A stretch of DNA of 64,000 nucleotides, taken from positions 872,592 through 936,591 of the forward strand of contig JH720319.1 of assembly GCA_000231825.2 (NCBI GenBank), read 5' to 3'. The translations under genes were made by a program, and so were the position numbers. Origin of the DNA: Tetrahymena elliotti 4EA (lineage: Eukaryota; Ciliophora; Oligohymenophorea; Hymenostomatida; Tetrahymenidae). Positions 1 to 64,000 of this stretch are shown here, piece by piece. Position 1 is the first letter of the stretch. Every line of letters starts with the position of its first letter. The notes below the pieces were generated by a model. The model was given only the letters and a program-made list of their open reading frames with translations, was not told the DNA's origin and searched no databases.

Positions 1-467
1 ACAACCCATAAATGATAAAAAATTAATTAATTTATATTAGAAAACTTGAATCAGGTTTAAATTATTTCATTTATATTAAATTGTAACTTACTGCTTACTT
101 TCTTTACTTTTAAATTATCAACGAAAATTATGTAGATTTATTTATAATTCATTAGCTCCTATAGAAGTAATAATTTTGAGCAAACAAATTAACTTTTATC
201 TTTGAAATATTGAAGGAATTTATTTATTTTTAGTTAATAAAAATACCTCTTATTAATTATTATTAATTAGATTAATATAAAGCATAATTCTTTGTACTTG
301 AAGAATAAATTTATAAAAAATACTTGATTACACAACATGTATTACATAATTGCATATTATTGTTTTATTTAATGTGCTTAATGTATATTTAATTTTAAGG
401 AGAACATTTTATTTTAGTTTGAATTTATATTTTTAGTTTTGTATTGAAATATGTATTTATTTATTAT
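1..467. other. Gene-free AT-rich stretch downstream of the bromodomain gene
   Basis: No open frame with protein-like composition was seen on either strand. The part next to 468 is presumably the 3' UTR and terminator region of the minus-strand bromodomain gene. No structured element was recognised. Confidence 0.5.
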
Positions 468-1634
468 TCATAATGAAAATTATTCCTTAATTTTACTAAA
501 TACCATCTTAGATAATGTATTAAAGTTTACTGTATAGTGTTCTTTTGATTACTAGGAAATGTGTTGTGGTTCATATTCTTATATAGTTTTAATGCACTTA
601 AACAGTTCCTCTTGTGAAAAATTCACAACCTTCTACTTCAAAAATTACTTATCTTCTTCAGTAATAAGATTTTCTTTAGATTATATTTATTACTAAAGTC
701 CTATAACAATACAGTTGTAGTTTGGAGATTTGGGAGGGTGCATAACAGCTTTTTTGTCAAATATATATTGTTGTGCCAAAGCTGGTATTTATTGAGCTTT
801 TTTGAGTCCTAATACATCTTATGGTTTTCCTTTTTTTATGACCTTGGATAACTTCTTTACTCCTTTTACCCCTCTTTTTTCTAAATATTAAAATAATAAT
901 CTTACATATTAATTTTTGCAAATTTATTTTGAGTTTTTACCTTTTTTATCTATGCTTAAGGATGATTTTCTTGAGGGAATTCCAGAAGGAGTTGGATACA
1001 AATAATTCTAATTTCCGTTAGATTAAATCATACTTGAGTTAAGGGAATCTTTTACACGATTATATTTTCTTTTTTTAATTGGTACTCCATTCTCATCAAA
1101 TCTATAATGAGTTTTAAAAGGTAGAAGATGTTCCTTTAATGATTTTTTTGAGAGCCTTTCTAATCTCAAAGATGCTTTATATATCTCACTATTTTCTTAG
1201 TTGTAAATTCTACAATTACCCCAAATGAGGTTCAAGTCATTTTCAAATTCTTTATATCCTACATACTTAAAAGAAAGAAACAAAAAATGGGAATTATAAT
1301 TATAAAGATATGTTTAAGAAATATTAAATATTAACAAAGTATTATAGAAAATAAAATGTTTTTTATTTCAAATTAAATTCTTTTACAAATTTTTATCCAA
1401 AGAATTATAAAAATGTTTAAATTAAAACTATTTATTGACTCATTTTACCTTTTTTATTTTTTTCTACATAGTTTATAAGTCCATAGGCTTAGCTATTTTC
1501 TTTGTATAATCGAAAAACAGCTTAGTATCTACAGGAAGATAAAATATTTGCTATGGATCCTGCACAATAATATCATTAAGCACATTGTTTAGTGCTGCAG
1601 TTAAATCTAACTTATCTTTCTTTCCTTTGCTCAT
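468..1634 (-). CDS. Bromodomain protein (307 aa, three exons)
   Basis: Predicted to bind acetyl-lysine, most likely on histone tails in the nucleus. Exons on the minus strand are 1449-1634, 941-1265 and 468-880. The introns (183 and 60 bp) begin GTAAAA and end AG, and the exons total 308 codons including TGA. Residues about 20-110 form a single bromodomain. Helix Z and the ZA loop carry IFYLPVDTKLFFDYT and PMDLQTMQKKI. After the first intron come DLNLIWGNCRIYNQENSEIY and A..LERLSKK, so the conserved Asn that contacts acetyl-lysine is present in the CRIYN motif. The rest (about 110-307) is basic, with KKRKYNR and KKRGVKG stretches like nuclear localisation signals. I chose the ATG that begins MSKGKKDK. 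The frame stays open upstream, but that part reads as hydrophobic, UTR-like sequence. The partner complex is unknown. Confidence 0.9.
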
Positions 1635-3432
1635 TTTATTTTGAACGCTTTCAGAAGATGAATTGATGTTACTAATGCAATGAAAGAGAAAAAATGAATA
1701 TTAATTTTTAAGGCTGAAAGATTCTTTCTTGTAGGAGGAGTTTGTGGGAAAGTAAAAAAATTAATAAATAACAAAATATATTGAAAACAAATATAATAAA
1801 TATACTTTCTTTTTCAATTTATTCCAAATTTATATGATGAGATAAATATCAAATGACAAATCATTTTAAATACAAATATTAGTATATATTTTTAACAACC
1901 TACATAAAAAAAATATGTTTACTATTTAGTCATCAACCCTTTTAGTATATTTTTAAATCTCCTAAATTTTAAATACTAAGTAACAATTAATATATAATAA
2001 AAAAATATCTTAATGTTTCTATTTATTATTTTTCTTCACCCAAAATCTAAAATTTTTGAGAAATTTTTAAAATTATTAGGTTCAATGACCATATTTGATT
2101 AAATTGAAGAAATAACTAGAATTTAATATTTATAATCATAAGTGATTTCACAGATATCAAGCTTATTGCCATTTTAATATCTTAATTTTTAAGAAAAAAT
2201 ATCCTTAAATCTATTCTAGTAATCTTTTATTTTGTTAATTCTTAATTTTTTATGTTAAAAAGGAATCATTTGTTTTTAATAATATAAGAATTGAAATAAA
2301 TACATTTGATTAACTCTTATTTTACATATCAAAATCTATATATTTGTGTAAGCCAAGCCAAGCCACCTCACTCCTTTTAAATTATCATCAAAGATTGCAA
2401 TAAATTTAATTATTTAAATATTGATATTTTTTATCATTAACCTTAAGAACATAACAATACTCATTTTCCTTCATTATATTTAATTTAATTTGACTGATTC
2501 ACTTTTCTTCTTTACACCCTCTTTTATTTGTATTAAAAAATAAATATTTTATAGCATAACAAATCCAAAAAACACTTTATCATGTTTTGTATATTTATTA
2601 AAGCAAATCAAAAATAAATAAAGCTCCTATTAATAAACAAATCAAGTAAGAGCAATTCAGATAAAACTATGAGAAACATTAAAATAATCTTAACTTTGTT
2701 TACTCAAATAGATACGATTTTAAGAATGAAATAAATATTATCTTTATAGTAGTAGAAAATTATTTCTTGTTGTTGTTTAAATTTTGATGAAATAAATTTA
2801 TTGATCTAAATAAAGCAAATGCTTGAAAATTATAAATCCTGATAATTAATTCTATTGTAAGTGAATATTTTGATATATAATATGTATAATATTGGCTCTA
2901 AAAGCTATAAATTAAAGTTTTATATATTATAATTAAATTGTTTTATTTATATTTAAATTTATTTAAAAAATTTAATAATCCATTTTTCAATTTCATGTGA
3001 AAATTATCTATTTTATCTTATTGCTTCGAGGTGATTTGTCAAATTGTCAATTAGATTTTTAAACATCACAAAAGAAGCAACTTAAATGTGTTTTTTTATA
3101 GGAAAAAGAATTATTTTTATAGTTTTAGTTAGAGAAAGAGAGAGACGTTTTCTTTTATTGGTTAGAGAGTTTATGAATCAAATTTTGTAATAATTAAGTA
3201 GTGTACTTGAGGCTAAATGAGAAGTCCTTTAAGAAATACGAATCAAAATTAAAATCTTAGTGATAGATAGTTAGGTAGTATTCATAATATTTAAGAAGAA
3301 ATTTAATAAGATTAAAGAGTAAAAAATAATATTTTATTTAGTTTAGTGTTTTCTATATAATAAAAATTAAAAGGCTGAGTAAGCTCTTTGTTACTTCATC
3401 TAAGCTCATTTTCTGATTACCAAAATTTTAGT
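1635..3432. other. Intergenic region upstream of the bromodomain gene
   Basis: No gene recognised. It should hold the promoter and 5' UTR of the bromodomain gene and the 3' UTR of the ELM2 gene. Two local features stand out from the AT background: a GC-rich patch at 2351-2372 (AGCCAAGCCAAGCCACC followed by TCACT), and a two-step inverted repeat at 3021-3080. Confidence 0.5.
3021..3080. repeat. Imperfect hairpin-forming inverted repeat
   Basis: TTGCTTC at 3021-3027 is the reverse complement of GAAGCAA at 3074-3080. Inside it, GTGAT at 3031-3035 pairs with ATCAC at 3065-3069 in the same nested order. A transcript could therefore form a two-segment stem around a loop of about 29 nt. Mixed-composition arms are uncommon in this AT-rich background. 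It lies between the 3' end of the ELM2 gene and the 5' end of the bromodomain gene. A structured non-coding RNA, a UTR structure and chance are all possible. Confidence 0.3.
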
Positions 3433-5790
3433 TCATTTACAAGAAAAAAGTGATTTCTTTTTAATTTTCTTCTTGATAAACTTAGCATCATATTAATTAT
3501 ACATATTATAGAAATTATCTTGATTTTCTTCTAAAAATTCATTGTATTTAGTATGGTCAAATCCCAAAAGCATCAAATGTTGAATGCACTATTCCTCATT
3601 TCTTCTATTACCATACCATTACTTAAGGGTTGCGGTACACTTCACAATAATCTTTTGTTGTTTCTCCTCGATCCAATCTTTTCCCCAAACTTTCTACTGA
3701 GTCACTAATCTTTCCAAGTGATTTTGTTGATAGTTATAACTTCCTAACTCAGGAATTAGAGCTTAGTAGCTACGTCCAACTTTAGTTGCATAATCTTAGT
3801 TACGGATATAGAGATGTGGAACTTATTACTAATCCAAATCTATTTCTTACTAATTATTTTATTACTATTAAAGACCTGGAGTGTTGTTGTTAGAGTTATC
3901 AAATCCCGACTCCTCTATTATAAGATTTTCATCTATTTTTTCTAAATTCTATTCAGACTCCAGGGAAGTAGCAGAGTATGTCTTTTAGTTCTAAGGGATA
4001 TTTTAACTAAATTTAGATTTTTTGTTAGGTATTTTTGATATTTAGTCATTTAAATTTTCTACTGAAGCACTCAAAGGAGCCAAGGAATCTCCTTTGAGAG
4101 AAGCTTAGCCTGGTTAGTTTTTAAGGTTTAACGATTATATCTAGCTTTGAGAGTCAATTTACTCAAAAGTGATTTTTGAAGAGTTTGCATACTAAGAAAT
4201 TTAATTACTGTTTGAAGTTTCTTCGAGTTTTAGATTAAATTAATTTTTATTAGTCGCCTTGTTGTTCTTCTTTTAATTATTTTTATTATTATTTTGTTTC
4301 TTGTTTTTATCTATCTAATTATCTTCACCCTCCCCAGGAATATTACTAGATAACTCTTTGTTTTTATTTTTTTCACAAAATTTTTTTTCTTTCTAGCTTT
4401 CCTCATTTTCTTGCTTCTATTATTTACCATTTTTCAGTTTTATGCTACCGTTTTAAGTATTTTAATTCTTGATAGAAGTTTTTTCACTGATTCTTCCATA
4501 TTTATCATTCTCTTCTTATTTCTAGTTTTGTTTAGATAAAGGACTCTATTTGGTTCCTATTTTTTCATTGTTAGATGAGGAGCCATTCTATTTCATTCTT
4601 TGAGCTGAATTGTTGCTAGATCTACCTTTGATATGAGGCTATCTGATGTGATTTTCTTAGTGATCTTCGTCTCTTGTAGAGGCATCACTATCATCATAAG
4701 ATTAGTTGATGACCAAGGCATCTTCATTTAGACGATAAGAGGTGGGGGAGCGTTTTGTTTGAGATCTAGTCTAAAGCTGTGCTTGCTAATTTTCGCTAAT
4801 ACACCTGTCTTTCTTATTTTCTTCTTCATTAGATGGGCCCTTTTTATTTTTTTCACCAGAAGACTCATTTTTCTAGCCATTTTAAGTTTTATTCATTATT
4901 TTTTTATTGTGATGTGATTTAAGCAAGTTAAGAGATTTTTACTCGATTGAAGAAGACTTGTTTGTGTTGGAATATGATTCTTAAAATTTATTTATTTAAT
5001 TTGAAGCATTAATGGGTTTAGAAACAGAATTAGTTGAAGACTAAAGAGAATTATTTATTTTAGATCTATCTGATTCAGATCTTATTTTCTATTGATTGGA
5101 TTGAGTGTTGTTTTTCATTAATTTTTTCTATTGTAAGATATCTTCTCCCTGTTGATCTTTTAATTCGCGCTCTTTTTAAGACTTTTGACGAGTTTACTTT
5201 ATTTTAATAATGGATTCGTCTTGTTTGTCAACCTTAGTCAGATTCTCTTCAGCAAAAGAATCGTCTTAACCATTTTACTAGGAAGCTTACAATTTTTTTT
5301 TCATTGCATTAATTAAATTATTTTCTTTTTCAGAGGATTTTTTCTATTACTTAGATAAATTTCCTTTCATACCCCCACTGCATTTTTTTTATCCAATATC
5401 AAGTATATTTGATGGAGATATAGACAATGTATTATCATCTAATTCAGGTTGAGATGTACTTTCACATTAACTGTTCATCTTAGTTAGATTGTAAGAACCA
5501 GCTTCAACAATTTGATTAGAATCTTTTTTATCAGAAGATTTACAAATTTTCTTTCTTTTCTTGGTACTTTTCATCCAGGAAGCTTCATACACTTGGCTGT
5601 TTAAAGCGAGAGTATCAAAATCTAGCACTTCATCCCAGTTAATGATTTAAGAACGAGCTCTCCTTCTCTTTCTCTTAATTTATTATGGTTCCTAAGTTGG
5701 GAGCTCTGGTAGTTGAGTGAGCATTTTGTTTTCATTATATTTTATTTTATCAATCACTTTAAGTGAAGATTTTTTTTATGATTCAGTCAT
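3433..5790 (-). CDS. ELM2-domain chromatin protein (785 aa, single exon)
   Basis: Likely a nuclear scaffold or co-repressor subunit. ELM2 domains in MTA, CoREST and MIER proteins recruit histone deacetylases. One uninterrupted frame of 786 codons starts at MTESQKKSSLKVIDK. Residues about 60-650 are Ser/Asn/Lys/Gln-rich low-complexity sequence that looks disordered. Residues about 660-760 carry the ELM2 signature YATKVGRSYQALIPELGSYN (VGRSYQALIPEL at 671). A helical part follows, with KVWGKDWIEEKQQK, then EEQCIQHLMLLGFDHTKYNE, which matches the helix-rich end of ELM2. The usual SANT domain after ELM2 is not obvious: only about 35 basic residues follow before TGA. An N-terminal patch (KRKRRRARSQ) looks like a nuclear localisation signal. 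The identification rests on the short ELM2 core, so the family is likely and the precise orthology unknown. Confidence 0.78.
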
Positions 5791-8700
5791 TTCTTTTGTT
5801 TTTTTTTTCTTCAATAAAAATAACAAAAAGAATTTTTTTTTTTTTTGATTTGTTTAATTTTTTTCATTATAAAAAATAATATAAATTTTAGCGCTTCTCT
5901 TCCCCTTTTCAATCAGTCGATACTATTAATCAATTAATTTAATTAGCAAATGATCAATCATTCAAGATCCTGTTTCAATTATTTTAAATTAAAAGTATAT
6001 GCAAATTTGATTTTTAAAGGAAAAAAATTTGTTTGACTTATGATTAATTAATCTAAAAACAGATATGATATAATAATATTTCTGGGGATAACCTCAATAT
6101 TTTTCTTTTCTTTTTTATTTACTATCAGCTATAATTAACTTTCCCTTTATAACTCCTCATAATAAAATTATAATAGTTTACTCTTTCAATAGCTCTTAAA
6201 ATTTTTGCTGTATAGATAAATAGTTTAATCCCATTCACCTTCTTGCTACCATGCCACCCACCTCTGTACTTCTTTAATTTCTACTTTACCCACTAAATAT
6301 TTCTTCTTTCACATTAAAATCTTTAGTTTAACTATTTTATTAAAATTAAATTTGTATTAGCTCTAAGAGCTGTCTACACTCCTTATTCTTAAAATTTATT
6401 CCCACTGCATACAAATAACACAATATGGAGTGCTTATTAGAAAATTCTGTTTATTAATTTAACCCCCGCCATTATATAGTCTTTCAAATAATTAAACCTT
6501 TAAACAGTATTACATAAGTAACTAAAATCTACTATCACAAAACACTGTTTTAATAATATATACTTATATAATCATAATAGTCACTGCTGCTAGATACTTT
6601 CTTCACTGCAGAACATGTAGTGGAAGTGGGAAGAATACACTTAATAATCATAATTAAGAAAATTTACTTCTCCCTAGAATAGAGTTATTTAATTTTAGAA
6701 AAAATATTTGTAATAAATAACTAATAAATATTAATATTAAATTCTTCATAAACTTAAATTAAATTAATTTCAGACATTTATAGAAAATCAAGTCTATCAG
6801 GCCATTTAATAACTTTCATATTTCATCTATTATCAAGATGCCCTAAAATTAAGTTCATTAATATAATTTATTATTAAATTTTATCATAGCTCCTATTTCA
6901 TTAAAAATTCATTCAAACTTCCACCATTTTTTTAGTTTATCATCCAAAGTGTTAACAAGACAGTATTCATTTGCACTTAATGAAGTAGTATATTTTGAGT
7001 GATATTTTAGCTATTTAAATAAAGATCATGTTTACTCTTCTTTATCAACTCAACACATGCAAAAGGTAAAAGAATGATTCTTCTATTTTATTTCTAAGAG
7101 CAGAAAAAGAAAGAGAAATTTGGAAAGAAGAGTGAGGTGGAAAATTTAATTAATTTAATAAAATTTACCTTCTTTTAAAAATGATTTTATTAACAATACA
7201 TAAAATAAATCTGCATCAAGAAAGTTTTAGCATTTTTTTCGTAAGAATTTCATCTATTTCAAATTGCTTTCATCCCATAGATAAAAAAGGCAATCACTTT
7301 CATATTTTTAAATTAAATAACAAAAACTAAATTTCTTCATTAATAAAAAAGAAAAAAGATTATAAGATAAGCTATTTTTTCTATCATCTTTTATACTGAA
7401 ATGTAAATTCAAACCCACTTATATAATAAATGGTATTTTTTAATTTAAAATAAAAGTATTTATCTTTAATTTATAGCAATACTTAAATCTAAGAGCTCTC
7501 TATGGAAAATTTTGTTGCCTTTATCAATTAAATTCTTCACTTTTTTTTAAGTAATTACTGATAGAAATATAAATTTAATAAAAATTTTCTTCTCTAAATA
7601 ATATAATTTGGCTATTAATTTATCCAAAAAAGGAGACACAAATTCAATTAAAATCAGTCTATATATTTTTAAAATACTTGGGCTTGTGTAGAATAGCAAA
7701 ATTATTTTTTAAATATTTAATCTGATTATGGTTTTATGATAAAAGAATTAAAAATTAGTATTAATTAGGATTATTACATTATGATGCTTTGATAAGTATA
7801 TAATAATAATTTGTGTAAAACTCAATATTAAAAACTATTAAAAGATTAAATTACACAACATAATTTACAATCAGCATATTAATTAGCTTTTATTGCAAAT
7901 AATTTTTATCCCTCTAAACATTTGAAAATAAAATACAAACCATTTATATAAAAATTCTATCAAACACTAGCATTAATTTTAGCATATTATAGATTTATTT
8001 ATATTGTTATTTCATTCAAATCAACAAAAATATTATTGTAAATAAATAGAAGATTTTAAATTTCAAATTCAATTTTAATTAGAATTTAATTTTATCTATT
8101 GATTAATTATCTAATAATTCGTAGCAATTATTACATAAAACAATTCAAAACGTACTTATAGAATCGAATATTCTTAACAATCAAATAAAAAACTATTTTT
8201 CCTAAAAAAATTTATCAATATTCATTAAAAAAAATAACATCAATCAAATAAATTTAACCTTAAAATTTTAATATTTTTAAAATAAAAAAATTATTATTGC
8301 TTAAAAATTAAATCCCAACTAGCAATTATAAATAAAATAATTAGAAAAAACTGGAAGGTAAATATTCAATACTCTCTTCAAACATTAGTCGTCATCTTCA
8401 AAATCATTCAAAAAATTTCAAAAACAGTTTTTATTTAAGAAAAAGTAGAAAGTAATAAAATCATTTTTGAAAAACAATTTAGCTTTGCTGAAGGAATTCT
8501 TAACGCATATATAAATAATTTAAAAAATAAAAATATTGAAACAATATAATAAATCATTCAGTAAATAGTAATAGAGCTTTTGAAATTATATTTAATTTCT
8601 GAGAAAATAAGATAAAAATATTAATATTTTAAGCATAAAAACTAAAAAATGATTTTATTCAATACTTTTAATATTGTTAAACAAGATTATGATTTAAATT

Positions 8701-9060
8701 CACCAATAAATGAAAATTTTTTCTAGTAAAAACAAATGTATTTATCAATAATAAAAGTTGTTCATCTACATTTTTTTAATAAATATTTTAAATCTATTTG
8801 TTTAATTTAGATTTTAACAAAAAAATATTTGAAGTTATTCCATAATATTTTTAAAAAAATACTTTGCCATTTTAAATTTCAAGTATATTTTTTAGATTTT
8901 AAAATTATATTTTATTATTTAATTTTCCCTTATTGAAATTAGAGAAATTTAATTTAAAATTGATGAAATTTTTTTAAGTTAAACATATTTTTTATTTAAT
9001 AAACAATTTAGTAATAATCTAGTAAGAAGTTATCTAAAAAATAGATGATATATTTACTTT
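5791..9060. other. Long intergenic region, no gene seen
   Basis: About 3.3 kb without a protein-like frame on either strand. The first part must contain the promoter of the ELM2 gene. A relatively GC-rich patch at 6241-6260 (TCTTGCTACCATGCCACCC) contains a 9-mer also found upstream of the gene at 24493-25938. A patch at 6590-6640 is also less AT-rich. AGTGAGGTGG at 7131-7140 is the reverse complement of part of the patch at 2363-2372. Confidence 0.45.
6249..6257 (-). promoter_or_regulatory. CCATGCCAC motif upstream of the ELM2 gene
   Basis: The word reads GTGGCATGG on the coding strand and lies about 460 bp upstream of the ELM2 start codon. The same 9-mer, again preceded by TCTTG, lies about 450 bp upstream of the minus-strand gene at 24493-25938. 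A role as a transcription-factor site is inference from position and composition only. Confidence 0.22.
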
Positions 9061-9661
9061 TATATTACTGATAAAAATTAGATTTTATGTTTTAGTCTAT
9101 TAAAATGAAATATTAAAATTAAGTTTTATCTTTTTGATTGTTACCAAATTTAATTTTTTATACTTTAAAAGATGTGAAATATTTATTAAGCCTAACATAT
9201 GCACATACTATGAAAATAGCTTAACAAATATTTAGGTTTACATTGTCTACAAGATAAATGATATATTTGAACTTTGAAATGTGTTGTGTTTGATATGAGT
9301 TTTGTTTTTTATTAAGAATAATAAATGAGTGCAAAAAAAAAAATATTTGATTTATTTTAGATATAGCGTATCTCATTCACAAAATGGAAAATTTTTATTG
9401 GAATAAATAATAAAATTTCGATATTTCAAAATAAGATCATTTAAAAAAAATAAAAATTATTGATTACTTAAAGTTATATTTTTAGCTTTAGTTATTGAAA
9501 AAATGAAGTATCAAAATTAAGTTTTTACTTTTAAATAAAACTCAATTTAACTATTTACACTTTAAAATATATGAAAAGCTTTTTAATTAGGATATTTATG
9601 TTGGCTCTAAAAAAAGCATATTTAGGTACAAATTTTCTACAAGATAGAAGATTCAGAAAAA

Positions 9662-9791
9662 CCTTTATATTTGTTGTTTTAGATTTGAATTTTGTTTTTT
9701 GGAAAGAATAACAAAATAAGTTCAAAAAAAAAAGATTTATTTTAAATAAACGAATCTGTTTACTTCATTCAGCAAAAAGGAAAACTAAAGT
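9662..9791 (+). repeat. Left arm of a 130-bp inverted repeat
   Basis: The reverse complement of this arm matches 9881-10010 with about three to four mismatches over 129 bp and identical 10-base homopolymer runs. The arm is the 3' end of the second tandem unit. The near identity implies a recent duplication with inversion. Confidence 0.9.
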
Positions 9792-9880
9792 GGAAATTTT
9801 AATGTTTAAAATTAAGATAATAAGATATTTATACTAAAATAAAAAAATCATTATAGATTATTTCATAGAATATTTTTAGC
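9791..9880 (+). repeat. 89-bp direct repeat, copy 1 (spacer between the inverted arms)
   Basis: Begins TGGAAATTTTAATG and ends TATTTTTAG. It is repeated in the same orientation at 10012-10100 with about two substitutions (TCATTAT/TAATTAT and TAGAATA/TAGTATA). Confidence 0.9.
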
Positions 9881-10010
9881 ACTTTAGTTTTCCGTTTTGC
9901 TGAATGAAGTAAACAGATTCGTTTATTTAAAATAAATCTTTTTTTTTTGAACTTATTTTGTTATTCTTAACAAAAAACAAAATTCAAATCTAAAACAACA
10001 AATATAAAAG
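9881..10010 (-). repeat. Right arm of the 130-bp inverted repeat
   Basis: Inverted copy of 9662-9791. Transcription across both arms would give a hairpin with a stem of about 129 bp and a loop of about 89 nt. Confidence 0.9.
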
Positions 10011-10011
10011 T

Positions 10012-10100
10012 TGGAAATTTTAATGTTTAAAATTAAGATAATAAGATATTTATACTAAAATAAAAAAATAATTATAGATTATTTCATAGTATATTTTTAG
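10012..10100 (+). repeat. 89-bp direct repeat, copy 2
   Basis: Same sequence as 9791-9880 with about two substitutions. It leads straight into the third tandem unit. The overall order is arm, spacer, inverted arm, spacer. Confidence 0.9.
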
Positions 10101-10400
10101 TTTTAGTAAATTAAAATGAAGTATCAAAGTTAAGTTTTTAATTTGAAATAATAACAGAATTTATTTTTTTTGCACTTTAAAATTATGAAATATTTTTAAA
10201 TTACAAAATATGAGTTGGCTATAAAAAAAGCTTAATAAATATTTAGGTTGAAATTATCTACAAGAATAGATGATTCATTTGAACTTTTATATTTGTTGCT
10301 TTTGACTTATGCTTTTTTAAGAAAATAAGAAAAGTGGTTCAAAAAATAAAATGTTTGATATATTTTAATTAAATTCAAGTGCTTGCTTGTCTCTTTCAAC

Positions 10401-11124
10401 AAAATGAAACATTATATAGAAGCCTTTTTACTATTAGTAAATATTAATATAAGAAATACCTAATTGACGTCAAAATTATATCTTTAATTTAAATTATTGA
10501 TTATTGACAATTACCTAATTCTCATAAGGTTAAGTAAAATTGAAAAAGGAATGCATAGTGTAAATGAGAGATATTGATGAATTAATGACGACGAATATGA
10601 GGTAAATTATAAAATTATTAACAATTCAATGTTTGAAAAAGTACTAATAAGTGAGTAAAAGAAATTTGATTTATATACATATTTTAGATAAAATTGACTT
10701 TAAAAATAGTAACATTACTTATTTTTTTAATTGCATGACTCTAATTTTATTATTTGTTTTGTTTTTAATAGATTAAGATATATGCTTATTATTTAATAAA
10801 GCCTAACATATATTTAATTAATTGAAAAAATAATTAAAAAAAGAAGATATAAAGAGTATTTAACAATCTTATATTAACCAAAATCTCAAGTTAAAACTAT
10901 AATTCAAAATCAAACAATGTAAAATAATTTTATTTTCTGCATTCTATTCGAGAGATCATACAAATTAAGATCAGAAAATGATCTTTTCAAATATTTTTGA
11001 GAACATTTACCATTAAACATTTTATTTTTACTATCTAAAGTTTAAATCAAGTCGATCAAAATTTAGTTTTCCTAATCAACAAAAAGGATTAAACAACTTC
11101 TTACAAATACTATATCAAAAGAAG
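10401..11124. other. Upstream region of the MFS transporter gene
   Basis: AT-rich and without a recognisable gene. It probably contains the promoter and 5' UTR for the plus-strand gene that starts at 11125. No distinct promoter motif could be named. Confidence 0.4.
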
Positions 11125-13491
11125 ATGGAGGATAAATTGATTGTCAAAGAATATAATGATCAAAAAAGCTAAATTTCTTATGCTTCCAATGGAAAAAAAG
11201 TTGATCTTGAAAGCAAATGGTTGCACGCATTGGTTCACACTCTCACAATGAGTGGTTATTTCCATGCAGTCGCTTTTAATCTATTGACTTAACTCATGGT
11301 TTATGCAGATACTGTTAATCATATGTATCTATTTTGTCTAGGAACAGTTTTTGGTCTAGGTATGGGATTTGGTTTATCCTAAAATATGAATAAGCGTAAA
11401 ATTATTGTTTTTGCTGATTTGGTATATGCTATTGGTATTGGTGCTGCATTTTTAACATACAGCTATTATATGATATGCTCAGTATTCTTAGGACTTTCTG
11501 TTAGTGTATGTATCTTTGCATTGCTCCTTGATATTAAGGAATTTGTTCCTCACTCAAGCTACTTGGTAATCTTTAATTTTATACAAATTATAATTTAAAA
11601 GGATAAGTTAATCCTAGCAAATAGAGAGATATATGATTATTATTTTAAATTAAGATAAGATATAATGTTACACTTTAAGTAATGAGAGAAAAAGTTGATT
11701 TGTGATGTCATAAATATATTCTTTTTAATAAAATTTCCCTTATTAAAAATTTGTGGAGATCGAAATTTCTAATAAATATTTAAGATTACTCTAATAAAAA
11801 ACCATAAAGAACATCAATAAAATCTTTTGAATATTATTTTATTAAAGAGCCAACCAAAATCATAAACTTTTTTCAGCTTCTCCACTTAAAATAAGAATAG
11901 AGTGTTTAAATATTTATTATTATAGAAGAATGTAAATTATGATGTATCTTTACCCTTACTATGTAATTAATAGCACTAATTTTGGTTTAACATGATTCAA
12001 TTAATTTTTTGGTCAATATTTGGATGATAAAAAGCATTATAACAAATATCACACACATTTTCAGTAACCAAAACAATTAAATCAAAATTAATAAGAAAAC
12101 TTTGCCTAAAATTACATATTTTAAGTAACTTTTTATTTAATTTTATCTCATATTCCAAGCATCATAAATTTCTATTACTTAGACTTTCTAACTATTTTTT
12201 AATAAACTTTCGCAACATTCATATCCACTTTCTTCCTTTTTTTAATGCTAAAATTTAAAATAAATTAGATCAATTTTTTATTTTTCTCGAAATATCAATT
12301 AATCATCAAATTAGAGATGCAATAAAGAATTTACTATCTTTGCTGATAACTTATCATATAAATTGAAAACACTGATTACTTTTATTTAAATTTATAAAAT
12401 CATATATTCATATAACCATAAACTAAAAAAAATCACTTTTAATTATGTGAGTTAATCTAAATTATTTTTTTTGATAAAAGGCTAAGCACATGAGTATCTA
12501 TTAAGTCTATTACTGTATTGGTCTTTTGGTTAGTTAATTAACTTAAATCAATCTTAACAACGTTTATAATTCTTCATCAGGAGCTTTTAATGCAAAATAA
12601 TTTGGTAATGGTTAGCTTGCTTTCTTAATAGTAACACTTTGCTTAGTAGTAATTAGAGGTGTTGTTTTGATGACATTTTTCAGAATCTCAACCCCATTTG
12701 AAATCATCAGATTCTAGCAACCTAGAGACAAATTCCTCACTAGTGTTCATAAGCTTTACAGTGTTCATGATGAATAATCTATTCGTTCTTAAGTTGTTTA
12801 GAAATTCAATTAATCTTACATTTTGCCAGAAAACAAATCTAACCCTAAATTCTGGAAAGAAGTTTTTGAAGGATTTTTACTTAATTTCTTCGCATAAACT
12901 TCTGGCTGCTAGATTTTTATGAATACCCAATAAATTACAATCAGCAATGAGAATTTGTAAAGCTTATCAAATTGGTTACTTCTTGTTATTGGTTTATGTG
13001 GATTAATTGGATCCATTATTGCTTTCTTCCTTGTTAACAGATACACTCGTATTAGATGGGCTTAAATAGGTTTGATTTCTACTATCATTTGCCAAGGTCT
13101 CTTAGCTGTTTTCACAAAAAATAATATTGACACATTTGGCATCTTCTGCGCCTTCCATTTAATAATTAACATTTGTTTTTTGTAAGCTGTTTACTCCTTT
13201 TGTGCCTAAAAATTCCTTGAAAAAGGTCTTTTCATATGCCACTTAGGTTTATGGTTAGGTTTCTTCATTTCTATCATTGTCTTTTATTATGGATTCATTC
13301 AAATGGATACTTACAGCCCAGTTAGTTTTATTGTATTCAGTGCTGCTTCATTTGTTGGTTTAGTATTTATCAGCTTTTATGCTGAAGAACCAGCTGAATG
13401 CCGTTATCTTGAATCTGAATAGAAAAAAGTTCCTTTTGAGCCTGATATTTCAGTTCAAGGAGACAATAAGAGTCAACGTAGTGGATTTTGA
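11125..13491 (+). CDS. Major facilitator superfamily transporter (483 aa, two exons)
   Basis: A membrane transporter that probably moves a small solute such as a sugar; the substrate cannot be read from the sequence. Exons are 11125-11565 (147 codons) and 12481-13491 (336 codons plus TGA), joined in phase 0. Exon 1 carries four hydrophobic helices. The loop between helices 2 and 3 reads GFGLSQNMNKRKIIVFADLV, matching the position and pattern of the MFS signature (G...D..GRR), but with Ser-Gln in place of the usual Asp. Exon 2 carries about eight more helices, with a long central loop (about residues 215-285) that starts RISTPFEIIRFQQPRDKF, where sugar porters have PESPR. The N-terminal 30 residues and the C-terminal tail (EPDISVQGDNKSQRSGF) are hydrophilic and probably cytosolic. 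The total of 12 helices and the length are normal for the family. Confidence 0.85.
11566..12480 (+). other. 915-bp intron of the MFS transporter gene
   Basis: Starts GTAATC right after the codon for Leu147 and ends TTTGATAAAAG. This is 10-20 times longer than most introns in the window. The hydrophobic-helix count on the two sides adds up to a complete 12-helix protein, so nothing appears to be missing. No open frame with protein-like composition was seen inside on either strand. Confidence 0.8.
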
Positions 13492-14466
13492 AATAATTAA
13501 ATAAATAAAAAAGTTATTATATACTCTCAAGTATTCATCATATTAAAAAAATTTATTGATTAATTAATATTAACAGCGTAAAAAATTATAACCATGCAAC
13601 TTTTATTTCGAATAATAATAATAGTCTTATTTTTTTTATTAAATTCTTCTATAATATTATCTAAAATTTATTTTTTCATGCATATTTATTTCTTCAAATG
13701 AATAAAATTATAAATATCTTAGATCGATAAAGTAAGACACCTTTAAAAATTCTAAAATCAGATTACATTATTTATTAACTCTCAATAGGAAAAAGATACC
13801 ATAGAAATAAATAAAAATTTCCATTATTTATAGAATTTAAGTTTAATTTGTAAATTATACTCTCACTTATTTCATAAAATAAAATTGTTTGTAAAATTTT
13901 TAGATAATTATTTTTTAAATAAAGAAGATCTAAATTTTTACAAAAGTCCTGAATTTTTATTGAAAAATAAATTTCGCTCCAAAAACTAAATATCTCATTT
14001 CTGAGCTCTAAAATATCCATAAATAGCATAAACGCTTGTAAGTTAATTTAATTAGTTGAAATGAAAATTAAATATTTATTTAGAGATAAAATAAAATTCT
14101 TTTGATAAATTTATCAAACTAATTAAAATATAATAGAAATAAAGTAATAAAGGAAAATAATAGATTCAGTTTAATTGAAAATACTAATTTAGTATATTTG
14201 AATACAATTAAGAAGTTATAAATATGGTTTTATATAAATACAAGAAAGTTGTTTGTTATTTTAGGAATTAATTTAATTATAATTTTTAATTAATATTTTT
14301 TGTATAATTTTTAGCAATAATATAAATATATTATCATTAAACTTAGAAGATGTTATGTTTCCAAAATTTTAGATTATTAAAAATTTATTAATATTTTAAA
14401 AGTAAATAATTAAGTTTTAGTGAAAGGTTCTTTTATTATTTTTAGTGTTAATTAGGAATTTATTAT
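13492..14466. other. Convergent 3' intergenic region
   Basis: Separates the 3' ends of the MFS gene (plus) and the Wee1-like gene (minus). It is AT-rich. A minus-strand frame at 13775-14029 exists but lacks any recognisable motif and has the composition of the surrounding spacer. Confidence 0.45.
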
Positions 14467-16624
14467 TCAAACAAAATGATTTCTTTTAGTTATTATCAAA
14501 GATTTTCTTCTTTTTATTTGTTAATTTTATTGATCTTTTTCTACTTTTTGAATTTAAGACAGAAGTAAATTTTTCAAAATTTTTTGCCATTTTATTTCAT
14601 GAATCAAATGGGATTTCATGTATGATGAATCCAATATTTCTTAAGTTGTTAATCTTAATTCTGGATCAGGATTCATCATTTATCTTATCATTTATTTAAG
14701 TTCTTTGGGACATTAGCTCAAAGCATCTAAATTGGGTAAATGACCCTATCTTATTTCTAGCCATTCATCTCCATTTGTTGGAAGCTATTCTTATGTTATT
14801 AGATGGTACATCATTGCTCCTAATGAAAAGATATCAGCTTTTTTAAGGTCGACTGCTTCATAGTAATTTAAAATTTCTTTTGCTAAGTATCTAGCATCTC
14901 CTTCTTCTATTTAGTTATATTTTTCATTATCCTTGTTGGCAATCAAAGCTAAACCTAGGTCAGCTATTTTAAACTTATTTTACTTCTTATTGAATAAAAT
15001 ATTTTCAGGTTTTAAATCTAGGTGAACTAAATTCTACTAATGTAGATAGTGCAATCCTTTAACTACATCAGAGAATATTTTCTTAATAACCTAGTAGAAC
15101 TAATTAGAATTTTTAGGTTGAGGCATAGGAAAATTAGCTAAATTGCTATCACAAAACTCCATAGCTAAATGGAGTTATCTATCTTCTATCCAAGCACTGT
15201 GGTAACATACTAATTATAAAAAAAATAAATTAAAAAATATTAAAAATATTATTAAGAAACATAAATAATTTTTTTTATGAAAATATTTTAAAATAAGTAG
15301 TTTGTTTACCTATGTATTCAACTTCATCACAGGCACTTAATGAGGCTAATGCTTAAGCTTCTTTTAGAATTTATTTTTGAGAATTCTCTCCTCTAATTTA
15401 TTCTTTAGTAACTTTAACTGCATATATATTTTTATCTATCCTATTTTGACATTTATATACTGTACCAAAGTATCCACTACCTAATACTTAGAGTACCTCA
15501 TAATCCTATTCGAACCTGTCCATATCTTCTTCAAAAAATGGTTGAGAATTCATTTTAGAATTATTTTGATTCATATTTTTAGAAGGTGTTTAATTGAAGA
15601 TGTTTTTATTATTGCTACTACTACCATAACCACTTCTTCCAGAGCTCATACTGAAACTAGATACACTATTATTGTGCTATTCATTATTAATATCGCTATT
15701 AGAAGTATTACTTCTATTTATTTAAGCTTTTTAATTAGTAGAATTCATTATTTAGTTTGTAAAACAATTTACTAGAGGACTCTAATGCTCCATCTTTTGC
15801 AAAGTATTTAGCTATTTAAATTCACTAGGAGAAGGAAGTATAATTTATGAACCATTTTTATTGCTATTATTATTAACATTATTATTTGAAGCTTTTTTGA
15901 TATCTCTTTGATGAATAATCATGTTCATCTACCTGTTTTCTCTATCAAAAGGGGTAACAACTGTGTGATTCTTATTATTGAAAATTTCATTTGCTGTAAA
16001 AGGGTTTACTTTTCTAGCGCTCTATTGAAGATGATTGGATAAAGTGTACTTTTTCTAAGCAGGTACTTCAGAAACAGCAAATATATGATTTGGATTGCTT
16101 TTTAGATTTTTTTAATAAGAACCATTTTCTTTGTTTTACTTCAAATATAGATTATTATGGTTTTCTCTCTCATTACTGCTTTCTTGAGAGTCAGAAGAAA
16201 ACAGAGATTTTTAGTAATTGTGTTATTTTTTTGGTGTAGTATGGTCAAATTCAGGCTTCTAATTATACTTATTTATTTGTTGAGTGAATAGCCTTTGCTA
16301 AGGTATTTTTTCATATGAAAGTAAATTTTTCTTAATGTTTGGGGTCTATGTTAATCCAATTCCATAGTTAGGCTTGACAATACTGTCGAAGTTAAACTGA
16401 GCTTTTTTGGTTTTAGAATTATCAGTGGTTCCATGTTGATGTGTTCTTCCAGAGCTCTCGAAATGGCTTATGAAGTTATTTTTTTTAGTATTGCTACTAT
16501 TAATTTATTATTCTTTTGAGAAAAGGTATTTATTAGCTTTTTCAGTGTCTCTTTTAGAAGGAGGGGAGGCATATCCCTCTTCCATTTTAGTTTTATGTGT
16601 ACTCTTTTTAGGAGTTGATAACAT
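14467..16624 (-). CDS. Wee1-type protein kinase (685 aa, two exons)
   Basis: Expected to phosphorylate the inhibitory tyrosine near the N terminus of a cyclin-dependent kinase and so delay mitosis. Exons are 15310-16624 and 14467-15209, split by a 100-bp intron inside the kinase N-lobe. Residues 1-365 are Ser/Asn-rich and disordered, and include VNPFTANEI, which resembles the 'NPFTP' element before the domain in animal Wee1. Kinase elements are the Gly loop GSGYFGTV (G382), the catalytic lysine in YAVKV (K404), VCYHSAWIED, the catalytic loop HLDLKPEN (D503), DLG instead of DFG (D522) and EEGDARYLAKEIL (about 540). Later come KADIFSLGAMMYHL, NGDEWLEIRQGHLP and MMNPDPELRL. EGD.R[YF]LA.E.L, DLG and IRQG.LP together are diagnostic of Wee1/Myt1. 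The C-terminal tail starts KWQKILKNLLLSQIQK, like the Wee1 tail. No membrane helix is seen, which favours Wee1 over Myt1. Confidence 0.92.
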
Positions 16625-18040
16625 GAGAAAACTGTTGAAAAGAATGAGATTAAAGATACTTGTTTAAATAATAATAAATTTTAGGACTTGTTTGCTATTT
16701 TTTTTATTTACCTAAATTTGTATGTAAACAATTAATATTAATATCAAAGAATTCAATTACATATCATACATATCATATCATTTGAATCTGTCAAATATTT
16801 TCAAACACAAAGGCAATCATTATAAACAAATATAATATATATCAATCAGGCGGAATGATTATTATCCTCTCTTTTTGCTAACTCTATTCAATTTATCATT
16901 AAATTTATTTATTTATTGATTCATATTTTCAAAAAACTTTTTATTCAAATTTTGAACTTCAAAATTGATTTTTGAAATAAATATAAAAATCGTTCATTTT
17001 TTGATCTCATTCTTTGCCAAATCAAAATTTCACTGCTTTTTCATTATAAATGTAAACTAAATAGGTAATTGCCTTTCTCATTACTTCTTAATTAATGAAT
17101 AAATTATAATTCAATTCTTGAAATTAATTTATTGAAATTTAAAAAGATAAATTTATTTTTTATTTCTAAATATTTTGAGAGAGAAATAATAATTTATTCA
17201 ACAGCTAGTTAACTAACTTAAAAAATTTTTTATTTTAATGTAAAAAGATCCTAATTTAATTTATACTAATTAAGAAGCAAAAATTATTCATCCTAATCTT
17301 CTTAAAAACTTAATATTCTAGAAAAAATATTTTTTTCTTGGAAATTAAAAATTTAAATAGACATTTCCTTTTTTAGTATTTTTTCTTTCTTTACTTTAAA
17401 TGGATTAATAATTGAAATACTCTTATATACTTAATTACATATTGTTAATGAAGATAAATAAATATTTATATGATTTAATAAATCAAATAAAGAAGATAAT
17501 TTAAAGAACTAAAATGCTAAAAGAAAAAAGTTCTTTTTTGTTGTTAAAATTATCTCAACTAAAAATTAAACTTTTTTAAAAATATTAAAAAATTTTAGAA
17601 AAATTGTAGCAAATATTAATATTATTCACATCAAAAATAATTATTCAAATAAAAGGTTTAAAGCTTTATAAATTTTATGAAAGATAGAATTAGAAGATTG
17701 TTACTGGTTTTATATTTATTTAAAAAATTGGTTCATTAAAATATATGAATGGATGAATGGATTATAATGATATATAAAATGAAGGAATATAGAATGACTT
17801 ATTAATTTATAAAAATAAATTAAATGTTTTTAATATTAAATATTAGGAAATTATTTAGCTTCTTATTAAATCTAGCTTTTTTCAATATTTTATTTTCATA
17901 TAAAAGTAGAATAACTAATTTTTGCTTGAAAGTAAAGAAATTATTTCTTGTAAATTGTTTCCAAATTTTATGTAAATGGTTTGATTTTATTTATCGATAA
18001 AAGCTAGATAGATAAATTAATTAATTAATCATTCAATAAA
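16625..18040. other. Intergenic region between the Wee1-like and methyltransferase genes
   Basis: About 1.4 kb of AT-rich spacer that should contain the promoter of the Wee1-like gene. An ATTA/ATTAATTAATTA run lies near 18018-18030. No gene or RNA was recognised. Confidence 0.45.
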
Positions 18041-20488
18041 TCAAGATAAAATATCAATTAATTAAACAGGTTTTTGAGATTTAGTGATTTGCTTAGGATT
18101 TTTTTTATCACTTAATTAAGTTTTGTTGTTATTTTGGGTTATTCTTGTTTGCTCTTTCTTTCTCTTTTAGATTTCATGAAATTCTTCATCATCAAAATCA
18201 AAATCATAGCTTTCTTTGTGTTTTTTATGGCCGTTTTAAAAATCATTAGAATTTTTGTTAAACTTATAATTTGGATTTTGTGAATATTTATTTGAATAGT
18301 CATTTGGGTTTTTCTTTTAAAATATTTATTGATTATTTTATGATTAAGATTTGTTGTGATATTTATAATTGTTACCTCCTTAAAAACTATTAGTATATCC
18401 TTTACTAAAGTTATAATTGTCCTATTTATCACCAACCCAATTATATAAAATTGATTGCTCTTATTAATTCTTTACTTGGTTGCGCCATATTAATGGGGAC
18501 TCTTTTCTATTACTACTTTAGCTGCTATTTTCTTTAATCTCATCTTAATTATATGAAATAGTTCTTTAAGATCCCTAATCTTAACTTGAAGTTGTTACTG
18601 AGTTTGATGTCTAATGAGAAATAGTGAATTTGGTATTAAATAAATTATTTGAGTTGTTGTTGACTTCCTTGCTCTTTTTCATTTTATATTTGATATATGT
18701 TTATTCTTATTGCTTTTCACTTTCTGTTGATGATTAAGAAAATGAAATAATTTCAGAATCTTCATTTTCTATTTCAAAAGTTTTTATCTTGATTTCTTTG
18801 ATATTATTTTCATAATCAAATTCTGATTCTGAAATCTTACTATCCTTTTTATCACTGCTTGATAGATTCATTTAAGAGAGTAAATCTGTTTGTTGTATTT
18901 CATTATCTTGAAGATGCAATTCATTGATTTAAACTGTTAAGTTATTATCTTACACTTTCTTAAGATATTTACTATTAAACTAAAATAGGCTATGATACAC
19001 TTTTTGTCTGTTTGGACGATCGTCTTCATAAAGGGAGTCGCTTTTATGGATAAATCCAAATTAACTTAATTTCTTTTTTAGGTCTTCTTTTCCCCAAAAC
19101 TTCATATATTATCCACAATCATCATATGATTCATGCTTGAATCTTAAATATTTATCAAGCTCTATATTTTCAGAAGGAACATCATGCTCTCTGATATATA
19201 AATATCCATCATCAGCAATCACTCTCTAAATTTCTTTTAGATTAATATCAAGATTTTCTATATGATGTAATACCATGAAGCATGTTATTAAATTTAAGCT
19301 TCCATTTTAAACAGGTTATAGACTATCATTTTTATTAGCAATATAAGTAAATTATATATCACTAGGAGTATCTGCTGGACGAACAAATTAATCTTCGGAG
19401 TATATATCACAGCCAACAATATATTTTGCCCCATAAACCTTACCAATTTCAGCAGTAATTTCGCAATTTCCGCAGCCCATATCTAGGTATCCATTTACAT
19501 TTGCAGTCTAAGGAGTTAACACAGATGTTAACATTTTCAACCTATCCTCTTATCTTCTCACTTTGGTATCTTCTTAATTTTCTTTTTAACGCTTAAATCC
19601 AGGAGATTTCTTAGCGTTTGCACTGTATAAACCTGCTTTAGAAAACTGCGAATAATAGAATTAATTTAAATCTTTTTTATCTTTTTATTTTTTCTAAGGA
19701 GTATAAAAGATATTATTTCCTTTTTGCTCTTTTTCTTGGCTCTCAGATCTCTTTTATAAATTCTACTCATAATCTTACTAAAACATTTTAAACTCTCCTT
19801 TTTACTAGGCTGGTTGATTACTATTTTCAGATTTTTTTCTACTTTCGGTACTTATCCTATCACTAGCATCTGTGTCTAAATGTGTTGTTTCTTCATTATG
19901 ACTTTGAGAATCTATTTTATTTTTATTATCTTAGAGGTCTGGTTTTTTTTAGTCTTACTAATTGCTTGCTGCTTTAGAAATTTCAGTTTCTGCTAGGCTT
20001 TGTATTTGGCTAATAATTTTTAAGAATTAGTTTTATTCCTCTAATTCTTCTTAAGTTTTCTATATTTATTATTATTAGATTTGCTGTCCAAAAACTTATG
20101 GCTACTGTACATTCTATTATTCAGGCTAAGCATTTTTTCTAACATAAATAACTTTAAACTAAGTTTCTTTTTTGCTTTTTTTTTCTTATTATTTTTCATG
20201 TTTAGAAACCTACTTGCAATCATTATTTTGCTTAGGTTTGCAACATAAATCATCCTTAGAAGTTTTGCTGCTTATGTCAATTAATTATTATTAGTCTTTT
20301 ATGTCTTACTTATTGTTTTCTTCATTTTAATTTTTAAGTAAATTCAATTTTTTTTGGGCAGCACTCTTATCCTCTTGTTTAAGCTTTTGAGAGTCATTAG
20401 AGTGGATCTGATCAATATCGTGATCATTTTGTGATGTTTTATGTGATTTTTTGTTTTTTTAATGAGCAGCTTTACTAGTTTTAGACAT
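18041..20488 (-). CDS. SAM-dependent methyltransferase in a large low-complexity protein (815 aa)
   Basis: Single exon of 816 codons starting MSKTSKAAHQKNKKSHKTSQ. Residues 1-310 are Lys/Gln/Asn/Ser-rich and look disordered. Residues about 315-500 form a Rossmann-type class I methyltransferase. Motif I is GYLDMGCGNCEITAEIG (GCG at 338-340), followed by YIVGCDIY with the acidic residue that should hold the SAM ribose. Next comes SLNLITCFMVLHHIENLD (motif IV region with the LHHI pattern of the Methyltransf_11/25 type), then EIQRVIADDGYLYIREHD and YDDCGQYMKFWGKEDLKKKL. Residues 540-815 are again Ser/Asn/Lys-rich. The GCGNCEIT...LHHI pattern resembles a group of protist and large-DNA-virus methyltransferases, but that is recollection only. 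The substrate (RNA, protein or small molecule) is unknown. Long disordered flanks suggest an RNA- or protein-directed enzyme (inference). Confidence 0.85.
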
Positions 20489-23400
20489 TTTCTCCTCAAG
20501 GATTGTCAATGATTTTCCTAAACCAAATAATCTTTTTTAAAGTTGATTTTGAGGTAAGTATAAAATAAAAGTTGATTGTTATAAATGCTATTACAGATTT
20601 TTGTTTCTTTTTAATTCTTTGAATTAGTAAAATCATATAAACCTTTTAATTATTTGTAGTAAACAGAAAATATCAAATCAGCTCTACTTAATAGAAAAGA
20701 TAATTAAAAAATCAATAAAGAAATCTCTTCCATCTATTTAAATGATTTATTTTTTATAAAAATCAAAATAAGTTTTTATGGTTCATGCTGAACAAATAGT
20801 AAAAAGATTATATTGTTAAGCTCTACTTTTTGCATAATTTGTTTCATCCAATTTTAATTGAATGTGTGCATATTTTATTTTGATTAAAAATTTTGTGATG
20901 TTTGATAGTATATCACTTTAGACTTTATTTTGAATTGGTCTTCGAATATATCTTATACTAATAAATAAGAATGCCATTCAGTCATTAATTAAATTTACTT
21001 CTATTTATTTATGAAATAAAATATCCATCTTAAAATAAAAAAGAAAAAATTTCATGAGCATAATTGATTTTTTCTAAATAGATTATTGCAAATCTTTACA
21101 CAATTTACCTTTTCCATTTAAATTTTAAATCTATTTATTAATTTTTTTCTCGACTATATTTCTACATTTTTATTTTTCTAACATAGTATTTTATTCTAAT
21201 ATTTCTATCACATAATTATTTAAAATAGACTGATAAATCTCTATCAAAAATATTATTATAACTTATTTATAAATTTTAAACTATTAATTTCAAATTTAAC
21301 TTTGAGAATTTTACAAAAATGTTATTTGAACATGAAGAATTTAAATTCTCTCTTAGAACACACAAAAAAAATTTTTTAATATTTATTCTATCAAAAAAAT
21401 AATATTCTAAATATTTGATATTATTAGCATACTGATTTATAAAATATAAAATTTTTTTTTTATTTAAAAAATAGAAACATTTCAATTTCTGAATTGGAAA
21501 TTTTGTAAAAATTTTAAAATCTAAAAAAATTTGAAATATTTTTGATTTATCAACTCCTATTTCATGAAATAATATTCATGTATTATTTAATTTATTGTTT
21601 TAAGAAAATAGGAAGCAATTATGTTTAATTTTCAAACAATCTTTTAAATTTTTAAAAAGCATATTTAAACACACTATAAAGTAGGAAATTTATTTCATCT
21701 AATTAAAAAAATTGAATTTAAAGAACTTAGATTTTAAATTCTTAAATTTGATTTAATTTAAAAATAATAGATATTTCATAAATATCTCTCTTTATTTATA
21801 TTTATTTATGAATTGAATAATTAATATTATTAATAATTTATATTGAATTTATTATTTTTAAATATCTGAACTTTTAAGTATCATACTTAAAAAATTTAAC
21901 TTTTTTAGTTGAATAATTAATTAATTTAGTCAACTAAAATAAAAATAATTTTTCTTTATTTTATTAATATTAAGATTTTTGTTAACTAAAATATTTATTT
22001 TCACATATTTAAAAAAATTCAAATTCGATGAATGACCTTTTATTAAGAAAATTTAATTACTATTTATTTTACCTAATTTAAAAAAACATTTCAATTACAT
22101 TAATAATATTATTTAAACCTATATTTATTTCCTAAAAATGAATTTTTAAATGAGATATTTTTCTATTTTAGATCTGATCGAAAATAATAATTTCTAACAA
22201 AAAGAATTTAATAAATTTTTATTTCAAAAAGAAATCATTACAAATTAACAAAATTATATTAGATAACAATAAATATATTATGATACAAAACAATAAAAAA
22301 ATAATATAAAAAGTATTCAAAGTTAGATAATTTATTTAAAATTGTAATTTGAAAATATATTGTTTTCTTAAGTTTTGGGTATAAAAATAATTAATGTAAC
22401 ATCAATCTTTTTCAAATTAATAAGAAAGCAAACTAATAAAATAATAAATCATACCAAATATCTATAAGCCTTAAAAGGATAAACTTGTTAAGTTATCTTA
22501 TAAATTTGCTTTTAAAGTGTTTATTACTCTATTCTATTAGATAATTCATAAATATCTTGTATATTTACTAGAAAAATACCTAATAATAAAATTTAATAAA
22601 GGGGAAAAAAAATTTTTAATTAATTAGACTAAATTTAGATTTTTCAAAATTTAATTAATATCCTCATTATTTTTATACATTTTTTTATACCTTCTTGTGA
22701 AATGTAAATTTGTTTAAGCTAACATTCAAAATATTTAACAACACATTTATTTTTTGAATTCATACATAAAAACCATTATTAATTTAAAACATAAATATTT
22801 AATTTTGTAAGTTTGATATGTAAATATCACAATTATTTTAAATATTAAAAATGTGAAGAAAAGACTTTGGATAACAAATTAAACCCATTTTTAAAATTTA
22901 AATTGGAAAATTGAATTAAAAACAATTTCTAGATCAATCTAAAAATAAATGTAAATATTTAAGAAAAGTTAACCATACCTGCCTAAAAAAGGATTAAAAT
23001 AATTAATATTATTAACCAACGTTTAAATATAAAATAAAAGTAAAAATAAAGAGAAAATAACTGACTGACCAACTTAATAATAGTTCAATTTGATTACTTT
23101 GAATTAGGCAATTAAGATTTGTTTGTGAAAAATTTAATATTTTTGAAAGATATTTTTATTTCCTAATAAATTCCTAAAATTTCATATAAAAAAAATAGTA
23201 ACTCATTATGAATTTTCCATGTTTGGTTATAGTTTATTTATACTTTTCTTTTTAAAAAAGTAAGAAAAATAAGCAAATAGATCATAATTTACATGTTTAA
23301 ATATGATAGATTATATTCAAAGAGCCTGAAAGATCTATTTAAATTCAAATTTTTCACTTTAAAAATTGTAAATAGAAGAACGATCATAACTTATTTAAAA

Positions 23401-24492
23401 CTTAATAAGATTGGTTACATAATAAATTTAATTATTTGTTTTTGAAGTAGATTGATATGCATCTAAATGAATTATTAATAAAATTTTTCATTGCAAAAAT
23501 ATATTTTCAATTTATAAAATAAAATTATCAAAAAAGAGCATTTTTTTCATTTTGTATTATTATTTCATAGATAGTTCTTTTAATAAGTATTTAAAAGATA
23601 GTAAAACGTTTTATTTATGTTTTGGTCTTTTAAAAATCCTCTTCAGACAGAGAATTTAGGAGCAAATGGTTAATATTCGTTTTAAGCTTATCAGAAATAA
23701 TTAAGCCTTTTTTCAAGAACTTAATTGGAATTTATTAGTTTGTTAAAAATAGTATTGAGGTGATTGCACTCAAATTCACCTTTTTATATTCTTTAAAAAT
23801 CAATACTTAATTAAATCTTGCTTTACAAACAATAAACAAAAACTCGAAATTTAAAAAATTCTTCTAGATAATAATTGGATTGAACAAATATTTAAATAGT
23901 AAATAGACTGACAGGATATTTTTTGTAGATATATTTAGATTCATTCATTTTAAAAAAATTATATAATTCCCTATGTTAACTAAATTATTAAATTGGATAT
24001 CTTTAAAATGTACCAATATCTTTCTAACCCCTTTTTTACATATGATATTATGTGCAAAGCAATTATTGCTATTAAATAAATTAGGATTATTTCTTTCACT
24101 AAACTTTAATAGATAAAACATAATAAGTCATTTAAATGCTTGGTCAATAGAAAAAATATGTATTTTTTTATGTTTACAAAAGAAGAGATAGAGAAAAAAG
24201 AGAAAAAAAGAATATATTTGTGATTTTTTGAAATTGAAAAGAGTAATAAACAAGTGTGTATAAGATTATAAATATTACAAAGGAAAAACCATTTTAGGAT
24301 TATTAATTTATATAGTGAGTTGCTAAGAATATAATGAGAATAAGGAGAGAGATGTTTATATTTATTTGTCAAAATTTTTGATTTTGTGAGTAAAGTTTTA
24401 ATTTTGATTTTTTTTGGAAGTAATTTTATATAAGATTAATTGATGATTAATCAAATTTGAGCACTTTCAGAAGAAAGGTATTAAATAATCTA
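20489..24492. other. 4-kb intergenic region, no protein gene seen
   Basis: Contains the promoter of the methyltransferase gene at its left side and the 3' flank of the next minus-strand gene at its right. Minus-strand frames near 21276-21485 and 24106-24372 show only AT-driven composition (Phe/Leu/Ile/Asn/Lys) and no motif. The interval 23640-23790 is less AT-rich and contains a short hairpin followed by a T run. Confidence 0.45.
23757..23785 (+). ncRNA. Hairpin plus T-run, possible 3' end of a small RNA
   Basis: AGGTGA (23758-23763) and TCACCT (23776-23781) form a perfect 6-bp stem with a 12-nt loop, followed at once by a run of T. This layout is seen at the ends of RNA polymerase III transcripts and some snRNAs. 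The preceding 120 bp (from about 23640) are less AT-rich than their surroundings. I could not match the sequence to any snRNA, snoRNA, 7SL, telomerase RNA or RNase P RNA that I know. Chance remains quite possible. Confidence 0.2.
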
Positions 24493-25938
24493 TCAGTTTT
24501 GGACTGCAATTTGTCTGTATCCGCATACTTTATTATTTTATTTGATATTTGCATTTTGAGGTAATTCAAATCCAGTGTCAGCTGAAGTATCTTCATTAGC
24601 TGAATTTGAATAGGATTCACAGTTATTCTATGATTATTATTTGACCATAGTTGGTGTAATATTTAATGTAGAAGCAAATTCATTATTTTTTTATTGAACT
24701 GTTTATAAGCTTTATTAAGAGTTAAGAGGTTATTATTTTTTAATTTTTAGAGGAGAGTTACCATAAAACTTATCTACAAATAATTGGCTTTCTAATTCAT
24801 AGTAAATATCTTATTTAATAGCATCATTAAAGTCGTAATTGATTTCTCTACGCATGTTAATGACTTATCTAAGAGCCGTCTTTGATATATCATATGTGCT
24901 AATCTCTATCATTGCAGAGCAGTCAAACAAATTATTATAAATAGGAGTATTGCTATCATAAAATGGAACCAACATCATATCTAAGTGAGTGTCTATTTCA
25001 ATACCATCTAAAGAGACAAGCTTGCATTAAATGTTTTTCAATTAGTGTTGTTTTTGAGAAATCTATTTCATATGAGCTTTAGCTATGTTTTATCTTGTTT
25101 CCATGGTAAAAATCTCGGGAAGGCCTTAGTGCATGATTTAATCTTTGAATTAATAAATACCATTGTAACCTAAAGTCTTTATAAAATCTTCTGAGTACCC
25201 ATAGGACTTCATCTTGAATTCAAAGTCAAACAAGTCAAATTTATATACTCTATAAGTGAAAATATTATGATTTTTCTTGACATTCTAAACAGTCTTTTGT
25301 AAAAATTTATCGAATTCGTCAAACTTATTACTGACTATTTCAGAAAATTTATTGAAACCTTCAACTTGTTCACACATTGTCTTCTTACGAATAAGGTTCT
25401 ATATGAAATTGTAATAGCTTTCAACATCACTTCCATACAACTTCATTTATTCAGAAGCAGATGCAGACAAGATGTCAGATAAAAATTTAAAGTTTGTTAA
25501 ACCTTTTTGTGTGTTTTAAAGTTTGACTTCAACCAAGCCTTATTCCTCAAAGAGCTCAACACCAAGGACTTGCATAAACTAGTTAAGCATGGAACGAGAA
25601 CCATTAGCTAGTATTTCACTCTTTTGTTATAGTTCAGTTTGAAAAGAATCAACTTCAACAGAAACACCTCCACATAGGTAATAAGAATTGGACTAAGTCT
25701 ATTATTAGTGAGTACGACGAATAGGGACAGCTCCATAATCATCTCTGTGCTTCATTTACTATTCACGGTCATATTCATCACGCTTCATTATTTTCTTTTT
25801 TTGGTTTTATGTTTTATTCATCTTAAAGATTTTTTTGTAAATGCTGTTAAGGTTAACTTTGTTTTTTTTCTTATCAGTTTTAACTTGCTCATTCAAAGAA
25901 GTACTACTTTCACAGGAATTTTTAATTAGGTCTTTCAT
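24493..25938 (-). CDS. Protein of unknown function (481 aa)
   Basis: Single exon of 482 codons, starting MKDLIKNSCESSTSLNEQ and ending YRQIAVQN then TGA. The N-terminal 75 residues are strongly charged and basic (KTDKKKNKVN, QNQKKKIMKRDEYDREQQ). Residues about 90-345 look like folded globular sequence with alternating hydrophobic and charged positions. They include GGVSVEVDSFQTELQQ, SASASEQMKLYGSDVESYYN, YGYSEDFIKTLGYNG and HQGLPEIFTMETRQNIAKA. The last part (SYGYSEDF..LGYNG...GLPEIF) has a faint resemblance to PAS-type regulators. I cannot support that further. The C-terminal 120 residues are Gln/Asn/Ser-rich. No signal peptide or membrane segment is present, so it is probably nuclear or cytosolic. 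The basic N terminus plus a sensor-like middle would suit a transcription factor, but this is speculation. Confidence 0.8.
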
Positions 25939-27667
25939 TATGGTTGTATAAACGTATGTAAGTGAGAAAAATAGAAAGTGAAGTGATCAAGTATATTGTT
26001 AGTCTGGAGAAGAATCTTCAGTATACAGGAACCGTTCTTAAGTTAATTTATTTAATAAATATAATGAAAATTTTAGGATTGAATAGAAGGCTTATTTTTT
26101 TTAATTAGCTATTTGTATTTGGTTTTTTTATTGATTTTAATTATTATATGATTAATTAATTGTTTGTTAATTATTTTTGAATGAAAAAATTCATGTTAAA
26201 TTATCCGGAAAATATCCATAAATCTTACAAATTCATTTTTATTCAATATTCCGATTCTGAGAAATTCCTATTAACTCCCTAAATAGAAATTAATAAAAAA
26301 TGGTTGAAAATGACAGCCCAATAATGCAGCTTTAAAATAAGAAATTTGTGCAAGTTCCTACTTAATTTTACTAATTACTCTCTTGCCATGCCACTTCTTC
26401 AATCAATTTGTTTACAATTATAAAAAAAGTGATTCAGAATGAAAAATTAGTTTTTTTACTCCATTAGTTTAAGATAAATGTAGTTACTTGAAATAATTTA
26501 TGCAATACAATTTTTCTAAAATATACTTACTAATATAATATTACATGATAAAATTAAATAATTATATCTAAATTTTTTTATATTTATAAATGGCTCATAC
26601 TTTCACTCTCAAAGCATCCATTTACCAAACTAAGAAATCATTTTATTTTCTTATAATTGCGTAGTTATTTAGATTCTCTAACTTTTAAGCCATATACTTT
26701 TTTAAGGAATATTTATATAGTAATAAGGTATTAAGGCTATATAAACTATTTATATCTAAGTCAGATACTTTTTCATCTTGATTGTGGCCTTACTTCTAAA
26801 ATATATTTGTTAAAATCATTTTAAACAATAATAAATACTTTTCCAGTTAATTATTTAAAAATGAAAAAATTATTTTAATTGCTCTTATCTAACTTATTTT
26901 CAAAAAATCATCATATTTTATTTCTTCTATACTGGTATTCTAAATAACTTTATATATATTCTTTGAATGGTAAATTTTAATGAAGGCTTAGATATTTTAA
27001 ACATTTAAAATTTTAAAATAGAATTAAAAAAAATGAAAATCTATTCAAAATGAGTTCTATTATTACTTTAAGACTATGGAATTAAAAAAAATTAACCTTT
27101 ACAAAATTATTATTTGCCCAATTAATATTGACAGTTTTTAAGATAAATTGTTAATCTCCTTTTTTAGCTTTTTAAGAGTAGTTTTAGAGAAAGATTTTGG
27201 GGTAATAAAAAACTTTAATTAAAATTTGAATAGACAATCGTTGAAAGCAAATCTAATTAAAATAAAATAACTTCTTAATAAAGTAGTTATTTGGTCTATT
27301 ACATTAACCTGAAATTAATTCTAGAAGAATTCTTTCAATTGGATTATTTATTTTATTTAAAAAGTAAAAAATTTATTAAATATTTAAAAAAAATTATGTT
27401 ATTCAATTGAAGATATTCTGAATAAAATAAAATAGTTTTTTTCTAATTTTTTACAAATTTTTCCAAAGCATCAAAGCATTAATTTAAATAAATTTTTGAA
27501 GTAAAATAAAATATGAATTTTGAGTAAAATATTTTAAGATTTATCTGAGATTAAAATTTAGAAAAATGTAGAAAATTAGTAAAAGAATGGTATGAATGTT
27601 TATTAAATTAATGAATGATTTATTAAGCAAATATTATTACTCTTAATATTTAAACCTTTAAAATTTA
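25939..27667. other. Intergenic region upstream of the unknown gene
   Basis: AT-rich spacer between two minus-strand genes. The left half should hold the promoter of the 481-aa gene. The only mixed-composition patch is TCTTGCCATGCCACTTCTTC at 26381-26400. No gene or RNA was recognised. Confidence 0.45.
26386..26394 (-). promoter_or_regulatory. CCATGCCAC motif upstream of the 481-aa gene
   Basis: Same 9-mer as at 6249-6257, also preceded by TCTTG and at a similar distance (about 450 bp) upstream of the start codon of a minus-strand gene. The regulatory role is inferred only from recurrence and composition. Confidence 0.22.
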
Positions 27668-29948
27668 TCAAGAGAAATCAGAATATTGGGTTAATTAAAA
27701 TAGCAAAGGAGTTAATTAAATATCTTGATTGATTTTACCTACTCCATACATTTCAGCTAGTTAGTGTAAATTAATATTATTTTTTTGTGATCTTTTCTAG
27801 AATTGATCTTTAAGTACTTCCTTTTCATGACTTAACACTTTCTACATATCATTTCTCATTTAGATTATTTTTTATCTTTCAAGTTCTCTTTCTTCTAACT
27901 TCTTCTTAGTTGCTTCTATCTTTTGGATATTAGCTAAAAGATATTATCTTCTTTTATTATTAATTATTTTTTGATTTTCTCTCACTTACATAAACTTTAT
28001 GTCTTATTTTAAGGCCCTTTGTTTTTAATTTAATAATTACATTGTTCTAACATATTCTGCTCTTTCATCTAATTGATGAGTTAATCTATCTCTTATTAAA
28101 TCTTGGTCTTGTATACTTTACACATTCATAGTAGATGCACTTTTTGGTCTATTCTACTTAAGCATTAATCTGTTATATTTTATAAACTTTAAAACAGCTT
28201 TATAATTAAAGAAATACTTTTCAATTTCTGGTGCAAGAGAGGAGTCATAAATTTTTTATGTTTGCAATAATTATGATTAAACTGACATCGTTTCTTTTTC
28301 CATTTTTTAAAAGTACTCTATATTCTTATTTTGAATTTACTTTTCAACTTCTTTTTAGTTTTTAGAAACAATTTAATTCTTTAATTATTAGAAGTCTTAT
28401 TTTTTTATTATTTCCATTTCCTTAATCCTTTATAACTCCATTTATTTTTTTTCGTTAGCATCTTCTTTCTACAAAAACTATTAAAAAAATAGTAAAAAAG
28501 ATAGTCCCTAAAATTAAATAATTTACTTATTATCTTGCATTTTCTATTTTTTACATTTCAAATTTCCTTTAATTTTTCAATTTAATTATTACTATAAGTA
28601 GAATATATTTATTTACCTAACTTATGCAAGCTTTTAGTCATACATAATTCTTTTTTATATATTCGATTCTCTTCTTTGTTCATACATACTTTGTATTAAT
28701 ATATTTCTTTGGTACTCTTTCTTTTACATCTCTTCCTTTTGTTACCTAAAAGCAATTTCTTTCTCTCTCTAAAATAATTTTATCTATTCTTGTAATCTTA
28801 TCTTTTTTTGCTTTCTATATCCTTCTTTTGATTCTATCATGCCATTTCGAATTAATTCTTTTTCCTTTTGTGAGCTTAAAAATGCTTATTCCTATTTAAA
28901 GTTTAAAAAATGTAACATGAAAAAATATGCAGAACTTCAAATATGAAAACATACTTTGACTTAAGATTTTTTTTGAAACTCTTTAATTTTTTAACTATCA
29001 AGCTTTTCTTTGTATTTCAACTTTTACTACATTTCTTATTTTTTAATTTCAGCCTAAGATATTTATAAGAATTTTAAAATTCATAATTAGTTAATAAATT
29101 TAATTCTACCTCTTAACGTCTTCTTTCAAATATTAATTCTCTCTATTCCTCCATTTTATGCATTTTTAGCTATTTTAATTCTGCTTTATCTTTAATTGCT
29201 TGTATTTTGAATTCACTATTAAGCATTTAAGCAATTTCTTTTTTCTTTTTGTTTTACATAATAAAGTTAATTATTATTTATGACATTTGTAATTATAAAT
29301 ACACAAATAAATACTTACTTATCTGTTCCTAATTTTTTCAATCATAACCTATTCCCTTTATTAATAATGTTAGTTTTCTTTTTCTAAAATTTTGTTAAAA
29401 TCCATATCAGATCTACCCAGATGGCCAGTTAACTTAAGCATTTCTTGCTACTTTAATTCTCTACCAACTTATTCTCTCATCTTAATAATATAAGTATAAG
29501 TTAATCTATATTTTTTTAATTTCTATAAAAATCTTTACTTGTTAAACCATATTAACTTTTTTCTATCTTCTGATTTCAGCATAATTTTTGTATTAATCTA
29601 ATGTTAAATTTGGGGCATATTATTTCTCATTTTGGTATTAAGCCACTAAAATTTTTTCATTTGGAACAAACAAATCCATAGGATGTATACCTATTCTTTA
29701 ACAAGCTCTTAAGCTTCTTGGGCTATTTTATTTAGAAAACGAAATGAATAGATAACCTAAATTCATAAATAATAAATAAGGAGAACTATTTATTACCTAT
29801 CAATCTACTACAATTAATTATATGGATTGAAATTATCTAGACTTATTTTACTAAATGACTATATATTTAAAAATATTTCAAAATCTAGATCCTAAAAAAA
29901 ATTAAAAAAGTGTTTTACTTATCTTGAAATATTTTATGTTGATTTCAT
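27668..29948 (-). CDS. Coiled-coil protein (about 595-615 aa, eight or nine exons)
   Basis: Exons are 29797-29948, 29539-29722, 29319-29480, 29110-29244, 28955-29053, 28617-28891, 28527-28566 and 27668-28468. All junctions are GT...AG with introns of 50-74 bp, and the total is 616 codons including TGA. The first exon probably contains a further 60-bp in-frame intron (29859-29918), which would give a more hydrophilic N terminus. Residues about 50-75 read SPRSLRACQRIGIHPMDLF, a compact motif that I recall from several coiled-coil proteins of ciliates and animals (unverified). The rest is almost wholly charged alpha-helix rich in K, E, Q and R, such as EEQRELIFERRRQE and KKLEERELERQKIIQ. One break near the middle (YDSSLAPEIEKYFFNYKAV) separates two long coils. 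No catalytic motif is seen. A cytoskeletal or ciliary role is typical of such proteins but is inference. Confidence 0.82.
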
Positions 29949-30309
29949 TTATCTATCTAGCTAAATTTTTAGTATTTTAACAATTTTTATTGCTGGCGCT
30001 AATATGTTTTTATCTAATCAACTAAAGCAAGTAATTTATGTAAAAAAATTATTTAAGAAACCCAAAAAATAAAACTGGTCAATAATTTAAAGAGTAAAGA
30101 ATTTATTATCAATTGATTGTTTAATTTTTACAAAAATCAAAAAACAAAAAAAACAAATTTTTTTTTTATTGAATGAATGAAATAAATTGTTTTTTAAGAA
30201 TCAATAACAAAAATAAAATGATTTACAGAGTAATTAATTTATTTTTGAGTCTTTTTTATATTATTTTTTTGGTTTTTTAGTGTTCAGAGTTATCTAAAAT
30301 TTATTTAAA
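29949..30309. other. Intergenic region with long A/T homopolymer runs
   Basis: 361 bp between the start of the coiled-coil gene and the end of the next minus-strand gene. It contains poly-A and poly-T tracts (near 30146-30168 and 30251-30270) and no gene. Confidence 0.5.
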
Positions 30310-33300
30310 TCAAAAATTAATAAAATCTTTATTTTATTCCTTCACTCCTTATTCTAGCAGTTAATCAAAGGCATTTATATCTTAATCTTAATTCAAGCGA
30401 GTTTGATTCTTGCTTCTATTATTCATTTTTTAATCATAGAAGTACTAGTATCTTTTTCTAACATGGGCTAGAAGATCCCACTATGTTGTCTTTGCACTTA
30501 TTAATAAAAAAATTGTATTGCTCTAATGCATATTCTTAATACTAAAATACCTTGTTAAACCTAGAGATTTTAACATAATTTTTGGTCCATTAGAACTATT
30601 CATTCTTTCAAGCAACAAAAGGATCTTTTAATCAATAAAATTAAATATGTTTTTCTTTCAATTTTCACAAAAAAAATTACTCTGTTGACATATTCTTTTT
30701 CTATTGTGTAAATTTCAATAGCACAGAAGACAATTGCTTCTGTGAATAATTAAGAATTTATGAAATCAGTATTTTCTTCATCTCCTTTCTAATATATAGA
30801 TTATTGTTTTGATTCATTTTAACTATACTACTGTTTATATACAAAGGAGAGAGCAGTAAAGATGTAATGTAACTATGATTTAGGCATTAAATTAGGGTAT
30901 ACATCAAAATCTTTACAGAACTGTAAAAACTAATCCAAATTCATTTTAGTTTCTTTTGGGAAAGAATATCTCCTAAAATAGCTGTTTAAATTAGGATGAA
31001 TACCTACCATTAAATCTGTCTATTTTTTTAAATAAAATAAATTTTAAACATGATTTAATTGCAATTGAACTTACTATTTATCTATCTTCAATAACTTAGT
31101 TATGTAGGGCTAAATAATTTTCAGAGACTTTACGGTTGCTTGATTTATCTTCATCTACTTGAGCTTTTAAGATATGATCTTAAATAATTTTATTGATAGA
31201 ATCATAAATATCTTAATCAGGATATAGTTATATTGAAATTTCTTAAATTATTTTTAAAAAATGTTCATATTCAAGCTTTCCTTTGGATCCATTATTATCT
31301 AACTTACTGCTTTAATAGCTCAAATATCCTATATTAGGAGATGAAATTTATCTATCAAACTCACTCATTTTATTTGTAAATTATCTGACTTAATTTGGAC
31401 CAATTAGTTTTGCAATAAGGCAGTCAATAAATGTTTGATCAACATATCTGTCATCTCTATCTCTCATAGAAATTCTCTGTGGAGAAATCTATTAGTTACC
31501 CTATTCCTAATAATAAACATAAATATTTTCACTTAAAATGAATGAAAGAATAATGAATTACTTAATTTATAATAGGATCTCTTCTTTTCATAAGACCTGC
31601 ACTTTTTAAAAGTTTTGTAAGCTTTATTGTTTTTAAGTATTATGTATTGCAAGGCTCTCCAAATTAGCAAAAAGAAATAAAGGTATATTAAAGTTCGCTT
31701 TAAAACGTTTCAAAGACTTCCAAAGCTCTATCATCAATACCTAAACTCAATAAAAGCTGTAATTTTCTATTTTGCTTAGAGATTGGACTCTTAGACATTG
31801 CGTATTAATCATCAAATTAACTAACAGGGCTTATTTTATTTAACTTCTCTACACTCTCATTATACCTAATAGTGATTTCTTTCTGAGGGGTGTTAACTGA
31901 GTGTTAAAACCCTAATGAAACATTATTTAATTCTCTATATTAATCTAAAATCTTAATTTTAAAAAAATATTTTTAATTTATTCCTTTCATTCAAACTTCA
32001 TTTATCATTTTTAAATAGAAAGTGTTATGAAAAAATTTTGTGATAAATCAACTCAATCTTATAGTAATTTAGCATAATTTTCTATAAAAATATTTCAAAT
32101 GAGAAACCGTCTTTCAAATTTAAGATTTAGATGTAAATTGGATGAAAAAATTTCTTATTTTAGTTTTAGATATTAAAAAAATTACTTCTTTAATTGCTTC
32201 AGGAGGAAGAATCAGTGATGTGGTTGAGTTATGCGTAGAATGTATTTTTTTTTCAAAATTTTAAAATCCTTCACTTAATTCCATTCTTTCTAAAAGGGCA
32301 ATAAATTTTTGAATTGGATGCTCCATTTAGTATTGTTAAGCTTCAGGTATTTTGCTAAATGCAATCTCTGAAGTTTTAATAATAAAAGTGATGAATTTAT
32401 TTAAGGTGAATAGTTTTCCAATATCTTCGTAGCCAAAAGGATTGATAACTGTTGTATGAATTCCTGAATTATTATTAAGTATCTAGTTACTACTAGTTTC
32501 TACCAGCTAATCATATAGCAGAAAGGAAGTAGATTTTGTCATTAAATTAGGGAAAATATCAAAATCTTTTAGAAAATTGAATAAACCATTCATCGATTAT
32601 TTAAAATTTTCTGCTAGCTTGAATGAGTTAGTTGGCTCCCATGAAAAATATGCCTAGAATTTTTAATTTAATTCATAACATTTAATTAATTTTTATTTAA
32701 CGAATATCAAAAATTTAAGTGAATAATACAATCTAACTCATCCATTCGTTTACTATAATAAATCTAATTAAAAAAATAATAAGTAAATAAATAATCTTTT
32801 ACCAAATATATTCTTTTGAAAATGAGAAACAGATACTTTGCTGCTGTTTTTATACTTTCATGAATGGGTATTTCAAATTATTTTAAATCTTTTCCCAACT
32901 CTGTATCATTCATAATATTCTTAAATAATCCCCAAAAATGTTTTTCTATTACATTTATCAACGCTTAAGATGGATGTATTTGTTTATACTTTTCTGAGGA
33001 AATTTTAGCTAAAATATTGCAAAAGTTGTTAAAGTCCATTTATGCCTTATTTTATGTGTATTAAGTATATAAAAGATCAACATATTTTTAAGTTATTCTA
33101 TCTTCGTCTAGCAATCCTGATTCTATCATTAATCTACGAAATTTATTTGATTTTAGAATAGTAGTATTTGTTCTATCTCCATAGGAACAGTAGTATGTGA
33201 AGATAATTTTTAGATTCTTTTTAATACTTTATTTACCATTTACAAATCTGTAGTTTTAGTCTTGCTAATCATCATGCTAATCATTAAAATATTATTTGTT

Positions 33301-33520
33301 TTCTCTTGATGAGCTTCTATACATTTTATGATTACCTTCATCTTCATATGCATTGTTTTACCCAAAATCATAATTGTCATTTTACTAATTTTTTAAAGAG
33401 CCTTTTTATAATAAATGGATTTAGAAAACTCAAATATGCATGTGGTATAAATATTGGCTTATTAACAAAATGTTTATAAATTATACTGCCACTCTAACGC
33501 TGATTTCTACTTTGATTCAT
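30310..33520 (-). CDS. Internally duplicated protein of unknown function (858 aa, seven exons)
   Basis: Exons are 33487-33520, 32803-33401, 32186-32653, 31562-31951, 31075-31506, 30681-31019 and 30310-30624. Introns are 55-234 bp and GT...AG, and the sum is 859 codons. The protein is two copies of a two-module unit. Module X occurs near residues 74-105 (TYYCSYGDRTNTTILKSNKF) and again near 455-490 (ISFCQFGEPCNTQYLKTIKL). Each copy is followed by L(M/L)...(S)(A/S)GL. Module Y occurs near 237-250 (FLKDFDIFPNLMTKS) and near 672 (FCKDFDVYPNLMPKS). Each copy is followed downstream by an [IF][IL]ALLERM / ILLLLERM helix. Module X resembles the start of p25-alpha/TPPP-like or EF-hand-like helical domains, but this is weak. 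No signal peptide or membrane span is present. Such helical proteins are common in cilia and basal bodies of ciliates; that role is inferred, not shown. Confidence 0.82.
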
Positions 33521-34249
33521 AAATGAAATATAAAATTTGTCCTTCCTTTGTAAAACTAGAAATATTTAATTAATAGATCTGTTATTCAATTATTATAAAA
33601 AGAGAGTAAATAGTATCTAAATTTTAAAGCAAAAATTTTAATTAATCATCAAAATTTCATTTTTCTATCTATGATATAAAACAAATCAAAAAATAAAAAA
33701 AAATGCACAAATTTTTCAATGGTGGTCCTTAAATCATCAACCCTCTTTAGGAATATTAAATTGATTAAATTAATTTTATAGAATTTATTTTTTTAAATAA
33801 AAAATGGTACTTAAATTTGTGTTTTATTAATTTTACTTTCTCACAAAAATCTAATCTGAATTAATTTTTTAGAAATAAAAGTTTAATTTGTCTATTTCAT
33901 AATGATAATAATTTTATTCATAGCAATAAATTTTGAATTAAATTTTTAAAATATAAAAAGAATTCAATATTTTTTAATATAAAAAATTATTTTAATTATT
34001 TCAGTTAATAAAAATTATTTATAATAAGTTAATTTTAATAATTTTAATTTTGTTATCGATTTGTGGAAATAAATCAAATTTTATTTTGAATTTAGCCTTA
34101 GAACTAGGTGATATATCCAATTTAAATTAATAGTTTGATTAATAAGTCTAAAACTTGAATAAAATAAGCTTATACATTAAAATTAAGTGTGGTTACATTT
34201 AATATTTAATAAATATGAAGTTATTTCTATATTAATTACTCAGAAAATA
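33521..34249. other. Intergenic AT-rich region
   Basis: About 730 bp between the start of the duplicated-module gene and the end of the first giant membrane-protein gene. No gene or notable structure was seen. Confidence 0.5.
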
Positions 34250-37200
34250 TCATTGTTTATTTTATTTTGTGTCCAGCTTTTGCTTTTACCTAAATTGCAT
34301 TTAAAAAGTTTATTCTATTTAATGCTATTCATCAAAAATATCATTTATTTCTTCCTCTTCTTAACTATTTTTACAATTTTATTATTAATTTTTCACTGCT
34401 TCTTTTATATAAAACAAACTGAATTTTCTTTCGAGTTAATTTGAAACATTTTCTTGTTTATATAGAGAATCTTTCTAATTTTTTAAGTAGCTCTTAGCCT
34501 ATTAATAATTATCAACATTGCTACTATCTAATAGAATAGTGGATTTTATAGACTTAACTTTTTTGTGCAAAGCTGGTGATTTTTTATGTGAGTTTTTTGA
34601 ATTTTAGAGAAAATTAACTGAAAATTCATTAGTTTGATTTTCTCCTCTTTCATTTATAAAGCTAACTATAATAAAGAAGAATAAAATGAGTAAATGATAA
34701 ATATATAAAATTTTTTACCAAGGTTCATAGCAGTGGTTAGTAGAGTTTTTTTCTTTTTATCTATATGATTTATTTTATTGATGGCTTTATGGCTGATAAG
34801 AATTTTAAGGTTTTTTTAGATTTTTTTCCAACGTAAGAAAACTCTTAGATTTACTGAATAGTAGTTCAAATAAAGACTAAAAATTTTATTTGGTAATAAA
34901 TGTCTAAAAACATATTTGAATATTTTTCCTATGTATGTGCTTGGATTGCTAATTTTGAAAAAAATTATGTGTAAAAATATAACTACGATGTAAGAGTAGC
35001 TTAAGAAGTAAATGATTCCTAATATGAACTATTCGTTTAAAGATATGTTTATAGCAGATAAGATACAATTTAATACTATCACTTAATAGCAAGATGTATC
35101 ACATCTTTAGTGATTTCTATTTTTAAATGGAGTTATGGCAAAGCTTGCCTTTGTGTATAGATAGAGAATTAAAATTATTATTTGATAATTCACAAAAGAG
35201 TATGAATTCTTCAATAAGCTGTTAATTAAAACTATCAAAATTCTAATATATATTCTTATAAATTCCCAGTAATAAAACTTTTATTTATATTCTGTGTAAT
35301 AGTAACCATAGCAATATCTAGTTAAGCAATAATTTAGTTTTTTTGAATTTTTTTTCAAGCCAAAGTAGACAATTATTGGGATCAGACTCCAAAATATTAA
35401 GCACGGAATAGATATTGCAAAAGCTATTTATCTGTATGAAGCATCATCACAATCTATTAGTAAATCAGATGCTACATATTCATTTGAACCTATCTATGTG
35501 CATGATAATTGCTTTGAATAGAAGTTAATTTAATTTGGCTAAAAATATATGTACATAAAGTTGATTAACGTAAATAAATGGAAATTCTTAATTCCAAATA
35601 GCTTCAATTTTTCAAATATTTTTATTAAGAGAGTCATTACTGCTACGAAAAATAATGGCAAAATAGCATATAAAACCTGCATGACATGAGAATATCCATA
35701 TTATTCTATTAAGTCCTTATCTAAAATACAACTCAAACTAATGACGATTTTATTGCTAGGAGAGTTTACAAAAGATGGAAAGTAAGAAATAAACCTAGTA
35801 AGTAATGAAAAAGGCTATGGTATAACTAGAGAGTTAATCTAAATAAAATTAATAAAAATTTTTAGATAAAAAATGGATTAATCTTTGATTTAGTGTTTGT
35901 AAATAGGTATAACTTGCATCAGTCTAAGATATTAGCAGGTTTGGTAGTGAGTGAAATTATTGGTAAACATGATTACACTGATCAAAAAGTATAAGCATAA
36001 AAATATAAATGTAAATGTTATAAAAATTATTTAATCTTTTTGAGGACTGCATTTTTCACATTGAGTAGAATCAACAAAAGAGTGTGTGAATCTGTTTTCC
36101 CTCCAAATTTATCCTACCACATCACAAACACTACAGATAGGACCTATGTAACCTTCGTTACAGCCATTTATATTTTCGGGATTATTAGGTTAACATGAAT
36201 TAACATTCTAATTACATTTCACAATCTCTGAAGTCTAATTATTTGCTCTCCAATATCCATCTTTGATTTATATTAAATTTGATTAGCAGTTTAAAGCGGA
36301 ATCGGGACATTCATTACATTACAGCTAAACTTGGCTAGTTTAATTCGTTTCTTACAACACTATTTTATTCCATAAAGTATCTTTTGTAGGATCTTCTAAT
36401 GAATAGTAACCAAACTTGCATTGTTCACAGTTGTATGAACCTTAATCAGCCTATTTTAGGATCTCCCCTACTTTGCAAGTTCTGAAGTGTATTGTTAACT
36501 TAATAGGCTTTAAATTTTAATTATTTTGAGATGATATAGAGTAAGATATCTATATATCCTTTTGATGAGTTGGTATAGAAGAAATAGTGACTTGGCTGAA
36601 TGAAAATAATGATTATTCTTCCATAAATTACTCATAAGTGACAATATTTTATCCGTTTATACTTATATTAGATTATTCATTTGTTTCTATCTTAAAGTAT
36701 ATACCTTTTATCTCCTCTACTATTTATGGAGGGTATATATTATTTTTGATATCTGATACCTAAAACTTAAAAATGTTACCTTCTATATCAAATATTTGTA
36801 TATTCATCATTAAATATGAACCGCTCTTAAAATTACTGTATTATACAATGGATAGCCATTAATTTTTTTAAGATTAACCCATTTAATTTTAATCTATAAA
36901 TAAAAAATCAGGAGGTTCATAATTTATATCAGTGTCAAATTAACTTTTTTAAAAGTTATTTTCGATTTTTATTGCAGACAAATAAGTAGCAAAATTATTT
37001 CCAAATAAGCTAGCAGTATTTTAACTAAATAAACTCTTATGTTTATACCATATTTAATCTTCATTTACATAGTTTTTATTTACTATTCTAATTCCTCCTC
37101 CAATCAAAGCTTTATTTTCTTTAAAAATTACATCATCACCAAAATTAATTTTACCATAAAAGTCTTCAATGTATAGAGCGCCACCACTAGCAAGTGCTTG

Positions 37201-40200
37201 ATTGTTAATAAAACTTGTATTTTAAATATCTATCAGTTCAACGCATTAATTGAGATTTAAAGAACCTCCATCTTCAGAAATATTATTAATAAAGATACTA
37301 CTTGAAATATTTATTTGAGTCGAGAATAAAACTTGAAAATTTCCTACATTATTTTAATAATTTAACTAATTAAAAATAATAAATGTATTTTGAAGCTTAA
37401 TTAAGGGTATGTACAAGTCTTGAGTTTAATTATTTCCTATGAGCTGTAATCCATAAAGATGAATACTGTCTGATTATAGAATATAAAAAGCTAAGCTATT
37501 ATCATATTATTTAACTGTTTAGAGAAGCTATAGATTACTATTATTTTTAAATTAAATATTTGTAATATTTGTATTTTACAAACTAATCAAATTAAAAACA
37601 TAAGATTAAGATGAGCTTTGATTTAAATTATTAGAATTAAATGAACAGTTTGATATATCTACATCAGAAATAAAAGCCTCTTTTGCTAATATTACTTAGA
37701 TCAATTACTACAAAATTGTATTAAATACTTTTAGCCCTTAAATCTTAAGCAAAGAAACATTTTCAATTTACAAGAGATTGTAAAAGTGTTTAGGTTATCC
37801 ATTATTAGATATTAATAAATTATAAATAAACACCTATGAGCAATTTCTGAATAATAGAAAAGGAGTAAATTATTAGTTATTATTGCTAGCTCTTTCGTTT
37901 TAACTAAAACTTAAATGGTCAATAATTACCATCTATTAATTGACAAACTAAAATTGTATTTAGCCAATATTTTGATTCGAAATATTAATATTCTAAAAAT
38001 TTATTATCTTTGTTGAATTACCAAAAGTAATATTTAAGTTTGGTTGATTAAACTGAATTTAGAAATCTTTGAGATTTATTTCCTGTTTTTAATATTCCTA
38101 AAAGGATTTTTCCTCAATAATTAACGTTTAAAGATCTTTGTTTCCATATTCTGTGATTTAGTTTGAAGAAATAACTAAAGAGCTGTCTTATGTACCTTTA
38201 TAGCTTACAATACTTAAGCTTTGAGATTAGAGAGTCAACATATATTAACTATTTTATTTAGATATTTTCTAAGATTCTAGAAGATAAGGAGTAATAGATG
38301 AAATTGGTTTTACATTTTACAATTTCTAAAGCATATCTAAGTAAGATGCAGCGCATATATTGACTCCACATTATTTATTATTATCTTACATTTCCTCATA
38401 ATTTAAATTATATTAAAATTCTATAACACTATCCATTGATAATAATATAACTTGCAGCATTTTATTTCCATTAGAATATTAGCCTGCATCTTAAATTATT
38501 TAATATTTCATGAAAATAGGATACGATAATCTTTATTAATCCATATATTATATAGAATTATCTGCATGAATAGATATTAATTCATATTTAGCTTCAAATG
38601 CAATTAAAAAATAAGTATCTTCTATAATGATTAGTTATTTAATGAAATCATAAATATTCTCTTTCCTTATTGTTTACTTGTGTTCCAAAGTTTTTCTATC
38701 TCTAATCATTATAAAAGCACTAGATTATAAGACAACTAAATTCTATGTTATTTAAAGTTTACTGGTTTATTTTTTTGTAAGCATTAAATAATTCATCATT
38801 AATTCTTATTTCTAGTAGCTATAGACTCTAACAATTTATTCTGTAGCAAAATTTAGAAAAAACCTTTCATAAACTTCATCAACCCCAAACATATCAACAT
38901 TCTTTTCTTTTTAATATTAATATGTTTGAATTTGAGAGAAATCTAATATCATCTCAAACTACATGCTTGATTTAGAATAAGTATATATTCCGTATTAAGA
39001 TAAATAACATATCCAAACAAAAGAATATGTTTCAATAATATAAATTATGGGGGAAATAACTGTATTAGTTTAGTTTAGTTGTTGTTGAATATTAATTGTC
39101 TAAAAATTGTTTTACGTTATATCATAAATAATAAATTCACCAGTACTTAAGCCTAGATACAGTATATTATTTTCTTATGAGTATAAGTCAGATGTAATTC
39201 TATCATTTAATTTAAATTAGAATAGAATTTATTATTTTAAAAAATCATAATGCCAAATCGAGTTGTCTACTGTAAGAAATATATTGTAAGTGAAAAATTT
39301 AACAAATTTTTTATCATTTAATAAAGATAAGGTATGGTCTAATTACCAGCCAGATTTATTTAGAAAAATTTAGTTTGATATTTACTTGAAGCAAGCAATA
39401 CTTTTAGATAGAGCAACTATCATATAATCCTATTCAGCTGAATAGAATATTTAAGTAATATCCTCTTAAAAATTGTAAAAATACTTAAGCTAATTATTTG
39501 TATATTTATAAAGAACTCCTTCTTCTCCTGCTATGATTAAAAGATTGTTAAAAAACAAATCTTATTGTTCTAAACTACAAAATATATTAGAGTTTTAAGT
39601 TTTAAAAAATTATACCCTATTTCCAAGATCACCATAGCTTACTTAGTACACAGATAATTGTGTGTAAATATACAAATTGTTATTTTTAAAGTCTAGGCTA
39701 AAACCTTTAGCTTTTGCTTTTGATTAAGCAGAAATATCTATAAATTTTATTAAATCTTAAAGATTAATCTATCCTACATATGAAAATGTCTAAAAATTAC
39801 CTATGCTGTCTAAATAACTAAAATAATACTGTTCATTATCATAAGATACTTGAGATACTTAAGATTTTGAATTCAAAGAGTAAGAATTTGAATATTTTCC
39901 ATAAAAATCAAAAGAATTTAAATCGTAGAATAAAATCTATCCATATTACACATTATCAGTATAAATAGCTAAGTGATTGAAACTTGATAAAAAATACATT
40001 CCTAATATAAAACCTTATCCTAAGGCTTGAAAGGAGTTTTTGATAACAAATGAACTTCTGTCTAAAATTGTTATATCTATTTTAAATAATAATAATATTC
40101 AATAAAATTTTTTGAATTGTAAAAATGAAAATAAAATAAATACAATATCCAGTTCTACAGGCAATGTTTTCTTAGTAAAATTGTAGTTCATTAACTGAAT

Positions 40201-43200
40201 CTTGCTACAAATTAATGGTTTTTAAGAATTGCCCTTCAAAAGAGTAAATTTAAATTAAATTATTGTAAAGAAAAATATTTTAATATTAATCATCAATAGC
40301 TATTTAAAAGTTAGTTTCACCTGATTAAATCGTATGATTAAGATTTAAGGAGATATTATCAATTATTAGTAATTCAATCTATTTTGTTTTACAAAATATC
40401 TTATTAGAGGATAAGATACAGTCCAAATCACCATTCACTATGTAATCTGTTTATTTTAATATTTTTAAGTTTAAGTCTAAAATAGTTAATTTATCTCCAT
40501 AGGTGTATATTTTATCTTCATTTAATATAAAATTCTGAATAGTTCCCAAACTACTTGACTAAATGTTACAGTTTTTTGTATAATCCCTTAACAGTATAGT
40601 GTTATCCTTCAATATTAAAATGGAATTGAAAGCTTCTAGAATTTCAAATTATTGAACTTTCTAAAAAGGCTAACTTAAATCTATTCTTTCTATTAATTAA
40701 TTTGTATAAAGGCTAAAAACTAAGATGTTCGATTTTATCACAAAATATTTACCCATTTTCATATTTTGTTTAACTGATTATATTTCATCTCCATTATTAA
40801 CTTCTTCTGAAGGCATTTTATAAACTAAGATATATTCTTCATTTTAAATTGTATTAAAACCAGATATACCAGAAAAGTCTCCAAAGAATAATAATTAATT
40901 CTTAGATATTAATTATGAAAAAAAAACCCCAAAGTAAAATTCTAAGTTAGAGTTAACTGAATCACTTTTTTCAAGATTCCATGTGTAAAAATTAAATACA
41001 GAACAATAACTCAAAAGAATAAAATTTTAAAAGGTATATTAATCAATTTCAGCCATTTAGTTAAAACTCTTTTGAGGATTTATTAGCATATCCCCACTAA
41101 AACTAAATCCAGCAAGATAGTAGATATTCTAAAATTTAGGAATTATGTAATTTTAAAACTTAAAAGTAGCATAAGGATTATTTCCTGATATAAAGTAATA
41201 AATATCATTAGGATCAGATTAAACAAACAGTATATTAATAGCTTCGGAAAGAGGAATATTATCTTTTTGGTAAATTATTTTCAAATTCTAATCAAAAATA
41301 ATAAATTGAGAGTTATTATTAAATATTATTATTTCAAATGTTATTTAATTTTAAATCTAGTAAGACTAAGGAAAATTACGTATTTATAATTGTTATATGC
41401 CATATAAACTTTGGTAACTACTCACATAATTAAGTTTCATCATATCAGGATCAAAATAAAGCACATCTATATTATAAATTTTTTATATTACAATTAAGTT
41501 AGAAATATCAAAAAAAACTCTTATAATATTATCATTAAAATTTTCTGAGCAGTCCTTGATAATTTAATTGAATTAGTTATTTAAAACAGCTAAGCAAGAA
41601 TCATACAAAACAAGAATAAAATCATTTTGTTGTAAACAAAATTTTTTTTGTTATTTTGATTAATTATTTTCAAAAACGATTTAATTTAATATTTAAGAAT
41701 GCAAAGCATCCAAAAACACAATACTCTCATCAAATATAACTACAAGTCTGTTTTCACTTAAAAATTCTACCTACCTACAAATCCCTTAATCACTTATTAG
41801 TTATTAGTCAATATATCTTGGGTTATATAAATTCGAAATATCCCATGTTGCTATCAAGCCATTTAAAGCGCAAGCAGAAAATAAATCTCCTTTTAAATTT
41901 ATGTTTAGGCTACTAATTTAGTTTTATGGATTTGTGTCTCTCCTTTAAAAGGAGTTTAAATAATATTAATTTTCAATGGCCATCTCATTTTTTATAATAT
42001 CATATTAGTAAATGAATGTCTAAATACTTTATGAATAGACTAAGATATAAAGTTCAAATTTTTCATTATTGATTTCTTAAATTTGCAAATTTAAAATGTT
42101 TTAAGGGTTTTTTATTATTGTTTGTGAGGTTATTAAAATTCTAAATTGGTTTTACTAATCGTTTAATGAATATATACTAATATCATTATTTTAATACAAT
42201 ATGATTAAAAATTAGATTTTGTTGGTTATTGAGATTGTAATAAAATCTATAATCTAATTTAAATTTTAATTGCTTATTATTTACATTTTTGTGTAGTTTT
42301 CATCAAATAAAATTATTTTATTCTAAAATTGGACAATGAGATAATTTTTAACACTTAAAGTAAATACTTAAAAATTAAAAGGAAATTCTTCTAAATCAAT
42401 CAAAGAGCAAGTTTATGCATTGATAGATAATTGAATTAAATTTTAAGAAAATGATGATAACAATAAGTAAAGGCCATTTTTGAATTAAATAATTTTTGAA
42501 ATATTTGGGACTGGACTCTAACAAATAAACTGGAAATTGTTATCAATCAGAATAAGCTTAGAATTTTGCTATTTTATTGTTTAAATTGAAATAGAACTAT
42601 TGTTGCTCTTAAAAAAATTATCTTGGTAGAAGTAAATATTCTCACCTTAAACCAAGTCTAAACTTATTTACTCTTAAAAAGTTAATTGGTTATCATTTTT
42701 TTAAATTAATCTTAAGAATACTTTTGTTTGTGTCTTTTCATAATTCACTAAATAGGCAAATTCATTATTAACATCAATTAACTCAGTATAAGAATCAAAT
42801 ATTCCTCCTTATTAAACAATATTCTACTAATACTCTTCTTCCAAAGATAACTAAATTATTGTATTATTATGATTAAATTATAGTAAATTCATATTTAGGT
42901 AATTAGTAAATATCGTATCTAACTCAAACTTTATAGAATACTCAAGATTTCCTTCTTTTATATTTATAATGCTAGCCTAACTTTAATATATCACTAAAAA
43001 GCTGCTATTATTTATTGCTACTATTTATTTTATATTGCTATTTCTAAGAATTCCTGTCTGCAAATTAAATTGTTGAGAGCAATATAATATAGAATCACAT
43101 GTATTGGTTTCTGGATTTGCCTAATAGCCAAAGTCGCAAATGGCTTAGCAAGTATTCTCTTAAGTTGTGATATTTTCTTACTTTTTCTAAAAAAATAATT

Positions 43201-43396
43201 ATGAATTACAATTATCATATACGCAAATCTTCTTAGCATTGTCTAAATAGAAGTTATTATAACATTCAGTACAGATGCCATTAGGATAACACTGTTTGCA
43301 ACCTGTAGGACACAAATCAGTTTGCTCAATAGTAACTTTAGCAAGCCAAAGTATAAAAGTAGCTTTAATTATGATAAGCGATTAACATCTTCTCAT
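34250..43396 (-). CDS. Giant multi-domain membrane protein, paralog A (2993 aa, four exons)
   Basis: Exons are 42368-43396, 40144-42322, 34719-40076 and 34250-34665, with introns of 45, 67 and 53 bp. The signal peptide is MRRCQSLIIIKATFILWLAK. A Cys-rich module follows (CPTGCKQCYPNGICTEC, then CQAICDFGY). Residues about 100-1950 are beta-rich, propeller-like sequence with a WD-type repeat (CALNGLIATWDIS, about 500). Residues about 1950-2250 resemble a right-handed beta-helix, with ALASGGALYIEDF and NKALIGGGIRIVN about 25 residues apart. Residues 2268-2413 are Cys-rich (CEQCKFGYYS, CNEGYIGPICSVCD). About eight or nine membrane helices follow (2415-2850), with TRYCYGYYYTEYK and FYYWEFIRIYIR between helices. 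The tail of about 140 residues is Gln/Asn/Lys-rich and cytosolic. The topology suggests a cell-surface receptor or adhesin with a very large extracellular part; the ligand is unknown. It lies head-to-tail with paralogs B and C. Confidence 0.88.
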
Positions 43397-43745
43397 TTTT
43401 ACACAAATTTTTTTGATTAATTATACTTTGAGACTAATAAAACTAACTGCTTTCTTTTCTTTTTTGCTGTATAAATTTAATTTGAGTATTTTATAGGCTT
43501 GCTATTAGAATAGTAATAATATTTAATTAAAATGGTCAATAAATAAGATTAAATCATACAATTTGTCTTATTTATTAACAAATAAACGACAAATATGAAA
43601 AATAAAAACCTAAAATTTAAATGAAAACAATATATTCTTATTTTAATAAAAAATTTGGACATAAAATAACTTTTCACCAATATTTATGTTTAAACTACTT
43701 AAAGTCAAAAGAAAAAAATGACTTTTAACTTTTTAATTGTGTAAC
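43397..43745. other. Short spacer between paralogs A and B
   Basis: 349 bp of AT-rich sequence. It must hold both the 3' flank of paralog B and the promoter of paralog A, as both are on the minus strand. No conserved element was recognised when compared by eye with the 53016-53383 spacer. Confidence 0.5.
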
Positions 43746-46700
43746 TCAATCCTTTTATGCTGAATTTTTCTAATTTAATTTTTGTGAAAGGTGCTTGAAT
43801 TTTGTTTCATAATTCTATGAAAAAACAAAATTTTAAGAAACAGCATTATTATCAAGATCTTGTAATCCATATATTGACTCTTGAGACTTTTCAGTTTAAT
43901 CTTTTTGCAGTAAAATTTTGTTTTCTTTTTGGTCATCTTACTTTATAGATAATTTTTATAATTCAATTGATTAGCTTTAATTGTTTTGTAAAGTAATATT
44001 ATCATTTTAACTTGAAATCATTTAAAAATCAACATTTTATCTTAAATTATTATCATTTTATAAACTAAAGATAGAAATATTTTGTTAATTAAAAGTAGAA
44101 TTCGGCTTTTAGTCAATAGAGTTAACTTAAAAATTTATAAAGCTATTCATAAAGATAGACTGACCTATTATAAAAAAAATAAGATAAATAATGAATGAAT
44201 AAATTAATTAATAACTTATTACTTTGACTTTGATGAAGAGAACTATGAACCAAGGAATTCTAGTTTATTTATTCAAAAGCCTGTTTTTTTATCAAAACTT
44301 AAAGATTTTTAAAAATAGATTTCCAATATTTTAAAGATTTTTTTTCTTTATTTTATCGATTTTAAAGATTTTGAGATAGGGTACTAAAGTTTAGTTTCAG
44401 AAGTAGAGAAACAAAATATTTTCTAAAAAAATTTTAAGGATTTTTTAGTTTAAAAAATATTATCTAAAAAATAATTTTAGTAACAAAGAGGAAATGAATG
44501 CTCCATATTATTGATAAAAGAATCTATGAGTTTAATGAAGAGTTTACTGTTGAAAGAAGAGTGTTAAATATGATCACTTAGTAGCAAAAGTTATCAAATT
44601 TTTAAAGATTTTTGTTTACTATAGGAGAGTAATGCATTGCATATTTTATGTAAATGTAAATAACAAAAACACAAATCTGCTAGTTTATAAAAGAATATTC
44701 TTTCAACAGTGTAGAGAGAACTACAATCACTACCCTAATATAGATTCTAATTATTTCCCAATAATAAAACTCAATTTTGAATTCAGTGTAATAATATCCA
44801 AAAGTATACCTTGTCACACAATAATCTAGTTTTTTTGATCTCCTTTTCAACTTGAAGAATATTAAGAGTGGTAGAAAACTCCAAAATAGTAATAATGGAA
44901 TTGAGAGAATGTAAGCAAAATTTCTATAGCTAGGTTCTCCACAATCTATCAGCATATTAGAAGATACATAGTATTTAGACCCTACTTTTGTGCATGCTAG
45001 CTAGTTAGAGAAGAAACTAACTTGATTTGGCTAGAACAGTACAAACAAAAGGTTAACGAGAGTATATTTATGGTATTTTTTTACATTAAACTTTTTAAAA
45101 ACTCTCAAAATATTTGTTATCGATAAACAAAAAATCAAGTAAGCTAAAGGCATTATTGCCTGTAACATCTAGAGAGTTTAAATTCTCCCTATTTCAGTTT
45201 TTGCAAGCTAACTGACTATACAACTCATACTAATCATGAATGAATTAGTTGGTGATCCAATAAAAGATGGCACTACAGCAAATATATCTGGAAACATCGA
45301 ATTTTAATATGCAACCAGAATAGAAGATATCTAAGTAAAGTTGATCAATATTTTTAGATAAAAGCTTGATTAGTCTTTTATTGAATTATTTAAAATAGGA
45401 ATTATTTTCATAGCTCGAAGATAATAACAAGTCTAATGATGCATGAAGTTATTCATGAATATAATCATTTAAATCTATATGTAAATTAGGAAAGCTAAAA
45501 AAGTAAGGAGGGTTAAAGCTACTTGAAGTGATAAAAATAAACATTAAGAGCATTTTAATTCATTCTGTAATGATTTTGTAAATATTTTGCCATCCCATAT
45601 TTTACCTGAATAGTCACATTCTCTGCAAACTGGACCTGTATGTCCAAACCCACAGTAATTTTTGCTTTCAGGATTTTAACCTTGACATACATTATAAACA
45701 GTATTGCATTGTATGATTTCTGTAGATAATTCATTTTTCCTCCAAAATCCATTTTTCAAAGAAATTTAATCTCCTTTACAATATTAAGCTTCGGAAGGGC
45801 AGTTATTACATTATTCTTCCTAACTACTACTTTAAGAGATTTTATCTTTTGAAAGGCTTTGATCAGAAGAAGAATTAGGTAATTATGGATTAACCAATGA
45901 ATAAAATCCAAGAGGACATTAATAGCAGCTATATATGTTTTTGCTAATTTACTTTAAAATCTCTCCTCTTTAACATTACCTCAAATTTAAATTAACAAGA
46001 ATTGGCTTACTTTTGACATATGAATTTTAATTTAAAATGAAAGAAATTTAAATGTGTTATTGAGATTTAGGAAGAGATGTTATTTGAACTTGTTTAAATA
46101 TAAATTTGTTATTTTATTCAGAAAACTATTAATAAGTTATGATATCTTAGCCTGTAATAGAAATATAAGATGATGGAGAAATATTTTCTAATTTAAATTT
46201 AATTTGAGTAATTTCCTATATAATGCTATTAGGATAGATATTTTAGCTTACCTTAGAAGGATAATAAGTAAATTCTCTCCCTTCAAAATCAATTAATGAT
46301 AAATATACGATAAAATTAGAGCCACTCCTAAAGTTATTAATCTCAGCTATTCCATACCAAAGTTCATTTTCTAAATTTGTCAAATTATCTTTAGTTCTAT
46401 ATGAATTTAAAAGACTTAATTCTTACTGTTCTTCTCCTGAAATATTTTAATCATTTGGAAGGCTTAGTCCTATATCTTGCAAGAACGTGGTAAAGTTATT
46501 TCCATATATTTCAGCAGTGTTATTAATAAATACTTACTTAATTTAATTCCAATAATTCAGATTGAATTGGTTATAATTTTCATTTATAATCCTTAAACCT
46601 CCTCCAATTAAGGCTGTATTATTGATAATTTTTGTTGAGCTAACTTAAATATCTAAATCTCCATAAAATTCTTGAATTAAAATAGCTCCTCCATTTGCAA

Positions 46701-49700
46701 AAGCTTTATTTGAAGTGAAGTTAGAGTTTGCTATTGATATTTTACTTGAACAATTATAGATAGATAGAGCTCCTCCATTCTCATTTATATTATTAATTAG
46801 CTAACTTGATTTTAAATTAGCTTCAATACAATCTTTTATTTATATATTTCCTTAATTATATGAATATTAAAGACCTGTTATAGAGACAATAGAATTTTAG
46901 ATACAAATAAGACTTGAAGAAGACTGATTTTGAAATTTATTTTAAGATAAATCCAAATTGGAAAATGAAATTCCATCTGATTTGAATTTGACAATTTGTT
47001 GATCATCTAATTAAATATTTGTTGAAATTACTAAAGATAGATCTTAGCAATCAGTCATCTTAATATTTTCAAAATATGTTGTGTAAATACCAGTAATACT
47101 GAAAATAGTCCCAATGTAATTTTTTTAAGACTTTTACATAAATTAACAGTTAATAATATTAATATTTTCAATGAAAAGCTCTTTTACTAAAGAAAGAACT
47201 ATAAAATCTTCTATTAGTTAGTTTTTTATAGTAATATTTTTCAGTCTTAATGTAGTAATGTTTGTTGCTGTAAAATAAGATTTAAATGGCATCTTGTCTG
47301 TAAAATTATTGTCAATCAGTATGTCATACATAGATAGTTCTTCAACATTTTTAAAGTTATTAAAGGATTGATTTTCACTATTTTCTTCTTTTTATTCTTT
47401 CATTTGTAAATTATAATACGTTAATCTTTTAAACACAACTTTTTTCAAGTTATAAAAATATAACTTAACATTTGTAACATCTTAATCTTCAATAAAAAGA
47501 TTTTAGTAATATATGTTGTCAGTTAAATCTGAGACAGGCATTGACACTATAGTTTATTAGAAGTTAATTTTGTAATCTCTTAAGTAGATATCAGGTTTCT
47601 CATAATTAAGTAAAGTATTATTGCTAATCATCAGATTTATATTACTTTTTTAATTTGTAGATACAGGTCTAGAATATATGACAATAGAACTATCCTTGGT
47701 ATTACTTCTATCTATATGACCTAACTCTGAATATTAATAGGTAACCATCAAATAATTGTAAAAAGAGGAATTTGGATTAGTGATTACATCTATTTAGGTT
47801 AAACTAGGATAGGTTTAGGGTTTAATTTAGTTTAATTCTTTTAAAAATTATAATTGACTCTAAACCTAAATGCTAGCAAAACAGTATCTCTTGTCATCAT
47901 TAGATTCTTCGTAATCTAGAGAATATCTTTTTTCATAAATTTAATACTCTCCTAAAATGACTAAATATAAAATATTATCATTTGAAAATGTATTTATTTG
48001 ATATTTGGAGTTTTCTAATTAAAAATTTATGACAATAGGATTACTAGTAATTATCTGATCAATTAACTTTGGATTTTAAATTGTTTAAAATATGAAAAAT
48101 TCTACTCTTTATTAACTGATAATGAGTAAATACTTATCTTGTATTAATTTGATATCAGTGATGTAGTATAAATTATTAATTCTCCTGATGTTGCTTAAAT
48201 ATTTGAGTGTTTATCTATCATATATAAGAAGAAAAGCGGAAGAATAAAATATTATAATTTTATCACCTAAGAATATTTTATTTTCTTATCTTTTAGTGAG
48301 CATCAAATACTATAAGCTCATAGAAGGATATGAATCATATTAATAAATTCTCACAATAGACTCAGATAGAAAATTAATAAAGATTCTTGAGAATTACTCA
48401 TCAACTTCAAAAATAGAAACATTAGTATCTTCAATTATTTGATAAGTTTTTATATCAGAAAATCTTAATATTTACTCAATAATGCTTGTAAGCTTGTTAA
48501 TTCTATATACTCCATATTCTTTTGAATAGCAAATATAAAAATAGTCTTGAGTATCTTTAATAAATGATATTGGACTCAATATTTCAGAATTTTAGTCAAT
48601 TTATGATAGCCTAAAAATTTATTCTTTCTTTAAAACAAAATTATAAACTATAAAATCACCATTGCTCATTCCTAATAACAGTAAATTTGAATTTGTTGCA
48701 ACAAATTCACTACTTATTGTAACGCTTGTTTATCTAAAAGAAAATTTATATAGGATTGTTTAGTTAGAAAAATCATAGTGCCAAACTACAGAATCTGAAG
48801 TTAGAAAAATATCTTCTGATAAAAATCTAGAAAAATATCCACTTAATTATATTTCTTTCTTTTAGGTCAGTTATACCTAGCTATTTAACACTGTAGTCTA
48901 ATTAACGTTAAATAGAACAATAATTTTATCTTAAAAAGCAATAGCTAGTATTTATTATTATTTATTATATTAGATCTAGATAGCTTCTTCATCAAAACTG
49001 CAGTAATAATTATATTATGCTTGCTACTACCAATATAATTATCCTTAATCTCCTAAAATAATGTAAGTATTATACTTCAATTCTTAATTGTCATCACTTA
49101 CATCTGAAAAAATGTACTACTTTTATTCCTCAATTTATTTTATATAATCATTTAAATCTCCATAAGGTATCCGATAAACAGTATAAGAGTTATAAATAAG
49201 CAAACTGTTAATTCTAAAATCAATTGAAAATCCTTTTAAATTATTGAATTTAGGAAGCTTAAAATCTTAAAGTTTTAAGATTACTTATGGTTAATAAACT
49301 CCTGCATAATTAAAGGTTTAAAAATTTCCAAACATATCAATAAGTAAAATAGAATTCAAATCTTTATCAAATAAAGCATCAACTAATACTGTGCAGTCAT
49401 TTTATGCATATTCACATTTATATTCAATTGCTACTTCAAAATTACTAATATCATAAGATATAATTTATTAAAATCTGATATTTGATGTAAAAAAAACTAA
49501 ATGATTATATTCTTCAATTAAAAAGAATTTTAAAATATTTCCTCCACCAGTACTGAATACTTGTCCTATATTTTAAAAATTTCTTCTATTGCATACTTTA
49601 AGATCTATTTAAAATATTAAAAAATGTTTTATTTTTAAAAAATTTGAATCAAAATTTAAAAGCCAAAAAATAATTAATACAAAATTGGGAATTTGTTTTT

Positions 49701-52700
49701 AAAATTTTATTTTTTTAAATTCAAAAAAATTTTAAATAATACTAAATTATTACATCCAAGGTTTCTATACACAAGAAATTCTTTGAAAAATTAGATTTCA
49801 TATATTAGTCCATTTGATTGAGTAATTTTTTAGACAAGATAGCCATCTTAAGTATATACTTCAACGGTTGAAGTAAACAGATAGATTTACAAATATTCAT
49901 CATCAATAGAAAATCTATAAGAAGAATCAAGATATTCAGAAGTAATAGTTGAAATAAGTTACAAGTTTTTCAAAGAATAAATACGAAATTCTGAATTAGA
50001 CATTTTGCAGCCTAGAATTTAACCACCTGCTTTTCTACAAATCTAAGCATTGATGTTTGATAATTTTTTTTAAAAATTGATTTTTAAACTTAAACTCAAT
50101 GATAAGAGATCGCTTCCATAAACATAAATTGAATCATTATGGATGATAAAACCTATTATTAATTAAAGGCTATCAAATTTATAAGTTTGATTATCAGAGT
50201 AGTTTCTTAGTTAAAGGCAATTTTTTTTAAGAGCAATTATTGATAAATTTTAAGGAGAAATTTTAAATATTTCTATACTTTAAGGTGATTTGTAAACTTC
50301 AATTGTTTCTATATATTCGTTGGTATATAAATTATATACAACTATATTTGATTTAATCACAAAAAATAATCCTAATTCAAGACTTTAATTTACTTTCGTT
50401 ATATAATCTTGCAAATTTTATTCTTCATTGCTAATTTTATATGTTGGTTCAATAATATTTTTTTTGACAAGACTTGCTGCCAAAGCTCCACTTTAGTCTC
50501 CAATAAAATAGTAAGAACTGCTTTTGATTAACGAAACTTAAGTAAATTGCCATCCTTTTAGCTATAAAATATCTCCTACCACACTATTAGATGAATAAGC
50601 TCCCCATACAAATGTTACAATTTAGCTAAATAAATTATTTATATTTAATAATTTTATTTCATAAATGGTATTGTTTGGGGATAAATTCAAATATTTTAAT
50701 ACTTTGAAAATACTGTTACCTCCATTATTGTAGACACAAATTTAAGAACTCTTTTAAATTTTGGAAATAGCATAAACTATATTTTAGTAAGAAGTTTTGT
50801 TTTGAAAGGCTCTACCAAGCACAAAGTAAAATTCCTCTTCTTCATCACCTTACTCCCCAAAACCAATATCAATTGGTAGATTAATATAAATATTTGGTAC
50901 TTGTAGAATAACTTCCATTAATTCATTTAATATTAAGAATTCATAATTTTATTTGAAGATAAGTAAGTCGAAAAAAGTTTTATTTTAATCTCTATTTTTA
51001 TAGCTTCTAATCTTTGTTTACCATATCAAATCGTTACTATTGTATGTATTTAGATATGTTAGCTATATTGGCTGCAATTAATCATCTAATTAGTAAGAGA
51101 TTACTTCTTTCTACTTTTGAATTACTATGAGATACTGTTTTGTAAATTCTAAAGTTAATATTGTTTCTTCAAAATTTTATGAACATTCTTAAACTATCTG
51201 ATTATTATTTGAATCAATTATGAAAAGGCAAGAGTCAAATATCATAATTGCATATTAATTTTATGAAGCAATAAACTTATTTAGTTAATCTTAAAGTTTG
51301 AAATTCCATTAGTTTTCAATTTAATGAGTGATCACATTATATCTAATCACACAGGTATCAAACAAAACCAATAAACTACTATAAGTAAAATAAATAATAT
51401 TTGAAGCATTTCCAAATTCTCCAAAATTAATAGAATCTATAATTTTGGCATTAAAATATTAACTTGTATCCCATGTTTATATCTATCCACTTGCTGAGAT
51501 AGCAGAAAAAAGGTGGTTATTATTAGACTTTATTGATGCTATTTACTTAGTTTGTTTACTATATTTTCTTTAAAAAGAATTTATAATTTTTTAAAAACTA
51601 AAATCAAGTTTTTAATCTTAAATGTTCACATAATAAGCTTATATCTCTTAATCATAAGTAAATATTTTATATAAGAAGCTATCATAATTATTTTAGTTAT
51701 CACTTATTGGGAAAATCATAAAATATTTAGATCTACTAATCTACTACTATTTTACTAATTAAATCTTTTATTGATCTTAGCCTTAAGTTTAACTCTATTA
51801 ATAGAAAGCTAAAGTATTGTTACTATATAAAGTAACAATAAAAATACTATTTGATGTCTATAAAATGTTAAATTAATAGAGTTGTGTTTACTAGAAAGAA
51901 GATAGTTCATAAGCAAACAACAAATTACTATCTAGAATTAATAGCTTATTTGTAAAGCTCAGAAAAATTTTTTCATCAGTACCTTATTGAATTAAAACAA
52001 GCTGTTTTGGATAGTCATCCAGCTAATATGATTTGCAAGTTTACTAACTCATTTTGATTAAATTTTTTACATTATTAGAAATTATAAAAAAAGAATCACC
52101 ATTATTAAAAGAAGATAAATCTTAAATCTGAATAGATTAAAGTTATTCACACAAAAAATCACTTGTGTAATTTTGAAGAGTTATTTTTTATTCTTATTCT
52201 TAAATTTAAATTATTTTAATTCCTTTATCACTTGTAAATATCAAATTTTAATCAAAAATAAAAATCTACTCTTATTCTTTAAATACAATAGAAATGAATT
52301 CATTTTCAGTTTCAAATTGTGAATTTTCAATATTAAATATTTTTTTGATAATCAAGGTATTAATATCTTATCTTGATTTTGCTATTAAATAAAAGTTATT
52401 ATTTAGTAGAAGTAATTTAGAAAAACTATCTATTATTCCTGTTTTTTCATTACTACTTAACATTTGAGTTATTTTTAAAGAAAGAACTGAAATAGTTTGG
52501 TCATTATTGAACAAGAAAAAATAGCCACTCATATAGAAAGCAAACAAAGTATTATATTGAAATTGAATGCTTTTAAATAATTATCCATCATATAAAGATA
52601 TTAGATTCATTTTATCTTGATAGTGAACTAATGCAACATTCTAAGCATATTAAGTTATTTTCAATATTGTTTTCTAAGAATCAATAGAATCTTATGAGAG

Positions 52701-53015
52701 TAAAGATTTCGAGCATGGATAAATTAATTCACAAATATTTAGATCTTTATTCATCCAATATCCTTCATCACAAACAGACTAACATGCTTGTTAAGAGAAA
52801 TCTATTTAAGGTAATTTTATTTACCAATAGAGATCTTTGTCACATAATAAGTATCTACAGAGGCCAGTCTTCTAATCCTTCTCAAAGTTAGACAAGCATT
52901 AAAGACACTAATTTTAATTATCACAAATGTCACACCCTATCTGGCAAATCTAACAATTTATGGACTTTATGACAAGAAAAGTTGTAATAAGAACCAGCTA
53001 TATCTTGATGTTCAT
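43746..53015 (-). CDS. Giant multi-domain membrane protein, paralog B (3020 aa, three exons)
   Basis: Exons are 49754-53015 (3262 nt), 44223-49604 (5382 nt) and 43746-44164, with introns of 149 and 58 bp. The signal peptide is MNIKIQLVLITTFLVIKSIN, followed by CQIGCDICDNQNQCLQC and CQSVCDEGYW. The propeller-like region includes SASGQIQTWDTSQYF, the counterpart of the WD-type repeat in paralog A. The second half opens with NIGQVFSTGGGNILKFF. The beta-helix region holds NKAFANGGAILIQEFYG and NNTALIGGGLRIIN (about 2056-2090). The juxtamembrane Cys-rich part has CGFGHTGPVCRECD. Membrane helices run from about 2445 to 2875, with TRYTFGYYYTEFK and FYYWEIIRIYIR. The tail (2882-3020) is Gln/Asn/Ser-rich. 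Unlike paralog A it has no intron after codon 343. Function is unknown; a surface receptor- or adhesin-like role is inferred from topology. Confidence 0.88.
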
Positions 53016-53383
53016 TATTTTTAAAGATAATTATGAATGAGTTATTTTAATTTAAAAATAATGCAATTTCTATTTAAAGTTGTTATTATAATAATTACTA
53101 TTAATTAAGATAAAAATCAAAATTGAATATATTTAAAATAAATGCAAAAAAGAATTCATACTATTTAAAAATAAGGCTATTGTGTAATTAAAATAAATCT
53201 TTTTTAATTTTTAAGATAATTGATAAACTTCTTTTAAAAAAAAAAAGTAAAAATTTTTTAAAAAATAGAAAAATGATTATAGAGTGATAAAATGTGGACA
53301 ACATAAATATTAAAAATATAAATCTAATGTTTAAAGCTCCAAAAAATTAAATTTTATTTTATGTCTTTTTAGGTTTATGAAAA
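53016..53383. other. Short spacer between paralogs B and C
   Basis: 368 bp of AT-rich sequence between two head-to-tail genes. It includes A-runs near 53237-53247 and should contain the promoter of paralog B. Confidence 0.5.
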
Positions 53384-56300
53384 TCATAACTTAACTTAAT
53401 TTTAAGATTTTAATTGCTTTATATCAAGTGAAATTTTCCTTTTAAATTTATTTTCATAATTCGAATTCATAACATTTGAATAGACATTACTTTGAAATCT
53501 ATCTGATTTACAATTTACTTCATCAAATTAGTCCAATTAGTATGAAAAATCATAATTATCAGATTATTCATAAAAATCACTTTTTTTATCACTTTTAGGA
53601 TACATATCATAAGTCTTTAAGTTTTCACTTTGTACTTTTTCAAGTTTGATGATTGTATCGTTTTCTAATTAATAAATAAGATATTAAATATATCAAAAAA
53701 AATTTATTATTTACCAGCATAATCTTTGTTTTTAGATGAATTATTATCATTACCTTAAGAGTTCAAATGTAAGATAAGATTAGATACCTTTTATTTTAAT
53801 TGATTTCTCTTTGTTCCTGTTAGTGAGTCGAAAGCTAATGTTTTATAAAAAAATATATGATAATTAAAAACAACTAAAATGAATATTACTATAATTTGCA
53901 TTTAGTTTAGCAATTGACTTTTCTTAAGCAACTTTTTATAGTGCTTCTAATTACACAATCAAATTTAAGTTTTTTTTTATTTTCTTCCAAGATAAATATG
54001 TTTTCCAACTTGTTTTTTAATTTTTTTAGAATTTAGTATAAATAGAAATTGGCAAGACTGTTTTTAACACCCTACTAAAGCATCTCCCTAAACAAGTTAA
54101 AGGATTATTAATTTTAAAAAATAAGATAGCTAATACAATCATAAATATGAATATCAAATGAAGTGAATATATTAAGCCTGATATTGCATATGATTTTGTT
54201 TCTGTATTGATTGTAGATAATAAAGAATTTAGTATGATAACCTAGTAGCAAAAAAGGTCAAATCTCTATAAATTGTTATTTCTAATAGGATTAAAGTATA
54301 GAGTAAATTTGATGTAAATAAAGAGTATGAAAATGACAACTTAGTAGCTAATAAATTGAGATTAGGATGTGAGGGTAAACGCAACAACTAAAATAACTCT
54401 TAAGTATATCCTAATAAATTCCCAAAAATAAAATTTCTCTTTGAATTCTTAATAGTAATATCCAAAGTAATATAGAGTCAAGCATTTTTGTAGTTCATGA
54501 GATCTTTTTTAGAGTAGCTTAAAAATTATAAATGGAAACAAGCCCCATATTATAATTAATGGAATAGATAGTGGGTAAGTGAATGAATTATAGTTAGAAT
54601 CATTACACTTTATCAGTAAATCTGATGTTACATATTTTTCTGATCCAATTTGAATGCAGGTTAGTTACTTGGAAAAGAAATTAATTTGATCAGGTTAAAA
54701 GAAAATAAAGATAAAATTCATTAAAGTAAACTTATGATACTTTCTGATTCCAAAAAGTTTTAGCTTTTCAAAGACGAAAACTAATCCAAGTAAAATGGCT
54801 AAGAATGCTATTGGTAGAAGGGCTTGAAATACTTGTATTACATGGGATTAGCCATATAAATTAATTAAGTTTTAACTTACAATACAATTTATACTTACTA
54901 TTACAGAAGCATTAGGATCCCCAATATAATTGGGCAAAGAAGATAGGAAATCTGGGAAAAAGCTAACCTATAAAGAAACCAGTACAGAGGAGATTTGAAT
55001 ATAATTTACCAATATTTTTAAGTAAAAGCTAGATTAATCCAAAATAGAGCCCCTTGAAATAGGTATAAATTTCATTTATCTTAAGTAAAAGCACACACTA
55101 GAGTGAACAAAAGAATTAAAAAAGAGTATCATACTTAGAATAAAGTAAATAATCAAAATTATAATTGCTAAAAAAATAAAAAATAATTGGTAGTTAACAT
55201 CGTTGCATAAATCACATCTCAACTAATTGATAAATGACTTAGAATAGCGTTAACCATTCCAAATTGCACCTCCAACATCACATACCTTACAAATAGGTCC
55301 CATATATCCTTTAAGGCAACCACTTTAGCTAGTTTCATCTTGCTCATCACAAGCATTAAAAATACCAGAGCATTCTACAATATCAGAAGAAGTGCTATTT
55401 TCTCTCCAGTATCCAGTTTTTAAAATTATTGTGTTGTTTTAGCAAATATAGGCTTAATCAGGACACTTTTAACACTCAGATTATTAAGAGACTAATTCAC
55501 TTGCATTATCATCTGTTTTTGATATTTGATCATACCAGAACTTATCTTTAGTAGGATCTGTCATAGAATAAGAACCCAAGGGGCAAGAAAAGCAACTAAA
55601 TATATTATTTTCAAGCTATTTAACAACTTCACCTGGACGGCAAATTCTCATTTACATTTCTATGTAAATAGGAAGAACTTTGATATTGGAAGGTGTATAT
55701 TCAGGTATGATTACCAAACTTGTTGTTTGATTTGGCATACTAGAAATTTAAATTTATGTAAAAACAAATCTATAGTTGATATCATCAAAATCTGAAGAAG
55801 TTATAATATTATGCCCATTTATCAATATTTGTTAATTAACTGAATAAGATTGTATTTTAAATTATATTTACTTTAATTCACTCATGATGGGATCAGGATA
55901 TAATTATTAATTATACTTATTAATTGAAAATTTAAAATAAGTCTTTTCTGAATCAATTAATTAAATGAAAAGATTAAGCATGCCACCACTTTAGAATTAG
56001 AAGATTTGGAGTATTTATTAAAATTTACTTTAATTTGATGAATTCATATTCTCATTTTAAATAATATTATAATCTATTGTTGAAGTGTTGTCTTCTGAAA
56101 TCTAGCTGCTTTATATTACTCCAATGCTTGTAGTTTATAAGAATGTTCCTACGTTTTTTCCATAAAGCAAAGCAGAATTGTCATAGATTATATTTTGATA
56201 GGCAAAATTTAAATTCTAAGGTAAATCAGAGTCAGTATTAAATAACCTTATTCCTCCACCTATTAAAGCTGAATTTTAATTTATGTTAACATTTTGATCC

Positions 56301-59300
56301 ATTTATATTACTGCTCCAACATTCTCAAAATAAATAGCACCACCACTAGCAAATGCCTGATTAAATTATAATTTTGTATTTTAAATAGTTATTTTATTTT
56401 AGCATTTAATCAAGGCAAGTGCTCCTCCATTCAAACAAAAGTTATTTAGAAATTTGCTATTTTAAATAACTAAATTTTTTGATTATGTGACTAAAAAATT
56501 CCCTTAGTTGCTTTAGTACGTAATATTGTTAAAAGCACAGAAAGAGCTTTAAGCATTAACCAAAGATTAATTTTTTGAATAAGAAATTGTGTTTTATGCA
56601 AAATACAGACTGTCAATATTTAAGGCGTCTATCTGTAAAACATATTCTATTTCATTTTCTTTATATATGTTGGATGTATTTATGAAAAGTAAATTTTTAT
56701 TTTCATAAAAATTTAGATTTTTAAGAGTGGAGCTCATTATCCCAATTAGATTGATAACATAAGAGTTTTAATTTTTAGGATTTTAATTACAATTAATGAT
56801 CTAGAGATTATTAATTATGAGATTATTAGTTTAATAAATATAAATTAAAGAATCAATTGTAGAGTTTTAGATGGTTAAGTTTGATATAGTCAGTTTATTA
56901 ACATTTATTGCAGAGATCAAGCAGCTAAAGCTAAGATCTTAAAGATTATAGTTATCTAATACTAGACTGTAAATGTTCACTGTTTTAACTCTATTAAAAT
57001 TAAAGAAACAAACTTTTTGAGTATCATTAATAAGCTATGATCTTCTTTGCAAACTTTTTAAATAGATTTAATCGAATACAACTTTATCCATATCAACAAA
57101 TTAGAAATTAATGTTGTCTACAACTTATGATGTTATCTGTATATTATTAAATGTAATAAAATTTGAATTTTCATCAAATTAAATTAATCCAATATTATCC
57201 TAAAAGACATAGCTGAAATCTCTTATTTAAATTTCTTATTTTTTGTAAGAAGTAAATGAATCTGAATATATTTTGAGTGGAAAATATTCTGAGTTTCTTG
57301 ATAAATCAGAACTTTAGACAGGAAATACTTAAGTGAGACTGTTAAGAGTGCTTTAGAAATTTATGGTTCTTAAATCATTAGAATTTAGTAGAATATCCCA
57401 ATAGTTATTTAAACTGTAATCTGTTACTGGGATCATCGATCTCTAGGAAGGATCTGGATACGAAACTGGTTTAATTTTGCTCATAGAAAAGGAAATATCA
57501 TAAAATGAGCTTACAGAAACTTCTATTCTACAAATTTTGTTCTATGTTTAGATACTTTCATAAACTAGATTATATCTTTATTCAACAACCTACTTAGAAG
57601 AGAGTAATATTATGCTCATAATCTAATTCAAGCTTTAATTAGTTGCATTAGTAAATGAATAAGCCATATATGTTGGATTTGATAAAGAAACTTGATCCAT
57701 TAAAACAGCCTCAAAATTATTTTATTGAATTACAAATAATTCGTATTTGTTTTAACTTAATAATACAAAATATTTATTTTAAATTTCAATCACATCCAAA
57801 ATAAAATCATTATGGTTGTCTCTTCTCACTCTTGAGATGTAATTAAGATTTACTCTATCATAAATCATAACATGGAAGGTACAATAAACTAGCAAATGAG
57901 ATTTATTGATAATCAAAGTATTGTACATAACACCTGGTAAAGAAACATATTAAATCAGTTTACCTTTAAAATCAAATACTCTTAATAGCTTTTCTCCTAA
58001 GAAATTTAAAAATACTCTACCATTTTATTCGTCTAAATCAAAGAGCATTACATTTAATTGTTTAAATGTCTTATAAGTGGATAAATTATTAAATTAAATA
58101 ATTTGACTAAAACTCAAATTTGAAAGATTAATTTTAAATATTCCTTAAGAGCTACTAAAACAAACCCATAAATCAGTAGATGTTTCTGCTAAAAATCCAA
58201 TTTCTAATCCTGAATAAGGTTGTCCTTACTATTTCGGTATTAAATTTATAGTTTGTAAATCAAAAATTTGTCTATTATATATTAAGACATCTCCATTACT
58301 TAGACCTAAATAAACATTATGAGTGACTGATGAGCAGCCTTATTTGACTATTCTTGAGATAGGGTCTTGTAATTAAATAACCTTAAAATTACTTTTATTC
58401 GCAAAGTTATAGTGAATAATTTATCTATCTTTAGTAACAAAAACGTCTTCACAAATAAATGAAGAAAAACGATTATTCAAATTAATAGTTTCTGGTTGGT
58501 TTAACCAAGGACTCAAGTTATTTAAAGAATTTTTGTCTAAATTATTAAAAACTACTAAAGATTGAGAGAGGGCTATAATGAATAATTTAAGGTTTTAATT
58601 ATATTTTATACTTAGTATTTCTTCACTAAGTTAATAAAAATATTCGAAATTGGTATCTTAATATTTGTATAATAAGCCTTAATCACCAGCTATTATGAAA
58701 GAATTATTATTAGAATCTTATTCAGTAGAATCTATACTTTTTATCTAAACAAATACTTCTTTTTTACTTGTTCTAAATTGTATAAGTTTATTAGTTAAAT
58801 CTCCATAGCAAAGACTGAAAACTTAAGTTTAAGAATAAACTAATAAGTTATTATTTTGAAAATCTAAAGAAAACCCAACAAAGGAGTAAAGAGAGAACTA
58901 GTTATATTCTACAAATTTAGTTGTAGTCCATGTAATATATTAACCTTAGTAATCTATTGTTTGAAAGCTTCCTGTTTGGTCTAATAGCACAAATAAGTTT
59001 TAATCTTTATCATAAAGATAATTCACACTGACTGAAGGTTAATTTTGAGAAAATGAATTTTTATATTACATAATAGTAAGCAAAGTATCTAAACTAATGG
59101 TAAAAACCTGAGCAAATCTGATAACATTAACATGGAATACAAGCTAGTTGAGTTCGGCTATAAAATATGTTCTTTAGATAACACCTCCACCAGGACTAAT
59201 TATTTATCCTCTGTAATTGAAAGTTTTTCTTTCAAAGATAAATATATCTATTGAGTTAATTAAAATAGTAAATAGAATAATAATTTTAAAATTAAATTAC

Positions 59301-62300
59301 TTGTAGAAGTGGCAGAGATATCGTTTGTTAGAATTTTTATTTCTTTTATTTATAAGTTAACTGTAGATATATACATTTAGAAATTCCCATTAAAGCTGTA
59401 TACTTCTATATTTAAAGAATAAAGTATTATTTGTTGATTTTAATTATCTATTTAGAGCTAATAATTGTTATCTAAGAATCTCTATTAAATAGTAGTTATA
59501 GGATTAAGATTTTATTTATCAAAGATTGTGGTTATAGCAGATGCTCTTTTGCAAATCAAACCAACATAACTTAAACAGCATTACTAAACGATTGAATTAT
59601 CTTAACTATTTTTTAAAGAAACTTTTTCTACTAAATCAAATCCTAGAATTGATATGCTTGTACCATATAAATAAATATTATTGCTATCTACTAAATAATT
59701 TGTTATTGTATTGAATGTTGAATAGAAATAAATTTTATTTGTTTAGTAGTTCTTTAAAAATAAAATATTTTATTTAAAACAAATTATTGAGAACTGTGAA
59801 TCGACAATTGAGAAATATTGTATTGGTTAATGAGGATTTGTTTGAACTTCTAATTATTCTATGAATTCATTTGTACACAAATTGTAAACTAAAATGTTAG
59901 ATTTTACTATGAAGTACTTTTGCAAAGCTAAACTTTGATAAACACCTTGAATAAAATCTTTTTAATTTACATCTTAACTATTTATATTATATACATTTGT
60001 ATATATCTATCTTCTTGTTGCATCAACAGTCATCAACCCATTCTTATCACCAATCATAAAAAACTACTCTTATTTAATAGTCTGGAAGACATTTACATAT
60101 ACAGAGGGTGATAAATAATTTGTACTAAAAAAATTATCTTAGTTTTGCATATTATAGTAAAAGCTTTGAACTACAGTTAGATAACTCAAAGCTACAGCTG
60201 CTTTAAAAGTGTAAGCAATAGCTCCATTAGCTGAATTAACATCTTTGTAAACAGAAAAAAATTTATTGAAACCGCTTTATTAGGTGACTTGAAAAATGTT
60301 AGTATAGTTCTTAAATAAGGCAAATGCTTAATATCTATAAGATGCAGATTTTTAGCTACTTATTCCTGCTATAACATATAAGTTATCTTCAGGATCATCA
60401 GTCATAAAGCTTATATCGATTGCTGTCTATAGAAGCACATTTTGATAAGTCACTAAAATATTTAGTCCTTAATCAAAGAGAATGAATGATTAGTCAGAAA
60501 AATATGATGCGATTTCGAAGATTATCCCATTTTACTGCTAATAGCTATCAGGAAAATTTCTTATTTTCCAAACTTAAATTTAGCTTTGAGTTTAGTATGA
60601 AGCTTTTAGATTTAATTAATTATTTTTGATCTAGAAAATTGAAAAAGAGTTTTGTTTTTATACAACTAATTTCATGCTTGGATCTAATTTCACAGATATT
60701 ATAATGTCATCAAAGAACGCACTGCAATCTTAGAATATTAACTGAAAGTTTTAATCTAGTGCTTTGAAGCAAGAGTCATACATTAAATAAGAATTACCAT
60801 TTAATGTTAATACAAATTAATTTACCATTTTAGATTATGTGTTAACAAAATTCCAAGTTTTAATAGATTAGGAGTTTATTACATCCAGAGCTAAGATACT
60901 GTTTTGGAATAAAATTAAAACATTATTATCTGTTAAATAAGCAAGCCTCTGGCATTGCCCTTAGTTATTTATTTAATTTGTATCAAAAAGTTAAGGTTTA
61001 ACAATAGTAGAGTAATCCCAAGTCATAATCTACCCATTTATTGAACAAAAAGTAGCTAAATTTCTTGATTCATTTGTATCCATAGATTAGATGCTAGAAT
61101 CCATATCAATAGATTTAGATTAAAATGGTTTTAGAAAATACTGATTTACAAAAATTAAAGAATTTTCATTTGTTACATTCAGTGTGAGAGATTATATCTA
61201 TTTAGAATAGGCAATTATCTAAATTTATTTTAATTAATTACTATTATCAGTTAATTTATTTATAAGAGCTAAATTTGTTGGATTAAAGTTATTTAATTTG
61301 AATGAATAAATTAACAAAGATTTGAAATTCTTTTTTAAATTAAGTTTGAAAAAATTCAGCTGTGGAGCATTATCAAGGACAGAGCAAATCATATCCTATT
61401 CAGAAATAGTCAAACAAAGAAAATCTATTGCGTTTGCTTAGATTTCTATTTGTGCCACTTTCGTTAAATTTTCATCTAAAACAAGGATGAGAGTCTAAAG
61501 CTAAAAAAGATACAAATTTGATTATTATTATGGTGATGAAGAATAAGAAACATTTTTTATTTGTGAGCATGGTTATGGAATTTAAGTTATTTAGCAAGAG
61601 GTTTGATCTAAAATTAAGAAAAATGTCTAATCACTCAAAATTATGATGTTTGATTAGTTGTATTTAATTACTTTTAAAATATTTTACGAATTTACATTTT
61701 AGCATGAATAGCCATTTGAATATTATTTTGTATTAAGGTTATTATCTTTATCCAAAAAAAGTTAAAGAGCTTCAATTCCGTTAAGAGAGGTAATCAGTAA
61801 AAGGTCACTAAAAAAATAATAACCTTAATTACTAATTTGATTAATTTATAATTCAGAAAGTTTCTCTACAAAATTTTAATTTTCTTAATCTAATAAAAGT
61901 GTTGCGTAAATTTTTTATTTTTTCCTATCAAAAGTGATAACTATTCCAAATTAATCATTCATAGAAATAATTTAGGTGCTTTAATTTATATTTCCTTATA
62001 AAGCGAAATTAAACAAGGCAGTACTATTATTCTAATAATTCCATCTTGAAACCTTATTATCATTTTAGAATATATAAAATATACCTTGATGCAATTGAGC
62101 ATATTCTATATTCTGTTAAAAAGGTATGCTTTACATAAATCTACCAGTATTTTTTTATAATTTACTGATGTAAGAAGAGTAGACAATAAAAAAATATTAT
62201 TCCTCATATTATAAGACATATTTAATTAGTTCATTAACCTAACTAATACCTGTTTATGAGCTAAACGTTAAAGAGCATTAGTTTAAATTGACACATAAGC

Positions 62301-62562
62301 TTGTAATATTATCTCCTTTATATCCTTGATCACAGACAGCTTAGCAAACTCCTTGAATCTAGTTGATTTTTTCTTAAAGAAACAAATATGGCAAGCATCC
62401 TTAGTACACGCAAACTCCTAAATCAGGATCTAATTAATAATTATCTTCACACTATGAACAAACATTTTACAGGCTACACTAAATGCAACCTTTAGAGCAT
62501 CCTATAGTCTATTTTATTAGATGCATAATAGTTATTGTGGTTAATAAATTACATAATTTCAT
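53384..62562 (-). CDS. Giant multi-domain membrane protein, paralog C (3006 aa, four exons)
   Basis: Exons are 59301-62562 (3262 nt), 53890-59247 (5358 nt), 53715-53834 and 53384-53664, with introns of 53, 55 and 50 bp. The start reads MKLCNLLTTITIMHLIKQ (signal peptide), then GCSKGCIQCSLQNVCSQC and CQAVCDQGY. The WD-type repeat appears as CSINGQIMTWDYS. The second half opens RGQIISPGGGVIQRTYF. The beta-helix part has NQAFASGGAIYFENVG and NSALIGGGIRLFN. The Cys-rich part has CLKGYMGPICKVCDVGG. The helical membrane region starts near 2440 and includes FGYYYQEFK and FYFWEFIRIYLR. The tail is split by an extra intron that A and B lack, and ends SLDIKQLKSQNQVKL. Its first and second exon lengths equal exon 1 of B and exon 3 of A respectively, showing a common gene structure. 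Function is unknown. Confidence 0.88.
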
Positions 62563-63523
62563 GATGAAAAGAAAAGTAGAATATTGATTGCTTTTTACTC
62601 TGGTTTAAATTTTTATTTTTTTTGTACTTATTAATTTATTTAATTTTCTAGAGTTCTTTTTGAGTTTTTACCCAAAATTTTCAGCATAGTCAGTATGGAA
62701 AAAAGTGGATGCTATTTTAGATGATATCAAAAAACTAAAAGTGTACTTAAGTTGTATTTATTATTAAATGACATTTGTGTATTTTGTTGGTTAGATCTCT
62801 TAAAATATGCTAATTTATTTACATTTTAAATATTTGTTACATGTTAATTAAGTGCTCTAGTTAAATAAAAACAAATTTACTAGATTCAAGTTAAATTTTA
62901 AATTATTTTGTTAATTCATTTATAAAAAAATATATTGTGCTATTTTTAAAATAAAAACCAAAAAGCCTTTTTACCTAGTTTTGGTTTAATTATGTTTAAT
63001 TAAATTAAAAATAAATAAATTCTATTCCAAAAAATATAATTAAAAACAGGAAATTATTTATTTTAATCAGATATAGTAAAATTTATTTATTATAAATCAA
63101 ATCCAGAAAGTTTAAAGGATTATTCGACTATTAAAAGTATACAGAATTTAATAGTTTTATTAAAAGATTAAGTAATGTAAATATTATTTGATTAGAACAC
63201 TTACTTAAAAATATGAATGAAGTCAATTATCAATTAATAATTCATAATATGTAGTGTAATCCTTAAATTAAATATTAGAATACAATAATAAGACTAATAG
63301 AAAAATTTAAGAGAATAAAGCATAAATCAATCAATAACAAATAATTAAAAAAATACAAGTGATTAATAGTAGTAGTAGTAGGAGAAGAAGAAGATAAAAA
63401 ATATAGTAGTAGCAATTATATTCTTTATTCAAAATATAAAAATTAAAAGGAAAAGAAGTCATTTTATTTAAGCAATAATAAGTAGGAAATTTAAAATTAA
63501 AGCCATAGCTTTTCAACTTAAAA
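62563..63523. promoter_or_regulatory. Divergent intergenic region between paralog C and the UBR-box gene
   Basis: 961 bp that must contain the promoters of both the minus-strand paralog C and the plus-strand gene at 63524. It is AT-rich, with a TAG/AGT trinucleotide run near 63367-63385 followed by GGAGAAGAAGAAG. No specific promoter element can be named. Confidence 0.45.
63366..63396 (+). repeat. Trinucleotide microsatellite (TAG)n followed by (GAA)n
   Basis: AATAGTAGTAGTAGTAGGAG then AAGAAGAAG, with a further TAGTAGTAGC a few bases downstream. It lies about 130 bp before the start codon at 63524. Confidence 0.85.
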
Positions 63524-64000
63524 ATGAATGCAAAAGAATTGCAAATGATTGGTGAGCTTATCGATAACCCTTAAAGAATAGAAGCATGCATGGAATCTAA
63601 TGAAGTCATGTATTTATGCCTTGACTGCAGTATTAAAGACCCAAAAATTTATGTTTATATTTGTCAAAACTGCCTTGAGAGTAAAACTCATAAGAAACAC
63701 AAAATTATATAAACTGATAATGGTGATCTAAGTGAAAGGTGCAGCTGTGGAGATTCTGAAATGCTTGGTGTAGTTATAGAATGTGATAATCATAATAAAA
63801 ATACTCATGCTTTGAGATAAAAAGTTGATAAAAAAGTATCACCCTAAACATAAAGCGCCTTTGAGCATTTTGCAATGGTTAATTTTACTAGAATATTTAA
63901 AACTTTAGAAAGTAATATAGGAAACAGCAGTACAAATAGTAGTGAAATCGTTGATACTTTCTATGAATAATTTATGGATATATCAATAAAATAGCCATAA
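63524..64000 (+). CDS. UBR-box zinc-finger protein, N-terminal part (runs off the window)
   Basis: Probably the start of an N-recognin-type E3 ubiquitin ligase, which binds N-terminal degrons of substrates. The visible 159 codons start MNAKELQMIGELIDNPQRIE. Residues about 24-85 carry a UBR-box-like pattern of Cys and His: C..........YLCLDC, then VYICQNCLESKTHKKHK, then RCSCGDSEM and CDNHNKNTH. The order (C..C, C..C, H..H, CxCGD, later H...H) matches the UBR zinc fold, and CSCGD corresponds to the CDCGD signature with Ser in place of Asp. The region after residue 100 looks helical. The gene continues past the right end, so the catalytic domain cannot be seen. A PHD-like finger is a less likely alternative. 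Confidence 0.75.

What the first reader, a model, noticed from the sequence alone, without database searches (positions are those of the whole stretch)
34250..62562. Head-to-tail array of three ~3000-residue multi-domain membrane proteins
Three genes fill 28.3 kb with only ~350-370 bp between them. All share one architecture: signal peptide, Cys-rich module, propeller-like repeats with a [NAS]G[LQ]IxTWDxS motif, GGAI and GGGI beta-helix motifs, a GxxGP[IV]CxxCD module, eight or nine membrane helices with YYYxE[FY]K...FY[YF]WE[FI]IRIY, and a Q/N-rich tail. Combining propeller and pectate-lyase-like extracellular parts with a polytopic membrane domain is unusual. I know of no described function. 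Tandem duplication with divergence would suit a surface-recognition system (mating type, prey or adhesion); that is inference.
Basis: partly seen in the sequence, partly recalled or inferred. Interest (0 to 1): 0.8.

Follow-up and report, generated by a model that had tools for sequence, protein, structure and literature searches.

The report
Giant tandem Tetrahymena surface receptor-like genes
Three neighbouring genes of a Tetrahymena-like ciliate encode giant proteins that look like cell-surface receptors, with big folded outer parts set on a nine-helix membrane part distantly related to ion channels, and they belong to a large, little-studied family spread across this genome.

The parts
34250..43396 (-). 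Gene 1, about 3003 aa; exons 40144-43396, 34719-40061, 34250-34665
   Evidence: Gene model; homology to genes 2 and 3
43746..53015 (-). Gene 2, about 3020 aa; exons 49754-53015, 44223-49604, 43746-44164; exon 2 is 64% identical to T. thermophila P0007
   Evidence: Gene model; blastp
53384..62562 (-). Gene 3, about 3006 aa; exons 59301-62562, 53890-59247, 53715-53834, 53384-53664; 63% (exon 1) and 69% (exon 2) identical to T. thermophila P0008
   Evidence: Gene model, start moved up to the Met at 62562 by reading; blastp
62260..62499 (-). Gene 3 N-terminal Cys-rich module (genes 1 and 2: 43064-43321 and 52701-52955)
   Evidence: Profile made from these genes and one T. thermophila protein, (matches here by construction); alignment
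59305..62259 (-). Gene 3 exon-1 propeller region (genes 1 and 2: 40151-43063 and 49761-52700); two beta-propellers plus the start of a third
57416..59245 (-). Gene 3 further propeller-type region in exon 2 (genes 1 and 2: 38275-40074 and 47767-49602)
   Evidence: Profile span (by construction); sub-threshold Pfam Beta-prop_EML_2 in genes 1 and 2; WD40 chains at E about 1e-3 for the family profile. Not itself modelled
56027..57283 (-). Gene 3 right-handed beta-helix with GGAI/GGGI motifs (genes 1 and 2: 36850-38139 and 46378-47649)
54089..55672 (-). Gene 3 Cys-rich GPxCxxCD module plus nine membrane helices (genes 1 and 2: 34936-36510 and 44431-46008)
   Evidence: Profile; helices; TM-only hhalign
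34719..34935 (-). Gene 1 stretch after the last membrane helix, with conserved WKKIxKNL, before the Q/N-rich tail
   Evidence: Alignment; intron 34666-34718

Best explanation
The genes encode N-outside cell-surface recognition receptors. A large ectodomain (Cys-rich cap, probably four beta-propellers, a Pmp-like beta-helix and a small beta-sandwich) binds a ligand such as a partner cell, prey cell or matrix glycan. The Cys-rich GPxCxxCD neck passes the binding on to a nine-helix membrane module distantly related to PF06011 TRP-like proteins. Binding then changes ion (probably Ca2+) flux or recruits cytosolic partners through the WKKIxKN stretch and the Q/N-rich tail. Shown here: gene structure (predicted splicing), domain order, propeller and beta-helix folds (predicted), nine helices (predicted), family expansion, and remote sequence kinship of the membrane module. 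Inferred: four propellers, surface location, topology, ligand binding, signalling and any ion flux.
For: Domain folds. Membrane part conserved above the ectodomain. TM-only profile comparison with the P0116 group: 98.0% probability over 305 columns, reversed control 0.1%. Matches to Pfam TRP PF06011 in that group: P0116 E=5.5e-8, above cut-off; P0152 9.7e-6 and P0160 9.3e-5, below cut-off. In another set, 5 of 16 distant members match at E up to 5, the only polytopic family to recur. Related modules sit on other ectodomains: LRR in P0160, LNR in P0078 and P0087, RCC1-like propeller plus CUB in P0127. Lead: MRC2 has eight helices plus a pectin-lyase fold in a complex with MTA and MTB (PMC10901506 section 7). 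Recall, not tested: a variable ectodomain on a constant base is typical of recognition receptors.
Against: The window proteins give no PF06011 match at E up to 1, so the TRP link runs through intermediates, most of which match below the cut-off. No pore motif, gating element or ligand is identified. N-glycosylation sequons are not enriched over shuffles (28 against 32, 30 against 30, 29 against 37). The TM fold was not searched alone; VIA matches for that model cover residues 1-440, and Foldseek gave no E under 0.001 for it. pTM is low for both models (0.51, 0.42), so domain placement is unsure. No expression or localisation data were seen.
Confidence: 0.42

Rival explanations
1. Adhesin or scaffold: the ectodomain mediates adhesion and the membrane helices are only an anchor for a complex, as accessory subunits like MRC2 might be in the mating-type recognition complex.
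Against: The membrane part is the best conserved part, more than a mere anchor needs; nine helices are a costly anchor.
Confidence: 0.28
2. Polysaccharide-active enzyme: the beta-helix cleaves or epimerises glycans at the cell surface.
Against: Tailspikes and an adhesin match equally well, and a fold shows no activity. The beta-helix is among the less conserved parts (28-34% between paralogues). I did not look for a catalytic site.
Confidence: 0.1
3. Family-3-GPCR-like receptor: a nine-cysteine-type neck followed by a GPCR bundle.
For: Weak NCD3G match in gene 3 (E=0.016) and in P0092 (2.7e-6, below cut-off).
Against: Nine helices, not seven; no 7tm match in Pfam at E up to 1; the TM part connects to PF06011 instead.
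Confidence: 0.07

Closest known systems
Tetrahymena thermophila MRC2 (mating-type recognition complex subunit)
   Same: Ciliate membrane protein described as eight TM helices plus a pectin-lyase fold (PMC10901506 section 7)
   Different: No propellers are mentioned for it; all identified complex members are 92-212 kDa, whereas these are about 3000 aa; its identifier is in a supplement that I could not read, so kinship is untested
T. thermophila 'transmembrane protein, putative' P0007 and P0008
   Same: Apparent orthologues of genes 2 and 3, both from a contig of the same length, 1053479
   Different: Uncharacterised; P0007 lacks the exon-1 half, probably a split gene model
PF06011 fungal-type TRP-like proteins (TrpR, Pkd2)
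   Same: Remote sequence kinship of the polytopic module through intermediates
   Different: Window proteins do not reach the Pfam model; most fungal TrpR homologues carry a TRP_N/ML domain (PMC8618638, passages) instead of propellers and beta-helix
Chlamydial polymorphic membrane proteins (PF02415 repeats)
   Same: GGAI-type repeats on a beta-helix; PF02415 matches in relatives such as P0030
   Different: The window proteins give no PF02415 match at E up to 1, and Pmps are bacterial autotransporters (recall)
Proteins with the same kind of Cys-plus-membrane module in Patiria (P0160), Bryopsis (P0083), Stentor (P0087), Blepharisma (P0078), Stylonychia (P0086)
   Same: Cys-plus-TM profile matches (for all but P0160, which was fetched later; for all five); PF02415 or beta-helix matches in Bryopsis and Stentor
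   Different: No propeller Pfam is listed for these five (P0160); LNR in Blepharisma and Stentor, LRR in Patiria

Membership tests
TRP family PF06011 | Profile match above gathering score in the protein itself | tested here: not met
   No PF06011 match at E up to 1 in exon 2 of genes 1-3
TRP family PF06011 | Membrane domain homologous to that of PF06011 proteins | tested here: met
   Indirect only: hhalign 98.0% TM-only to the P0116 group, of which P0116 passes PF06011 (32.5 against 28.5 bits)
TRP family PF06011 | TRP_N/ML lumenal domain | tested here: not met
   No PF02221 at E up to 1 in the Pfam scan of the six main exons
TRP family PF06011 | Ion conduction | not testable with these tools
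   Needs electrophysiology
MRC2-like subunits of the mating-type recognition complex | Pectin-lyase-type beta-helix together with a polytopic membrane domain | tested here: met
   against the description read (eight helices there, nine predicted here)
MRC2-like subunits of the mating-type recognition complex | Sequence kinship to MRC2 and binding to MTA/MTB | not testable with these tools
WD40-type beta-propeller | Propeller fold | tested here: met
WD40-type beta-propeller | Pfam WD40-type profile above cut-off | tested here: not met
   Only sub-threshold matches, best Beta-prop_EML_2 with 22.9 against 90 bits
Right-handed parallel beta-helix | Fold | tested here: met
Chlam_PMP repeat PF02415 | Pfam repeat match in the protein itself | tested here: not met
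   None at E up to 1 in genes 1-3; relatives match
Family-3 GPCR | NCD3G plus 7tm_3 | tested here: not met
   NCD3G 15.5 against 38.9 bits in gene 3 only; no 7tm_3 at E up to 1

The most novel reading that the evidence does not exclude
Tetrahymena carries a repertoire of well over a hundred giant surface receptors in which propeller and beta-helix recognition ectodomains gate a TRP-like membrane module, and which includes MRC2. This would be the cell's main set of sensors for mates, prey and surfaces.
Probability: 0.2. Interest if true: 0.82.

Novelty: new variant of a known kind. Interest (0 to 1): 0.52.

Why it matters
The motif count and its sample point to a large family of giant membrane proteins in this genome, while the Tetrahymena relatives are mostly filed as 'transmembrane protein, putative' or 'hypothetical protein'. 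If the TRP-like link and the MRC2 link hold, the family offers candidate co-receptors and channels for mating-type recognition and prey sensing. Both can be tested by deletion in T. thermophila, which has apparent orthologues of genes 2 and 3.

Tried and rejected
Chance or artefact: rejected, because frames of about 3000 codons, a shared intron place and invariant columns recur in three paralogues and in T. thermophila proteins.

Recent local triplication: rejected, because genes 2 and 3 pair with T. thermophila P0007 and P0008, and gene 3 groups with dispersed members before genes 1 and 2. No orthologue of gene 1 was among the fetched proteins; its best matches there are 31-36% identical.

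More copies beside the array: none by profile in the 20 kb beyond the gene-3 end of the window (L009, L010) nor in window 1-34000. Diverged copies below E 1e-4 would be missed.

Sequon enrichment as topology evidence: not found.

PDB sequence search with the family profile: the 60 rows shown of 116 are propeller-type entries, as far as their names tell, best E 3.6e-4. The PDB fold search of the beta-helix-plus-TM model gave no Foldseek E under 0.001, and the VIA second look lists beta-helix proteins, so the TM fold remains untested there.

Automatic gene model: for gene 1 it chose a last intron (34877-34911) that breaks the alignment with genes 2 and 3; I replaced it by 34666-34718 (one of ten joins that stay open, chosen by homology and splice signals).

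Paramecium sonneborni P0093: it is in the profile search list (E 2.8e-30), and I can read a Cys-rich neck and a YYWEQI stretch by eye, but my local Cys-TM profiles did not report it.

Literature: seven searches. None of the listed titles and abstract starts describes this family, apart from the MRC2 paper; the lists are capped (for example 25 of 421) and one search returned nothing, so this is weak evidence of absence. PMC10901506: outline, section 7 and passages read. PMC12029339, PMC6564038 and PMC8618638: passages only. All others: search listings only.
Full report
What is there. The window lies in a 90 Mb, 134-contig genome (G000:C27:872592-936591) that uses the ciliate code; the 27 protein matches are all named Tetrahymena. 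Three minus-strand genes fill 34250-62562 with gaps of 349 and 368 bp. Each encodes about 3000 residues. A phase-1 intron lies at the same place in all three, and one or two short introns precede a Q/N-rich tail. Paralogue identity is 34-35% in exon 2 and 26-30% in exon 1. Exon joins are my prediction, guided by the paralogues; no transcript was seen.

The family in this genome. The degenerate DNA motif of GPxCxxCD occurs 176 times in the genome and 0 times read backwards. Apart from the three window sites, 24 motif sites were examined (L001-L008, and the 16 of L011-L028 that contain a listed site; picked by me from the first hundred listed, not at random). All 24 loci carry the Cys-plus-membrane module at E below 1e-4; in 23 the motif lies inside a matched piece, in L007 between two pieces. 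Of the 16 loci with 10 kb of context, 8 show the exon-1 propeller profile and 11 the beta-helix profile; the others may be too divergent or cut by the stretch. L018, L019, L023 and L027 show both propeller profiles, beta-helix and membrane module; L011, L021 and L026 show the same without the second propeller profile; L017 lacks only the beta-helix match. L018 and L019 on contig 33 are tandem neighbours (all). No further copy was found by profile in the 20 kb beyond the gene-3 end of the window or in window 1-34000. A profile count of the whole genome was asked for twelve times and never answered, so 176 is a motif count and not a gene count.

Age. In a tree of the Cys-plus-membrane part (59 rows), gene 2 pairs with T. 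thermophila P0007 (100/100) and gene 3 with P0008 (100/97). P0007 and P0008 are listed on contigs of the same length, 1053479, as expected if the array is conserved. T. utriculariae P0016 is as close to gene 3 in exon 1 (64%). Gene 1, the gene-2 pair and the gene-3 group meet in an unresolved fork. The gene-3 group also holds the contig-33 locus L019 and other Tetrahymena proteins (100/99). So the duplications are older than the species split, and some members lie elsewhere. Identity by domain: TM 81% to the T. thermophila counterpart of gene 3 and 46-48% between paralogues; propeller 1 61% and 20-23%; beta-helix 62% and 28-34%. Small parts (linker, tail, N-terminal Cys module) vary as much or more on one of the two measures.

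Wider relatives. A profile search (A6) listed 168 proteins (120 shown, only the 7984 candidates sharing most words were scored). Several prokaryotic ones, such as Methanobrevibacter P0084, have no Cys-TM match and so match by the beta-helix only. With a broader Cys-plus-TM profile, built from 45 of the records themselves, 104 of the 161 protein records held, the window's own included, match at E below 1e-5. Named non-Tetrahymena matches are Blepharisma (P0078), Stentor (P0087), Stylonychia (P0086), Bryopsis (P0083), Volvox (P0105), Astrephomene (P0115) and the sea star Patiria (P0160). E-values are for these small sets, not a public database. Ectodomains vary: LNR (P0078, P0087), an RCC1-like propeller plus CUB (P0127), LRR (P0160). 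So propeller plus beta-helix plus polytopic domain is striking, but its parts recombine widely.

Membrane part. The window proteins give no PF06011 match at E up to 1. P0116 passes that family's cut-off (32.5 against 28.5 bits); P0152, P0160, P0098 and P0083 match below cut-off; 5 of 16 distant members match at E up to 5. A TM-only comparison of 18 Tetrahymena rows (window genes included) with 13 rows of the P0116 group gives 98.0% probability over 305 columns, and 0.1% with the columns reversed. I therefore call the module related to, but not a member of, PF06011. PF06011 proteins are studied as TRP-like calcium-linked proteins in fungi (PMC8618638, passages).

Function. The T. thermophila mating-type recognition complex contains MRC2, described as eight TM helices with a pectin-lyase fold (PMC10901506, section 7). 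That description fits the C-terminal two fifths of these proteins. Whether MRC2 is a member could not be tested, because its identifier is in a supplement. I think surface recognition with signalling through the membrane part is most likely, with pure adhesion as the main rival. Neither has direct evidence here.

Known or new. The Tetrahymena relatives are in databases mostly as putative transmembrane or hypothetical proteins, a few as WD-repeat proteins. Among the titles and abstract starts listed by seven literature searches I saw no description of the family beyond the MRC2 lead. A survey of fast-evolving Tetrahymena genes reports WD40 and growth-factor-receptor Cys-rich domains among the top seven categories in species-specific genes (PMC6564038, passages); I did not check whether these genes are among them.

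Noticed in passing
P0007 (T. thermophila, 1962 aa): Its first about 36 residues look like translated intron before the exon-2 start, and the exon-1 half is missing: probably a gene split in the SB210 annotation.
   Followed up: partly
P0160 (Patiria miniata, 1185 aa): An echinoderm LRR protein matches the neck family DUF7630 and TRP PF06011, both just below cut-off, and the local Cys-TM profile, so the module is not confined to protists.
   Followed up: partly
P0028 (T. malaccensis, 2276 aa): An aspartic protease domain (PF00026) is annotated in a protein with this membrane module: either a real variant ectodomain or a fused gene model.
   Followed up: no
window 14470-16777, minus strand: Neighbouring gene with a protein kinase domain split over two frames, probably by an intron.
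   Followed up: no
window 18044-20632, minus strand: 863-codon ORF with a methyltransferase domain.
   Followed up: no
window 3436-5961, minus strand: 842-codon ORF without a Pfam match at E up to 0.01.
   Followed up: no
L017 to L019, L023, L027: A gap of about 75-210 bp between the exon-1 and exon-2 propeller profiles suggests that the conserved intron is shared by members elsewhere in the genome.
   Followed up: partly
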